Of a stretch of DNA of 64,000 bases, positions 1 through 64,000 are shown one piece after another. The stretch spans positions 8,048,515-8,112,514 of the forward strand of contig NZ_CP101750.1 in NCBI RefSeq assembly GCF_026810505.1, written 5' to 3'. This DNA is from Streptomyces sp. Je 1-369 (GTDB taxonomy: Bacteria; Actinomycetota; Actinomycetes; Streptomycetales; Streptomycetaceae). A program made the translations under genes and the position numbers. How positions within the stretch are numbered: position 1 is the stretch's first letter; the number at the start of each line of letters is the position of its first letter. The notes under the pieces were generated by a model. The model made no database searches, was not told where the DNA came from, and saw only the letters and a list, made by a program, of their open reading frames with translations.

Positions 1-215
1 AAGAACCGGTCCGAGAAGCGCAGCTGGAACAGGCTGGGGGCGCGGCGGAACGGTACCCGCTCGACGTACCGCGGCACCGGCAGCATCCCGCGCTCCCCGA
101 TGAGCGCCCGGAACTGCAGGGCGGCACCGAGGAACGCCATCACGTAGAGCACGGCCAGGGCCCGCTGGAAGATCAGCCGACTCAGCCAGTACGCATCCGC
201 CGTGAACCACTCCAC
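1..215 (-). CDS. lipase maturation factor family protein (partial, N-terminus)
   Basis: The minus strand reads from a GTG at 213-215 through an open frame to the left edge, so only about 71 N-terminal residues are present. The segment begins VEWFTADAYWLSRLIFQRAL, continues with a hydrophobic stretch (ALAVLYVMAFLGAALQFRAL) and then ERGMLPVPRY, followed by FRRAPSLFQLRFSDR. This order, a membrane helix followed by a GERG-LLPVP element, is typical of lipase maturation factor (LMF1-like) membrane proteins of actinomycetes. An ATG at 221-223 lies in another frame and does not give this protein. The gene diverges from the DUF6777 lipoprotein gene. The function in Streptomyces is not established; family assignment rests on the N-terminus only. 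Confidence 0.72.
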   Translation of the reverse strand, partial: MEWFTADAYWLSRLIFQRALAVLYVMAFLGAALQFRALIGERGMLPVPRYVERVPFRRAPSLFQLRFSDRF

Positions 216-358
216 GGCTCCATTGTGCTGCCGACCAGGGTTTTCCGTGCGGCGACCGGGCCGCACGCCCGGCTTGCGAGCCCGCAGGAACCCCCGCAGA
301 CAATGGCGGAACACCCCCGTCCGCGGGGGCACACTGCACGGCAACGGCGGGAGAACCG

Positions 359-1507
359 GTGCGCACACCCACCAGGACGCACGCGATCGTCTTCGCGATA
401 TCCGCGGCCCTAGCGGTAGCGGGCTGTTCGGGCGACGGCGACAAGAAGACCGCTGACGGCGGCAGCGAGCTGTTCATGCAGCCGGTCGCCGCCCAGGGCC
501 CCGATCCGTTCACCGAGTCCACCGCGGAGACCGCCGCCTCCCCGCCGCCCGTCACCCGTTCGCCGCAGCCGTCGCCCACCGGATCGGCGACCCCGCAGGG
601 CACTCGCTCCATCCCGGGCGGTACGCCGGGTCTTTACGGCGGTACGCACAACGTCGGCAGCTGTGACATCGACCAGCAGGTGCGCTTCCTCACCGCCGAC
701 CCGGCGAAGGCACGCGCGTTCGCGCAGGCCTCCGACATCGACGAGGCCGCCGTCCCGGGCTATCTGCGCGGGCTGACGCCCGTCGTGCTGCGGGCCGACA
801 CCCGCGTCACCAACCACGGGTTCCGTGGCGGCTCGCCCACGAGCTTCCAGTCCGTCCTGCAGACGGGCACGGCCGTCCTCGTCGACGACCGGGGCCTGCC
901 GCGGGTCCGCTGCGCGTGCGGCAACCCGCTGAAGCCGCCGGTCGCCTTCGAGAGCTCGCCCCGGCACAACGGGCGGGCGTGGAGCGGGTATCAGCCGACG
1001 CGGGTCGTCGTGGTGACCCCGGCGCCGCAGCCGATTGTCAACATCACCATCGTGAACATCGTCAACAACACCTGGATCGAGCGGAAGACCGGCGACGGGA
1101 AGGCGCACCACGACCGTCCGACCAAGCCGCCGACCCCCACCCCCACGCCGACCCCCACGCCGACGACGCCGAGCCCGACGTCTCCGTCCCCGTCCAGCCC
1201 GACACCCACGGATCCGGACGAAACCACCCCGGACGAGACCGAGCCCGACGAGACGAGCCCCGATCAAACGAGCCCGGACGAGACGGACCCGGACGAGACC
1301 GGCTCCGGTCAGACCGTTCCGGACGGGACGAGCCCCGACGAAACCAGTCCTGACGAGACGAGTCCGGAAGGGACCAGTCCTGACGCATCCAGTCCGGACG
1401 AGGGCGGCGGTGACTCGCCGACCGACTGCCCCACCCGGACGGGCATGCCCGCGGACCCCGCGTCACCGGCCCCGCCCGGCTGCGCGTCGCCGGTGCTGCC
1501 CTCGTAG
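359..1507 (+). CDS. DUF6777-type secreted lipoprotein with Pro/Thr/Asp-rich tail
   Basis: A 382-residue protein starting at GTG 359, preceded by GGGAGAA. The N-terminus has a basic start, a hydrophobic core and a lipobox (LAVAGC), so it should be lipid-anchored outside the membrane. The middle part (about residues 35-230) has the ELFMQPVAAQGPDPFTESTA and GLYGGTHNVGSCD elements that I associate with DUF6777 proteins of Streptomyces. From about residue 255 the protein becomes low-complexity: a PTPTPTP stretch and then an acidic Ser-Pro-Asp-Glu-Thr repeat encoded at roughly 1210-1400, a likely wall-spanning stalk. No enzymatic motif is visible. It is not obviously part of the peptide cluster that follows. 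Confidence 0.8.
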   Translation: MRTPTRTHAIVFAISAALAVAGCSGDGDKKTADGGSELFMQPVAAQGPDPFTESTAETAASPPPVTRSPQPSPTGSATPQGTRSIPGGTPGLYGGTHNVGSCDIDQQVRFLTADPAKARAFAQASDIDEAAVPGYLRGLTPVVLRADTRVTNHGFRGGSPTSFQSVLQTGTAVLVDDRGLPRVRCACGNPLKPPVAFESSPRHNGRAWSGYQPTRVVVVTPAPQPIVNITIVNIVNNTWIERKTGDGKAHHDRPTKPPTPTPTPTPTPTTPSPTSPSPSSPTPTDPDETTPDETEPDETSPDQTSPDETDPDETGSGQTVPDGTSPDETSPDETSPEGTSPDASSPDEGGGDSPTDCPTRTGMPADPASPAPPGCASPVLPS

Positions 1508-1891
1508 GGGCGAGCCATACCGGTCAAGCGGCGGGTGAGAGGGCCATGCGGAACGCGCCAATCGTTCCCGGCCCCTCGCGTCGCTGTCGCCCCTGGCGCC
1601 ACGCAAGTCCTTTCCCCGGCTCGCAACCGCGTTCTGATATATCGCCGAGTTCAGTCATCAGGCAAATACGGAAGAGTTTCCGAATGATATGGAGCGGGCG
1701 GGTCCGATTGGTTGGGGAGTGGCGCATTCACGTCGGTTATGGCGTGGCATTGAGTCAAATGGCGCTGGTAGTTGATTTTCATATATGGCAGAGTCGTCCG
1801 TCGGGTGGCCGGTCAAGTCCAAGGAATTGATCCAGCCGGTCTTCCGGTCGCCCCGAGGACCAGCCGTCAGCCGCGGGGGAGAAGTCGGCTC
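1508..1891. promoter_or_regulatory. intergenic leader of the LAL regulator gene
   Basis: No convincing gene is visible in these 384 bp. The stretch from about 1635 to 1800 is clearly richer in A+T than its surroundings (for example TGATATATCG and TTTTCATATATGG), as expected for a regulatory region. It contains a small inverted repeat, CGGAA-N4-TTCCG (1669-1682). At 1817-1845 there is a half-preserved version of the StrR-type operator seen elsewhere: the left arm begins GTCCAAG, spacing is 11, and the right arm starts CGGT but then diverges. It ends about 46 bp before the ATG at 1892. I cannot place a promoter with confidence. Confidence 0.4.
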
Positions 1892-4777
1892 ATGAACTTG
1901 GTGGAACGTGGTGAAGAACTTTCGGTCATGGAACACATGCTCGACTCAACCGAGAGCGGGCATGGCGGCGTCCTTCTGGTGAGCGGCGCCGTCGCCAGCG
2001 GCAAAACCGCGCTGCTGCGGGCCTTCGGCTCGCGCGTCACCTCAAGAGGAGCACTGTATCTGCAGGCCACGGCGTCCGGCGCGGAGACGGACCTGCCCCT
2101 CGGCGTCATGGGGCAACTGCTTCTCGGTGCCGGTCTGCACGGCGCGGACGCGCGTCGGGCGGCACAGCTCGTGGACCTCGTCGCGGGCTCGGCCCGCTCA
2201 CGAAGGGACGCCGGAGAACGGCCCGCGGTGGCGATGGACGAGATTCCCGAGCTCTGCGGACTGTTGCTCGAAAAAGCCAGGGAAATGCCCCTGGTGCTCA
2301 GTATCGACGATGTGCAGCACGCCGACGAGGACTCGCTCGAATGCCTCCTCTACCTGTCACGTCGACTGGCCGTGAGCCGCATTCTGGTCGTGCTGGGAGA
2401 GAACAGCGACTTCCTGGCGGGCAATACGCGATTGCGCGTCGGTTTACTGCGGCTGCCCGGCTGCCGGAATATCAGGCTCAGCCCGCTCCGGCGGTCCGGA
2501 GTCGCAGAAATGATCTCTGTATTCGATGCGTCGGGGTGGGGAACGCGCAAGCTCGTCCCCGAACTGCTCCACAAGGGCGGCGGCAGCCCGCTCCTGACCC
2601 GGGCGCTCATCGAGGACCACCTCGCCGCGGGCGACGCGGGCGCCGCGGGCGTCCGCTCCGGCGAACCCGTACCGGGCGAATCCTTCGTACGGGCCGTCGC
2701 CACCTGCCTCTACCGCAGCGACCTCGCCACCCGCCGCACCGCGTGGGCGCTGGCGGTCGCGGGCCCCGACATGTCGCTCGCCGAACTCGTGGAGGTCCTC
2801 GGGGCCAGCAGGGAATCGCTTCTGCGCAGCCTGCGCGCGCTGAACGGGGCGGGTCTCCTCGACGCGGGCTGGTTCCGGCACGACGCCGGGCGCGCCGCGG
2901 TCCTGAGAAGCCTGGAGCCCGCCGACCGCGTCCGCGTCGAGGCCCGCTGCGCCCGGGTCCTGCACGAGCACGGAGCGGCCGCGCCCGCGGTCGTACGGCA
3001 CCTGATCGCGGCCGGGACGGTCGACGCGCCCTGGGCGCGCCGCACCCTGATCGAGGCCGCCGAACGGGCCCTCGCCGACGACGAGGTGGACCTCGCCCTC
3101 ACCTGTCTGCGCATCGCCCGCGACACCAGCACCGACGCCCACCAGTCCCTGGAGATACGGGCCGCCCTCACCCGGGCCCTGTGGCGCGTCAACCCGGCCG
3201 GCGTCGCCCAGCACCTGCCCGAACTCACGGCCGCCGCGCTCGACGGAAGGCTCGGCACCCGGCACGCCGACGCGCTCGTCGGCCACCTGCTCTGGTTCGG
3301 CCGCCCGGAACGGGCCCTGGACGTCCTCCGCGCCGTCGAGCGGCAGAGCGCCGCGCAACCCGGCCGGACCGGCACCGGCACACCCCACCGGCACGACTGC
3401 CCGCGCCTCTGGCTGACGTACGCCTATCCGGGCCTCTCCGTCCCCGACTGCGCCGCACCCGGCGGCACACCGGAGCACACGACCGCGCAGGACACCACCC
3501 CGCAGCACGTGGCGGCCCTGGCCCGCAGCCCGCACCAGCGGGCCGCGAGCCTGGTGAAGTCGCTCCTCGAAGGGCCGGGGAAGGACGTGGTGGTCAGGGC
3601 CGAACAGATCCTGCAGAGCACCCGGCTCGACGACGACACCGTGACGGCGCTCCTCGTCGCCGTCGACTCCCTGCTCCTCGCCGACCGGCTCGAGGCGGCG
3701 GCCTTCTGGTGCGAGACGCTGATCAACGAGGCGGCCGAACGGCGAGCGCCCCTGTGGCAGGCGCTGCTGGCCGCGGCGCGGGCCCGCATCGAGCTCAGGG
3801 TGGGCGCGCTCACCACCGCACGGAAGCTGGCACGTTCGGCGCTCGCGCTCGTACCGGCGGACGGGTGGGGCGTGGCCGTCGCCGCGCCCGTCGCCACCGC
3901 GCTGTTCACCGGCACCCTCATGGGGAGGCTCGACGAGGCGGCGGCGCAACTCGCCGTACCCGTACCGGACGCGGCCTTCCAGACGACCGACGGCCTGCTC
4001 TACCTCCGCGCCCGCGGCCACTACTACCTCGCCGCGGGACGGCCCTATGCCGCCCTGGACGACTTCCTCACCTGCGGGGATCTCATGCGCCGCCGCCGGT
4101 TCGACCTGCCCGCGCTGGTCCCCTGGCGCACCGACGCCGCCGAGGCGCATCTGTCGCTCGGCGACCGCGAGCGCGCCCGCGCCCTCGCCGAGGAGCAACT
4201 CGCCCTGGCGGGCGGGCGGGGCGGCTGGGTGCGCGCCGTATCGCTGCGCGTGCTCGCCGGCACGCTGAAGGCGGCGCACCGTCCTGCGCTGCTCGGCGAG
4301 GCCGTCGAGATCCTGCGGGACCGCGGACACCGCGTCGAACTCGTCCGTGCCATCGACGAGTTGGCCCGGACGCAGCGCGAGCTCGGGAAGGTCGGTCAGG
4401 CCAGGGCCCTGGCCCGCAAGGCGCAGCAGCTGGCGGGGGAGTGCGGCATGCCGGTGCCGCCGTCCGCGGCCGACACGGGTAGCCCGCACCCGGCCGAGCA
4501 GCCGTGGTCGGCCGGGAACCGCCGACATCCCGACGAACTCAGCAACGCCGAATTCCGTGTGGCCACGCTCGCCGTCCGAGGTCACACCAACCGCCAGATC
4601 GCCGACAAGCTCTGCATCACCATCAGTACCGTCGAACAGCACCTGACGCGTGCCTACCGCAAACTCGCCGTCCAGCGGCGCGCGGACCTCGCGGCCAAGA
4701 TCGGCCCGGTCACGGGACCGGGCGACGACGAGGAACCCGCGACACACGACGCCTGCGACCGGCTGCACGTGGGCTGA
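1892..4777 (+). CDS. LAL-family (large ATP-binding LuxR) transcriptional regulator
   Basis: A 961-residue regulator. ATG 1892 is chosen because GGGGGAGAAG lies upstream and the protein then starts with the usual N-terminal signature (LVERGEELSVME). A Walker A motif (GAVASGKT, about residues 31-38) and a Walker B motif (LVLSIDDVQHAD, about residue 134) form the AAA/NTPase module. A long helical, TPR-like middle follows. The C-terminus (about residues 885-945) is a LuxR helix-turn-helix: LSNAEFRVATLAVRGHTNRQIA followed by STVEQHLTRAYRKL. LAL proteins are frequent pathway-specific activators in actinomycete antibiotic clusters. Its position beside the decayed two-component system, the DAHP synthase and the StrR activator suggests control of the Hpg/Dpg peptide cluster; that role is inferred. 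Confidence 0.88.
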   Translation: MNLVERGEELSVMEHMLDSTESGHGGVLLVSGAVASGKTALLRAFGSRVTSRGALYLQATASGAETDLPLGVMGQLLLGAGLHGADARRAAQLVDLVAGSARSRRDAGERPAVAMDEIPELCGLLLEKAREMPLVLSIDDVQHADEDSLECLLYLSRRLAVSRILVVLGENSDFLAGNTRLRVGLLRLPGCRNIRLSPLRRSGVAEMISVFDASGWGTRKLVPELLHKGGGSPLLTRALIEDHLAAGDAGAAGVRSGEPVPGESFVRAVATCLYRSDLATRRTAWALAVAGPDMSLAELVEVLGASRESLLRSLRALNGAGLLDAGWFRHDAGRAAVLRSLEPADRVRVEARCARVLHEHGAAAPAVVRHLIAAGTVDAPWARRTLIEAAERALADDEVDLALTCLRIARDTSTDAHQSLEIRAALTRALWRVNPAGVAQHLPELTAAALDGRLGTRHADALVGHLLWFGRPERALDVLRAVERQSAAQPGRTGTGTPHRHDCPRLWLTYAYPGLSVPDCAAPGGTPEHTTAQDTTPQHVAALARSPHQRAASLVKSLLEGPGKDVVVRAEQILQSTRLDDDTVTALLVAVDSLLLADRLEAAAFWCETLINEAAERRAPLWQALLAAARARIELRVGALTTARKLARSALALVPADGWGVAVAAPVATALFTGTLMGRLDEAAAQLAVPVPDAAFQTTDGLLYLRARGHYYLAAGRPYAALDDFLTCGDLMRRRRFDLPALVPWRTDAAEAHLSLGDRERARALAEEQLALAGGRGGWVRAVSLRVLAGTLKAAHRPALLGEAVEILRDRGHRVELVRAIDELARTQRELGKVGQARALARKAQQLAGECGMPVPPSAADTGSPHPAEQPWSAGNRRHPDELSNAEFRVATLAVRGHTNRQIADKLCITISTVEQHLTRAYRKLAVQRRADLAAKIGPVTGPGDDEEPATHDACDRLHVG

Positions 4778-4888
4778 TGGCCGGACAACGTTCATGTGTC
4801 CGTCTCCCCCTCGGTGAGGCCGTGGCTGCCGTTGCGGTGACGCGGTTCCGTTTCTACGCGGCAGGCGGTCACACCGCGGTCCGAAGAT

Positions 4889-4905
4889 CTGTGACCGGCA
4901 CACAG
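4889..4905. repeat. inverted repeat CTGTG-N7-CACAG
   Basis: A perfect 5-bp inverted repeat with a 7-nt spacer, in the 210-bp gap between the LAL gene and the response-regulator remnant. Its left half contains the same TGTGACCGG as the downstream element at 4927-4945, so it may be an additional weak recognition site for the same regulator. Position and sequence are observed; the function is inferred. Confidence 0.35.
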
Positions 4906-4926
4906 GAACGCCCCGCACGAGCCCGC

Positions 4927-4945
4927 GCTGTGACCGGTGCGTGAC
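4927..4945 (+). promoter_or_regulatory. GTGAC direct-repeat element upstream of the decayed two-component system
   Basis: The 19-mer GCTGTGACCGGTGCGTGAC contains two GTGAC half-sites 11 bp apart and ends 42 bp before the remnant response-regulator start. A 17-of-19 match occurs at 49934-49952, at nearly the same distance before the intact paralogous response-regulator gene. Direct repeats one helical turn apart are the usual binding arrangement for OmpR-type regulators, so this is probably the autoregulatory operator kept from the duplication. Binding is inferred. Confidence 0.6.
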
Positions 4946-4987
4946 GGACGTTCGGGCACCGTGGACTTCATGATCAGCTCCGTCCCG

Positions 4988-5286
4988 ATGAGGGTCCTGG
5001 TCGTCGCGGACCACGCCGAGCTCGCCCGCTCGGTGGCGCGGGTGTCGCGCCGCGCGGGCATGGTGGTCGACGTCGTCCGTGACGGTGCCGTCGCCGTCGC
5101 CCGCACCTCGGCGACCGACTACGACGTGCTCGTGCTCGGCCGGGACCTGCCCAAGGAGTTCTCGGTCCTGGAGTACCTGCTCGCGGCCCAGGGCCGTGTC
5201 GTACCGGCCGAAGAGCTCTTGGACCGGGTGTGGGACGAGGCGACGTACCCGTTCACCACCACCGTCAAGGCGAATTTGAGGGGCCC
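4988..5286 (+). pseudogene. OmpR-family response regulator remnant (internal deletion, truncated)
   Basis: The reading frame begins MRVLVVADHAELARSVARVS and matches the N-terminal receiver of the intact regulator at 50001-50654. After LVLGRDLP it jumps directly to KEFSVLEYLLAAQGRVV, which in the intact copy lies 97 codons further on, so the second half of the receiver, the linker and the first part of the winged helix are gone. The Asp expected to be phosphorylated (VLDRDLP in the paralogue) is Gly here. The match ends after TTTVKAN at about 5277, within the recognition helix, and the frame then runs out of phase under the kinase gene to a stop at 5680. The product cannot be a working response regulator. 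Confidence 0.85.
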
Positions 5287-6534
5287 ATGCACCTGCCCTC
5301 GCGGCGTGCGGGCGTACGCCTCACGCTGCTGTACGGCGCGCTGCTCGTCGCCTCCGGCGCGGTCCTGCTCGCGCTCACGTATCTGCTCGTCGCCCGGTTC
5401 CCCGCGGACCGCGTCCTCGTGGACGGGGTGGAAGCGGGCGGGGGAGCGGGGGCGGACGCGGGAACCGGGCGCTCCGGCGGAGGGTTGCCCGGTGTGCGGC
5501 CCGCGGCTCGCTCCGGCGACGTCTTCGCGCAGCTCCAGGAACAGGCGGTCGGTCAGCACACGGACCAGTTGCGGCAGTTGCTCGTGCAGTCGGGTGTCGC
5601 ACTCGCCGTCATGCTGGTGGTCTCGGCCGTCCTCGGGGGCCTGGTCGCCCGGCGTGTGCTGCGCCCGCTGCGGGCGATGACCGGCACCGTCCGGCACATC
5701 TCGGCGCACACCCTCCACGAGCGGCTGGCCGTCCAGGGCCCGGCCGACGAGCTCAAGGAGCTGGCCGACACGGTGGACGGGCTCCTCGGCCGCCTGGAAG
5801 CGGCCATCGACTCCCACCGGCGATTCGTCGCCCACGCCGCCCACGCCCTGCACACCCCGCTCCTGCTGGAGCGCGCGCTGCTGCGGAAGACGCTCATCGA
5901 CTGCGACGCCACCGCGGAAACGTTTCGCGGGAGCACCGAGCGGCTCCTGGAGATCAGCGAACGGCAGGCCCGCCTCCTGGAGTCCCTGCTGGCGCTCGCG
6001 GGCAGCCACCGCGGCCTCGTCCACCGCGAGGAGCTGGACCTCGCGCGCCTCGCCGAGTGGGCGCTGCACGTCGCGCGCCCGGAGAGCGAGCGGCGTGGAC
6101 TGCGGGTGACGGCCGCCACCGGGCCCGCGCCCGTCCTGGGTGACCCGGCGCTCGTCCAGCGCCTGGTGGGCTGCCTCGTGGACAACGCGGTGGGCCACAA
6201 CCGCCCCGGCGGACGGGTGGACCTCACCACCGCCGTCCGGGACGGACACGCGGTCATCTCTCTCGCCAACACCGGCGACCGGGTGGCGCCGGACCAGGTG
6301 GACCGGCTCTTCGCGCCCTTCCGGGGCCCGGGCCGCTCGATCGGTGACGGCCACCCCGGCCTCGGCCTGGCGGTCGTGCACGCCATCGCCCTCGCCCACG
6401 AAGCGGGGATCAGCGCCCGCGCCCGCCCGGACGGCGGACTCTCCGTGGAAGTCGCCTTTCCGATACGGACCGGAGATCCACGTAAAGGGGCGGACGATAT
6501 TGGGCAGTTGGACAAGAATGCGGGATTTCATTGA
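5287..6534 (+). CDS. HAMP-type sensor histidine kinase, degenerate paralogue
   Basis: A 415-residue membrane kinase, paralogue of the one at 50659-52092. ATG 5287 follows GAGGGG closely. It has one membrane helix near residues 10-35, a short extracytoplasmic region (about 40-95), a second helix (about 100-130), a HAMP segment (RPLRAMTGTVRHIS), and an H-box region reading AAHALHTPLLLE instead of AAHELRTPLTVE: the His is kept but the following Glu is Ala and the Arg is His. The N-box (LVDNAVGHN) and G-box (GHPGLGLAVV) remain, so ATP binding may persist. Its partner response regulator is broken. It may be an orphan, a phosphatase-defective kinase, or on the way to being lost. Confidence 0.78.
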   Translation: MHLPSRRAGVRLTLLYGALLVASGAVLLALTYLLVARFPADRVLVDGVEAGGGAGADAGTGRSGGGLPGVRPAARSGDVFAQLQEQAVGQHTDQLRQLLVQSGVALAVMLVVSAVLGGLVARRVLRPLRAMTGTVRHISAHTLHERLAVQGPADELKELADTVDGLLGRLEAAIDSHRRFVAHAAHALHTPLLLERALLRKTLIDCDATAETFRGSTERLLEISERQARLLESLLALAGSHRGLVHREELDLARLAEWALHVARPESERRGLRVTAATGPAPVLGDPALVQRLVGCLVDNAVGHNRPGGRVDLTTAVRDGHAVISLANTGDRVAPDQVDRLFAPFRGPGRSIGDGHPGLGLAVVHAIALAHEAGISARARPDGGLSVEVAFPIRTGDPRKGADDIGQLDKNAGFH

Positions 6535-6574
6535 GAAAAACCCTGGTCACCTCCTACCGTGGTCGCCCGACGTA

Positions 6575-6622
6575 ATTCCCCGAAGGGGCCCGCACGACGG
6601 GCCCGAGAGAATTCCGGGGAAT
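6575..6622 (+). other. nested stem-loop in the DAHP synthase leader
   Basis: Two nested perfect stems lie between the kinase stop and the ribosome site of the DAHP synthase gene: outer ATTCCCCG (6575-6582) with CGGGGAAT (6615-6622), inner GGGCCCG (6586-6592) with CGGGCCC (6598-6604) around a CACGA loop. It could end transcription of the decayed two-component system or act as a 5' leader structure of the next gene. No uridine tract and no leader peptide is visible. Confidence 0.5.
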
Positions 6623-6645
6623 ACCCACATGCACGGGAGGAACCC

Positions 6646-7698
6646 TTGGTCGTCGTGATGGCCCCCGAGGCCACGCAGCAGGATGTGGACGCGGTCGTCG
6701 ATCTGGTGCGCACGGCGGGCGGGGACGCGTTCGTCAGCCGGGGCGTGACCCGCACCATCGTCGGGCTCGTCGGGGACGTGGCCGCGTTCGGCGCCCTCAA
6801 CCTCGCCCACCTGCGCGGAGTCCTGGACGTCGTGCGCATCTCGGTGCCGTACAAGCTGGTCAGCAGGGAACACCACCTGGACCGCTCCGTGGTGACCGTG
6901 GCCGGCGTCCCCATCGGCCCGGGCACGCTGACCGTGATCGCGGGCCCCTGCGCGGTGGAGACCGCCTCGCAGACCCTCGCCGCCGCCCGGATGGCCAAGG
7001 CGGCCGGTGCCACGCTGCTCAGGGGCGGCGCCTTCAAACCGCGCACGTCGCCGTACGCCTACCAAGGACTCGGCGAGAGCGGCCTGCGCATCCTCGCCGA
7101 TGTGCGGGAGGAGACGGGGCTGCCCGTGGTGACCGAGGTCATCGACCCGGCCAGCGTCGAACTCGTCGCCCCCTACGCCGACATGCTGCAGATCGGCACC
7201 CGCAACATGCACAACTTCGCCCTCCTCCAGGAGGTGGGCGCGGCAGGCAGGCCCGTGCTCCTCAAGCGCGGCTTCGGCGCCACCGTCGAGGAGTGGCTGA
7301 TGGCCGCCGAGTACATCGCCCAGCGCGGCAACCTCGACATCGTGCTCTGCGAGCGGGGCATCCGCACCTTCGAGACCGCCACCCGCAACACCCTGGACAT
7401 CAGCGCCGTGCCGGTCGTCCAGCGCCTCTCCCACCTGCCGGTGATCGTGGACCCCTCGCACTCGGGAGGCCGCCGCGACCTCGTCCTGCCGCTGACCCGC
7501 GCCGCCCTCGCGGCCGGTGCGGACGGCGTCATGATCGACGTACACCCCGATCCGGGGACCGCGCTCTGCGACGGCGACCAGGCCCTCACCCAGGCGGAGG
7601 TCGACGAGGTGGCGCACGCCGTCGGGGCCCTGTCGCCGCTGATGGGGCGCACCCTGGCGCGGCCCGCCGCCGGTGCGCAGGCCGGTAGGGGTGAATAG
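6646..7698 (+). CDS. aroF: 3-deoxy-7-phosphoheptulonate (DAHP) synthase, type I-beta
   Basis: Condenses phosphoenolpyruvate and erythrose 4-phosphate, the first step of the shikimate pathway. The start is a TTG at 6646: GGGAGGAA lies 5 nt upstream and the protein then opens with MVVVMAPEAT, the usual start of this family; GTG 6655 or ATG 6658 would cut it. Residues 1-75 form the small ferredoxin-like N-terminal domain, followed by the barrel with GPCAVE, RGGAFKPRTSPYAYQG, QIGTRNMHNF, LLKRGF, CERGIRTFE and DPSHSGGRRD. The length of 350 residues is normal. A second, cluster-borne DAHP synthase is common in Hpg-containing peptide clusters and would raise chorismate and prephenate supply for the prephenate dehydrogenase and HmaS encoded 30 kb away. 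Confidence 0.93.
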   Translation: MVVVMAPEATQQDVDAVVDLVRTAGGDAFVSRGVTRTIVGLVGDVAAFGALNLAHLRGVLDVVRISVPYKLVSREHHLDRSVVTVAGVPIGPGTLTVIAGPCAVETASQTLAAARMAKAAGATLLRGGAFKPRTSPYAYQGLGESGLRILADVREETGLPVVTEVIDPASVELVAPYADMLQIGTRNMHNFALLQEVGAAGRPVLLKRGFGATVEEWLMAAEYIAQRGNLDIVLCERGIRTFETATRNTLDISAVPVVQRLSHLPVIVDPSHSGGRRDLVLPLTRAALAAGADGVMIDVHPDPGTALCDGDQALTQAEVDEVAHAVGALSPLMGRTLARPAAGAQAGRGE

Positions 7699-7806
7699 GG
7701 GTGGCGGAGCCCGTGGCGTGCAACTAGTGAGGGGTACCAGGCCGGAAAACGCGTTGTTAAGGTGAACATGCCCGGCCGGGGAAACACATCCCGCGGCCTG
7801 ACGGTA

Positions 7807-7832
7807 CGGATTCCGTGAATTCCCGGAATCCG
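7807..7832. repeat. perfect 8-bp inverted repeat with 10-nt spacer
   Basis: CGGATTCC (7807-7814) and GGAATCCG (7825-7832) are exact inverse complements around a 10-nt spacer that contains GAATTC. With arm centres about 18 bp apart it resembles an operator for a dimeric regulator more than a terminator. It lies about 110 bp after the DAHP synthase stop and 213 bp before the strR-type start. Function unknown. Confidence 0.45.
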
Positions 7833-7848
7833 ATTGCGGTGGTTGAAG

Positions 7849-7889
7849 ACGGCGAAGGGCGCATCCGTGCGCGCCGCACCCTTCGCCGT
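7849..7889 (+). terminator. stem-loop, likely terminator of the DAHP synthase gene
   Basis: An 11-bp perfect stem, ACGGCGAAGGG with CCCTTCGCCGT, around a 19-nt loop. There is no U tract, which is common for actinomycete terminators. It lies 150 bp after the DAHP synthase stop codon and before the strR-type promoter region. Confidence 0.6.
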
Positions 7890-8044
7890 GATCCGGGAGA
7901 ACACACGCCTCCAGAGCGCGCAACGCATTCACTTCAGGGCCCTCGACCAAGGGCGAACGCGTACGCGGAGCGGCGGTGTGGCGTGACCGGTCGGCGTGCC
8001 GGGACACGCGCACGGGGGACATCAGAGCTTGAGGGGGAGTTGAG

Positions 8045-9025
8045 TTGGCAACACCCGAGCACGCAGAGATCGACCGATTAATGGTCGTCGAAGTCGAGAT
8101 CGGCTCGCTTTCGACGGCTGACTCACCGCGGACAGCCGGAGTCGATCCGGAGCACGTACAGGCACTGGCGGTCGTACAGACCCCGCTGCCGCCCATCACG
8201 GTGCACCGCCCGACGATGCGCGTCATCGACGGACTGCACCGCCTGCGCGCCGCCGAACTCCAGGGGCAGCGCAAGATCGCAGTGAAGTACTTCGACGGCG
8301 CGGAGGACGACGCCTTCGTCCTCGCCGTCGAGTCCAACGTCACCCACGGCCTGCCGCTGACCACGGCCGACCGCAAGCGGGCGGCCGCCCGCATCATCGC
8401 CACGCATCCGCAGTGGTCGGACCGGATGATCGCCTCGGTCAGCGGCATCGCGCCCGGCACCGTCGCGGACATCCGCAGGCGCGCACCGGGCAGCAGGGAC
8501 GGCGAGGAGAGCCGGATCGGCCACGACGGCCGGGTGCGGCCCATCAACGGCGCCGAAGGGCGCAGGGTCGCCAGCGAGCTCATCGCGCAGAACCCCGCCC
8601 TGTCGCTGCGCCAGGTGGCCCGCGTCGCCTCCATCTCGCCGGAGACGGTACGGGACGTGCGCAACCGCATGATGCGCGGCGAGGACCCCGTTCCGCAGCG
8701 CGGAAAACGGACCGACCAGGGGAGCCACCTCCCCGCACCGCGGATCGCCCGCCCCTCGGCCGTGCCCGACCGGGACGCGGCCCAGGACCGTGCCGCCGCC
8801 GTCAAGCGCCTCAAGGCCGACCCGGCCCTGCGCTTCAGCGAGATCGGCCGCACCCTGCTGCGGCTGCTCAACATCCACACGATCAGCATGGAGGAGTGGG
8901 ACCAGATCATCGAGAAGGTCCCGCCGCACTGCCGGGGCATCGTCGCCTACCTGGCAGGGGAGAGCGCGGAGATGTGGGCGGAGGTGGCGATGCGGGTCCA
9001 GAGCAAGGTCGCGGAGACGGCGTAA
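8045..9025 (+). CDS. StrR-family (ParB-like) pathway-specific activator
   Basis: A 326-residue regulator of the StrR/Bbr/NovG type. TTG 8045 is supported by AGGGGGAG about 5 nt upstream; the next in-frame ATG (8081) would remove the N-terminus. The ParB/sulfiredoxin-like domain (about residues 15-105) contains VIDGLHRLRAAELQG. Helix-turn-helix segments follow near residues 125-150 (SDRMIASVSGIAPGTVADIRRR) and 185-210 (SLRQVARVASISPETVRDVRNR). Relatives activate streptomycin, balhimycin and novobiocin clusters by binding sites with 9-bp arms around an 11-bp spacer. Three sites of exactly that geometry occur in this window (9064, 40794, 52241), which makes this protein the probable activator of the HpgT operon and the NRPS genes. 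A short hairpin (9026-9041) follows the stop. Confidence 0.92.
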   Translation: MATPEHAEIDRLMVVEVEIGSLSTADSPRTAGVDPEHVQALAVVQTPLPPITVHRPTMRVIDGLHRLRAAELQGQRKIAVKYFDGAEDDAFVLAVESNVTHGLPLTTADRKRAAARIIATHPQWSDRMIASVSGIAPGTVADIRRRAPGSRDGEESRIGHDGRVRPINGAEGRRVASELIAQNPALSLRQVARVASISPETVRDVRNRMMRGEDPVPQRGKRTDQGSHLPAPRIARPSAVPDRDAAQDRAAAVKRLKADPALRFSEIGRTLLRLLNIHTISMEEWDQIIEKVPPHCRGIVAYLAGESAEMWAEVAMRVQSKVAETA

Positions 9026-9063
9026 CCGTCCCGCCGGACGGCCCAGCCGTCCCGTCGCACGGT

Positions 9064-9092
9064 GTCCAAGTGGGCGGGGCCCGCGGTTGGAC
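9064..9092. promoter_or_regulatory. StrR-type operator upstream of the PP2C phosphatase gene
   Basis: GTCCAAGTG-N11-CGGTTGGAC, with both arms identical to those at 40794 and 52241. It begins 38 bp after the strR-type stop codon and ends 90 bp before the ATG at 9183. The spacer is very G+C-rich. It is either a true operator of the phosphatase gene or a leftover from a time when cluster genes followed strR here. Confidence 0.8.
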
Positions 9093-9182
9093 GGCGGAGC
9101 CCTGCCCGCCGCCCGCCGCCGCCCCGCTCCGGGCGCCGTGCTCCCGCGTGCGGGCGCGGGAGCCTCCGCCTAGCGTGGGCCC

Positions 9183-11282
9183 ATGGAGCGCGACCCGGCG
9201 GGGCAATGCCGCTGTGGACAGCCGGCCGGGGAACCGGCCGGCTGTTTCCTCGCGCTGTACGGGGCCGCGCTGCGCACGGGCCGCTTCGACTGGGACCTCG
9301 ACACGGGCCTGATGACGATGGACGCCACCGCCCACGAGGTCTTCGACGTACGCCCCGAGCAGTACGACAACCGGCCCGATACCCTCGCGTCCCGCGTGCC
9401 GACCGTCGAAGGGCACCGCCTCGACCAGATTGTCTCGCACGCCCTGAAGGACGGTAGCGAGACGTACGGCGCGTACTTCCGGATCCGCTGCCACACCGGC
9501 GCGCTGCGCTGGACCCACACCCAGGGCTGCATCCAGCGGGACGCCACGGGCCGCCCGCGCCGCATCGTGGGCCTCGTCAGGGACGCCACCCGGGAACTCG
9601 GCGACAGCCCGGCCGCGCTGCGCGAGCGCGCCGAGGAGGAGGCGGAGCGGCGCCGCACCACGAGCCTCGTCCAGGGCACCACGGCGGCGCTCGCGCACGC
9701 CCGCACGGTCCGGGACGTCATCGACGTCCTGCGCGACACCCACGGCCTCGCCCACCTGGGCGCGTCGAACCTGGTCATGGGGCTCGTCGAGGCCGGCCGC
9801 ATCCGGCTCGTCGCCGAGGGCCCCGCGGGCAGCTTCGTGCCCGGCACCCGCCTCACGGGCGTCGACGAGGACTACCCCATGAGCGAGGTCGTCCGCACCC
9901 TCGCGCCGCGCTACATCGAGACGGCCGACGACTTCGCCGAGTCCTACCCGCTGCTCTGGCCGCACATCGACGAGCTCGGCATCACCGCGGCCGCCTATCT
10001 GCCCCTGATCGCGCAGGCCCGCCCCATCGGCGTGCTCGGCCTGCTCTACCAGGACAAGACGGGCTTCACCGAGGACGAGCGCAACGTCCTGGTCGCCCTC
10101 GGCAGCAGCATCGCGCAGAGCCTGCAACGCGCCATGTTCTACGAGCAGGAGAAGGACCTCGCCCAGAACCTCCAGCAAGCCATGCTGCCCCGCACCATCC
10201 CCGGCGTGCCGGGCGCCGAGATCGCCGTCCGGTACCGCTCGGCGGCCATCGGACGGGACATCGGCGGCGACTGGTACGACGTGATCCCGCTGCCCGGCGG
10301 CCACGTCGGCGCCGTCATCGGCGACGTCCAGGGCCACGACACGCACGCCGCCGCCGTCATGGGCCAGCTCCGCATCGTCCTGCGCGCCTACGCCGCGGAG
10401 GGCCACACGCCCGCCACCGTCATGGCCCGCGCCTCCGGGTTCCTGCACGAACTGGACACCGACCGCTTCGCGACCTGCCTCTACGCCGACGCCGACCTGA
10501 CCACCGGAGTGGTGCAACTCGTCCGCGCGGGACACCTCGACCCACTCCTCCAGCGCGTCGACGGCTCCTGCCGCCGGGTCCCCGTGGACGGCGGCCTGCC
10601 CCTCGGCCTCTCCGCGGAGTTCGGCCGCCTCGACTACCCCGTCACCACCCTCGAACTCGACCCGGGCCAGACCCTGTTGCTCTGCACCGACGGCCTCGTC
10701 GAGGAGCCCGGCGCCGACCTGGACGACGGCATGCGCGCCCTCGCGGAACTCGCCGCCGTCGCACCCCGCGACCTTCAGCGGCTCGCCGACCGGCTCTGCG
10801 GCATCGTCGACGGCCGCGGCGGGGAGGACGACGCCGCCCTCCTGCTCCTGCGCCGCCGCACCGACGACGTGCCCCGCGCGGGCGGCCGCCTCCAGCAGCA
10901 CGTCGCCCCGAGCGACCCGGAGGCGCTCGCCGAGGCCCGGCACATGATCGCGGCCGCGGTGCGGGCCTGGGGCGCGGGCGAGCGCGCCGACGAGATCGAG
11001 CTGGCGGCCGACGAAGTGATCACCAACGCCCTCATGCACACCGATGGGTCCGCGATCGTGACCCTGCGCGTCCTGACCGGCACCGACCGGCGGCTGCGCG
11101 TGGACGTCGAGGACTCGTCGAGCGCCCTGCCGCGCCGCCGCGACGCGGGCGAGTCCGGGGTGTCGGGCCGCGGCCTGCTCCTGGTGGACCGGCTCGCGGA
11201 CGCGTGGGGCGTCGAGGCGCGCGGCGGCGGCAAGTGCGTGTGGTGCGAGTTCATCGTGCCCGTCAGAGAAGAGCGGGAGTGA
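9183..11282 (+). CDS. PAS-GAF-SpoIIE phosphatase with RsbW-like ATPase domain
   Basis: A 699-residue multidomain signalling protein. Domains in order: PAS (about residues 25-135, WTHTQGCIQRD and a PAC-like end), GAF (about 160-310), PP2C/SpoIIE phosphatase (about 330-550, with IGRDIGGDWYDVIPLP, VIGDVQGHD and CTDGLVEEP), and a C-terminal HATPase of the RsbW type (about 570-695, ELAADEVITNALMHTDG). Such proteins dephosphorylate anti-anti-sigma factors and may also act as kinases. The promoter appears leaderless: TAGCGT lies 7 nt before the ATG at 9183. No sigma or anti-sigma partner is adjacent. A perfect StrR-type operator stands 90 bp upstream, an unusual neighbour for this family. Confidence 0.88.
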   Translation: MERDPAGQCRCGQPAGEPAGCFLALYGAALRTGRFDWDLDTGLMTMDATAHEVFDVRPEQYDNRPDTLASRVPTVEGHRLDQIVSHALKDGSETYGAYFRIRCHTGALRWTHTQGCIQRDATGRPRRIVGLVRDATRELGDSPAALRERAEEEAERRRTTSLVQGTTAALAHARTVRDVIDVLRDTHGLAHLGASNLVMGLVEAGRIRLVAEGPAGSFVPGTRLTGVDEDYPMSEVVRTLAPRYIETADDFAESYPLLWPHIDELGITAAAYLPLIAQARPIGVLGLLYQDKTGFTEDERNVLVALGSSIAQSLQRAMFYEQEKDLAQNLQQAMLPRTIPGVPGAEIAVRYRSAAIGRDIGGDWYDVIPLPGGHVGAVIGDVQGHDTHAAAVMGQLRIVLRAYAAEGHTPATVMARASGFLHELDTDRFATCLYADADLTTGVVQLVRAGHLDPLLQRVDGSCRRVPVDGGLPLGLSAEFGRLDYPVTTLELDPGQTLLLCTDGLVEEPGADLDDGMRALAELAAVAPRDLQRLADRLCGIVDGRGGEDDAALLLLRRRTDDVPRAGGRLQQHVAPSDPEALAEARHMIAAAVRAWGAGERADEIELAADEVITNALMHTDGSAIVTLRVLTGTDRRLRVDVEDSSSALPRRRDAGESGVSGRGLLLVDRLADAWGVEARGGGKCVWCEFIVPVREERE

Positions 11283-11292
11283 GGGAAGAGCC

Positions 11293-12150
11293 ATGCCCGA
11301 ACTGCCAGAAGTGGAAGCGCTGCGCGAGTTCCTGACGGGCCATCTGGTCGGCCGGGAGATCGAGCGTGTGCTGCCCGTCGCCGTCAGCGTCCTCAAGACG
11401 TACGACCCACCGCCCACCGCCCTGGAGGGCACCGTCACCGCCGTGGAGCGGTACGGCAAGTTCCTCGACATCGACGCCGACGGGACGCACCTGGTCACCC
11501 ACCTCGCCCGCGCGGGCTGGCTCCGCTGGCACGACAGCCTCCCCGAAGGCCTGCCGCGCCCCGGCAAGGGCCCGTTGGCGCTGCGCGTCGTCCTGGACAC
11601 GGGGGCGGGCTTCGACCTCACGGAGGCGGGCACGCAGAAGCGCCTCGCGGTGTACGTCACGGAGGCGCCGCTCGACCTGCCCGGCATCGCGCGGCTCGGC
11701 CCCGACCCGCTGGCCGCGGACTTCGACGAGGAGCGGTTCGCGGAGCTCCTGGCGGGCGAACGGCGGCAGATCAAGGGGGCGTTGCGCGACCAGAGTCTGA
11801 TCGCGGGCGTCGGGAACGCGTACAGCGACGAGATCCTGCACGCGGCCCGCATGTCCCCGTTCCGGCTCACGTCGAGCCTCACCGAGGAGGATGTCCATGG
11901 GCTGCATGTGGCGCTGCTGGCCACGCTGACCGAGGCGGTGGAGCGCTCGCGCGGTGTCGCGGCGGGCCGTCTCAAGGCGGAGAAGAAGAGCGGCCTGCGC
12001 GTGCACGGCCGCACCGGCGAGCCGTGCCCGGTGTGCGGCGACACGATCAGGGAGGTCTCCTTCGCCGACTCGTCGTTGCAGTACTGCCCGACCTGCCAGA
12101 CGGGCGGGAAGCTGCTCGCGGACCGGAGGATGTCGAGGCTGCTGAAGTAG
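11293..12150 (+). CDS. Fpg/Nei-family DNA glycosylase
   Basis: A 285-residue base-excision repair enzyme. After the initiator Met comes the catalytic N-terminus PELPEVE, with Pro2 as the expected nucleophile. The helix-two-turn-helix region includes IKGALRDQSLIAGVGNAYSDEIL, and the C-terminal zinc finger is CPVCGDTIREVSF...YCPTCQTGGK. It starts 10 nt after the phosphatase gene with GGGAAGAG upstream, so it may be cotranscribed with it. Sequence alone does not separate formamidopyrimidine-type from Nei-type specificity; the loop residues suggest a mycobacterial Fpg2/Nei-like branch, but I am not sure. Confidence 0.9.
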   Translation: MPELPEVEALREFLTGHLVGREIERVLPVAVSVLKTYDPPPTALEGTVTAVERYGKFLDIDADGTHLVTHLARAGWLRWHDSLPEGLPRPGKGPLALRVVLDTGAGFDLTEAGTQKRLAVYVTEAPLDLPGIARLGPDPLAADFDEERFAELLAGERRQIKGALRDQSLIAGVGNAYSDEILHAARMSPFRLTSSLTEEDVHGLHVALLATLTEAVERSRGVAAGRLKAEKKSGLRVHGRTGEPCPVCGDTIREVSFADSSLQYCPTCQTGGKLLADRRMSRLLK

Positions 12151-12199
12151 CGCGGTGGTGTGGCGCGGTGTTGTGGCGCGGTTCAGGGGCGCCGCAGGT

Positions 12200-12856
12200 T
12201 CAGGGGCGCCGCAGGGTCAGGAGCGGCTCGCCCCGGGCCGTGCGCACCTCGTACCGGTCGGTCTGCGCGGTGCGCAGGGCCGCGGTGCCTTCCGTCCGCA
12301 CGGTCGGTGCGGGCACGCGCCACGACATGACGCTCTGCTCGGATCCGTCGGTGGCGACGGCGACCAGCTCGCAGACCCGCTCCCCGCCCGCCGCGTGTGT
12401 GGCCGTATCCCGCACCGTGAGGCCGATCTCCGCCCCCCAGGCGCGGCCCCGGGCGGTGAGCGTGGCGGAGACCCCGCCGCGGGCGTCCCGCGCGGTGATC
12501 CGCACCGGCCCCGGACCGTCCTTCGGAGCGAGGGTCACGGCGGGCACGCCGAGGGCCAGGACAGCACCCACGGCGACCGCGCACAGCCGTCGTCCGCACC
12601 GCACACCGTGCAGCCGCCCTGCCCGGCTCAGAAGGCGGTCCAGGAGGCCGGGGGAGGGCGCGGCGAACGGTTCCACGGGAGCCCGGGTCGCCCGGCCGTA
12701 GAGCTCCAACTGGAGCGCCGCCGTGTGGAGTCCGTCGAGCTCCAGCAGGCAGGCGGGACAGTCCATGAGGTGGTCCTCGAAGCGGAAGGCGTCCGCCTCG
12801 TCCAGGACGCCGAGCGCGTAGGCGCCCGCGTCACGATGCCGCTCCAGGGGCCTCAT
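12200..12856 (-). CDS. zinc-binding anti-sigma factor-like membrane protein
   Basis: A 218-residue protein. The start at 12856 is preferred because AGGGA lies upstream and the protein then begins RPLERHRDAGAYALGVLDEADA. The motif HLMDCPACLLEL (about residues 34-45) fits the HXXXCXXC signature of ZAS anti-sigma domains. One membrane helix (about residues 90-115, AVAVGAVLALGVPAVTL) separates it from a C-terminal extracytoplasmic domain of about 100 residues, consistent with an RskA-like regulated anti-sigma factor. No ECF sigma gene lies next to it: the upstream gene is a hypothetical protein. The partner sigma factor is therefore unknown. Confidence 0.75.
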   Translation of the reverse strand: MRPLERHRDAGAYALGVLDEADAFRFEDHLMDCPACLLELDGLHTAALQLELYGRATRAPVEPFAAPSPGLLDRLLSRAGRLHGVRCGRRLCAVAVGAVLALGVPAVTLAPKDGPGPVRITARDARGGVSATLTARGRAWGAEIGLTVRDTATHAAGGERVCELVAVATDGSEQSVMSWRVPAPTVRTEGTAALRTAQTDRYEVRTARGEPLLTLRRP

Positions 12857-12945
12857 GGCGTTCCCTGCCGTTCCGTGTCGGTGCGGAGTGCCGTTCCTCC
12901 TCCGGTACGCGGCGGAAGACGGAATCACTCAAGGGCCGAACGGTC

Positions 12946-13455
12946 TCAGAAGAGATGGATCGCCAGATGCCCCAGCGGCAGCCCGAGCCGCCACGCCGGG
13001 GTCCACACCTTCGGCCCGTCCTCCTCGCCCTGGACGGCGCGGCCGGGCACGGAGTCCAGGTCGGGCGCGAGCAGCTCGGTCTCCTGGAGCCAGCGCCACG
13101 CCTGGTCGGCGAGGTCCAGGTCGGGCGCGGGGCCCGCGGCGACGGCGTCGGCCGTGAGCAGCGCCATCCGCTCGCGCACCCAGTCCTGCCACGGCTGGCC
13201 GTACGCGGTCAGGCTCAGCCACGTCTCCAGCTGGGAGACCACGCGGATTCCGGACAGCTCGCCTCTGGTGTCCGACAGGAAGATCGTCAGGGCCAGGGCG
13301 TCGCGGCCCGCCCGGTACTCGAAGGAGGTGGGCGGCATCAGATCGCCGGTGCGCAGCAACTCGTCGGCGATGTACTCCGCGTACAACCACGCCATGGGGA
13401 CGACGAGTTCGCCGCCCCGGGGGCCATCCGTGTTCCCGCTGCTTTCCTGCCGCAT
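12946..13455 (-). CDS. hypothetical protein (169 aa)
   Basis: An open frame with good third-position G/C bias starting at ATG 13455 behind GGAAGGCGGAG. The protein begins MRQESSGNTDGPRGGELVVP and contains AWLYAEYIADELLRTGDLMPP and WRWLQETELLAPDLDSVP. There is no signal peptide or membrane helix, and I recognise no domain. It lies 89 bp before the anti-sigma-like gene on the same strand and may be cotranscribed with it. Its soluble, helical, acidic character would fit a small regulatory or chaperone-like protein, but no function can be assigned. Confidence 0.65.
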   Translation of the reverse strand: MRQESSGNTDGPRGGELVVPMAWLYAEYIADELLRTGDLMPPTSFEYRAGRDALALTIFLSDTRGELSGIRVVSQLETWLSLTAYGQPWQDWVRERMALLTADAVAAGPAPDLDLADQAWRWLQETELLAPDLDSVPGRAVQGEEDGPKVWTPAWRLGLPLGHLAIHLF

Positions 13456-13743
13456 CCGCTCCGCCTTCCTACGGTCCGTGCGCGTCACCGGCCTTTGGCC
13501 CCCCAATCCGGCACACGGTGAGGACAGCCGATTACCCGAGAGGGGTGCGGAGCAAGGCGCTTTACGGAGGCTTGACCCGGGCGTCGGTTTCACCGCAGGT
13601 GGGCGGCCCTGTGTTGTTCGCGTCACAGGTGGAATTGTATGACTCCGTTTCAGGTACTTGAACGGCAATGCTCCTTGATTATCCGTTAAGTACGTATGTG
13701 GATTCATCTGGCCGAATATCGCCCCAGCCAGGGAGTCCGACCG

Positions 13744-14970
13744 ATGAAGCAGCGCGCACGGATCACACGGCACACACGTCCCGCCGCCACCTCCCACACC
13801 TCGCGGAATGCACCATTGAAGGCCCCGCGTCCGCGTCCCGCGACGGCCGCCACCGCGGCCCTCCTCATCGCCGGTCTCGCGGGCGCAACCGCCTGCACGG
13901 CCCCGGCGCCCCATCCGGCCGGCGGATCCGCGGCGGGCAAGCGCGGCTTCACGCTCGCCGCCTCCGGTGACGTCCTGCCACACGACTCGATCATCCGTGC
14001 GGCCAACGCGGACGCGGGCGGCGACGGCTACGACTTCAGGCCGATGCTCGCGGGCGCCAAGCCCGTCATCAGCAAGGCCGACCTGGCGATCTGCCACATG
14101 GAGACGGTCTACGGCGCGGACGGCGACTACAGCGGCTACCCCAGCTTCAAGTCCCCGCCCCAGGTGGCCCGCGCCCTCAAGGCCACCGGGTACGACGCGT
14201 GCTCCACCGCCTCCAACCACACCCTCGACGACGGCGCGGACGGTGTGCGCCGCACCCTGGACGCGCTCGACAAGGCGGGCGTCAAGCACGCGGGTTCGGC
14301 CCGCACGGCCGCCGAGGACAGGACCCCGGCGTGGCTGCGGGCGGGCGACGCCAAGGTCGCGCAACTCGCGTACACGTACGGCACGAACGGCTACCCCCTG
14401 CCGAAGGGCAAGCCGTGGACCGTCGACCTCATCGACCGCGGCAAGATCGTGGCGGACGCCCGAGCGGCTCGCGAGGCGGGCGCCGACGTCGTGGTCGTCA
14501 GCCTGCACTGGGGCAGCGAGTGGCAGGACGCGCCCGACAAGCAGCAGCTGCGCCTCGGCAAGCAGCTCACCGCGTCCCGCACGGACGGGCGCCCCGACAT
14601 CGACCTCATCCTCGGCACCCACGCCCACGTCCCGCAGGCCTACGAGAAGGTCAACGGCACCTGGGTCGTCTACGGCATGGGCGACCAGGTCGCAGGCGAG
14701 ATGATCAACCACGAAGGCGCGCACGACCCGCGCGGCAACCAGGGCACCATCGGCCGCTTCACCTTCGCGCCGCCCGCCGAGCCGGGCGCCCGCTGGCAGG
14801 TCAAGAAGGCCGAGTTCCTGCCGATGTGGTTCGACACGGACTCCGTCCGCGTCGTCAACCTCAACACCGCCCTCGACCGCGGCGCCGACGTGAGCGACGT
14901 CCGCGACCGCGTCCGCCGTGTCGTCCTCAGCCGCGGCGCGGGCAAGGACGGCCTCGTCATGGGGAAGTAG
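13744..14970 (+). CDS. CapA-family secreted protein (metallophosphatase fold)
   Basis: A 408-residue protein starting at ATG 13744 with AGGGAG 8 nt upstream. A basic N-terminus is followed by a hydrophobic segment (about residues 30-50, ending in ATACTAP, possibly a weak lipobox). The rest is a CapA/PGA_cap domain: ASGDVLPHDSI, CHMETVY, TASNHTLDDG, VSLHWGSEWQ and LGTHAHVPQAYE carry the metal ligands of the calcineurin-like fold. Relatives in Bacillus take part in poly-gamma-glutamate export; many actinomycete members stand alone, as this one does, and have unknown substrates. The 288-bp region upstream (13456-13743) is A+T-rich near 13640-13720 and should hold divergent promoters. Confidence 0.85.
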   Translation: MKQRARITRHTRPAATSHTSRNAPLKAPRPRPATAATAALLIAGLAGATACTAPAPHPAGGSAAGKRGFTLAASGDVLPHDSIIRAANADAGGDGYDFRPMLAGAKPVISKADLAICHMETVYGADGDYSGYPSFKSPPQVARALKATGYDACSTASNHTLDDGADGVRRTLDALDKAGVKHAGSARTAAEDRTPAWLRAGDAKVAQLAYTYGTNGYPLPKGKPWTVDLIDRGKIVADARAAREAGADVVVVSLHWGSEWQDAPDKQQLRLGKQLTASRTDGRPDIDLILGTHAHVPQAYEKVNGTWVVYGMGDQVAGEMINHEGAHDPRGNQGTIGRFTFAPPAEPGARWQVKKAEFLPMWFDTDSVRVVNLNTALDRGADVSDVRDRVRRVVLSRGAGKDGLVMGK

Positions 14971-15007
14971 CCGCGGTCGTCCCCTGCTCGGACGCTCCTG
15001 ACCCGCG

Positions 15008-16441
15008 TCACCTCTTGGTGGTGGTTCCGTCCGTCTTCGCCAGCTCCGACTTCCGGTACGAGTAGCCGAAGTAGACGACGAGGCCGAGCGCGAACCACAC
15101 GGCGAACCGCACCCAGGTCTGCCACTGCAGGAACGTGATCAGCCAGATCGAGAAGACCACCCCGATCGCGGGCACCACCGGCATGCCGGGGCAGCGGAAC
15201 GTGCGCGGCAGCTCCGGCCGCTTGTAGCGCAGCACGATCACCGCGACACACACCACGACGAACGCCAGCAGGATCCCGATGTTGGTCAGCTCGGCCGCCT
15301 CGCCGATGGGCAGGAACCCGGCGATGGCGGCCGACGCGATCCCGACGATCCACGTCACGCGCGTCGGCACGTGCCGCGTCGGATGCGTCTTGGCGAACCA
15401 CTTGGGAAGGAGCCCGTCCCGGCTCATCGAGAACCACACGCGCGTGCAGCCGAGCATGAACGTGAACATCACGGTGAGGATGCCGATGATCGCGCCGACC
15501 GCGATGACGTCCGCGAGGCCGCCGAGCCCCACGGACTTGAAGGCCGTGGAGAAGCCGCTCTCCGGGTCGACGTCCTTGTAGCTCTGCATGCCGGTGAGGA
15601 CCAGGCACGCGAGGACGTACAGCACCATCGAGATCGCGAGGGAGTAGAGGATCGCCTTCGGCATGTGGCGCTGCGCGTCCTTGGACTCCTCGGCCGCCGT
15701 CGACATGGCGTCGTAGCCGAACACCGCGAAGAACACGGTCGCCGCGCCCGTGAACGCGCCGCTGACCCCGTAGGGGAAGAACGGATCGTAGTTCCCGGTC
15801 TCGATGTGGAAGAAGCCGACCGCGATCACGACGAGGACCACGATCACCTTCAGGACGACCACGATCATCTCGAAGCGCGCGGCGTTCTTGATGCCGAGCG
15901 TGAGCAGGTACGCGATGAACAGGCACAGCACCGCGGCGAACAGGTCGACCTTGTGCCCGTCACCGGTGCCGGGCGCGCCCATCATCCAGTTCGGCAGCTC
16001 GGCCCCCATCTCCTCGACGAGGAAACCGAAGTAGCCGGAGATGCCGATCGCGACCACGGCGACGATCGCGGTGTACTCCAGGAGCAGGTCCCAGCCGATG
16101 AACCAGCCGGTCAGCTCGCCGAGCACCACATAGCCGTACGTGTACGCCGACCCCGCCTTCGGGATCATCCCGGCGAATTCGGCGTACGAGAAGGCGGCGG
16201 CCGCGCTCGCGACCCCCGCGATCAGGAAGGAGACCAGCACCGCGGGGCCCGCCGTGCCGTTGGCGACCGCCCCGGCGAGGCTGAAGATGCCGGCGCCGAT
16301 GATGCCGCCGACGCCGATGGCGGTGAGCTGCCAGAGCCCGAGGGACTTGGCGAGCCCGCCGCCCGCCCCGGGCTCCGACTCATCGATGTGCTCGATGGGC
16401 TTGCGGCGCAGCACGCCCTGCCCCATCCGTAGTCCCGACAT
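15008..16441 (-). CDS. APC-family amino acid permease
   Basis: A 477-residue integral membrane protein with about 12 hydrophobic segments. ATG 16441 is chosen because GAGGTGGAG lies just upstream. The N-terminal IGVGGIIGAGIFSLAG is the helix-1 signature of cationic-amino-acid-type APC transporters, and helix 3 (GSAYTYGYVVLGELTGWFIG) and the PKAILYSLAISMVLYV stretch fit the same branch. It faces the CapA gene tail to tail with a 37-bp gap. Substrate is uncertain; basic amino acids are likely by family resemblance. It could import precursors for any metabolic use, and nothing links it to the peptide cluster. Confidence 0.88.
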   Translation of the reverse strand: MSGLRMGQGVLRRKPIEHIDESEPGAGGGLAKSLGLWQLTAIGVGGIIGAGIFSLAGAVANGTAGPAVLVSFLIAGVASAAAAFSYAEFAGMIPKAGSAYTYGYVVLGELTGWFIGWDLLLEYTAIVAVVAIGISGYFGFLVEEMGAELPNWMMGAPGTGDGHKVDLFAAVLCLFIAYLLTLGIKNAARFEMIVVVLKVIVVLVVIAVGFFHIETGNYDPFFPYGVSGAFTGAATVFFAVFGYDAMSTAAEESKDAQRHMPKAILYSLAISMVLYVLACLVLTGMQSYKDVDPESGFSTAFKSVGLGGLADVIAVGAIIGILTVMFTFMLGCTRVWFSMSRDGLLPKWFAKTHPTRHVPTRVTWIVGIASAAIAGFLPIGEAAELTNIGILLAFVVVCVAVIVLRYKRPELPRTFRCPGMPVVPAIGVVFSIWLITFLQWQTWVRFAVWFALGLVVYFGYSYRKSELAKTDGTTTKR

Positions 16442-16544
16442 GAGCTCCACCTCTTCGCAGCCGGCCGTCGGCTGATGGCGGATCATGATGGCCCAGCAAG
16501 GGGCGCTACGGAAGGAGCCACACCAGGCCACCGTCACCGGTTCC

Positions 16545-17006
16545 CTACGGGACCACCGTCACCGGCCAGCGGCCCGCCTTCACCAGACGGACGGCGACCG
16601 AACCCACGATGCGGTGGCCCGCCTGCTCGGAGGCGCCCACGACGACGGCGTCGGCCTTGAGGTCGTCGGCGGCGGTGACCAGACCGGTGTAGGGATCACC
16701 GCGGAACGTATGGAACTCCCACCGGACGTCGAATATGTCCTTCACCCGCTCGGTCGCGGCCCGGATCTCCGTGATCAGCCCCTCGGCGATCTCGTCGGTG
16801 GTCTCGGCGACCGGTACGCCGAACGCGGCGCCCGCCGCCATCACCGGCTGGATGTACACGACGGCGAGCAGCGCCCGCTGCCGACGGGCCAGGCCACCGG
16901 CATATGCCGCGGCTCTCAGCGAGGAGTCGGAGCCGTCGACCCCGACGACGATCACCTTGGGCCCGTCGGTGCCGCGTTCGAACTGGTGGGACTGGTCTTC
17001 ACTCAC
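16545..17006 (-). CDS. universal stress protein (UspA family)
   Basis: A 153-residue single-domain USP beginning at GTG 17006. It contains VIVVGVDGSDSSLRAAAYAG at the N-terminus and the ATP-binding signature VVVGASEQAGHRIVGSVAVRLVKAGRWPVTVVP at the C-terminus, the GX2GX9GS/T-type loop. A TAATCT hexamer lies 6 nt before the GTG, which suggests a leaderless transcript. It lies upstream of the permease gene on the same strand with a 103-bp gap; USP proteins linked to amino acid permeases are common. Confidence 0.88.
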   Translation of the reverse strand: MSEDQSHQFERGTDGPKVIVVGVDGSDSSLRAAAYAGGLARRQRALLAVVYIQPVMAAGAAFGVPVAETTDEIAEGLITEIRAATERVKDIFDVRWEFHTFRGDPYTGLVTAADDLKADAVVVGASEQAGHRIVGSVAVRLVKAGRWPVTVVP

Positions 17007-17176
17007 GCCGAGAGATTAGCGGAGGCAGTCATACCGCCTGTGTTCCGGGCCGGTCGGGGCGGGCCGCCGCGCCCCGCCGTCCTGGCCTGTCGTCCGGGCA
17101 TGCCGTCCAGGGCCGCCGTGCCCCGTCCCGCCGCTCTCGACCTGCGCGGTGGCACACCTCTTCCTAGAGTCGTGCC

Positions 17177-20100
17177 ATGACGGTCAGCACGGAGGAGCCC
17201 GAGGCCAGAGGACGGATACGGGCCCGAGACGGTTTCCTCGGCCGCGTCCCGGAGGGCTTCGCCGCCTTCTTCGGCGCGCTCGGCGTCTTCTGCGCGGTCG
17301 TCGCGGTCATCTCGCCGCTGCGCCGCCTCCTCATGCCCGTCATCCGCGTCCTCGACCTCCTCACGGTCCCGGTCAGCGCGAACCTCGCGTACGCCGTCTT
17401 CCTCTTCCTGCTCGCCGCCGCGACCGCCGCGCGCAAGAAGGTCGCCTGGTGGCTCGTCGTCAGCTATCTGGGCCTGCTCCTCGCCTTCGACGTGCTCGGC
17501 GCGGCCCTCGGCTTCTGGGCGGAATCGCTGCCCTCCTTCGTGATCTGCGGCGCCGCCTTCGTGCTGCTGATCCTCGCCCGCAAGGAGTTCTCCGCCGACT
17601 CCCGGCGCGGCGCCGTCCGGCGGGCCATCGCGGTCCTCGCCGCCGGACTCGGCGTCGCGGTCCTGGCAGGCTGGGGCCTGGTGGAGCTGTTCCCCGGCAC
17701 CCTGGTGCGCGGCGAGCGGCTGCTGTGGGCGGCGAACCGGGTCTGCGGCGGCCTGATCCACGGCCACGAGTACTTCGACGGCAGCCCGCCGCGCGGCCTC
17801 TACTTCTGGCTCGGCCTGTTCGGCGCCCTCGCCCTGCTGAACGCCGCCGCCACCCTCTTCCGCTCCCAGCGCATGGAAGCGGCCCTGCACGGCGACGAGG
17901 AACCCCGCATCCGCGCCCTCCTCGGGGCCTACGGCGCGCAGGACTCACTCGGCTACTTCGCGACCCGGCGTGACAAGGCCGTCGTCTTCTCACCGAGCGG
18001 CAAGGCCGCCGTCACCTACCGCGTCGAGGCCGGCGTCTGCCTGGCCAGCGGCGACCCCGTCGGCGACCGCGAGGCCTGGCCGCACGCGATCGGCGCCTGG
18101 CTGGACGTGGCACGGCAGTACGCCTGGGCCCCCGCCGTGATGGGCGCGTCCGAGGACGGCGCGACCGCGTACGCCCGCGCCGGACTCGGCGCGCTGCAAC
18201 TCGGCGACGAGGCCATCCTGCACGTCGCCGACTTCGACCTGGACGGCCGCGACATGCGCGTCACCCGCCAGGCCGTGAACCGCGTCCGCCGCACCGGAGC
18301 CACCACCCGCATCCGACGCCACTCCACCCTCACCGACGAGGAGATGGAGGAGATCGTCGACAAGGCCGACGCCTGGCGGGACACCGAGACCGAGCGGGGC
18401 TTCTCCATGGCCCTCGACCGCCTCGGCGACCCCGAGGACGGCGACTGCCTCCTCGTCGAGGCCCTGGACGCCGACGGGAAACTCCTCGCGCTGCTCTCCC
18501 TCGTCCCCTGGGGCAAGGACGGCATCTCCCTTGACCTGATGCGCCGCGACCGCGCCGCACCCAACGGCGTCATGGAGTTCATGGTCGCCGAACTGTGCGC
18601 GGCCGCTCCCCGGACCGGCGTGCGCCGCATCTCCCTGAACTTCGCCGTATTCCGCTCGGTCTTCGAGGAGGGCGGCCGCATCGGCGCGGGCCCGGTGCTG
18701 CGCCTGTGGCGCAAGCTGCTCCTCTTCTTCTCCAAGTGGTGGCAACTGGAGGCGCTCTACCGCTCCAACGCCAAGTACCACCCCGAGTGGTACCCGCGCT
18801 TCATCTGTTACGGCGACAGCGGCGCCCTCGCCCGCATCAGCCTGGCGTCCGGCATCGCCGAGGGCTTCGTCTCCGTGCCGTCCCTGCGCAAGCTCTGGGG
18901 CAAGGGCCACCACAAGCCGCGGGGCGTCACCCAGCCCACGACCACCGAGGGACTCCCGTCGATCGCCGCGCTCGGCCTGTCCGGCGCGGACGACACCACC
19001 GACGCCGACCCGACGTCCAGGCTCCCCGAACAGATCCGCATCCGGCACCGCAAACTCGACCGCCTGCGCGCGGAAGGTGTCGACCCCTACCCCGTCGGCC
19101 CGCCCCCGCGCACCCACGAACTCGCGGCGATCCGCCACGACATGGCGGCGTCCGAGGTCACGGTCGCGGGCCGCGTCATGCTCGTACGCGACTTCGGCGG
19201 CGTCGTCTTCGTCGTACTCCGCGACTGGTCGGGCGATCTGCAACTCGCCCTCACCCGCGACACCTCGGGCCCCGACGTCCTGGACCGCTTCACCGCGGGC
19301 ACCGACATCGGCGACCACATCACCGCCACCGGCACGGTCGGCACCAGCGACCGGGGCGAGCTCACCGTCTTCGTCACCGACTGGCACCTCACCGGCAAGT
19401 GCCTGCGCCCGCTGCCCGACAAGCGCCGCGGCCTGACCGACCCCGAGGCCAAGGTCCGCCGCCGCTACCTCGACCTGGTCGCGAGCCCCGGCGCCCGCGA
19501 CGTGGTCCGGGCCCGCTCCACCGCCGTACAGGCGCTCCGACAGGGCCTCCTGGACCGCGGCTACCTGGAGGTCGAGACGCCGATGCTCCAGCAGATCCAC
19601 GGCGGCGCCAACGCGCGCCCCTTCACCACCCACATCAACGCCTACGACCTCGACCTCTATCTGCGCATCGCCCCCGAGCTGTACCTGAAGCGGCTCTGCG
19701 TCGGCGGCATGGAGAAGGTCTTCGAGATGGGCCGCACCTTCCGCAACGAAGGCGTCTCCTACAAACACAACCCCGAGTTCACGATGCTGGAGGCCTACCA
19801 GGCCTTCGCCGACTACGACGTGATGCTCGACCTCACCCGCGAACTCATCCAGGGCGCCGCGACCGCCGCGTTCGGCAGACCGGTGGCGCACAAGGACGGC
19901 GTCGAGCACGACATCTCCGGGCCCTGGCCCGTCAAGACGGTGTACGGCGCGCTCTCCGAGGCGCTGGGCGAGGAGATCGACGCGGACACCCCGGTGGCGG
20001 CCCTGCACCGGCTCTGCGACCGGGCCGCCGTCCCGTACACGACGGACGACGGGCGCGGCGACGTCGTCCTGGAGATGTACGAGCGGCTGGTCGAGGAGAA

Positions 20101-20464
20101 GACCCAGCTGCCCACCTTCTACAAGGACTTCCCGACCGACGTCTCCCCGCTCACCCGCCAGCACCGCACCGACCCGCGCCTCGCCGAACGCTGGGACCTC
20201 GTCGCCTTCGGTACGGAACTCGGCACCGCCTACTCCGAGTTGACCGATCCGGTCGAGCAGCGCCGCCGCCTCACCGCGCAGTCGCTGCTCGCCGCCGGGG
20301 GAGACCCCGAAGCCATGGAGATCGACGAGGACTTCCTCGACGCCCTGGAGTACGCGATGCCGCCCACCGGAGGCCTCGGCATCGGCGTCGACCGGCTCGT
20401 CATGTTCCTCACCGGCCTGACCATCCGCGAGACCCTGCCCTTCCCCCTGGTCCGCCGCGTCTGA
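17177..20464 (+). CDS. lysX: bifunctional lysylphosphatidylglycerol synthetase / lysyl-tRNA ligase (LysX type)
   Basis: A 1095-residue fusion. The N-terminal part (about residues 25-235) has six to seven membrane helices; residues about 240-580 form the MprF-type lysyl transferase domain. The C-terminal part (about 620-1095) is a class II lysyl-tRNA synthetase: an OB-fold ([23 protein letters not shown]), motif 2 ([24 protein letters not shown]) and motif 3 ([15 protein letters not shown]). The same architecture in Mycobacterium LysX makes lysyl-phosphatidylglycerol, reducing negative membrane charge and giving resistance to cationic peptides. The transcript is probably leaderless (TAGAGT 8 nt before the ATG). 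As a peptide-producing strain, the host could benefit, but this gene is common outside such clusters. Confidence 0.93.
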
Positions 20465-20534
20465 ACGGGTGCTTTCGGGGGCCGCCCCGGTGTTGGTGTT
20501 CCGCGCGGGCCTTCCGCCATGCGACGGATTAGTC

Positions 20535-21380
20535 ATGAAAGATGATCAGCTGACTCCAGGGCGGCGGGTCCTGCTCCGCGCCGCCGCGGTCCTCGGCCTG
20601 GCCACGACCGCGGCGTGCGGGGGAGCGGAGGGCCCATCCGGTCCGGGACCCGCCGCCCCCGCGGGCAGACCCGCCGCGGGCCCGCAGGCCGCACGCCGCC
20701 TCAAACCCTCCGCGTACCGCCTGCAGCCCCTCACGGGATACGGCCCCCCGCGCGCCGGACGAGCCCTGCCCCAAGTGCGCAAGGCGCCGATCCTGCGCAT
20801 GCCGGGCCGTGAGCGGACGATGGTGCTCTCGTTCGACGACGGGCCGGACCCGCGCTACACCCCGGGCATCCTGCACACGCTCCGCAAGCACGACGTGCGG
20901 GCGATGTTCTTCGTCTGCGGCGAGATGGCCGTCGACAACGTGGACCTGCTGCGTCGGATGGCCGACGACGGGCACCTCATCGGCAACCACACCTGGAGCC
21001 ACCCGCTGCTGCCCCGACTCGACAGGGCGGCGATGCGCGAGCAGATGGAGCGCACCTGCGACGTCATCGAGGAGGCCACCGGCGAGCCTCCCGAGTGGTT
21101 CAGGGCCCCCTACGGCGCGTGGAACCGCAACGCCTTCCAGCTGGGCGCCGAGCTCGGCATGGAGCCGCTCGCCTGGACCGTCGACACCCTCGACTGGACC
21201 GAGCCGGGCGCGGCGACCATCGTGCGGCGCGTCCGGGCCGGCGCGGGGCCCGGCGTCGTGGTGCTCTCGCACGACGCGGGCGGCGACCGCTCGGGCAGCG
21301 TCGAGGCGCTGCACACGTACCTGCCGGAACTGCTCGACTCCGGCTACCGCCTCACGGTGCCGAGCCGCTACATGTCCTGA
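20535..21380 (+). CDS. secreted polysaccharide deacetylase (NodB/CE4)
   Basis: A 281-residue protein. ATG 20535 gives an N-terminus with twin arginines and a hydrophobic stretch (RRVLLRAAAVLGLATTAAC) that looks like a Tat- or lipoprotein-type signal. The CE4 motifs are intact: SFDDGPD (catalytic and metal Asp), NHTWSH (metal His pair), RAPYG, and LSHDAGG near the C-terminus. Substrates of this family are N-acetylated glycans such as peptidoglycan or chitin oligomers. It lies 70 bp after lysX on the same strand and may be part of a cell-envelope modification operon with it. Confidence 0.87.
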   Translation: MKDDQLTPGRRVLLRAAAVLGLATTAACGGAEGPSGPGPAAPAGRPAAGPQAARRLKPSAYRLQPLTGYGPPRAGRALPQVRKAPILRMPGRERTMVLSFDDGPDPRYTPGILHTLRKHDVRAMFFVCGEMAVDNVDLLRRMADDGHLIGNHTWSHPLLPRLDRAAMREQMERTCDVIEEATGEPPEWFRAPYGAWNRNAFQLGAELGMEPLAWTVDTLDWTEPGAATIVRRVRAGAGPGVVVLSHDAGGDRSGSVEALHTYLPELLDSGYRLTVPSRYMS

Positions 21381-21429
21381 GTCCCCGGGGCGTACTCGCC
21401 ACGAGCCCCCCGTCCGTCTGGTTTCCCGC

Positions 21430-22119
21430 TCAGCGCACGGCGACCAGACGGGCGAACACCACGACGTTCCCGTCGTATCCGGACTGCTTGGAGAAACCGC
21501 CGCCGCAGGTGATGACCCGCAATTCGGGAGTTCCGCCGTTCCCGTAGACGCGCTTCCCGGGGAATTTGTTCTTGTCGAACACTTCGATGCCGTAGACCTC
21601 GAAAATAGCCGTCTTCTTGTCCGCGCGGCCGACCTCGATGTGATTGCCCTTCTTCAGCGAACCCAGGCCGTAGAAAACGGCGGGCCCCCGCTGGTTGTCC
21701 ACATGGCCGACCACCACGGCCGTGCCCTTCTCGCCGGGCGACACGGCGCCGGTGAACCAGCCCGCGAGATTCGGGTCCTCGGGCGGCGGCGCATCCACCC
21801 ACCCCTCCGGATCCAGCCCCACCTGCATGATCGGCGCGTCCACCCGGATGCCCTTGATGCGGACACGCTCGGCCGGCGAGAACGCGAGCGGCACCGGGGC
21901 GGCGGCTCCCGCGTCGGGCGCACGGTCCGCGGCCGCGGCGGACGCGGGCTGCGGCGGGCCCACGTCGAATTCCCCGGAACCATTGCGGATCAGCGCGAGT
22001 CCGGTCAGCAGGACAAGCGCCATCACACCCCACGGGGCGCGCTTCCTCTGCTTCTCCTCCTCCTGGAAGTCCTGCAGGTCCTGGAATTCGAACTCATCGG
22101 CCGGATGGGACGAAGGCAT
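21430..22119 (-). CDS. class F sortase
   Basis: A 229-residue membrane-anchored cysteine transpeptidase. An acidic cytoplasmic N-terminus is followed by a membrane helix (about residues 30-45, APWGVMALVLLTGLALI). The catalytic domain has the sortase His (VVVGHVDNQRGPAVF), Cys (LRVITCGGGF) and Arg (NVVVFARL). The short actinobacterial form with this TCGG context belongs to class F. Two small secreted proteins with C-terminal membrane helices are encoded right beside it (22453-22962 and 23105-23677). They lack a clear LPXTG, so it is open whether they are substrates. An upstream TAGCGT, in the minus-strand promoter region near 22180, is also present before the 23677 gene. Confidence 0.9.
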   Translation of the reverse strand: MPSSHPADEFEFQDLQDFQEEEKQRKRAPWGVMALVLLTGLALIRNGSGEFDVGPPQPASAAAADRAPDAGAAAPVPLAFSPAERVRIKGIRVDAPIMQVGLDPEGWVDAPPPEDPNLAGWFTGAVSPGEKGTAVVVGHVDNQRGPAVFYGLGSLKKGNHIEVGRADKKTAIFEVYGIEVFDKNKFPGKRVYGNGGTPELRVITCGGGFSKQSGYDGNVVVFARLVAVR

Positions 22120-22452
22120 GCTCTATCCCCTCTCGAACACGGCGGAGAGCCGCGTCCGTTGCGCGTACCAAAACGCTAAACGCGGGGCGCGCGGCGTGCG
22201 AAAGGGCGGGAGCGAACGGGTGGCGACAGGGGCGAAGTGCGCCATCCGAGTCGCGCCGGACAGGATTTTTCTGACGGTCCGTGACCTGCGGTGATGCCGG
22301 GTCGCGCGGACGCGCCCCGGCGTGTCGTCTCACCAGGACGGCCGATCGCCGACATGCGGGCCCGCGCACGTCATCTGAGGGTCAGTCTGGGAGGCGCTCT
22401 CGCCGATCGACCGGGGACTGTATCCCCGGGGCGTCTTCCGCGGAGGAATGCC
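22120..22452. promoter_or_regulatory. divergent intergenic region, sortase and surface-protein promoters
   Basis: This 333-bp gap has no convincing gene. On the minus strand, TAGCGTTTTGG near 22168-22182 is a probable -10 region of the sortase gene; a very similar TAGCGTTTCGG precedes the gene that starts at 23677, which suggests a shared type of promoter. On the plus strand the last 20 bp contain GGAGGAA before ATG 22453. I see no other structure I can name. Confidence 0.4.
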
Positions 22453-22962
22453 ATGCGAACTTCTCGTATGCGGACCACACGTGCCCTCGCGGTCGCCGCG
22501 GCGGCCGTCGGTGCCGTCGGGCTCGCCGCCCCGGCCGCGTCCGCCTGGGCCGACCCGACCAACATCGTGGCGATGCCCAGCGTGATTCCGAGAGGGGGGC
22601 ATCTGACGGTCACCGTCGACGGGTCGTCCTGCCAGACGCCGGGCAGCAAGCTCACGTCGCCCGCCTTCCCGGACACGAACCTGCACCAGATCTCCGGCGG
22701 CTCGACGGCGAGCGGCACCGCGATCGTCCACAAGCACGCACGCCCCGGCGCCTACGACATCACGGCCCACTGCGGCGGCAAGACGCTGACCCGCCCGGCC
22801 GCCTTCACCGTCATCCACGGCGGTGTGCGCGGCGGCGTCGGCGGCAGCGCGCACTCGGGCGCGACCGGCACCGACATGGCGATCGGCGGCGCGCTGGTCG
22901 CCGCCGCGCTGCTCGGTGGCGGTGTGTTCTGGATGCGCCGCCGCTCGGAGAACAGGATCTGA
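22453..22962 (+). CDS. secreted surface protein with C-terminal membrane anchor
   Basis: A 169-residue protein with GGAGGAA in front of ATG 22453. The N-terminal signal peptide (ALAVAAAAVGAVGLAAPAASA) is followed by a beta-rich region with two Cys (SSCQTPGSKL and AHCGGKTL) and at the C-terminus a helix (IGGALVAAALLGGGVFWM) and a basic tail (RRRSENRI). This is the layout of sortase substrates and wall-anchored proteins, but no LPXTG, LPXTA or LAXTG motif precedes the helix. It is a distant paralogue of the convergent gene at 23105-23677 (same layout, VTLNVDGCDDG versus VTVDGSSCQT). Next to the class F sortase gene. Confidence 0.75.
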   Translation: MRTSRMRTTRALAVAAAAVGAVGLAAPAASAWADPTNIVAMPSVIPRGGHLTVTVDGSSCQTPGSKLTSPAFPDTNLHQISGGSTASGTAIVHKHARPGAYDITAHCGGKTLTRPAAFTVIHGGVRGGVGGSAHSGATGTDMAIGGALVAAALLGGGVFWMRRRSENRI

Positions 22963-23054
22963 CCCGGGACCCCGTACCACCGCCGGGACGGCGCGACCCC
23001 CTTCCGCCCCGCGCCCGGCACCACCCTGCTCGCACGGCAGGTGAAGAGCGCCGC

Positions 23055-23084
23055 GCCCCCGGGATCCGGAGACATCCCGGGGGC
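23055..23084. terminator. bidirectional terminator between two convergent surface-protein genes
   Basis: An 11-bp perfect stem (GCCCCCGGGAT with ATCCCGGGGGC) and an 8-nt loop, placed in the 142-bp gap between the ends of the 22453-22962 and 23105-23677 genes, which converge on it. Confidence 0.7.
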
Positions 23085-23104
23085 CGCGGGCTGCCCGCCG
23101 CGGG

Positions 23105-23677
23105 TCAGGAGTTGTCCTCGCCGGTGCGGCGGCGGGCCTTGTAGTACGCGGTGCCCAGCGTGCCGAGGATCAGCGCGCTGCCGAGGGCGATCTCGTGCAG
23201 GTCGAGCCCGCCGAGGCTGCCGCCGATGCCCGCTTTGACGCCCTTGTTGTGCTGGTTGTGCTGGTTGTGCTGGTTGTGCTGGTTGTTCTGGTTGTGGTGC
23301 GAGTTGTTGTCGGGGCGCCCGGTGGCGATGGTCAGGTCGGTCTTGTCGCTGCCGGGGTTGCTGCCGTTGCAGGTGAACGTCACCTCGTACATCGCGCCGG
23401 GCTTCGCGTCCCAGAACACGTGGGCGGTGGCGGACTTCTGCCCCTTCGGGATGGTGGTGTCGTCGAAGACGCCCGAGGCGACCTTCGTGTCGCCGTCGTC
23501 GCATCCGTCGACGTTGAGGGTGACCTGGCCGCCCGCGGCGACCGTCTTGGGGGAGATGCTGAAGCCGAAAGCGGTGACGTTCTCCTCGCCGACGGCGGCC
23601 GCGGACGCGACCGGTGCGGAGAGGGCCAGCGCGGAAGCGGTGAGCAGAGCGGCCGAAGCGACGCGTATCGCGCGCAT
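23105..23677 (-). CDS. secreted surface protein with His-Asn-Gln repeats and C-terminal membrane helix
   Basis: A 190-residue protein; ATG 23677 follows CCGGAGGA. Signal peptide (ASAALLTASALALSAPVASA), a beta-rich domain with paired Cys (VDGCDDGDTK and VTFTCNGSN), then a polar linker made of HNQ/HNQN units (about residues 124-142, encoded by a 12-bp repeat of CAGCACAACCAG type on the minus strand), and a C-terminal helix (LGSALILGTLGTAYY) with a KARRRTGEDNS tail. Same layout as the convergent neighbour. The linker probably spans the wall. No classical sortase signal is visible. TAGCGTTTCGG upstream is a likely -10 region. Confidence 0.75.
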   Translation of the reverse strand: MRAIRVASAALLTASALALSAPVASAAAVGEENVTAFGFSISPKTVAAGGQVTLNVDGCDDGDTKVASGVFDDTTIPKGQKSATAHVFWDAKPGAMYEVTFTCNGSNPGSDKTDLTIATGRPDNNSHHNQNNQHNQHNQHNQHNKGVKAGIGGSLGGLDLHEIALGSALILGTLGTAYYKARRRTGEDNS

Positions 23678-23917
23678 GGTGAATCCTCCGGGTCTCCGAG
23701 GAGCAGCTGCGGACCTTCTTCCGCTGGCGCCGAAATGCACCTCGATGCCCGAAACGCTAGATACGGACCCGGCGCGCCGCGATCCGTGTCGCGCGAACGG
23801 GGCAATCGGGTGGGCCGGACGGGGGAACGGCGCGGCGCGGCGCGGACGATGGGGGCCGGTGGTGTGCGACGGCGCCCGGTCGCGGTCCGGGGGCCCCGGG
23901 GGAGGCCCGGGGTGCCG

Positions 23918-24130
23918 TCAGCTGTGCGGCCATACGTGCCGGCCGCCGCGCCACTCGACGAGGTGCGGGTCGTCCAGCGCGATGTCGGCCTCGCCGAGCC
24001 CGGCCCGCCGCAGGAGTTCCGTCAGGCCCTCGTCGCTGCGGGCGACGCCCGCGTCCTCTCCGCGCACGGTGACCTGCCGCCCGCCGTCGGGGGCGGGCGG
24101 GTGGACGACGATCGGTGATTGCCAGGCCAT
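23918..24130 (-). CDS. conserved small hypothetical protein (70 aa)
   Basis: The start at ATG 24130 gives MAWQSPIVVHPPAPDGGRQV and ends DDPHLVEWRGGRHVWPHS. The pattern PIVVHPP-GGR-V and the D-P-LVEWRGG end recur in many small Streptomyces proteins of unknown function that I have seen annotated only as hypothetical. A longer frame starts at 24181 but the conserved part begins at 24130. No membrane segment. No neighbour gives a clue to function; it is on the same strand as the DUF4239 gene, 58 bp downstream of it. Confidence 0.7.
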   Translation of the reverse strand: MAWQSPIVVHPPAPDGGRQVTVRGEDAGVARSDEGLTELLRRAGLGEADIALDDPHLVEWRGGRHVWPHS

Positions 24131-24188
24131 GGGACCAGGGTGCGCCGTTTCGGGCCGCGGCGCACCGTATTTCACGGCCAATGCGGGA

Positions 24189-24953
24189 TCAGCCCCCGAG
24201 TCCGGGGAAGAGCGACTTGAACGGTTCCGCCGTCGCCGCGATGCCCCGGCTGTAGGGCGCGTCGAAGTCCCAGATGAGGAAGAGCAGGAAGGCGAAGAGA
24301 GCGGAGAACAGTCCGGCTAGGACCAGTTCGCGTGGCGTACGGCGGATCTGCAGGGCGAAGATCATGCCGATGGTGACGAGGCCGCCCGTGATCAGGCCGA
24401 ACCAGACCACGCCTGGCATCGTCGCGCCCACGCTGTCGGCGCGGGCGCTGCGCGCGTCGTCCGCGGCCGCCACCGAGTCGACCAGGGGCTGATACGCCTG
24501 CGCCTCGAAGTCGGACTTCGGTTCGTAGTCGGTCACGTCGTGCCGTACGCGGGCCAGGAGCTCCGCGCCGCGGTCGGTGAGTTCCCCCTTGGTCCTCATC
24601 GTGTCCCACTCGGTGGTGACGACATGGCTGACATAGGTGTGGACGTCGTCCCGAATGCGGTCCCGCACTTCCTCCGGGTAGATCCGCGCACGCTCCGAGA
24701 CCTCGTGCAACGACTGCGCCTCGACGCGGACGTGTTCCTGGGCGGCGCCGCGGGCCTCCCAGACACCCGCGATGGCCAGGCCCAACACGATGGCGTACAC
24801 GACACCGATCATCATCGTCATGTACTCGATGACGTCCGGTGTCCCGGAGGCGTCGTAGTCCGCGCCGGTCCTGCGGTGCCGCAGGAGGGTCACGATGAGC
24901 ACGACGCCGCAAGCGGCCACCATCGCGAGGGTGAGAACAAGCCATTCCGACAT
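24189..24953 (-). CDS. DUF4239 membrane protein (bestrophin-like)
   Basis: A 254-residue protein with two N-terminal hydrophobic segments (about 5-25 and 45-65) and two C-terminal ones (about 180-205 and 210-235), separated by a soluble helical region with YEPKSDFEAQAYQPLVDSVAAAD. This arrangement is DUF4239, sometimes called bestrophin-like. It follows the frameshifted Pro-rich gene on the same strand after 15 bp, and the pair recurs in Streptomyces, so they are probably one transcription unit. Function unknown; an ion channel role is only suggested by the family name. Confidence 0.82.
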   Translation of the reverse strand: MSEWLVLTLAMVAACGVVLIVTLLRHRRTGADYDASGTPDVIEYMTMMIGVVYAIVLGLAIAGVWEARGAAQEHVRVEAQSLHEVSERARIYPEEVRDRIRDDVHTYVSHVVTTEWDTMRTKGELTDRGAELLARVRHDVTDYEPKSDFEAQAYQPLVDSVAAADDARSARADSVGATMPGVVWFGLITGGLVTIGMIFALQIRRTPRELVLAGLFSALFAFLLFLIWDFDAPYSRGIAATAEPFKSLFPGLGG

Positions 24954-24968
24954 GAATTCCTCCGGCGA

Positions 24969-25560
24969 TCAGCGCGGGCGGAGCGCGGCGACGGCGAGCA
25001 CCGCGGGCGCTGTGACGAGCAGGGTGAGCGAGACGAGGGACGGGCCGTGGCGCGGCGGCTGCTTACGGGGCGGGGCGTGGTACTCCGGATACGCCACGGG
25101 CTTCGGTTCGGCCTCGGGAGGCTTCGGCGGGCGGGGGGAGGGCTTGGGTTCGGGCTTCGGCGCGGGCGCCGGTGCCGCGGCCTGCCGGGGCGGCGGAGGC
25201 GATGGCGCCGCGGGGCGGACGGACGGCTCGGGCGGTGCGGGAGCCGGGGGCGGAGGGGGCGGTTCCGGCGCGGGCGGCTTGGGCGGCGGGGGCGGAGGCG
25301 GTGGTTCCGGTGGTGGGGGCGGGGGTGGCGGCTTCGGGGGGATGCGTGGGCCCGGCGTAGCAGTCGGCGCCATCGCCCGCGACGGCCACCGTGCCGCCAC
25401 CCGTGGCACCTTGGTCGACCGACGCGTAGGCGCACGCGTCGGCGGACGCCGAGCCGACGGCCGACGACGCGCCGAGCAGCAGGGCGAGTGCGACGAGCGC
25501 CAACACGCGGGTGACGAGGGGCGACAAGGCTCGCGGAGTTCCGTGCACGACGAGGAGCAT
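24969..25560 (-). pseudogene. Pro-rich membrane-anchored protein gene with a frameshift
   Basis: Two overlapping minus-strand frames together make one plausible protein. The first (from 25560) gives a signal peptide (VTRVLALVALALLLGASSAV) and ADACAYASVDQG up to about DGADCYAGP; the second gives a proline-rich middle (IPPKPPPPPPPPEPP), a PVAYPEYHAPPRK element and a C-terminal helix (SLVSLTLLVTAPAVLAVAAL) ending at 24969. The first frame after about 25345 loses all sense, and the second has none before it. A one-base change near the C6 run at about 25337-25342 would join them. It is either a real mutation or a sequencing error in a homopolymer. Confidence 0.7.
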
Positions 25561-25826
25561 GAGCCCCGCGCACGCCCGCTACGCCATCCGAGCCACCGAA
25601 TGACCCGAAGGGAGGACTCGCATGCGTCACGCGTTTGACGCCGGGTACGCACAGCCACGCCCGTGTTCGAACACCCCACGCGCCCCATGCGCACCGCACG
25701 CGCACCGCGAGCCGCGCAAAGAATCTTGAACCGCGGTTGAACGCGCCGCACGGCCCGACCCGTACCTAGGGCCATGTTGCGACGCAAACGGGCGTCACGA
25801 CACTCTGCGGACAGTGGGAGTCAACG

Positions 25827-26807
25827 ATGCTGTATCCAAGTGGGGGTTCCCCCAGGGCCTGGCGGAGCGCCTCGCTCGTGGCGACAGCCGCGGCCCTGCT
25901 GGCGCTGACGACGGCGTGCGGCCAGGAGAAGGGCGACCAGTCCCCGAACGGGCAGAACGTGGGCAACGAAGCACCGGCGAAGGACGACGGCTACGGCGGG
26001 GACGGTGGCTACGGAGAGGACGCCGACGCCGCGGACAAGGGCGCGGGCGCCAAGGCGAAGGCGGCCGGGCAACTCGCGGTGTGGGACAGCAAGAAGCTCG
26101 GGAAGGTCGTCACCGACAGCGCGGGCCTCACCCTCTACCGCTTCGACAAGGACACAGCCCAGCCGCCCGAGTCCAACTGCGACGCCGCCTGCCTGAAGGC
26201 ATGGCCCGCCGTCGCCGCCGACGGCGCCAAGGCCGCCCCGGGCGTCGACGAATCGCTGCTCGGCGAGGTCACCGCGGCCGACGGCACCAAGCAGCTGACC
26301 ATCGACGGCTGGCCGATGTACCGGTACGCACAGGACGCCAAGGCGGGCGACGTCAAGGGCCAGGGGGTCGGCGGCACTTGGTACGCGGCCGCTCCGGACG
26401 GCAAGAAGGCGGCGCCCGCCGCGGCCGACACCGCCCCCGTCGACCCCGCGGGCCTGTCCACCCGCAAGGACCCGAAGCTCGGCGAGATCGTCGTCGACAA
26501 GAACGGCATGACCGTCTACCGCTTCACGAAGGACTCCGCCTGGCCCATGAAGTCCGCCTGCACCGGGGCCTGCCTCGACAAGTGGCCCGTGGTGGCGCCC
26601 GTCGACAAGAACGACACTCGAGGAATCCTCAAGAAGGGCTTCACCGTGTTCGACCGTCCGGACGGCAGGAAACAGCAGACGATCGACTGCTGGCCGATGT
26701 ACACGTTCTCCGGCGACAAGAAGCCCGGCGACACCAACGGTCAGGGCGTGGGCGGTACTTGGTACGCGGCGAGCCCCCAGGGCAAGCCGGTGGGCGCCCC
26801 CAAGTAG
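25827..26807 (+). CDS. SCO0930-like lipoprotein with two secreted-repeat domains
   Basis: A 326-residue lipoprotein: signal peptide and lipobox (ALTTACGQ), a Gly/Asp/Lys-rich linker (about residues 35-80), then two copies of the COG4315-type secreted repeat. Each copy has a LTLYRFDKD or MTVYRFTKD strand, a CDAACLKAWP or CTGACLDKWP motif, an IDGWPMYRY or IDCWPMYTF motif and a QGVGGTWYA end. Such repeats occur in envelope lipoproteins of developing Streptomyces. A TTGAAC direct repeat embedded in AACCGCGGTT (25726-25742) lies in the upstream 266-bp gap and could be part of the promoter. A very strong terminator follows. Confidence 0.88.
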   Translation: MLYPSGGSPRAWRSASLVATAAALLALTTACGQEKGDQSPNGQNVGNEAPAKDDGYGGDGGYGEDADAADKGAGAKAKAAGQLAVWDSKKLGKVVTDSAGLTLYRFDKDTAQPPESNCDAACLKAWPAVAADGAKAAPGVDESLLGEVTAADGTKQLTIDGWPMYRYAQDAKAGDVKGQGVGGTWYAAAPDGKKAAPAAADTAPVDPAGLSTRKDPKLGEIVVDKNGMTVYRFTKDSAWPMKSACTGACLDKWPVVAPVDKNDTRGILKKGFTVFDRPDGRKQQTIDCWPMYTFSGDKKPGDTNGQGVGGTWYAASPQGKPVGAPK

Positions 26808-26826
26808 CCCTCCGGCGCACGGACAG

Positions 26827-26870
26827 ACCGGCCCGTCCCCTCCCATATCACAGGGAGGGGACGGGCCGGT
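26827..26870 (+). terminator. strong stem-loop terminator after the lipoprotein gene
   Basis: A perfect 18-bp stem (ACCGGCCCGTCCCCTCCC with its complement) and an 8-nt loop ATATCACA, starting 20 bp after the stop codon of the lipoprotein gene. Confidence 0.85.
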
Positions 26871-27019
26871 CGACGGTGTGGGACACGGCACTTGCCAAAG
26901 GCAGTGACCGAGAACGGACGGCCAATTTCCGTTTTGACTCGCTCCCTTGGCGGACGATCAGTAGCCTCACCCTCGAACACCGGATCGCCTGCGCCGTCCC
27001 CCTACGCCTTGGAGTCTTG

Positions 27020-27832
27020 ATGGAGCGTCCCGCCTGGGCACCGCCCGGCATCGACCTCTCGATGCCCAGCGTCTCCCGCATCTACGACTACTACCTGGGC
27101 GGCTCGCACAACTTCGAGGTGGACCGGGAGGCGGCCCGCAAGGCGATGGAGTTCATGCCGGGACTCCCGAAGATCATGCAGGCGAACCGTGCCTTCATGC
27201 GGCGCGCGGTGCGCCACGCCGTCGGGGAGGGCGTCACCCAGTTCCTCGACATCGGCTCCGGCATCCCGACGTTCGGCAACGTCCACGAGGTGGCGCGGCA
27301 GGCCAGCCCCGAGGCCGCCGTCGTCTACGTGGACCACGACCCGGTCGCCGTCGCGCACAGCGGTGCCGTGCTCGAAGGCACCGAGCGCACCGCGGCCATC
27401 GCCGCGGACCTGCGCAAGCCCCGGGACATTCTGGGCAGTTCGGAGGTCACGTCGGTCCTCGACCTGGACCGCCCGGTGGCTCTTCTCCTCGTCGCCGTCC
27501 TGCACTTCGTCGAGGACGCGTACGATCCTTACGCGGCGGTCGCCGAACTGCGGGACGCACTCGCGCCCGGCAGCCTCGTCGTCCTCAGCCACGCCTCGTA
27601 CGAAGGGATCCCCGTTCCCCCCGAGCAGGCCGGCCGGACGGTCGGTGTATACAAGGACATCCGCAATCCACTGATCATGCGCTCGCGCGACGAGATCGCG
27701 CGGTTCTTCGAGGGATACGACATGGTGGAACCCGGCCTGGTGCCGATGCCGCACTGGCGGCCCGACACCGCGCCCGAGGAGGAGGATCCGTACTCCTTCT
27801 CGGGATTCGCGGGCGTGGGACGGAAGCGTTGA
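27020..27832 (+). CDS. SAM-dependent methyltransferase, DUF574 family
   Basis: A 270-residue enzyme with GGAG 5 nt before ATG 27020. The N-terminal PSVSRIYDYYLGGSHNFEVDR is the hallmark of the large DUF574 (Methyltransf_19) family of Streptomyces, and FLDIGSGIPTFGNVHEVA is the SAM-binding motif I. YVDHDPVAVAHSGAVL and a VLHFVED segment follow. Substrates of this family are largely unknown. Its stop codon overlaps the TTG start of the GGDEF/EAL gene by 4 bp, so the two are probably translated together. Confidence 0.88.
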   Translation: MERPAWAPPGIDLSMPSVSRIYDYYLGGSHNFEVDREAARKAMEFMPGLPKIMQANRAFMRRAVRHAVGEGVTQFLDIGSGIPTFGNVHEVARQASPEAAVVYVDHDPVAVAHSGAVLEGTERTAAIAADLRKPRDILGSSEVTSVLDLDRPVALLLVAVLHFVEDAYDPYAAVAELRDALAPGSLVVLSHASYEGIPVPPEQAGRTVGVYKDIRNPLIMRSRDEIARFFEGYDMVEPGLVPMPHWRPDTAPEEEDPYSFSGFAGVGRKR

Positions 27833-29964
27833 GCGGCGACCAGGACGGACCCGAGGGCAGACTCCGCCGGTTCGCCACCATCTGGAGCCGTGCGATCTTC
27901 CCCGTGACGGCCACCTCGCTGACCCGTCCCGAATTCGAACAGCAACTGGTGCCGCTCGCCCGGCGGTTGAGCGACGCGCTCCAGGAGCGGGTCTTCGACG
28001 CGGCGGAGAGCCAGGCCGTCGGGGCCGCGCTCATCGGCACGCACTGCACGGACCCCGAGGCGCTCAGCCGCACGCTCGACTGCGTCGACGCCTACCTGGT
28101 CCTGTACTGCGGCGGCGAGGGGCCGCGTGAAGAGCTGCGGGCCCGCTCCGCCCGTATCCAGCACGCCATGGCCGCGGGCTTCGCCCAGGCGCTGCGCGAG
28201 CGCACCCTCGCCGAGCAGGAAGCCATCTCCCGCGCCGCGCTGAGCGCGCGCAGCGCCGTCGCCGAGGCCCTGCACGCCAGTGAGGCGCGCTTCCGCGCCG
28301 TCTTCCACGGCGCCGCGATCGGCATCGGCATCGCCGACCTCGACGGCACCGTCCTCGAAGTCAACGACGCGCTGATCCGCATGTTCGGCGGCCTGGAGCA
28401 CCAGCTCCGCGGACGCAACGTGGGGGAGTGGACGCATCCCGACGACTCGCCCCACGTCTGGAAGCTCTACGAGGAGCTGGTGCGCGGCGAGCGCGAGCAC
28501 TACCGCGTCGAGAAGGCCTTCTACCGCCCCGACGGCACGGTCCTGTGGACCAACCTGACGGTGTCGCTGCTGCGCGACGCGGACGGAGTGCCGCAGTACC
28601 AGCTGGCCCTGATGGAGGACACCACCGAGCGCCGTCTTCTCAACCTCCGCCTGCGGTACGAGGCCACCCACGACGCGCTCACCGGACTGCCCAACCGCAC
28701 CCTGTTCTTCGAGCGACTGGACAAAGCGCTCTCCGCGGGACAGAACGCCCGGTTCGGGCTCTGCTACCTCGACCTCGACGGCTTCAAGACCGTCAACGAC
28801 AGCCTCGGGCACGCGGCCGGAGACCGGCTCCTCGTCGAGGTCGCCGACCGGCTGCAGTCCTGCGCGACCGCACCCGGCGAGATGGTGGCCCGGCTCGGCG
28901 GCGACGAGTTCGTGGCGCTCACCACGGGACCCGACACCGAGACCGAGGTGGACGAGCTCGCCGGGCGCATCATGAACGCCCTGGCCGTCCCGGTCCGCGT
29001 CGAAGGACGCGAACTGACCGTGCGCGGCAGCATCGGCATCGTGGAGGGCCCGGCCGGTGAGCGCGGCGCGGCGGAGGTCCTGCGCAGCGCCGACATCACG
29101 ATGTACCGCGCCAAGTCCGCGGGCGGCAACCGCTACGAACTCGCCGACCCCGAGGCCGACGCCCGCGCCATCACCCGGCACGGTCTGACCACGGCGCTGC
29201 CCGCCGCCCTGGAGCGCGGCGAGTTCTTCATCGAGTACCAGCCGCTCGTGCACCTCGGCGACGGCAGCGTGCGCGGCGCCGAGGCGCTGGTGCGGTGGCT
29301 GCACCCGCAGCACGGCATCATCGGCCCGGACCGCTTCATCCCGCTCGCCGAGCACACCGGCCTGATCGTGCCGCTCGGCCGCTGGGTCCTCGAGGAGTCC
29401 GTGCGCCAGGCCCGCCGCTGGGAGGCACGCCACACCGAGGCGGGCCCGCTCCGCGTCAACGTCAACCTGTCGCCGATGCAGCTCACGCACCCCGGCCTGG
29501 TCTCCGACACGGTCGACATCCTGGAGCGCGAGGGCCTCGAACCGGGCGCCCTGTGCCTGGAGGTCACGGAGTCCGCGCTGATAGGAGCCGACGACGACCT
29601 GCTCAAGCCGCTGCGCAGGCTCGCCGAGATGGGCGTGGACATCGCCCTCGACGACTTCGGCACGGGCTACTCCAACCTCGCCAACCTGCGCCGCCTCCCG
29701 GTGAGCGTCCTCAAGCTGGACCGCTCGTTCACCCAGGGCATGCAGCACTTCCCCGCCGACCCGGTCGACCTGAAGATCGTCGAGGGCATCGTCGCCCTCG
29801 CGCACAGCCTCGACCTCGCGGTCACGGTGGAGGGCGTCGAGACGGGCGCGCAGGCGGACCAGCTGCGCGAACTCGGCTGCGACACGGCACAGGGCTGGTA
29901 CTACGCCCGCCCCGGCCCGCCGGACCGCCTCCACGAACTGGCACTGGCGGACGCGACCGGCTGA
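27829..29964 (+). CDS. PAS-GGDEF-EAL cyclic-di-GMP protein
   Basis: A 711-residue soluble protein starting at TTG 27829, overlapping the previous stop (TTGA). A helical N-terminal region (about residues 1-145) is followed by PAS (about 150-265), GGDEF (about 275-435) and EAL (about 450-700). The diguanylate cyclase signature RLGGDEF is intact, and the EAL domain keeps EALVRWLHP, NVNLSPMQL, LEVTESAL, LDDFGTGYSNL, LKLDRSF and VEGVET, so both activities are possible. The order resembles CdgA-type proteins that influence development and antibiotic production in Streptomyces. Nothing in the sequence tells which activity dominates. Confidence 0.9.
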   Translation: MSGDQDGPEGRLRRFATIWSRAIFPVTATSLTRPEFEQQLVPLARRLSDALQERVFDAAESQAVGAALIGTHCTDPEALSRTLDCVDAYLVLYCGGEGPREELRARSARIQHAMAAGFAQALRERTLAEQEAISRAALSARSAVAEALHASEARFRAVFHGAAIGIGIADLDGTVLEVNDALIRMFGGLEHQLRGRNVGEWTHPDDSPHVWKLYEELVRGEREHYRVEKAFYRPDGTVLWTNLTVSLLRDADGVPQYQLALMEDTTERRLLNLRLRYEATHDALTGLPNRTLFFERLDKALSAGQNARFGLCYLDLDGFKTVNDSLGHAAGDRLLVEVADRLQSCATAPGEMVARLGGDEFVALTTGPDTETEVDELAGRIMNALAVPVRVEGRELTVRGSIGIVEGPAGERGAAEVLRSADITMYRAKSAGGNRYELADPEADARAITRHGLTTALPAALERGEFFIEYQPLVHLGDGSVRGAEALVRWLHPQHGIIGPDRFIPLAEHTGLIVPLGRWVLEESVRQARRWEARHTEAGPLRVNVNLSPMQLTHPGLVSDTVDILEREGLEPGALCLEVTESALIGADDDLLKPLRRLAEMGVDIALDDFGTGYSNLANLRRLPVSVLKLDRSFTQGMQHFPADPVDLKIVEGIVALAHSLDLAVTVEGVETGAQADQLRELGCDTAQGWYYARPGPPDRLHELALADATG

Positions 29965-30111
29965 GTGGTGACGACGGACGGCCCGCACAGCCCGACGAGG
30001 GCGCCGCCCGCGGCGAGGAAGAGAGCGAGCAGGGAGGGCAGGGCCTGGTGCCGCGAGGCGGTGGAGGTCCATCCGTCGGCGTCCTCCACCGCTCCGTCCG
30101 GCGGGGAGCCG

Positions 30112-30993
30112 TCAGCGTTCCAGCAGCATTCGCTGGAGTTCACGCGCCGCCCGCGGCGGCGCCACATCGCTGCGGTGGGCCAGCGCGATCGTGCGGTGGA
30201 GGCTCGGCTTCGCCAGGGGGGTCGCGCGGAGGTCGGGGCCCGAGCGTTCCGCGACCATGCGGGGGACCACCGCCACGCCCAGGCCCGCGCGGACGAAGCC
30301 GAGGACCGCGTCCATTTCGCCGCCCTCCACCGCGAACTCCGGCTCGAAGCCCTCGGCCCGGCACGCGGAGACGGTGAGTTCGCGCAGGTCGTAGCCGTGG
30401 CGGAACATGACAAGGCGTTCGCCTTGGAGGTCGGCGATGCGGACCGTGCGGCCCAGGGGGCGCGAACCCGGTGCCGAGACCACGACCAGGTCCTCGCGGA
30501 GCAGTTCGAGTGTCGTCAGGGCCGGTGAAGGGGTGGGGAGGGGGAGGACCACCAGCGCCAGGTCCAGGGCGCCGCGTGCCAGTTCCCGGACCAGGTCGTG
30601 CGAGCCGCTCTCCTCGATGAGGAGCTGGATCCCCGGGTGGCGGTCGTGGAAGGCGCGCAGGACGTCGGGGAGCAGGCCCGTGCACACGCTCGGGGTCGCG
30701 CCGAGCCGGATCCGGCCGCGGCGCAGCTGCGCCAGTTCCTGCACCTCGATGCGGGCCGTGTCGGCGTCCGCGAGGATGCGGCGGGCCAGGGGCAGCAGCG
30801 CCTCGCCCGCGTCGGTGAGCGTGATGTTGCCCCGCGCCCGGCTGAAGAGTTCTGCGCCCAGTTCCTTCTCCAGGGCCCGGATCTGCTGCGAGAGGGAGGG
30901 CTGCGAGACGTGGACCTCTTCCGCGGCCCGCGTGAAGTGCCGGGTCTCGGCGACCGCGACGAAGTAGTGGAGTTGTTGGAACTGCATGTCCAT
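30112..30993 (-). CDS. LysR-family transcriptional regulator
   Basis: A 293-residue regulator. The N-terminal winged helix (MQFQQLHYFVAVAETRHFTRAAEEVHVSQPSLSQQIRALE, written here as family pattern over residues 3-42) is followed by a LysR substrate domain (LRLGATPSV-like IRLGATPSV, LLIEESGSHDLV). ATG 30993 is chosen; CTACGCT immediately before it suggests a leaderless transcript. It diverges from sdhC with an 89-bp gap that contains an AGAGCC-N7-GGCTCT inverted repeat. By position it probably controls the sdhCAB operon or itself; the co-inducer is not predictable. Confidence 0.88.
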   Translation of the reverse strand: MDMQFQQLHYFVAVAETRHFTRAAEEVHVSQPSLSQQIRALEKELGAELFSRARGNITLTDAGEALLPLARRILADADTARIEVQELAQLRRGRIRLGATPSVCTGLLPDVLRAFHDRHPGIQLLIEESGSHDLVRELARGALDLALVVLPLPTPSPALTTLELLREDLVVVSAPGSRPLGRTVRIADLQGERLVMFRHGYDLRELTVSACRAEGFEPEFAVEGGEMDAVLGFVRAGLGVAVVPRMVAERSGPDLRATPLAKPSLHRTIALAHRSDVAPPRAARELQRMLLER

Positions 30994-30998
30994 AGCGT

Positions 30999-31017
30999 AG
31001 AGCCCTGCATAGGCTCT
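30999..31017. promoter_or_regulatory. inverted repeat between lysR and sdhC (candidate LysR operator)
   Basis: AGAGCC-CTGCATA-GGCTCT: perfect 6-bp arms with a 7-nt spacer, located just upstream of the lysR start and about 66 bp before the sdhC start. Size and location are typical of a LysR-type binding site in a divergent promoter. Binding is inferred. Confidence 0.55.
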
Positions 31018-31082
31018 GGCTATGGAGATGAGCCGAACCATCTCTTGGACCGATCGGGACTTTCGGCCGTAGCGTCTCCGGC

Positions 31083-31790
31083 ATGGCTCTGGCAACGCGG
31101 ACGGACAAACGGCCGTCCATGACCCGCACGCTCTGGGACTCCACCATCGGCAAGAAGACGGTGATGGCGGTCAGCGGCTTGATCATGCTGCTCTATCTGT
31201 TCCTGCACATGATCGGGAACCTGAAGATCTTCTTCGGCCCGGCCGAGATCAACCACTACGCGCACTGGCTCCGCACCCTCGGCGAGCCCTTCATGCACTA
31301 CGAGTGGACGCTCTGGCTGTTCCGCGTCGTGCTGGTCGCCGCCGTCGTCGCCCACGCCACGTCCGCGTACCAGCTGAGCCGCCGCGACATCAAGGCACGC
31401 CCCACCCAGTACGTGCACAAGCGGCGCGAGGCGAGCTTCGCGACCCGCACCATGCGCTGGGGCGGCATCATCATCGCGCTGTTCATCGTCTGGCACATCC
31501 TCGACCTGACGACCGGCACCGTGCACCCGGGCGGCTACGAGCACCTGAAGCCGTACCAGAACATCGTGGACACCTTCTCCACCTGGTACAGCAACGTCGT
31601 CTACATCGTCGCCGTGGTCGCCGTCGGCTTCCACGTGCGGCACGGACTGTGGAGCGCCGCGCAGACCCTGGGCGTCGGCACCGCGGCCCGCAACCGCGTC
31701 CTCAAGCCCCTCGCCAACGGCCTCGCCCTCGTGCTGACCGTGGGCTTCGTCTCCGTACCCGTGGCCGTCATGACCGGACTGGTGAGCTGA
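31083..31790 (+). CDS. sdhC: succinate dehydrogenase / fumarate reductase cytochrome b subunit
   Basis: A 235-residue membrane subunit with five hydrophobic segments (about residues 27-48, 75-100, 125-150, 170-190, 210-232), the single-polypeptide haem b anchor of B-type succinate:menaquinone reductases. Haem-ligand-type His occur in FLHMIGNLK, VVAHATSAYQ, VWHILDL and GFHVRHGLW. TAGCGT 7 nt before ATG 31083 implies a leaderless transcript. First gene of the sdhCAB operon; sdhA begins 3 nt after its stop. Confidence 0.93.
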   Translation: MALATRTDKRPSMTRTLWDSTIGKKTVMAVSGLIMLLYLFLHMIGNLKIFFGPAEINHYAHWLRTLGEPFMHYEWTLWLFRVVLVAAVVAHATSAYQLSRRDIKARPTQYVHKRREASFATRTMRWGGIIIALFIVWHILDLTTGTVHPGGYEHLKPYQNIVDTFSTWYSNVVYIVAVVAVGFHVRHGLWSAAQTLGVGTAARNRVLKPLANGLALVLTVGFVSVPVAVMTGLVS

Positions 31791-31793
31791 CCC

Positions 31794-33748
<1,955 letters not shown>

Positions 33749-33752
<4 letters not shown>

Positions 33753-34495
33753 AGCTCACCCTGCGCGTCTGGCGCCAGAAGAACGCCGACGCCGACGGAG
33801 CGATGTCCACGTACGAAGTGGACGGGATCTCCTCCGACATGTCCTTCCTCGAAATGCTCGACACCCTCAACGAAGAGCTCATCGTCCAGGGCGAGGACCC
33901 CGTCGCCTTCGACCACGACTGCCGCGAGGGCATCTGCGGAGCCTGCTCGCTCGTCATCAACGGCGACGCGCACGGACCCGAGCGCACCACCACCTGCCAG
34001 CTCCACATGCGCTCCTTCGAGGACGGCGACACGATCGACATCGAGCCGTGGCGCGCCTCGGCCTTCCCCGTCGTCAAGGACCTCGTGGTGGACCGGTCCG
34101 CCTTCGACCGCATCATCCAGTCCGGCGGCTACATCAGCGCACCGACCGGCGCGGCACCCGAGGCACACGCCGCGCCGGTGCCGAAGCCGGACGCGGACTC
34201 GGCGTTCGAGCACGCGGAGTGCATCGGCTGCGGGGCGTGCGTGGCGGCCTGCCCCAACGGGTCGGCGATGCTCTTCACCTCGGCCAAGGTCAACCACCTG
34301 AACGTGCTTCCGCAGGGCGCGCCCGAGCGGGAGACGCGCGTTCTCGACATGGTCGAGCAGATGGATGCCGAGGGCTTCGGCGGCTGCACGCTCACCGGTG
34401 AGTGCGCCACCGCCTGCCCGAAGGGCATCCCCCTTCCCTCCATCGCCGCCATGAACAAGGAGTGGCTGCGGGCCACCCGGAAGGTGAGCCGGTAG
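33749..34495 (+). CDS. sdhB: succinate dehydrogenase / fumarate reductase iron-sulfur subunit
   Basis: A 248-residue subunit. The [2Fe-2S] ligands are in [16 protein letters not shown], and the [4Fe-4S] and [3Fe-4S] ligands in [15 protein letters not shown] and [18 protein letters not shown] 33749 overlaps the sdhA stop. It ends 1 bp before the end of the convergent UvrA-like gene, so no terminator separates the two transcripts. Confidence 0.95.
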
Positions 34496-34496
34496 G

Positions 34497-36860
34497 TCAG
34501 ACCCGTTCGGTCCCCGCGCCACCCGCCAGCGCCCGCGCCAGGTACGGCGCGGTGCGGCTGCCCTCCGCGCGTGCCACCTCCGCGGGTGGGCCCGCCGCCA
34601 AGACGAGTCCGCCGCGGTCGCCGCCGTCCGGGCCCAGGTCGATCACCCGGTCCGCGCCGGCGACCACCGCCATGTCGTGCTCGACGACGACCACTGAGTT
34701 CCCGCCGTCGACCAGCTCGTGCAGACGGTGGGTGAGGACTTCCACGTCGGCGGGGTGCAGGCCGGTCGTGGGCTCGTCCAGGAGGTAGAGGGTGTGGCCG
34801 CGCCGGACGCGCTGCAACTCGCTGGCGAGTTTGATGCGTTGGGCCTCGCCGCCCGAGAGCTCCGTGGCGGGCTGGCCGAGGCGCAGATAGCCGAGGCCGA
34901 CGTCGAGGAGTGTGCGCAGGCTGCGTACGACGGCCGGGGTGTCGGCGAAGAAGTCCGCGGCGGCCTCGACGGTCAGGTCGAGCACCTCCGCGATGTTCCT
35001 TCCCCGGTACGTCACTTGCAGCGTCTCGGGGTTGTAGCGGGCGCCCGCGCAGTCGGGGCAGGGAGCGTACGTGCTCGGCAGGAAGAGCAGCTCGACGCTG
35101 ACGAAACCCTCACCCTGGCAGGTCTCGCAGCGGCCGCCCGCCACGTTGAAGGAGAAGCGGCCGACGCCGTAACCGCGTTCCTTCGCCGTGTCCGTGGCGG
35201 CGAAGACCTTGCGCACGACGTCGAACAGACCGGTGTACGTCGCGAGGTTGGAGCGCGGGGTACGACCGATCGGCTTCTGGTCGACGCAGACCAGCCGCCC
35301 GACCCCCGGCAGGTCCTCGGTGATCTCGCCGACGAGAGTGGACTTGCCCGAACCCGACACGCCCGTGACCGCCGTGAAGGCGCCGAGCGGGATCTCCGCC
35401 GTCACCCCGCGCAGGTTGTGCCGGGTGACCGGGCCGACCTTCAACCAGCCCCGCGGAGTGCGCACTTCACGTACGGGCGGAGTCGCCCGGTCGAAGAGGA
35501 AGCGGCCCGTCGCCGACTCGGCGACGCCTTCGAGCTGCGCCACGGGCCCGCTGTGCAGGACCCGCCCGCCGTGCTCGCCCGCGTACGGACCGACGTCGAC
35601 GAGCCAGTCCGCGTGCCGTACGACATCGAGATGGTGCTCCACCACGAACACGGAGTTCCCGGCCGCCTTGAGCCGGTCGAGGACCGTCAACAGGGCCTCC
35701 GTGTCGGCCGGATGGAGTCCCGCCGACGGCTCGTCCAGCACGTACACCACGCCGAAGAGCCCCGAGCGCAGCTGCGTCGCGAGGCGCAGGCGCTGCAACT
35801 CGCCCGCCGACAGGGTGGGCGTGGCACGGTCCGGGCTGAGGTAGCCGAGACCGAGTTCGGTGACCGTCGCGATCCGGGCGAGCAGGTCCTCGGTCAGGAC
35901 ACGCGCCGTCTCGGACGCGTCCGCCGCCCCGGCCAGCGCGTCCGCGAGCTCGGACAGCGGCAGCGCGGCGAGCTCGGCGATCGTGCGACCCGCGAACGTC
36001 ACCGCCATCGACTCCGGACGCAGCCTGCTCCCGCCGCACGCCGCACACGGCGCGCTCGCCAGGAACCGCTCGGCCTTGGCGCGCAGCGTCTGGCTCTTGG
36101 AGTCCGCGAAGGTCTTCATGACGTAGCGCCGGGCGCTCATGTACGTGCCCTGGTAGGGGCGGTGGATCCGGCCCGCCTCGCGCACCGGGTGCACGGTCAC
36201 GACCGGCTGCTCGTCGGTGAACAGGATCCAGTCGCGCTCCGACCGCGGAAGGTCGCGCCACGGCCGGTCCACGTCGTACCCGAGCGCGTCGAGCACGTCG
36301 CGGAGGTTCTTGCCCTGCCACGCGCCGGGCCAGGCGGCGATGGCGCCCTCACGGATGGAGAGCGAGGCGTCGGGGACGAGCAGCTCCTCCGTGGTGCGGT
36401 GGACGCGGCCCAGACCGTGGCACTCCGGGCAGGCGCCCGCCGCCGTGTTGGGCGAGAAGGCGTCCGAATCGAGCCGCTCGGCGCCCTCCGGGTAGCTGCC
36501 CGCGCGCGAGAACAGCATCCGCAGGGAGTTGGAGAGGGTGGTCACCGTGCCGACGGAGGAGCGGGACGTCGGTGCGGAGCGGCGCTGCTGGAGCGAGACC
36601 GCGGGCGGCAGACCGGTGATCTCGCCGACCTTCGGCGCGCCCACCTGGTGGATCAGACGCCGGGCGTACGGGGCGACGGACTCGAAGTACCGCCGCTGCG
36701 CCTCCGCGTAGATCGTGCCGAACGCGAGCGAGGACTTTCCGGAGCCGGACACGCCCGTGAAGACGGCCAGGACATCGCGCGGAATGTCCACGTCGACACC
36801 TTGCAGATTGTGCTCCCTGGCACCCCGGACGCGTACGAACGGATCGTGAGGGCTGTGCAT
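34497..36860 (-). CDS. UvrA-like ABC ATPase (DrrC-type, possible drug-resistance or repair protein)
   Basis: A 787-residue protein with two ABC ATPase modules and no membrane segments. Walker A motifs (GVSGSGKSSLAFGTIYAE near residue 37; GVSGSGKSTLVGEI near 492), two ABC signatures (LSAGELQRL and LSGGEAQRIKLA), and UvrA-type zinc modules (CPECHGLGRV, CAACGGSRL, CETCQGEGFV with CPDCAGARY). Standard UvrA is about 950 residues; the missing part corresponds to the UvrB-binding and insertion regions, as in the daunorubicin resistance protein DrrC. Class-II UvrAs occur widely in Streptomyces, so a resistance role is a possibility only. It borders the Hpg genes, separated by a 198-bp gap with a tandem 19-bp repeat. 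Confidence 0.85.
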   Translation of the reverse strand: MHSPHDPFVRVRGAREHNLQGVDVDIPRDVLAVFTGVSGSGKSSLAFGTIYAEAQRRYFESVAPYARRLIHQVGAPKVGEITGLPPAVSLQQRRSAPTSRSSVGTVTTLSNSLRMLFSRAGSYPEGAERLDSDAFSPNTAAGACPECHGLGRVHRTTEELLVPDASLSIREGAIAAWPGAWQGKNLRDVLDALGYDVDRPWRDLPRSERDWILFTDEQPVVTVHPVREAGRIHRPYQGTYMSARRYVMKTFADSKSQTLRAKAERFLASAPCAACGGSRLRPESMAVTFAGRTIAELAALPLSELADALAGAADASETARVLTEDLLARIATVTELGLGYLSPDRATPTLSAGELQRLRLATQLRSGLFGVVYVLDEPSAGLHPADTEALLTVLDRLKAAGNSVFVVEHHLDVVRHADWLVDVGPYAGEHGGRVLHSGPVAQLEGVAESATGRFLFDRATPPVREVRTPRGWLKVGPVTRHNLRGVTAEIPLGAFTAVTGVSGSGKSTLVGEITEDLPGVGRLVCVDQKPIGRTPRSNLATYTGLFDVVRKVFAATDTAKERGYGVGRFSFNVAGGRCETCQGEGFVSVELLFLPSTYAPCPDCAGARYNPETLQVTYRGRNIAEVLDLTVEAAADFFADTPAVVRSLRTLLDVGLGYLRLGQPATELSGGEAQRIKLASELQRVRRGHTLYLLDEPTTGLHPADVEVLTHRLHELVDGGNSVVVVEHDMAVVAGADRVIDLGPDGGDRGGLVLAAGPPAEVARAEGSRTAPYLARALAGGAGTERV

Positions 36861-36984
36861 GGGCGGGGCTCCGTACGCGGCTCGGGGGCAAACCCCACGA
36901 TTCTAGGCCGCGCGTTCGGCCCGCTGCCAATCGTGCCGCCGCTCGTCACGCATCCGCCAATCGGCTCATTCGGAGCGCGCATTT

Positions 36985-37022
36985 CGATATACCTGGGTTC
37001 GGTCGATATACCTGGGTCCGGT
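36985..37022. repeat. tandem 19-bp direct repeat upstream of the UvrA-like gene
   Basis: Two head-to-tail copies of CGATATACCTGGGTYCGGT (36985-37003 and 37004-37022, one mismatch) followed by a partial third copy (CGATTCC). The block is A+T-rich for this genome and lies in the 198-bp gap between the end of the Hmo gene and the start of the UvrA-like gene, both on the minus strand. It is probably an operator or promoter of the UvrA-like gene. Confidence 0.6.
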
Positions 37023-37058
37023 CGATTCCGCAATGGGCGATGGACGCGTGCATTCGCC

Positions 37059-38168
37059 TCAGCCCGCGCGCCGTACCGTCCGCAGTTCCCGCGCGTCCGT
37101 CGCATCCGCGCACCCCGCGAGCCCCAGAGCGTCCCGGAACTCCACCGCCAGCAGGTCGAGGACCCGCCGCACCCCGCCTTCGCCCCCCACGGCAAGACCC
37201 CACAGCGCGGGCCTGCCCACCAGGACACCGGACGCGCCGAGCGCCAGCGCCCGCAGCACGTCCGTACCGCTGCGGATGCCGCTGTCCAGCAGGACCTCGC
37301 AGCGTCCCGCCACACCGGCCACCACCTCCGGCAGCGCGTCGACGCTCGGCAGGGCGCCGTCCAGCTGGCGGCCGCCGTGGTTGGACACCACCACGGCGTC
37401 CACCCCGCACTCGGCGGCGCGCACAGCGTCCTCGGCCGCCAGGATCCCCTTGAGTACCAGCGGCAGCCGGGTGCGCTCGCGCAGCGCCTCCACCGACGAC
37501 CACGTCAGAGCGGGTGAGAACACGGCCTCCGTGTGCGCGGCCAGCGCGGACGCGGCACCGGTACCGGACGGCACCCGGTGCGCCGCGGACGGTCCCTCCG
37601 CCAGGTGGGCGGCGCGCACGTAATCCGGAAGCGCGAACCGGTTGCGTACGTCGCGCAGGCGCCGCCCCATCCACGGCACATCGACCGTGAGCATGATCGC
37701 CTGCGCGCCGGCGTCCTCGGCCCGCCGGACCAGGTCGGGGGAGCCTTCGGCGTCGCGCAGCCAGTAGAGCTGGAACCAGACGGTCCCGTCGAGCGCCGTG
37801 AGCCGCTCGACGGGGACGCTGCTGAGGGTGCTCACGGTGAACGGCACTCCTGCCGCCTGCGCCGCCCGGGCGGCGGCCAGTTCCCCCTCGGGGTGCACGA
37901 GCCGCTGGTAGGCGACCGGCGCGAGTGCGAGAGGCAGTCGGGCCGGTCGCCCGAGCAGCGTGGTCCCGGTCGTGCACGCCGACACGTCCCTGAGCACCCG
38001 CGGGACCAGGAAGACCCGGTCCAGCGCGGCGCGGTTGGCGTCCAGCGTCACCTCTGCGCCGCTGCCCCCTGCCACGAAGTCTCGGACAGCGGCGGGCAGC
38101 ACGGTGGCGGCGGCGCGTTCGGCGTCGGCGAGGCAGTGCAGGTCCTCGGGGCGCACGGGGCCGCTCAC
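37059..38168 (-). CDS. hmo: 4-hydroxymandelate oxidase (Hmo), FMN-dependent
   Basis: Oxidises 4-hydroxymandelate to 4-hydroxybenzoylformate, third step of Hpg synthesis. The 369-residue protein has the FMN alpha-hydroxyacid oxidase barrel with intact catalytic elements: WFQLYWLRD, TVDVPWMGRRLRDVRN, the active-site Lys in VLKGILA, the catalytic His264 and Arg267 in VVSNHGGRQLDGA, DSGIRSGTDV and GRPALWGLA. GTG 38168 is chosen because it follows the HmaS stop after 7 nt, giving translational coupling; no in-frame ATG is near. A second, degenerate Hmo-like domain is fused to HpgT at 40907-43162, so this is the functional copy. Confidence 0.92.
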   Translation of the reverse strand: MSGPVRPEDLHCLADAERAAATVLPAAVRDFVAGGSGAEVTLDANRAALDRVFLVPRVLRDVSACTTGTTLLGRPARLPLALAPVAYQRLVHPEGELAAARAAQAAGVPFTVSTLSSVPVERLTALDGTVWFQLYWLRDAEGSPDLVRRAEDAGAQAIMLTVDVPWMGRRLRDVRNRFALPDYVRAAHLAEGPSAAHRVPSGTGAASALAAHTEAVFSPALTWSSVEALRERTRLPLVLKGILAAEDAVRAAECGVDAVVVSNHGGRQLDGALPSVDALPEVVAGVAGRCEVLLDSGIRSGTDVLRALALGASGVLVGRPALWGLAVGGEGGVRRVLDLLAVEFRDALGLAGCADATDARELRTVRRAG

Positions 38169-38175
38169 GTCCGGG

Positions 38176-39521
<1,346 letters not shown>

Positions 39522-40739
39522 ATGCGCACCATGGCCGTCATCGGTACGGGCCTGATCGGCACCTCCGTCGCCCTGGCGGTGAGCCGGCGCGGCGTGACGG
39601 TGCACCTGGCCGACCGCGACCCCGCAGCGGCCCGCACCGCCGCCGCCCTCGGCGCCGGTGTCACGGACGCCCCGGCGGAACCGGTGGACCTGGCCGTGAT
39701 CGCCGTCCCGCCCAGCCAGGTCGGCGCCGTGCTCGCCGAGGCGCAGCAGCGCGGGCTCGCCGAGACCTACACGGACGTCGCGTCGGTGAAGGCGGGCCCC
39801 GAGCGGGCCGCCCTGAGCCGCGCCCCCGACCCGCACCGCTACATCGGCGGGCATCCGCTCGCGGGCCGGGAGCGCTCGGGCCCGCTCGCCGCCCGCGCCG
39901 ACCTCTTCCGCGGCCGCAACTGGGTGCTCACCCCGTCCCGGCTGACCGCGGCCGACGCCTTCGACCGCGCTCTGGAACTGGTCGCCCTGTGCGAGGCCGT
40001 CCCGGTCGTGATGCGCAGCCAGGACCATGACGCGGCGGTCGCCGTGACCTCCCACGTGCCCCACCTGATGGCCAGTCTGATGGCCGCGAGGCTCCGCGAG
40101 GGCCCGGCCGACCTGCCCAGCCTCGCCGGGCAGGGCCTGCGCGACGCCACCCGGATCGCGGGCGGCGACTCGCGGCTCTGGGGCGACATCCTCCAGGCCA
40201 ACGCACCTGCGATCGCCGGGGTCCTCAAGGATCTGCACACGGACCTCTCCCGCCTGGTACCGGCGCTGGACGCGCTCGCCAGGCCCGGCGGCGGCAGCGG
40301 GCGCGACCGCGGCATGCGCACGCTCGTGGACCTCCTCGACCGTGGCATCTCCGGTCTCGCGGAGATCCCGGACACCCGGCCCGGCGCCGCACGCGGAGGA
40401 CCTCGGGTGCGGGTCGCCGTCGCGGACCGTCCCGGGGAGCTGGCGCGGCTGCTCGCCGCGGCGGCGGAGGCGGGGGTGGCGGCGGACGACGCGGGTGTGG
40501 AGAGCGTGAGTCCTGCGGGCGACCCGGCCGTCCCGGGCTTCGTGGTGCGCTTCACCGTTCCGCCGCGTACCGCCGACCGGCTCGTGGCCGTGCTCGATGC
40601 CGGGGGCTGGGATGTCGTACGGGAACGAGAAGAGGACCGCGACCCCACCGAGGAACTGGACCGCGACCTCGACCTCGACCGTGATCTCGATGGAGTGTTG
40701 CTCGCGGACACGGTCCGATCCGGCCGTCGCCCACAGTGA
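39522..40739 (+). CDS. prephenate dehydrogenase with extended C-terminus
   Basis: Converts prephenate to 4-hydroxyphenylpyruvate with NAD+, supplying HmaS. The 405-residue protein has the Rossmann motif VIGTGLIGTSVALAV, followed by DVASVKAG, GGHPLAGRERSG (active-site His) and HVPHLMASLMA. A C-terminal ACT-like region (about residues 288-370, RVRVAVADRPGELARLL) and an acidic Asp/Glu/Arg tail (about 372-395, TEELDRDLDLDRDLDG) extend it. ATG 39522 or ATG 39531 are possible; no good ribosome site is visible. Cluster-encoded prephenate dehydrogenases are usual with Hpg genes. An ACT domain may allow feedback by tyrosine or Hpg; inferred. Confidence 0.9.
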   Translation: MRTMAVIGTGLIGTSVALAVSRRGVTVHLADRDPAAARTAAALGAGVTDAPAEPVDLAVIAVPPSQVGAVLAEAQQRGLAETYTDVASVKAGPERAALSRAPDPHRYIGGHPLAGRERSGPLAARADLFRGRNWVLTPSRLTAADAFDRALELVALCEAVPVVMRSQDHDAAVAVTSHVPHLMASLMAARLREGPADLPSLAGQGLRDATRIAGGDSRLWGDILQANAPAIAGVLKDLHTDLSRLVPALDALARPGGGSGRDRGMRTLVDLLDRGISGLAEIPDTRPGAARGGPRVRVAVADRPGELARLLAAAAEAGVAADDAGVESVSPAGDPAVPGFVVRFTVPPRTADRLVAVLDAGGWDVVREREEDRDPTEELDRDLDLDRDLDGVLLADTVRSGRRPQ

Positions 40740-40760
40740 CCATCGGCGAGCATGTTCAAG

Positions 40761-40800
40761 CGTGTCCGTGTGTGTCCGTGCCTGTCCGTGCCTGTCCAAG
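40761..40800 (+). repeat. four 10-bp direct repeats running into the StrR-type operator
   Basis: Four consecutive decamers of the form NNTGTCCGTG (the last is CCTGTCCAAG) with a strict 10-bp period. The fourth one is the left arm of the operator at 40794-40822. Spacing of one helical turn would place the partial half-sites (GTCC-GTG) on the same face of the DNA as the operator, possibly for cooperative binding. Sequence is observed; function inferred. Confidence 0.55.
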
Positions 40801-40822
40801 TGTGCGAATCGGCCGGTTGGAC
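40794..40822. promoter_or_regulatory. StrR-type operator of the HpgT-DpgABC operon
   Basis: GTCCAAGTG-N11-CGGTTGGAC. It ends 84 bp before ATG 40907. Arms are identical with the sites at 9064 and 52241, only the 11-bp spacers differ. It probably activates the long transcript hpgT-dpgA-dpgB-dpgC-hydrolase. The TTGGAC of the right arm might overlap a -35 region. Confidence 0.85.
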
Positions 40823-40906
40823 GCGCTGTCGATCCGTCGAGAACCGTGTGACTCTGAGCGACGGATGACACTTTCCCGATAACTTCCGGACGCCTGGGAG
40901 ACATTC

Positions 40907-43162
40907 ATGCCGGAACAGACCGAAGGCGCGGGACAAGGCAGCGCATCGGCCGCGAACCGTGAGGCGTTCGAGCGCAGGGGGCTGCGGCAGGGCGGCCCGG
41001 GGATTCCCGGGCCGCCCGACACCACCGTGAAGGTCCTCGGCCGCGTGTGGTCGGCGCCGCTGATCGTCGGGCCGCTCTCCGCCCCCGCGAGGCCGGGCGG
41101 CGAACTCGCCGTGGTCGGGGCGGCCGGAACCGCCCAACTGCCGTGCGTCGTGGGTGCCTTCGCCGAACGGACCTTCGCCGAACTCGGCTCCGCCACCGAG
41201 GTCCCGCCGTGGCTGCGCAGCTACGCCTTCCGGGACCACGCCACCGGGCGCCGGCTCGCCGAACGCGCCGAGGACGCCGGGTTCGGCGCCGTACTCCTCG
41301 CCCTGGGCAGCCTCGACGACACCCGCCTCAAGCGGGCCGCGGCCCCCGCCAACCTGACGCAGCAGGGGCCACTGAGCGACGTACGGTCCCTGCTCGAAGC
41401 CCGCACCGACTGGGCCGACGTGGACCGGCTCCGCGCCGCCACCGCCCTGCCGCTGCTCGTCGCCGGCGTGCGCAATACGACCGACGCGCTGCGCGCCCTG
41501 GACAGCGGCGCCGACGGCGTCGTGGTCACCTCCCTCGACGCGCTCCCCGGGATCGCGGAGACCGTGGCGGGACGCTGCCCCGTCCTGCTGAGCGGCGGGG
41601 TCCGGCGCGGCGCCGACGTGCTGACGGCGGTCGCCGCCGGGGCCGACGCGGTCTTCGCGGGACGCCCGGTCCTGCACGGGCTGCGGGCCGGCGGGCGCGC
41701 GGGCGTGGCGGAGGTCCTCGACGTCCTCGTCCGGGAACTGGGCGACGCGATGACGTTCACCGGCACCGCCACAGTCGCGGACATCGGCCCCGGCCTGGTC
41801 CGCACCGGACCCCGCCCGGCGGATCCGGCCCCGCCCCCGGTCGCGCGGCCGTTGCAGCGGAGCGAACTGCACGCCAGCGTGTCCGACCCGGTCCTGGACA
41901 CGATGACGTTCCTCAACGAGATCACCACCCGCTACCCGGAGGCGATCTCCTTCGCGCCGGGGCGCCCCTACGACGGATTCTTCGACAGCGAGCAGATCTT
42001 CACCCACCTGCGCCGGTACCTGAACCACCTGGCGGAGCAGGGGTGTTCACCGCAGCAGGTGCGGACGGCCATGTACCAGTACGGGCCCACCGCGGGCCTG
42101 ATCCGCGAGATCATCGCCGACTCGCTGCGCGCCGACGAGAACATCGACGTACCGGCCGAGTCCATCGTGGTGACGGTCGGCGCGCAGGAAGCCATGCTCC
42201 TCGTGCTGCGCGCCCTGATCACAGGGCCCGACGACGTCCTCCTCGTCTCCAGCCCCTGCTACGTCGGCATCACCGGCGCGGCCCGCCTCCTCGACATCGC
42301 CGTGACCCCCGTGGAGGAGCGGGAGGACGGCGTGTCCTGCGCGGACCTGGAGGCGGTCATCAGGAACGAGCGGGCCCGCGGACGCAGGCCCCGCGCCTTC
42401 TACGTCGTACCCGACCACTCGAACCCGTCGGGCACCACCATGGGACCGCGGGCCCGCGCCGAGCTCCTCGAACTCGCGGCCCGGCACGGCATCCTGATCC
42501 TCGAGGACAGCCCGTACCGTCTGGTCAGCCCGGGCCCGCCGCTGCCGACCCTGAAGTCCCAGGACCGCGCCCACACGGTCGTCCACCTCGGCTCCTTCTC
42601 CAAGACGGTGTTCCCCGGCGCCCGCGTCGGCTTCGTCGTCGCCGACCAGCCCGTCGTCGACGCGTCGGGGCGCACCGGACTGCTCGCGGACGACCTCGCC
42701 AAGATCAAGAGCATGGTGACGGTCAACACCTCGTCGCTGAGCCAGGCGGCCGTGGCGGGCACGCTCCTCGCCGCGGGCGGCAAGGTCTCGGAGCTGAACA
42801 GTGCGGCGTCCGCGTACTACGGCGACGCCATGCGGGCCACGCTCAGGGAGCTCGACACCCACCTGCCTCCGGAGCGCCGCAAGGCCCTGGGCGTGCGGTG
42901 GAACGAGCCCACCGGCGGCTTCTTCCTCACCCTGCGGGTGCCGTTCCGCGCGGACAACGCCGCGCTGATCCGCTCGGCGCAGGACTTCGGGGTCATCTGG
43001 ACGCCGATGACGTACTTCCATCCCGGCGGCGGTGGCGTGCACGGCATCCGCCTGTCGACCAGCTATCTGACGCCCGCCCAGATCAGCGAGGGCGTCGCGC
43101 GGCTCGTGCGGTTCATCGAAGCCGAGAGCGCGCGAGCCTCCGCCCCACGAGAAGGGTCCTGA
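40907..43162 (+). CDS. hpgT: HpgT aminotransferase fused to a degenerate Hmo-like domain
   Basis: A 751-residue fusion, GGGAG 6 nt before ATG 40907. Residues about 10-300 follow the FMN hydroxyacid-oxidase fold (AAFERRGLRQ-like start NREAFERRGLR, VLGRVWSAPLIVGPL, VLLSGGVRRGADVLTAVAAGADAVFAGRPVLHGL). However, the active-site Lys segment is LLVAGV instead of VLKGI, and the NHGGRQLDG loop with the catalytic His and Arg is replaced by VVVTSLDALPG, so it should not oxidise hydroxy acids. Residues about 316-745 are a class I PLP aminotransferase with VPDHSNPSGTTM and the PLP Lys566 in SFSKTVFPG. HpgT makes Hpg from 4-hydroxybenzoylformate and Dpg from the dihydroxy keto acid. The dead domain may scaffold or bind ligand. 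Confidence 0.9.
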   Translation: MPEQTEGAGQGSASAANREAFERRGLRQGGPGIPGPPDTTVKVLGRVWSAPLIVGPLSAPARPGGELAVVGAAGTAQLPCVVGAFAERTFAELGSATEVPPWLRSYAFRDHATGRRLAERAEDAGFGAVLLALGSLDDTRLKRAAAPANLTQQGPLSDVRSLLEARTDWADVDRLRAATALPLLVAGVRNTTDALRALDSGADGVVVTSLDALPGIAETVAGRCPVLLSGGVRRGADVLTAVAAGADAVFAGRPVLHGLRAGGRAGVAEVLDVLVRELGDAMTFTGTATVADIGPGLVRTGPRPADPAPPPVARPLQRSELHASVSDPVLDTMTFLNEITTRYPEAISFAPGRPYDGFFDSEQIFTHLRRYLNHLAEQGCSPQQVRTAMYQYGPTAGLIREIIADSLRADENIDVPAESIVVTVGAQEAMLLVLRALITGPDDVLLVSSPCYVGITGAARLLDIAVTPVEEREDGVSCADLEAVIRNERARGRRPRAFYVVPDHSNPSGTTMGPRARAELLELAARHGILILEDSPYRLVSPGPPLPTLKSQDRAHTVVHLGSFSKTVFPGARVGFVVADQPVVDASGRTGLLADDLAKIKSMVTVNTSSLSQAAVAGTLLAAGGKVSELNSAASAYYGDAMRATLRELDTHLPPERRKALGVRWNEPTGGFFLTLRVPFRADNAALIRSAQDFGVIWTPMTYFHPGGGGVHGIRLSTSYLTPAQISEGVARLVRFIEAESARASAPREGS

Positions 43163-43223
43163 CCGTGACCGGCAGCACGCTATATCCGCGCAGCAAACCA
43201 CGCATGTGGGGGTGGACCTTCCG

Positions 43224-46434
<3,211 letters not shown>

Positions 46435-46446
46435 GAGGACACCGCG

Positions 46447-47268
46447 ATGCCGATCGCCCGGATCAACGGGACCCGCCTCGGCTACGACGAGTACGGCACC
46501 GGGGAGCCGGTCGTCATGGTCACCGGCACCGGCGCGCCCGGCCGCATGTGGCGGACGCACCAGGTGCCGGCCCTCACCGTCGCCGGGTACCGGGTGATCA
46601 CCCTCGACAACCGAGGCGTCCCGCCGAGCGATCCGTGCCCCGAAGGGTTCACGCTCGCCGACATGGTGGCGGACGTCGCGGGGCTCATCGAGCACCTGGG
46701 GGACGGGGCGTGCAGGGTCGTCGGCTACTCGCTCGGCGCGATAGCGGTCCAGGAACTCCTGCTCGCCCGCCCCGACCTCGTCCACCAGGCCGTCCTGATG
46801 GCGACGAGCGGCCGCACGGACGCCCTGACCGCCGCGATGACCGCCGCCGACATGGAACTCAGCGACGCCGGCGGCAAACTCCCGCCCCGCTTCGCCGCCT
46901 ACGTACAGGCCCTCCAGAACCTCTCCCCGCGCACCCTCAACGACGAGGAGCGGCTGCGGGACTGGCTGGCCGTCTTCGAGATGTCCACCGTGGACGTGAC
47001 GGGCGTACGCGGGCAGCTCGGCCTGCAACTCGTCCCCGACCGGCTGAGCGCGTACCGGAACATCGACAGCCGCTGTCTGGTCATCGGGTTCCAGGACGAC
47101 CTGGTCATCCGCCCGCACCTCACCCGCGAGGTCGCGCAGGCCATTCCCGGCAGCGTCCATACGGAGATCCCCGGCTGCGGCCACTACGGATATCTGGAGC
47201 GACCCGCCGAAGTGAATTCCGCGATCACAGGATTCTTCGCGGGCCGAAGCCCGCGAATTGCGCACTGA
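46447..47268 (+). CDS. alpha/beta hydrolase in the position expected for dpgD
   Basis: A 273-residue hydrolase, 12 bp after dpgC and on the same transcript. The nucleophile elbow is GYSLG (Ser95), the acid is likely in GFQDD, and the His in GCGHYGYLERP. HG-type oxyanion segment VTGTGAPGRMW. No signal peptide. Comparable hydrolases occur in Hpg-containing peptide clusters such as those of ramoplanin and enduracidin, with unproven roles. It could hydrolyse acyl-CoA or mischarged carrier proteins, or release 3,5-dihydroxyphenyl intermediates; substitution for DpgD is unlikely chemically because the fold differs. Confidence 0.85.
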   Translation: MPIARINGTRLGYDEYGTGEPVVMVTGTGAPGRMWRTHQVPALTVAGYRVITLDNRGVPPSDPCPEGFTLADMVADVAGLIEHLGDGACRVVGYSLGAIAVQELLLARPDLVHQAVLMATSGRTDALTAAMTAADMELSDAGGKLPPRFAAYVQALQNLSPRTLNDEERLRDWLAVFEMSTVDVTGVRGQLGLQLVPDRLSAYRNIDSRCLVIGFQDDLVIRPHLTREVAQAIPGSVHTEIPGCGHYGYLERPAEVNSAITGFFAGRSPRIAH

Positions 47269-47302
47269 ACGGCACATTGCACGGTGCTCATTCTGGACGG
47301 CC

Positions 47303-47331
47303 TTGTAGGCCCCGAACCGCCCGGCTAGCGT
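47303..47331 (+). promoter_or_regulatory. candidate sigma-70-type promoter of mbtH and the ABC exporter
   Basis: TTGTAG (47303-47308) and TAGCGT (47326-47331) separated by exactly 17 bp, 39 bp before the mbtH start. It would uncouple mbtH and the exporter from the hpgT-dpg transcript. No StrR-type operator lies here. Confidence 0.55.
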
Positions 47332-47369
47332 GAAACACGTCCTGCCGACGGCAATTGATCGGAGTGGTT

Positions 47370-47594
47370 ATGCCGAACCCGTTCGACGACGAAAACGGTA
47401 CGTTCCTGGTTCTCGTCAACGACGAGAACCAGCATTCGCTCTGGCCCGCCTTCGCCGAAGTCCCGGCCGGCTGGCGGACCGTGTTCGGAGAAGACACACG
47501 GAAGGCCTGCCTGGACTACATCGAGGAGAACTGGACGGACATGCGTCCGCAGAGTCTCATCGACGAGATGGAGAAGTTCGAAGCCGCCGGCTAG
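47370..47594 (+). CDS. MbtH-like NRPS accessory protein
   Basis: A 74-residue protein; ATG 47370 with GGAG 6 nt upstream. The family signature is complete: [51 protein letters not shown]. MbtH proteins bind adenylation domains and are needed for folding or activity of many of them, especially aromatic and beta-hydroxylated ones. It probably serves the Hpg and other A domains of the NRPSs encoded from 52.3 kb on. Confidence 0.96.
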
Positions 47595-47635
47595 GCGATC
47601 CCCGACCGGAACGACAACGAAAACAGGAGGTTTTC

Positions 47636-49819
47636 GTGGCCATGATCGGCGGCCCGGGGCCGGTACTGATGCGGGGGATGGGTCCCGACGAGGCGGTGAC
47701 CAAGCAGAAAATCAAGCGTGGCACGGCCAAGCGAATCCTCCCCTATACGAAACCGTATCGCTTCAACATAGGCGTTCTCCTGGTCGTCACCGTGCTCAAC
47801 GCATGCAACGTGGTGGCCACCCCCATTCTCTTCAAGTACCTCATCGACGACGGCATCGTCGCAGGGGACACCTCGGTGGTCGTGTGGATCGCCGTCGCGG
47901 TCGCCGTACTCGCCCTGTTCAGCACCGTCTTCGGCTTCGCGGAGGCCTGGTACTCGGGCCGGGTCAGCGAAGGGCTCATCTACGACCTGCGCACCAAGAT
48001 CTTCGACCACGTGCAGCGACAGCCGCTGGCGTTCTTCACCCGCGCCCAGACCGGGTCCCTCGTCAGCCGCCTCAACACCGACGTCGTCGGCGCCCAACAG
48101 GCGGTCACGGCACTGCTGTCCACGGTGGTCTCCGCCGGGCTGACCCTGATCCTCGTCCTCGGCGCGATGTTCTACCTGTCCTGGGTGGTCACCCTGGTCT
48201 CCCTCGTCGTGATCCCGCTCTTCATCCTGCCGGGCCGTGTCGTAGGCCGCAGGCTGCAGCGGATCATGCGCGAGCACATGCAGGTCAACGCCGAGGTCGG
48301 CTCGTTCATGAACGAGCGCTTCAACGTCACCGGCGCCCTGCTCACCAAGCTGTACGGCCGCCCCGCCAGCGAGATGGGCATGTTCTCCCGGCTGGCCCGC
48401 AAGGGCCGCGACCTGGGGGTCCTGACCTCCGTCTACGGCAAGATGCTCTTCCTGACGATGACGCTCGTCGGCGCCGTCGCCACCGCCCTCGTGTACGGCA
48501 TCGGCGGCGCCCTCGTCATCGAGGGCACGTTCCAGATCGGCACCCTGGTGGCGCTCGCGACCCTGCTCACCCGGCTGATGGGCCCGATCAACCAGCTGTC
48601 CAGCGCCCAGACGAGCGTCCTGACCGCCCTCGTCAGCTTCGACCGGCTCTTCGAGATCCTCGACCTCAAGCCGCTCATCTCCGAGAAGGAGAACGCGGTG
48701 CCGCTGCCCGCCGCCTCGGCCACAGCGGCCGCGGACGGCAGCCGCACGGCTCCGGAGGTCACCTTCGAGAACGTCTCGTTCCGCTACCCGAAGGCCGCGG
48801 ACGTCTCGCTCGCCTCACTGGAGTCCATCGCGCTGCCCTCGCAGGAGCGCACGCAGAACACCTGGACGCTGCGCGACCTGACCTTCACCGTCCCCGCGGG
48901 CAAACTCACCGCGCTGGTCGGCCCGTCGGGCGCGGGCAAGACCACCATCACCCACCTGGTGCCGCGCCTCTACGACCCCGTCGAGGGCGTCATCCGGATC
49001 GGCGGCCACGACATCCGCGACGTCACCCTGAAGTCGCTGCACGACACCGTCGGCATGGTCACGCAGGACGCGCACCTCTTCCACGCGACCATCCGCGACA
49101 ACCTCACCTACGCACGCCCCGAAGCGACCGAGCAGGAACTGATCGACGCGTGCAAGGCGGCGCAGATCTGGGACCTGGTCTCCTCGCTGCCCGACGGCTT
49201 CGACACCATCGTCGGCGACCGCGGCTACCGCTTCTCCGGCGGCGAGAAACAGCGCGTCGCGATGGCCCGGCTGCTCCTCAAGGCCCCGCCCATCGTCGTA
49301 CTCGACGAAGCCACCGCGCACCTCGACTCGGAGTCCGAGGCGGCACTCCAACGCGCCCTGAAATCCGCCCTGAAGGGCCGCACCTCCCTGGTGATCGCAC
49401 ACCGCCTCTCCACCATCAGGGACGCCGACCAGATCCTCGTCGTCGACAAGGGCCGGGTCCAGGAGCGCGGCACGCACGAGGAGCTCATGCGACTGGAGGG
49501 CCTGTACGCGGAGTTGTACCGTACGCAGTTCTCCCGCCAGCCCTCAGAGAACGGCGACGCTCCGGTGCCCGAGCCGGTCGGCGGCCCGCCGCACGGCCCC
49601 GGACCGGTGCTCACCGGCGGACCGGGCGGCCCCGGCGGCCCGATGCCGGGCGGCCCGCACGGCGCCTTCCCCGGCGGACCGGGCGTCTTCCTGGCGGGAC
49701 CGGGTGGACCTGGAGGCCCTGGCGGACCCGGTGGCCCGGGAGGTCCCGGTGGCCCGGGAGGCGCACGCCACCACCAAGGCCCTGGCCCCGGCGGCCCACC
49801 GCCCCCCGGCCACGGATGA
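47636..49819 (+). CDS. ABC exporter (fused TMD-NBD) with collagen-like C-terminal tail
   Basis: A 727-residue half-transporter. GTG 47636 has AGGAGG 5 nt upstream; ATG 47642 is an alternative. Residues about 40-330 form six membrane helices (ABC type 1, EAWYSGRVSEGLIYDLRTKIFDHVQRQPLAFF). The ATPase domain (about 370-620) has Walker A GPSGAGKTT, signature FSGGEKQRVAMARLLL, Walker B IVVLDEATAHLD and the H-loop IAHRLSTI. From about residue 640 to the end the chain is almost only Gly and Pro, with (GGP)n runs, plus His. It should act as a homodimer and export the peptide or give immunity. The tail is unusual for this family. Confidence 0.9.
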   Translation: MAMIGGPGPVLMRGMGPDEAVTKQKIKRGTAKRILPYTKPYRFNIGVLLVVTVLNACNVVATPILFKYLIDDGIVAGDTSVVVWIAVAVAVLALFSTVFGFAEAWYSGRVSEGLIYDLRTKIFDHVQRQPLAFFTRAQTGSLVSRLNTDVVGAQQAVTALLSTVVSAGLTLILVLGAMFYLSWVVTLVSLVVIPLFILPGRVVGRRLQRIMREHMQVNAEVGSFMNERFNVTGALLTKLYGRPASEMGMFSRLARKGRDLGVLTSVYGKMLFLTMTLVGAVATALVYGIGGALVIEGTFQIGTLVALATLLTRLMGPINQLSSAQTSVLTALVSFDRLFEILDLKPLISEKENAVPLPAASATAAADGSRTAPEVTFENVSFRYPKAADVSLASLESIALPSQERTQNTWTLRDLTFTVPAGKLTALVGPSGAGKTTITHLVPRLYDPVEGVIRIGGHDIRDVTLKSLHDTVGMVTQDAHLFHATIRDNLTYARPEATEQELIDACKAAQIWDLVSSLPDGFDTIVGDRGYRFSGGEKQRVAMARLLLKAPPIVVLDEATAHLDSESEAALQRALKSALKGRTSLVIAHRLSTIRDADQILVVDKGRVQERGTHEELMRLEGLYAELYRTQFSRQPSENGDAPVPEPVGGPPHGPGPVLTGGPGGPGGPMPGGPHGAFPGGPGVFLAGPGGPGGPGGPGGPGGPGGPGGARHHQGPGPGGPPPPGHG

Positions 49820-49837
49820 GACCAGCCCTCCCCTCCC

Positions 49838-49877
49838 ACGGCATCCGTGGCGCGGCACCCCGCGCCACGGATGCCGT
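49838..49877 (+). terminator. strong terminator after the ABC exporter gene
   Basis: A perfect 18-bp stem (ACGGCATCCGTGGCGCGG with its complement) closed by a 4-nt loop CACC, beginning 19 bp after the exporter stop. It separates the mbtH-exporter unit from the two-component system. Confidence 0.88.
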
Positions 49878-49933
49878 TCCGCCGTACCGGTCCCGCCCGG
49901 GCGCCCCGCCGGTAGGCTGAGCCCGGGCGGCGG

Positions 49934-49952
49934 GCTGTGACCAGTGTGTGAC
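49934..49952 (+). promoter_or_regulatory. GTGAC direct-repeat element upstream of the intact two-component system
   Basis: GCTGTGACCAGTGTGTGAC, matching the element at 4927-4945 in 17 of 19 positions and ending 48 bp before the response-regulator start. GTGACC-type half-sites 11 bp apart suit an OmpR-type dimer, so autoregulation is likely. Function inferred from conservation and position. Confidence 0.6.
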
Positions 49953-50000
49953 CCCCGCTCGGAGATCCTGGTCAGCCATGATCCATCGGGGGGTGGGGCT

Positions 50001-50654
50001 GTGCGGGTGCTGGTGGCCGAGGACCAGACCGAACTGGCGGACTCCGTGGCCAGAGTGCTGCGCAGGGAAGGCATGGCCGTCGACGTCGTCTACGACGGAG
50101 AGGACGCCCTGGAGCGTGCGTCCGTCGTCGACTACGACGTGGTGGTACTCGACCGCGACCTCCCCACCGTGCACGGCGACGAGGTGTGCGGAGCCCTGAT
50201 GGCGGAGCCCGCCCGCACGCGAGTCCTCATGCTCACGGCGTCCGGCACCATCGCGGACCGCGTCGAGGGGCTCAGCCTCGGCGCCGACGACTACCTCCCC
50301 AAGCCCTTCGCGTACGCCGAACTCGTCGCCCGCATCCGGGCGGTGGCCCGCCGCGCCCAGCCGGCCGTCCCGCCGATCCTCGTCCACGGCGACCTGCGGC
50401 TCGACCCCGCCCAGCGGATCGCGACCCGGGCCGGGCACCGACTGGCCCTCACGCCCAAGGAGTTCGGGGTCCTCGAATACCTGCTGGCCGCCCGCGGCCG
50501 CGTCGTATCGGCCGAGGAGCTCCTGGAGCGGGTGTGGGACGAGGCGACCGACCCGTTCACCACGACGGTCAAGGCGACCATCAACAGGCTGCGGCCGAAG
50601 CTCGGTGCCCCGCCGGTGATCGAGACCGTGCCCCGCGGCGGCTACCGGATCTGA
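50001..50654 (+). CDS. OmpR-family response regulator
   Basis: A 217-residue regulator. GTG 50001 starts the receiver directly (VRVLVAEDQTELA); a longer frame begins at 49944 but lacks the family pattern. The receiver keeps the acidic pocket, the phosphoacceptor Asp51 (VVVLDRDLP) and Lys101 (YLPKPF). The winged helix (about residues 125-217) ends FTTTVKATINRLRPKLG and PRGGYRI. The paired kinase starts 4 nt after its stop. A decayed paralogue lies at 4988-5286. In Hpg/Dpg peptide clusters such systems can sense cell-wall stress or control self-resistance; the trigger here is unknown. Confidence 0.9.
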   Translation: MRVLVAEDQTELADSVARVLRREGMAVDVVYDGEDALERASVVDYDVVVLDRDLPTVHGDEVCGALMAEPARTRVLMLTASGTIADRVEGLSLGADDYLPKPFAYAELVARIRAVARRAQPAVPPILVHGDLRLDPAQRIATRAGHRLALTPKEFGVLEYLLAARGRVVSAEELLERVWDEATDPFTTTVKATINRLRPKLGAPPVIETVPRGGYRI

Positions 50655-50658
50655 CGAT

Positions 50659-52092
50659 GTGAAGCGAGACGAGATGACGAAGCGTCTGCGAAGCGCGGCA
50701 CGCGCGGCCCTGTCACGCACGGCCCTGCTACGCGGGTCCCTGCCCCGAGCAGTCCTGTCCCGAGGTGTCCTCCCCAGCGCCGGGCTCGTCTCGCGCCTCG
50801 TGCCCAGGCGGGTCCGCATGCGGCTCACCCTCCTGTACGGCCTGCTGTTCGTCATCTCCGGCGCCGTCCTGCTCACCATCACGTACCTACTGGTCAACCG
50901 CCCCACCAACACGGTCCTCGTCAGCCGCCGCGGAGGCTCCGGCGCACCCGGCGACGCGGGCGTCCACATGTACACGCGCGACGAGGTCCCCGGCGCGGTC
51001 GACAGCTTCGCGCACGCGCAGCAACAGCAAGCCGTGCGCCAGCACGCCGCCGAGATGCAGCACCTGCTGACCCAGTCCGGCATCGCGCTGGCGATCATGT
51101 CGGTGATCGCCATCGGCCTCGGCTGGATCGTCGCGGGCCGCGTCCTGCGCCCCCTGCGCACCATCACCACCACCGTCCAGCGCATCTCCGCGCACAACGT
51201 GCACGAACGCCTCGCCGTCGAAGGGCCCGGCGACGAACTGAAGGACCTGGCCGACACCGTCGACGGCCTCCTCGGCCGCCTCGAAGCGGCCCTGGACTCC
51301 CACAAACGCTTCGTCGCCAACGCGGCACACGAACTGCGCACCCCCCTGACCGTGGAACACGCACTCCTGGAGGAATCCCTCATCGACCGAGAGGCCACGG
51401 TGGACTCCTTCCGGTCGAACTTCGAGCGCCTCCTCACCCTCAGCGAACAGCAGGCCCGCCTCCTGGAGTCGCTCCTCACCCTGTCCGGCAGCGAACGCGG
51501 CCTCGACCGCAGGGAACCGCTGGACCTGGCCGAGCTGACCGACAACGTGCTGCTCGGCTCCCGCAAGGAGGCCGAACGCCACAACCTGCGGGTCGAGTCG
51601 CACACCCACCCCGCGGGCCTCTGGGGCGACGACGCCCTCGTCGAACGCCTCGTCGCCAACCTCGTGGACAACGCCATGGGCTACAACGTGCCCGACGGCT
51701 GGGTGACGGTCGTGACCGGCGTACGGGGCGGCTGCGCGTTCGTCCGCGTCTCCAACACCGGACCGCGGATACCGCCCACCGGAGTGAGCCGCCTCTTCGA
51801 GCCCTTCCAGCGCATCGGCAGGAAAGCCGACAACGGGCATCACGGGCTCGGTCTGTCGATCGTGCGCTCCATCGCCGCGGCCCACGACGCGACGCTGAAC
51901 GCGCACGCGCGGGCACAGGGCGGCCTCGTCGTGGAAGTGGGCTTCCCTCTGCGAACGACGGCACCACCGCTGCCGCACGCGCCGTATGCGACGCAGGCGC
52001 CGTACGCGCCGTACGCGCAGAACCAGCCGCCGACACCGGTCACCGAGCCTTACGACGCCGGGCCCCGCTCCTTGAGCGCCGCCTCGGAATAG
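50659..52092 (+). CDS. HAMP-type sensor histidine kinase
   Basis: A 477-residue kinase taken from GTG 50659, 4 nt after the response-regulator stop; ATG 50674 is an alternative. A basic N-terminus of about 50 residues precedes helix 1 (LTLLYGLLFVISGAVLLTITYLL), a short outer loop, and helix 2 (GIALAIMSVIAIGLGWIVAG). HAMP (RPLRTITTTVQRIS), H-box AAHELRTPLTVEHAL, N-box NLVDNAMGYN and G-box GHHGLGLSIV are all intact. The C-terminus has a Pro/Ala/Tyr repeat (PYATQAPYAPYAQN). Partner of the preceding regulator. Compare the paralogue at 5287, where the H-box is altered. Confidence 0.9.
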   Translation: MKRDEMTKRLRSAARAALSRTALLRGSLPRAVLSRGVLPSAGLVSRLVPRRVRMRLTLLYGLLFVISGAVLLTITYLLVNRPTNTVLVSRRGGSGAPGDAGVHMYTRDEVPGAVDSFAHAQQQQAVRQHAAEMQHLLTQSGIALAIMSVIAIGLGWIVAGRVLRPLRTITTTVQRISAHNVHERLAVEGPGDELKDLADTVDGLLGRLEAALDSHKRFVANAAHELRTPLTVEHALLEESLIDREATVDSFRSNFERLLTLSEQQARLLESLLTLSGSERGLDRREPLDLAELTDNVLLGSRKEAERHNLRVESHTHPAGLWGDDALVERLVANLVDNAMGYNVPDGWVTVVTGVRGGCAFVRVSNTGPRIPPTGVSRLFEPFQRIGRKADNGHHGLGLSIVRSIAAAHDATLNAHARAQGGLVVEVGFPLRTTAPPLPHAPYATQAPYAPYAQNQPPTPVTEPYDAGPRSLSAASE

Positions 52093-52240
52093 GAATAGCC
52101 CGGGTACGTCCCGGCCAATGCCAATCCCGGACGGTCGCGCCCATTCCTCCCGCGGCCATAACATCTAATTCTCCGTGCGAGGCCGCGCGCATTTTCCCGG
52201 GCAGGCCTTCCGGTACGCCCGAGCGCCTGCCCACCTCGCC

Positions 52241-52269
52241 GTCCAAGTGCGAGAACTGAGCGGTTGGAC
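52241..52269. promoter_or_regulatory. StrR-type operator of the first NRPS gene
   Basis: GTCCAAGTG-N11-CGGTTGGAC. It ends 84 bp before ATG 52354 (87 bp before ATG 52357), the same distance as in front of the HpgT fusion gene. The N11 spacer is CGAGAACTGAG. Confidence 0.85.
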
Positions 52270-52356
52270 GGCTCTCGTCCTCGTACGGTCCAGTCGCCAG
52301 GAGAACGGCCCGAACATTCGGAACAGCCGAGGGGAATTGCTCGGCCAGGGGGAATG

Positions 52357-55300
52357 ATGAACGGCAACGCGGCTCGCACTCTGCCCCTCCTCGACGCCCA
52401 GGAGGGAATCTGGCTGGCACAACGCGTGTCGGGCTCACGCAGGTTGTACAGCGTCGGGCAGTACGTCGACATACACGGGCCCGTCGAACCGCACCTGCTC
52501 GAGCGCACACTGCGGCAGTTGACGGACGAGACGGAAATCCTGCACGCACGATTCGAGGACGACGGCGCGGGCGGAGCGCGCATGACTTTCCCGCCCCAGC
52601 CCCTGAATGCCCGGGACCAGAGCACTGCACACCCCCTTCTCGATTTCCACGACCTGACCGGGCAGGAAGACCCGCAGAAGGCCGCCGAGGCGTGGATGCG
52701 GGCAGAACTCGACCAGGAGATCGCCTCCCACGCCGACCGCCTCTTCTCCCACGCACTCTTCCGTCTCGCCCCCGACCACCACATCTGGTACCAGCGCTAC
52801 GACCACCTCCTCATGGACGCCCACGGCTGCTCCCTGCTCGCCCGCCGCGCCGCGGACGTCTACACAGCACTCCTCACCGGACGGCCCTGCACCCCGGCGG
52901 ACCACGCGCCGCTGCGCACGCTGATGGAGGAGGAGTCCGCGCACCGCACATCGGAACGCCACGAGGCCGACCGCCGGTACTGGCACGAACACTTCGCGGA
53001 CCGCCCCGACCTGACCGGCATCCCGGGCCACGCCACGCCCGGCGACGGCGAGGGCGGGCTCCCGCACGACACCCGCCCCGGCGACATCCTGCGGGAGACC
53101 GGCCACCTGCCGCCCCACGCCGTCGCGGCGCTGCGCGCGGCCGCCGCCCGCGCCGAGGCGAGCTGGCCACGCCTCGTCGTAGCGGCGGTCGCCGCCTTCG
53201 TGGGCCGCCTGAGCGGAACGGACGAGGCGATCCTGAGCCTCCCGGTAGCGGGCCGCACCAGCGACCCGGCCCGACGCACGCCCTGTACCTCGGCCAACAT
53301 CCTGCCGCTCCGCGTCCCCGTGACGGCATCCACGAGCCTCCTGGACCTCGCACGGACGACGGACAGGGAGATCGACGCCCTCCTCGACCACCAGGGCCTG
53401 CGAGGAGAACGGCTGCGCCGCGAACTCGGCTGGCCGACGGGTGACCGCTGGCACTTCGGCCCCTACGTCAACGTCATGCCGAGGGCCGGGGAAACCCTGT
53501 CGTTCGGCGGTCACCGCTCGGTCGTGCGTGACCTGTCGAGCCGCCGCGTCGAGGAGTTCGGCGTGCTGGTGAGCGGCGCGTCGGAGGGCCAGGACATGGA
53601 GATCACCTTTGAGGCGAACTCCGCCCTGTACGACCGTGCTTGGGTCCGAGCGGGCCTCCACGCCTTCCTGCGCTTCTTGGAACGGTCGACGGCCGACCCG
53701 TCGCAGCCTGTCGGCGGAGTGACTCTGCTGGACACGGCTGAACGCACCCAGGTACTGAACAGCTGGAACACCACCGAAGGGCCGGTCCCTGTCGCGGACT
53801 CGGTGCCGAAGCTGCTGGCCCGCCACCTCGCGTGGTCGGCGGACGCGGTGGCGGTGGAGGACGGCGAACAACGGCTCACCTATGCGGAGTTGGACAGGGC
53901 GTCCGGTCGTCTTGCCTCGCATCTCGCGCACGAGGGAGTGACCCGTGGCGACCGGGTCGCGGTGGTGATGGAGCGGTCGGCGGATCTGGTCGTGGTGTTG
54001 CTCGGGGTGTGGCGGGCGGGGGCGGCGTTCGTGCCGGTGGATGTGGAGTATCCGGCGGAGCGGGTGGCGTTTCTGCTTGCGGATTCGGATCCGGCGGCGG
54101 TCGTGTGTACCGAGGCGCACCGTGACTTGCTTCCCGCGGAGTACGTGGGCCCGAGGGTGGTGTTGGACGATCCGGGCGTGCGTGCGGCTGTCGATGCCTG
54201 TCGTGCGGACGGGCCCGTGGCGCGGGTGGGCGGGGAGGACGTGGCGTATGTGATGTACACGTCGGGGTCGTCGGGGGTGCCGAAGGGTGTGGTGGTTTCG
54301 CATGGTGCGGTGGCGGGTCTGGTGGGGGATTCGGGTTGGTCGGTGGGTGCTGGTGATGCGGTGTTGATGCATGCGCCGCATGCGTTTGATGTGTCGTTGT
54401 TCGAGGTGTGGGTGCCGTTGGTGGCGGGTGGCCGGGTGGTGGTGGCGGGTTCGGGTGTGGTGGATGCGGGGCGTGTTCGGTCGGCTGTGGGTGGTGGTGT
54501 GTCGGCGGTGCATGTGACGGCGGGGATGTTCCGGGTGTTGGCGGAGGAGTCGCCGGGGTGTTTTGCGGGTTTGCGTGAGGTGTTGACGGGTGGGGATGTG
54601 GTGCCTGCGGGTGCGGTGGCGCGGGTGCGGGAGGCTTGTCCTGGGGTGGCGGTACGGCATTTGTACGGGCCCACGGAGACCACTCTCTGCGCGACGACCC
54701 ACCTCCTGGGCGCGGAAGCGGAGGCGGGGCGGACGCTGCCCATCGGCCGTCCGCTGTCCAACCGGCAGGTGTACGTCCTGGACGCGGCGTTGCAGCCGGT
54801 CCCGGCCGGAGTGGTGGGGGAGTTGTACGTCGCGGGGACCGGTCTGGCGCGCGGCTACTTGGGGCGGCCTGGGTTGTCGGCGGAGCGGTTCGTGGCGTGT
54901 CCGTTCGGTGGTGACGGGGTCGGGCGGCGGATGTATCGCACGGGTGACTTGGTGCGGTGGTCGGCGGGCGGTGAGTTGCTGTTCGTGGGGCGTGCGGACG
55001 AGCAGGTGAAGGTCCGTGGGTTCCGGGTGGAGCTGGGTGAGGTCGAGGCGGTGCTGGCCGGGCACGAGGGGGTCGGGCAGTCGGTGGTGGTGGCCCGCCA
55101 GGACGTGCCCGGTGGTGAGAAGCGGCTCGTCGGGTACGTCGTGCCGGACGGCGAGTGCGAGGTGGATGCCGCGGCACTGCGGGCATACGTGGCGGGGCGG
55201 TTGCCGGAGTACATGGTCCCGGCCGCCGTGCTGGTCCTGGACGCCCTGCCGCTCACGGCCAACGGCAAGCTCGACCGCCCCGCCCTGCCGTCGCCCGACT

Positions 55301-58300
55301 TCGAGGGCGCGGGGACGGTGCGCGGCCCTGCGACCCCCGTGGAGGACGTCCTGAGCGGACTCTTCGGCGAGATCCTCGGCCTGGGTCGGGTCGGCACCGA
55401 CGTGTCGTTCTTCGAGCTGGGTGGGGATTCGCTGTCGGGGATGCGGTTGGTGGCGCGGGTGCGTGCGGTGCTTGATGTGGAGGTGGGGATAGGGGAGTTG
55501 TTCGGGGCGCCGACGGTGGCGGGGTTGGCGCGGTGGGTGGGTGAGCGTGCGGGGTCTGCGGTGGTCGGGGGGCGTCCTGTGTTGCGGGTGCGGGTGCAGC
55601 CGGATGTGGTGCCGTTGTCGTTCGCGCAGCAGCGGATGTGGTTCTTGAACCGGTTGGAGGAGACGGTTCCGGGGGCGGCGTCCGCGTACAACTTGCCGTT
55701 GGTGTTACGGATTTCCGGCCTGCTGGATGTGGCCGCGTTGGAGGCGGCTCTGGGCGATGTGGCGGACCGCCACGAAAGCCTGCGGACGGTCTTCCCCGAA
55801 GCGAGCGGCGTTCCCCGCCAGCTGGTCCTCGAGGGCGAAGCGGGACGACCGCCCCTGCTGACCGTGGAGTGCGCCGCGCCTCGGGTCGCAGAGGCGCTGG
55901 CGGAAGAGGCGGGACACGGCTTCGACCTGCGCACCGATCTGCCGTGGCGGGCCCGCCTGGTGGTGGCGGGTGAGCGTGAGTGCGTGTTGTCGGTGGTGGC
56001 GCATCACGTGGCGGTGGACGGCTGGTCGATGGGGGTGCTGGCCAGGGATTTGGAGACGGCGTATGCGGCGCGGTGTGAGGGTCGGGTGCCGGGCTGGAGC
56101 GGGTTGCGGGTGCAGTACGCGGATTACGCGTTGTGGCAGCGGGAGGTGCTGGGGGAGCTGGATGACCCGGCGAGTGTCCTGAGCGGCCAACTGGCGTACT
56201 GGCGTGACACGTTGGAGGGCCTGTCCCAGGAGCTGGTGTTGCCGGTGGATCGGGCTCGTCCTGCGGTGCCGTCGTTCCGGGGGCGGCTGGTGCCGGTGGC
56301 GGCGGACGCGGCGACGCATGCCCGGCTGGTGGGGGTGGCGGGGCAGGGCCGGGCGACGATGTTCATGGTCGTACACGCGGCCGTGGCGTTGTTGTTGTCC
56401 CGCCTCGGGGCGGGCGATGACATCACGGTCGGAACGCCGACCGCGGGCCGTGAGGATGCCGCCCTGGAGGATCTGGCGGGTTTCTTCGTGAACACGCTGG
56501 TGTTGCGTGCCGACGTGGGAGGGGATCCGACCTTCGCCGAGCTCCTGGAGCGGGTGCGGACCGCGGATCTCGCGGCGTACGCGCATCAGGACGTCCCCTT
56601 CGAGCGCCTCGTCGAAGAGGTCAACCCGACGCGGTCGGTGTCCCGCAACCCGCTCTTCCAGGTCATGCTCGCTCTGGACCACGTGCCCGAACCGCAGTGG
56701 CGCCTCCGGGGCGTGGAGGTGCGTTCCGCCTCGATGAGGGCGCCCGCCGCCCGCTTCGACCTCGCGGTGACTCTGACGGAACGCCGCGACGAACGCGGGG
56801 CCCCGGCGGGCCTCGACGGCGAGATCCTCTACGCGGCCGACCTCTTCGACCACGACACGGCCCTGTCCCTGGCGAACCGGCTCGCCCGCGTCCTCGAACA
56901 GGTCGCCGCGGACCCGAACCTCCGCCTCAGCGAGATCGACCTCCTGGCCCCCGCCGAACGCACGCAGATCGTGCGGCGCTGGAACGACACCGCGACCGAC
57001 GTCCCGGACGCGTCGATACCCGAGCTCTTCGAGCGGTGCGTGTCCCGCTCGCCGGGGGCGTCGGCAGTGCGGTGCCGTGCAGAGGCGCTGACATACGGGG
57101 AGCTGGAGGCGCGGGCGAACCAGCTGGCCCGGCATCTCATGCGGCTGGGGGTCGGGCCCGAGTCGCGGGTGGGACTGTGTCTGCCGCGTGGCGTCGACAT
57201 GGTCGTCGCGGAGCTGGCGGTGTGGAAGGCGGGCGGCGCGTTCGTGCCGCTGGACCCGGAGTACCCGCCGGACCGCCTCGGCTACGTGCTCGCCGACAGC
57301 GGAGCGACCGTCGTACTGGGCGTCGCCGAGACCCTCGGAGCGGTGCCCGCGGGCACGGCGCGAGCGGTGCTCCTGGACGACCCGGACGTCGGTCGGGCGC
57401 TGGCGGCGGCGTCCTCCGACTCCCTTGGCAGGCGGCCGCCCCGAAACCAGCTGGCGTACGTGATCTATACGTCGGGTTCGACGGGTCGTCCCAAGGGTGT
57501 GGCCGTCGCGCATGGTGGCGTGGCGAATCTGGCGGCGGCGATGCGTCCGGTTCTTGGTGTGGACGCGGGTGTCTCGGTGTTGCAGTTCGCGTCGTTCAGC
57601 TTCGACGCGGCGGTGCTGGACGTGGCGGTGACGCTGTCCGGTGGCGGCACGCTGGCGATCGCCTCCGCGGAGGAGCGGGCCGAGCCGTCGGCGCTGGCGG
57701 CGATGATCGAGTCGGCGCAGGTGACGACGGCGAGCGTCGTGCCCTCCCTGTTGAGCGTCCTGGACCCGGCCGCGGTCTCCGGCGTACGCGACTGGGTCCT
57801 CGGCGCCGAGCTGCTCACCGCCGACCTCGCGAGCCGGTGGACGTCCCAGGCGCGGGTGTGGAACACCTACGGCCCCACCGAAGCCACCGTGATGGCCACC
57901 GCGGGTCCCGTGGACGCCGGGATCGAGCCCGGCGACGAGGCGCCGCCCATCGGCCGCCCCCTCGACAACGTACGGCTCTACGTACTGGACGAGTTCCTGC
58001 ACCCCGTCCCGCCGAAGGTCGTCGGCGAGCTGTACATCGCGGGTCCGGGCCTCGCCCGGGGCTACTCGGGGCGTCCCGATCTGACGGCGGAACGCTTCGT
58101 GGCGTGCCCGTTCGCCATGAGCGGTGGGGGTGGCGGGGAGCGCATGTACCGCACCGGGGACCTGGCCCGCTGGGCGGCCGACGGGCAGCTGTCGTTCGCC
58201 GGCCGCGCGGACGAGCAGGTGAAGGTGCGCGGGTTCCGCGTGGAACCGGGCGAGGTCGAGGCGGTGCTCACCCGGCACGAGGCGGTCGGCCAGGCGGTCG

Positions 58301-61300
58301 TCGTGGCCCGCCAGGACGGCGGACCGGGCAGCGACAAACGCCTGGTCGCCTACGTCGTCCCCGAAGAACGACGGCATCAGCACCGGCACCACCAGCGGCC
58401 TCAGCGCGGCGGCGACATCGACCCCCAGGAGCTGCGCGCGTACGCGGCCGGGGTCCTGCCCGAGTACATGGTCCCGGTGGCCGTGCTGGTCCTGGACGCG
58501 CTGCCGCTCACCGTCAACGGCAAGCTCGACCGCGCCGCCCTTCCGGCTCCCGACTTCGCCGCCCGCGTCTCCCGGCGCGAACCGCGCACGCAGACCGAAG
58601 AGATCCTGTGCGGCCTCTTCGCGGAGGTTCTCGGCCTGGAGTGGGTCGGGATCGAGGACGGGTTCTTCGAGCTGGGTGGGGATTCGCTGTCGGGGATGCG
58701 GTTGGTGGCGCGGGTGCGTGCGGTGCTTGATGTGGAGGTGGGGATCGGGGAGTTGTTCGGGGCTCCGACGGTGGCGGGGTTGGCGCGGTGGGTGGGTGAG
58801 CGTGCGGGGTCGGCGGCGGCCGGGGGGCGTCCTGTGTTGGGGGTGCGGGTGCGGCCGGATGTGGTGCCGTTGTCGTTCGCGCAGCAGCGGATGTGGTTCT
58901 TGAACCGGTTGGAGGAGACGGTTCCGGGGGCGGCGTCCGCGTACAACTTGCCGTTGGTGCTGCGGATATCGGGCCTGCTGGACGTGGCCGCGTTGGAGGC
59001 GGCCCTGGGCGATGTGGCGGACCGCCACGAAAGCCTGCGGACGGTGTTCCCCGACATCGACGGCGTCCCCCGCCAGCAGGTGCGGCACGGCGACGCGGGA
59101 CGCCCGCCGCTGATCGTGCTGCGGGCGGACGACGTGAGCGACATCGACCGCACGCTCGCCGCGCAGCTGGCGACCGGCTTCGACCTGCGCACCGATCTGC
59201 CGTGGCGGGTCCGCCTGGTGGTGGCGGGTGAGCGTGAATGTGTGTTGTCGGTGGTGGCGCATCACGTGGCGGTGGACGGCTGGTCGATGGGGGTGCTGGC
59301 CAGGGACTTGGAGACGGCGTATGCGGCGCGGTGTGAGGGTCGGGTGCCGGGCTGGGCCGGGTTGCGGGTGCAGTACGCGGATTACGCGTTGTGGCAGCGG
59401 GAGGTGCTGGGGGAGCTGGATGACCCGGCGAGTGTCCTGAGCGGCCAACTGGCGTACTGGCGGGACACGTTGGAGGGCGTGTCCCAGGAGCTGGTGTTGC
59501 CGGTGGATCGGGCTCGTCCTGCGGTGCCGTCGTTCCGGGGGCGGCTGGTGCCGGTGGCGGCGGATGCGGCGACGCATGCCCGGCTGGTGGGGGTCGCCGG
59601 GCAGGGCCGGGCGACGATGTTCATGGTCGTACACGCGGCTGTGGCGTTGTTGTTGTCCCGTCTGGGGGCGGGCGATGACATCACGGTCGGGACGCCGACG
59701 GCGGGCCGTGAGGATGCCGCCCTGGAGGATCTGGCGGGTTTCTTCGTGAACACGCTGGTGTTGCGTGCCGACGTGGGAGGGGATCCGACCTTCGCCGAGC
59801 TCCTGGAGCGGGTGCGGGCCGCGGATCTCGCGGCGTACGCGCATCAGGACGTCCCCTTCGAGCGCCTCGTCGAAGAGCTGAACCCGACGCGCTCGCTCTC
59901 GCGCAACCCCCTGTTCCAAGTGATGCTCGCCCTCCAGAACATCCCCGAAGTCACCTGGGACCTCCCGGGTGTCGACGTCCGCCCCGCGCCCCTGCCGCCC
60001 GAACTCGCCGCCCGCTTCGACCTGGCGGTGTCCGTCGTCGAGCGCCGCGACGAGTACGGGGCCCCGGCGGGCCTCGACGGCGAGATCCTCTACGCGGCCG
60101 ACCTCTTCGACCACGACACGGCCCTGTCCCTGGCGAACCGGCTCGCCCGCGTCCTCGAACAGGTCGCCGCGGACCCGAACCTCCGCCTCAGCGAGATCGA
60201 CCTCCTGGCCCCCGCCGAACACACGCAGATCGTGCGGCGCTGGAACGACACGACAGCACCCGTCTCGGACGACCTGGCCCCCGAGTTGTTCGGTCGGCGG
60301 GTGGGGGTGTCGCCGGGTGCGGTGGCGTTGGTGTCGGGTGAGGAGCGGCTGACTTATGGGGAGTTGGGGGCTGGGGCGGGTCGGTTGGCTCGGTTCTTGG
60401 TGGGGTTGGGTGTGGGGCCTGAGGTGCGGGTGGCTGTGGTGGGTGAGCGGTCGGTGTCTTTGGTGGTGGCGTTGTTGGGGGTGTCGTTGGCGGGGGGTGT
60501 GTTCGTTCCGGTGGATGCGGGTTATCCGGTGGAGCGGGTGGGGTTTGTGCTGGGTGATGTGGGTCCGGCGGTGGTGGTGTGCACGGTCGGGTCGCGGGGT
60601 GTGGTGCCGGAGGGGTTCGCGGGTCGGGTCGTGGTGGTGGACGATCCGGGGACGGCTGCGGAGATCGGGCGGTGTGCGCCGGGTCCGTTGGGGGACGGGG
60701 AGCGGCTGGGGGTGCTGTCGGCCGCGCATGCGGCGTACGTCATCTACACCTCGGGTTCCACCGGCACCCCCAAAGGCGTCACCGTCTCGCACGGAGGTCT
60801 GCGCAACCTGATCGCGGAGAACGTGCGGCGCTACGCCATCGACCCCGACAGCCGGGTCCTGCAACTCGTCTCGCCGAGCTTCGACGTCTCCCTCGCGGAC
60901 ATCTGGCCCACCCTCTGCGCAGGCGGCCGGCTCGTGCTCGCCCCCACCCGCCTGGACATCTCCGGCGACGAACTGGCCCGCCTCCTGCGCACCCGCCGCG
61001 TCACCCACGCCGCGATCCCCCCGACCTTCCTCTCGCAGCTGCCCCCGGATGAACTGCCCGACCTGGGCCTGCTCATCACGGGAGGCGAGGCCATGCCGGT
61101 GGAGGTGCGTCGGCGCTGGTCGGCGGGGCGGGCCATGTACAACCAGTACGGGGTCACCGAGTCGACGATCATCTCGACGACCGCCCTGATCCGCGACAGC
61201 GAAGGCCCGCCGCCGATCGGGCGCCCGGTCGCCAACACCCAGGCGTACGTGCTGGACGCGTCCCTGCGCCCGGTGCCCGCGGGGGTGGCCGGGGAGCTGT

Positions 61301-63567
61301 ATGTCGCAGGTGCCGGGCTCGCCCGCGGCTACGTGGGCCGCGCGGGCCTCTCCGCCCAGCGGTTCGTGGCGAACCCGTTCGGTCCCGGCCGCCGGATGTA
61401 CCGCACCGGTGACGTCGTCCGCTGGACCAGCGACGGCGAGCTCGTCTTCGCGGGCCGCGCCGACGACCAGATCAAGATCCGGGGCCACCGCATCGAACCC
61501 GGCGAGATCGAGGCCGCCCTCGCGAGCTCCCCCGGAGTGCGCCACGCGGCCGTGACCATCAGGGAGGACCGGCCCGGCGAGCCGCGCCTCATCGGCTACG
61601 TCGCCGCGGACGGCGAGACCGTCGACGGACGGACGGTCCGCGAGTACGTCACCAGCGTACTCCCCGAGTACATGGTGCCGACGGCCGTACTGGTCCTCGA
61701 CGCCCTGCCGCGCACCGCCAACGGCAAGGTCGACCGGGCCGCGCTGCCCGCCCCCGACTTCGCGGGACGCGTCACGAGCCGTGAGCCGCGTACCGCGACC
61801 GAGGAGATCCTCTGCTCGCTCTACGCCGACATGCTGGGGCTCGACCGGGTCGGCGCCGAGGACAGCTTCTTCGCGCTGGGCGGCGACTCGATCAGCTCGA
61901 TGCAGCTGGTGTCCAGGGCCCGCCGGGCGGGTCTGGTCGTGACGCCCCGGCAGGTCTTCGAGGAGAAGACCCCGGAACGCCTCGCGGAAGTGGCGGAGCT
62001 CGCCGAGCACAAGACCGCGGCGGACGACGACGGCGTCGGCGAGGTGCCGTGGACGCCGGTGATGCGGGCCTTCGGGGAGAAGGTCGCGGGCCCGGACTTC
62101 ACGCAGTGGATGACGTTGGGCGTACCGGCCGGGCTCGGCCTCGACGCCCTCACCGCAGGCGTCGCCGCCCTCCTGGACACCCACGACATGCTGCGGGCCC
62201 GCACCGTGCCCGGTGAGCCGAAGCTGATCGTCGGCGAGCCCGGATCGGCGGGGGCGGGGGCGGCGGTGTCCCGCGTCGACGCGACCGGCGCCGCCACCGG
62301 AGCCCTGGACGAGATCGCGGGCCGGGCGGCACGGGAAGCGGCCGGCGAGCTCGACCCGGCGGCAGGAACGATGCTGCGGGCGGTATGGGTCGACGCGGGC
62401 CCCGACCGCACCGGCCGGGTGGTCCTCGTAGCCCACCACCTGGTGGTGGACGGCGTGTCCTGGCGCGTCCTCGTACCGGACCTGCGTGCGGCCTGCGAGG
62501 CGGTGGCCGCGGGCCGCACACCGCGGCTCGACCCCGTGGGGACGTCCTTCCGCCGCTGGTCCGAACTGCTGACCGCGCAGGCGGCCGAGGAGTCGCGGCT
62601 CGCGGAGCTCCCGGACTGGCTGACCCTGCTCGGTGAGCACCAACAGCCCCTGGCGGGGCGCCCATTGGACCCCTCCATCGACACGTCCCGCACCCTGTGC
62701 CGCCGCTCGTGGACCGTTCCCCCGGAGCAGGTCGGGACGCTGGTCGGCCGGACACCGGCCGCGTTCCACTGCGGTGTCCACGAAGTGCTCCTCGCCACCC
62801 TCGCGGGCGCGGTGACGCACTGGCGCGCCGACCCCGCCCCCGGGCTGCTGCTCGACATCGAGGGGCACGGGCGCGAACCGCTGGACGGCACCGACCTGCT
62901 GCGGACGGTCGGCTGGTTCACGAGCGCGCACCCGGTGCGTCTCCAGGTGACCGGCGTCGACCTGGACGACGCTATGGCCGGTGGCAGGGCTGCCGGTACG
63001 TTGGTGAAGGCCGTCAAAGAGCAGGTGAGGGCGGTCCCCGGGGACGGACTCGGCTACGGCCTGTTGCGTCATCTGAACCCCCGGACGGCCCCGGTCCTGC
63101 GGGCCGCACCGGCGGCGGAGATCGGCTTCAACTACCTCGGCCGGTTCACCGCGGCGGCGAAAGCCGCGGAGACGACGGAGGCGGCGGCAGCCGGGGAACC
63201 GGGAGCGCGGGAGCCGGGAGCGGTCGGCGCCTGGCAGTTGGCGGGCCCCGCGGGGGCGGGCGGCACGGACGGCTCGGACACACCGGCCCCGCACGTACTG
63301 GAGGGGATCGCGGTCGTCCGGGACACACCGGCAGGTCCCGAACTCACCGTCACGCTCAGTTGGCCGCAACGGCTCCTCACCGAGACCGACGTGGAACGGA
63401 TCGGCCGGACCTGGGTGCGCCTGCTCGCCGGGCTCGCCGCCCACACCGACGACCCGGCCGCGGGCGGACACACCCCGTCCGACTTCCACCTCCTCGACCT
63501 GGAGCAGGACGAGGTCGACCAGTTCCAAGCGATAGCAGCGAAGCTCGAGGGAGGTCTGTCCCGGTGA
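52357..63567 (+). CDS. trimodular NRPS: C-A(Hpg)-T-C-A-T-C-A-T-E
   Basis: A 3736-residue synthetase; ATG 52357 (or 52354) follows CCAGGGGGA. Domains with approximate residues: C1 7-450, A1 475-990, T1 Ser1025, C2 1080-1530 (HHVAVDG at 1216), A2 1550-2068, T2 Ser2110, C3 2166-2618 (HHVAVDG at 2302), A3 2637-3140, T3 Ser3178, E 3228-3690 (HHLVVDG at 3360, EGHGRE, NYLGR). Selectivity residues read by hand: A1 DVFHLGLLCK, close to known Hpg codes; A2 DALSVGTVMK; A3 DVAAIGQIIK; the latter two I cannot assign. C1 resembles the EntF type of starter C domain and has DHLLMDA instead of HHXXXDG. The E domain makes residue 3 D-configured, and the next protein starts with a C domain of the D-L type, which agrees. 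C2 and C3 regions are near-duplicates. Confidence 0.95.
55414..56992 (+). repeat. NRPS duplicated segment, copy 1 (T1 end through C2)
   Basis: Long runs here are identical or nearly identical to 58669-60250, with an offset of 3255 bp rising to 3261 bp. The copies diverge at about 55800-55920 and 56625-56796, the parts of the C domain that contact the substrates less or more specifically. Similar runs include the T-domain core, the HHVAVDG region and the last 190 bp. Confidence 0.85.
58669..60250 (+). repeat. NRPS duplicated segment, copy 2 (T2 end through C3)
   Basis: Second copy of the segment at 55414-56992. Near-identity in a 1.6-kb block inside one gene suggests recent module duplication or gene conversion. 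Such repeats are also prone to assembly collapse, so their number should be confirmed with long reads. Confidence 0.85.
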
Positions 63568-64000
63568 AGTCTTCAACCGCCGCCCACGGCGCGGCCCTGG
63601 CCGAAGTGTGGCCCCTGTCGCCCTTGCAGGAAGGGCTGCTGTTCCACGCGGACTTCGACGACCGGGGCCCCGACGTCTACGCCGTCCAGTTCCTGCTGGA
63701 CGTGACAGGGCCCCTGGACCCGGACCGGCTCCGCGCCTCGTGGGAGACGCTGCTCGACCGGCACGCGGCGCTGCGGGCCAGCTTCCACCGCAGGAAGTCC
63801 GGCGAGGCGGTGCAGCTCATCACCCGCAACGTGCCGCTGCCCTGGCGCGAGGCCGACCTCTCGGACCTCACCGAGCCGCAGGACATGACCGACCAGGCCG
63901 AGAAACTGGCGGCACAGGAACGCGCCCAGCGCCTGGACCTGACCGTCCCCCCGCTGCTCCGCCTCCTCCTGCTCCGACTCGGCACGGACCGGCACCGCCT
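63564..64000 (+). CDS. second NRPS, N-terminal condensation domain (partial)
   Basis: GTG 63564 overlaps the stop of the first NRPS (GTGA), with GAGGGAGG upstream, so both are translationally coupled. About 145 residues are present: [21 protein letters not shown], a C-domain core 1 of the type found after E domains (DCL), then [11 protein letters not shown]. It accepts the D-configured tripeptide from module 3. The rest is beyond the right edge. Confidence 0.92.

Follow-up and report, generated by a model that had tools for sequence, protein, structure and literature searches.

The stretch of Streptomyces sp. Je 1-369 DNA analysed here (64,000 bp, referred to as the window) holds a StrR-family regulator gene, a biosynthetic cluster and three operator-like sites, only one of which lies next to the regulator gene. 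This raises the question of which class of StrR operator the sites represent, which genes they may control, and how regulator and cluster came to lie so far apart.

The three operator sites

A pattern scan of the window returned three 29 bp operators of the GPA-StrR type, exactly where sites with identical arms had been noted (9064, 40794 and 52241).

9064–9092, + strand: site 1, an exact GPA-StrR operator that lies 39 bp beyond the stop codon of strR, with 90 bp between it and the ATG of SpoIIE
40794–40822, + strand: site 2, exact operator, 84 bp before the ATG of the Hmo-HpgT operon
52241–52269, + strand: site 3, exact operator, 87 bp before the ATG of the first NRPS gene at 52357

With up to 3 mismatches allowed, these are the only sites in the window (0.07 expected from shuffles), and in the 8.82-Mb genome the same tolerance gives five places, namely the three sites with 0 mismatches and two others with 3 (G000:C1:1870559 and 3242743), which were taken as chance matches and rejected as further operators. 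The genome-wide search proposed with the original prediction yields no exact copy elsewhere (about 0.00025–0.0003 predicted genome-wide from base composition), so there is no crowd of random copies. Within the genus, the operator pattern with up to 1 mismatch was matched in 52 of 392 genomes, and a reversed control pattern in 2. When the pattern was relaxed to GTCCAR(N)17YTGGAC plus 1 mismatch, the control matched about as often as the real pattern, and for this reason the searches were confined to the longer pattern or to local scans. No extra sites were found in the part of the cluster past the window in L006, L007 and L008 (up to 2 outer-arm mismatches).

For the GPA regulators Bbr, Dbv4 and Tei15*, the relevant passages of two papers give the operator consensus GTCCAR(N)17TTGGAC (PMC6022936; PMC7852140). 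All three sites fit it exactly, and two of the three are at cluster operons. The consensus for streptomycin StrR, GTTCGActG(N)11CagTcGAAc in the corresponding passage of PMC8306873, has arms that fit none of the three; the closest fits in the window differ from those arms at 5 positions and lie elsewhere. Protein family and 9-N11-9 geometry are common to both systems, whereas the arm sequence differs. The sites are putative operators of the GPA (Bbr/Dbv4/Tei15*) StrR kind, and their arms are not a new variant: the idea of a StrR-type operator set stands, but the arms match a separate GPA consensus and are no modification of the streptomycin one.

The distances to the start codons given earlier (90, 84 and 84–87 bp) are correct for this genome (90, 84 and 87 bp); the start at 52357 is preferred over 52354 because only the former ATG is kept in all eight aligned genomes, this one included. 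The near-equal spacing is not conserved, however, and a fixed interval of 84–90 bp is ruled out as a defining feature, the gap before the NRPS gene ranging from 13 to 123 bp across eight genomes. A plain text match gave the gaps before Hmo in alboniger (43 bp) and WAC 01529 (155 bp), and the start behind the 43 bp value is possibly untrue.

The regulator gene and its cassette

Site 1 follows a cassette of five genes.

1772–4777, + strand: LuxR-type regulator with AAA domain (Pfam AAA_16, GerE)
4937–5680, + strand: response regulator, both domains matched in part only
5230–6534, + strand: sensor kinase (Pfam HAMP, HATPase_c)
6559–7698, + strand: DAHP synthase (Pfam DAHP_synth_1)
8045–9025, + strand: StrR-family regulator with a TTG start, assigned from the names of relatives, a tree and a ParB-like fold

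The order is thus LuxR, response regulator, kinase, DAHP synthase and StrR, then the operator; the cassettes of S. silaceus and G44 yielded no DAHP synthase. The product of 8045 itself has no Pfam or NCBIfam match at 1e-3. Its relatives are named streptomycin biosynthesis or ParB-domain proteins, and several of them carry PF02195 and PF13384, which we take to be ParB and HTH. A structure model (mean pLDDT 78, pTM 0.43) matches Noc, KorB and ParB at E about 1e-5 with low whole-chain TM-scores, and the protein is predicted to have a ParB-like N-terminal part and a helix-turn-helix. In a tree that included S. toyocaensis NRRL 15009 (the A47934 producer) and left out Bbr, Dbv4 and Tei15*, it groups with the StrRs of GPA clusters. 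Names, tree and fold bear out the StrR-family gene that had been proposed at 8045. A search of the genome for StrR relatives gave 7 matches, strR itself at 100% and the others at 37–49%.

A regulator separated from its probable cluster by core genes

Between strR and Hmo lie about 28 kb of core genes, a block that the earlier reading of this DNA had missed.

9168–9182 (approximate), + strand: promoter-like element CGCCTAGCGTGGGCC directly before the SpoIIE ATG, kept in six split genomes
9183–11282, + strand: core PAS-GAF-SpoIIE-HATPase protein gene, from domain matches
11293–36860, no strand assigned: remaining core block, with Fpg, LysX, EAL/GGDEF, fumarate reductase-type and UvrA-like genes among others
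37059–38537, - strand: Hmo-like oxidase gene at which the biosynthetic block begins on the left, ORF start provisional
38176–39312, - strand: HmaS, 4-hydroxyphenylpyruvate dioxygenase family, at the same place in contiguous GPA clusters
39519–40739, + strand: prephenate dehydrogenase
40907–43162, + strand: Hmo-HpgT fusion (FMN dehydrogenase and aminotransferase)
43206–44309, + strand: DpgA-type synthase (type III polyketide synthase)
44521–46434, + strand: DpgC-like enoyl-CoA hydratase family protein
46447–47268, + strand: alpha/beta hydrolase
47330–49819, + strand: ABC transporter, also used for a tree
49944–50654, + strand: cluster response regulator
50659–52092, + strand: cluster sensor kinase
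52133–52169, + strand: conserved promoter-like block GGTCGC...TAACAT..AAT, from an alignment of relatives
52357–63567, + strand: first NRPS gene, with matches to 4 condensation and 3 adenylation stretches

More NRPS genes lie downstream, past the window. By its crb gene content and order, the cluster beginning near 37 kb is predicted to be of the corbomycin type (type V GPA), and it is matched in order by that of WAC 01529 apart from three short interruptions towards the right end (97572–101272, window numbering). Like the GPA regulators Bbr, Dbv4, Tei15* and AoStrR1, the system combines a StrR-type regulator, their operator consensus and sites at GPA biosynthetic operons. It differs in that about 28 kb separate the regulator gene from the biosynthetic block; as this gene lies outside the cluster, we class it as a detached variant. 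Also, no site is present within 600 bp upstream of strR, whereas Bbr and AoStrR1 bind their own upstream regions according to the relevant sections of PMC6022936 and PMC7852140.

This layout recurs in relatives. In seven Streptomyces, referred to as split genomes, the cassette adjoins SpoIIE, and in the same seven the biosynthetic block adjoins UvrA; they were found via StrR or site searches, so that the joint presence of both parts is not an unbiased count. Four of the genomes have strR and Hmo on one contig, with spans of 28.0, 26.0, 29.2 and 24.6 kb between them; in the other three, cassette and block fall on different contigs. WAC 01529 repeats the order found here, from the cassette through most of the core block to the biosynthetic block, with biosynthetic proteins mostly 65–85% identical to those described here, but it is without site 1, and two fumarate reductase-type core genes have no match there. 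Each of the seven split genomes, and G014 as well, keeps sites 2 and 3 with the outer 12 bases exact. The promoter-like block upstream of site 3 is likewise conserved in the compared genomes.

As to the predicted StrR regulon, two sites lie at biosynthetic operons as expected, while site 1 requires qualification, as it lies just 3' of strR and faces a core gene. Site 1 as sole promoter of SpoIIE was ruled out, as the element CGCCTAGCGTGGGCC also precedes SpoIIE in G004 and G015, both without the cassette; of nine SpoIIE loci read in the correct orientation, these two have the element and the other seven differ in sequence there, while nine further loci, read from the opposite strand, were left out of the count.

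Ancestry of cassette and biosynthetic block

In the StrR tree the split clade groups with G212 and L052-L057 (support 100/97), but in the ABC transporter tree it groups with G014 and L062 (support 100/100), apart from L052-L057. In G212 the cassette order is the same as here and is followed by an operator and an ABC gene. G212 and L052-L057 (LuxR-response regulator-kinase-StrR-operator-ABC), presumably complestatin-like clusters, share the cassette order and hold the closest StrR relatives outside the split clade; unlike here, the ABC gene directly follows StrR, with NRPS genes seen in L052, L054 and L057. In L052 the LuxR-kinase part is on the other strand. The conflict, which involves two genes (StrR and ABC), suggests that cassette and biosynthetic block may be of different origin and that the cassette is closest to StrR-ABC-NRPS clusters. 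Beyond the arms, site 1 and the G212 operator are weakly alike (4 of 11 spacer and 7 of 12 downstream bases; site 2 has 8 of 11 spacer bases in common with G212), and their proposed homology therefore rests on position and gene order.

Possible explanations

Of several possible explanations, we favour one (probability about 0.65) in which the sites are operators of the GPA kind, the StrR encoded at 8045 activates the distant cluster via sites 2 and 3, and site 1 was inherited with the cassette. Encoded about 28 kb away on the far side of the core genes, StrR would bind sites 2 and 3 and switch on the two main operons of the corbomycin-type cluster. It would be the cognate regulator of that cluster, as there is no other close StrR in the genome (the next best is 49% identical). 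The cassette resembles the left end of another GPA-like cluster, where an ABC transporter and NRPS come after StrR; site 1 may have arrived with it and remained after the genes that followed had been lost or not carried along, so that it would now lie upstream of an older promoter of the core SpoIIE gene. Gene order and two gene trees are the basis for this proposed history. Several observations count against the favoured explanation: a promoter-like block upstream of site 3 is unusual for an activator site, four of the split genomes (WAC 01529, alfalfae, G44 and alboniger) are without site 1, two cassettes gave no DAHP synthase, three genomes have cassette and block on different contigs, and the tree conflict involves two genes.

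An ordinary contiguous LuxR-StrR-Hmo-HmaS-Pdh cluster might instead have been split by the core block between strR and hmo, in which case regulator and enzymes would have one history and site 1 would be the ancestral strR/hmo intergenic site. Hmo is indeed the convergent neighbour of strR in the contiguous L058, L063, L066 and L073, a site lies between the two genes in L056, L058, L066 and L073, and the break in the split genomes falls exactly at this place. We nevertheless consider such a split rather unlikely, since the StrR and ABC trees are in conflict, the cassette, which includes a response regulator, kinase and DAHP synthase, is ordered as in G212 and not as in the LuxR-StrR arrangement of L061 and L063, and a strR relic between UvrA and Hmo gave no convincing match in six genomes. 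Site 1 may also have been co-opted, with StrR regulating the SpoIIE-type phosphatase and so coupling the antibiotic to a stress or development signal. Here, S. atriruber and S. silaceus agree with the present genome in the arms (18 of 18 bases here and in S. silaceus, 17 of 18 in S. atriruber) and in the spacing of about 90 bp to the ATG, and 79/106 and 82/106 positions outside arms and promoter, respectively, equal ours, a modest margin from a lenient gapped alignment. The absence of site 1 from four split genomes and the cassette-independent SpoIIE promoter element make co-option improbable.

Alternatively, a site 3' of strR could serve a function of its own in many GPA strR loci, as feedback, roadblock or insulation, regardless of which gene comes next. 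In 28 of 46 StrR loci (at least 52% identity and at least 380 bp of 3' flank), the 380 bp 3' of strR contain a site, and in none of the 46 do the 600 bp 5', although the 380 bp cut was chosen after the data had been seen, close relatives were counted separately, and 18 of 46 are without a site. The next gene is convergent in L056, L058, L066 and L073, but co-directional in many loci, where the site may simply be its promoter, and we give a general 3' function a similarly small chance. It is very improbable that another regulator drives the cluster, with StrR and its sites being of little weight: the window also encodes a LuxR and two response regulator/kinase pairs, and the NRPS gene comes with a conserved promoter-like block of its own, yet sites 2 and 3 are conserved in all eight genomes compared despite varying leader lengths.

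A further step may be considered, to which we give slightly less than even odds: the cassette, from another antibiotic cluster, would have lost its own biosynthetic genes, stayed in the chromosome and become the trans-acting regulator of a differently descended cluster about 28 kb off.

Implications for the corbomycin cluster

The corbomycin (crb) cluster has been published as lacking strR, as stated in the pertinent passages of two papers (PMC7567792; PMC7852140), one of which remarks on putative StrR sites in the cluster all the same (PMC7567792). The genome record of WAC 01529 contains a strR with GPA-type neighbours about 26 kb from the corbomycin cluster, and a detached strR may explain the report. 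In the expression data of PMC7567792, as far as given there, the captured crb clone produced 0 mg/L in S. coelicolor M1154 vs 3.4 mg/L for the native strain, and 65.4 mg/L together with an A47934-derived plasmid in the host, which the authors credit to the plasmid's StaQ. For GP6738, with its own strR present, the corresponding passage gives 98 mg/L in M1154 alone. The strR of WAC 01529 was probably outside the region captured, which offers a direct explanation for the silence of the crb clone alone. As the plasmid, by the description available, also bears precursor genes and a DAHP synthase, other causes are possible. WAC 01529 has a second Hmo-HpgT-like gene at 7085232 (58%) and only one StrR at the cut-off, so this StrR might serve another cluster too.

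A takeover of the cluster by the cassette, if true, would mean that cassette and cluster have been retained as a pair in no fewer than seven Streptomyces, the corbomycin producer among them, and would explain the "missing" corbomycin strR. It would be a clear case of the regulatory cassette of one antibiotic cluster serving another. Cluster borders that are drawn from the neighbourhood can lose a regulator, and a shared operator can point back to it.

Genomic layout

Core genes amounting to 27.7 kb separate a regulatory cassette, which includes strR, from a glycopeptide antibiotic (GPA) cluster, and each part carries at least one of three 29-bp putative operators. The relevant features are:

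1772–9025, left of 9.1 kb: cassette with LuxR, response regulator, kinase, DAHP synthase and StrR genes (strR at 8045–9025, plus strand)
9064–9092: site 1
9183–11282: SpoIIE core gene
From 37 kb rightward: GPA cluster, with Hmo and HmaS at its left edge (minus strand)
After HmaS: Pdh, Hmo-HpgT fusion, DpgA-type synthase, DpgC-like protein, hydrolase, ABC transporter
40794–40822: site 2, before the Hmo-HpgT operon
After the ABC transporter: two-component pair, then NRPS genes (first at 52357), extending beyond the window
52241–52269: site 3, before the first NRPS gene

Along the GPA cluster the genes come in the same order as in WAC 01529, the corbomycin producer, except for three small ones towards the right end. 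A SpoIIE relative was found at the set cut-off in 19 of 31 genomes searched, all of the same genus and including strain Je 1-369 itself. In five genomes of the genus that were examined and lack the cassette, SpoIIE and the cassette's left-flank gene are both present and adjacent among conserved genes; the UvrA-like gene was seen in four of them.

The cassette response regulator (4937–5680) matched no more than the first half of the receiver profile, along with a portion of the DNA-binding profile. It also overlaps the kinase ORF, so that it may carry an internal deletion; the gene is full-length in relatives. Elsewhere in the genome, two distant StrR paralogues (37% identical) each have two copies, placed as mirror images towards either end of the chromosome (G000:C1:15185-16105 with 8803922-8804842; 52208-53194 with 8766833-8767819), a pattern to be expected of long terminal inverted repeats that measure at least about 53 kb.

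Identity of the operators

The three exact sites of the original prediction were confirmed and have no further exact copy in the genome, where two additional places lie within three mismatches of the pattern, each with three. At no more than one mismatch, the pattern matched in 52 of 392 genomes of the genus, and a reversed control pattern in 2. The proposal that the arms are a variant of the streptomycin StrR consensus was not upheld, as that consensus (PMC8306873) differs, whereas GTCCAR(N)17TTGGAC fits exactly. The latter is the published operator of Bbr and Dbv4 (PMC6022936), the motif is conserved across the bal, dbv and tcp clusters (PMC6022936; PMC7852140), and AoStrR1 bound eight promoters in EMSA, with the consensus given as GTCCAN18TTGGAC (PMC7852140). 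The exact fit holds for sites 1–3 alike, and the 9-bp arms described originally extend the 6-bp published arms inwards by three bases. The primary sources on the operators are Shawky 2007 and Retzlaff and Distler 1995.

In its predicted structure, StrR is similar to ParB, Noc and KorB, at low TM-scores over the whole chain. Among 41 relatives, many invariant residues surround the predicted helix-turn-helix (186–208), in keeping with the near-invariant outer operator arms. The ParB-like part also contains an invariant DGxHR motif; StrR regulators might conceivably bind a nucleotide, as CTP-dependent ParB proteins do.

A recurring split and the origin of the cassette

The cassette/SpoIIE junction recurs in seven genomes, which came from StrR or site searches rather than from unbiased sampling: Je 1-369, S. 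atriruber, S. silaceus, WAC 01529, S. alfalfae, Streptomyces sp. G44 and S. alboniger. The same seven share a UvrA/cluster junction, the neighbour of UvrA being Hmo in six and HmaS in G44. Where both parts lie on a single contig, strR and Hmo are 28.0 kb (Je 1-369), 26.0 kb (WAC 01529), 29.2 kb (S. alboniger) and 24.6 kb (S. alfalfae) apart; in the remaining three assemblies, cassette and cluster are on separate contigs. The search detected no DAHP synthase in the cassettes of S. silaceus and G44. All seven genomes retain sites 2 and 3 with exact matches over the outer 12 bases, and StrR was detected at E ≤ 1e-60 in 18 of 18 other site-bearing genomes tested (S. alboniger among them).

Of the possible explanations, we favour an origin of the cassette separate from that of the cluster. 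The main rival, a simple split of one contiguous cluster, draws support from contiguous clusters, where strR and Hmo lie next to each other in convergent orientation. The trees argue for separate origins, as they group the two parts differently: in the StrR tree the split clade (100/97) joins genome G212 (100/98) and then loci L052–L057 (100/97), in which the ABC gene comes after StrR, with G014, L062, L061 and L063 as a separate group, whereas in the ABC transporter tree the split genomes fall with G014 and L062 (100/100), apart from L052–L057. Gene order points the same way, since G212 has the full cassette order, including DAHP synthase, with an operator and then the ABC gene after it, and G001 has kinase, StrR, a one-mismatch site and ABC.

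Site 1, 39 bp 3' of strR and facing SpoIIE, we read as inherited along with the cassette, with later co-option for SpoIIE possible. With cut-offs set after an earlier view of the data and close relatives counted separately, a site lies within 380 bp 3' of strR in 28 of 46 loci, and none within 600 bp 5' of it in the 46 checked. In five loci (L175, L176, L178, L188 and L189, from G036, G048, G337, G317 and G140) the operator lies only 9–16 bp after the strR stop codon. Besides Je 1-369, site 1 is kept in S. atriruber, where 17 of the 18 arm bases agree, and in S. silaceus, where all 18 agree around a spacer of 10 bases; it is absent from WAC 01529, S. alfalfae, G44 and S. alboniger. The SpoIIE promoter element is also present in the cassette-less G004 and G015.

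The corbomycin cluster

The corbomycin cluster is stated to be without strR (PMC7567792; PMC7852140). The WAC 01529 record NZ_CP029617.1 holds the strR cassette 26 kb from Hmo, and only one StrR in that genome passed the cut-off. Judging by titles and abstract openings, literature searches that took in few subscription papers yielded no report of a detached corbomycin strR cassette. Because the authors report no strR, and strR and the last matched gene span 88.8 kb, we infer that the captured crb region leaves out the cassette.

In S. coelicolor M1154, the captured 76-kb crb clone produced no corbomycin; yields were 3.4 mg/L in the native strain and 65.4 mg/L in a host with an A47934-derived plasmid, whose StaQ the authors credit for the output (PMC7567792). 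However, precursor genes and a DAHP synthase are also on this plasmid. GP6738, from a cluster with a strR of its own, was produced in M1154 alone. WAC 01529 also has a second Hmo-HpgT-like gene (G394:C1:7085232-7087595; 58% identical), which suggests another GPA-like cluster.

Conserved blocks at sites 2 and 3

At site 2, ten aligned leaders share a conserved block downstream of the operator at nearly fixed spacing, the arrangement that StrR binding directly upstream of the promoter would predict. Site 3 differs: there, a promoter-like block (GGTCGC, about 20 bases, TAgCAT, AAT; 52133–52169) lies upstream of the operator in all eight genomes compared, with the exact pattern in seven and one base off in S. 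atriruber, and the gap from operator to start codon ranges from 13–123 bp. A similar block occurs at L062, with no operator seen within the stretch examined. With the block upstream of it, the site 3 operator may lie within the leader instead of preceding the promoter. Judging from these sequence patterns, StrR may act differently at the site 2 and site 3 operons.
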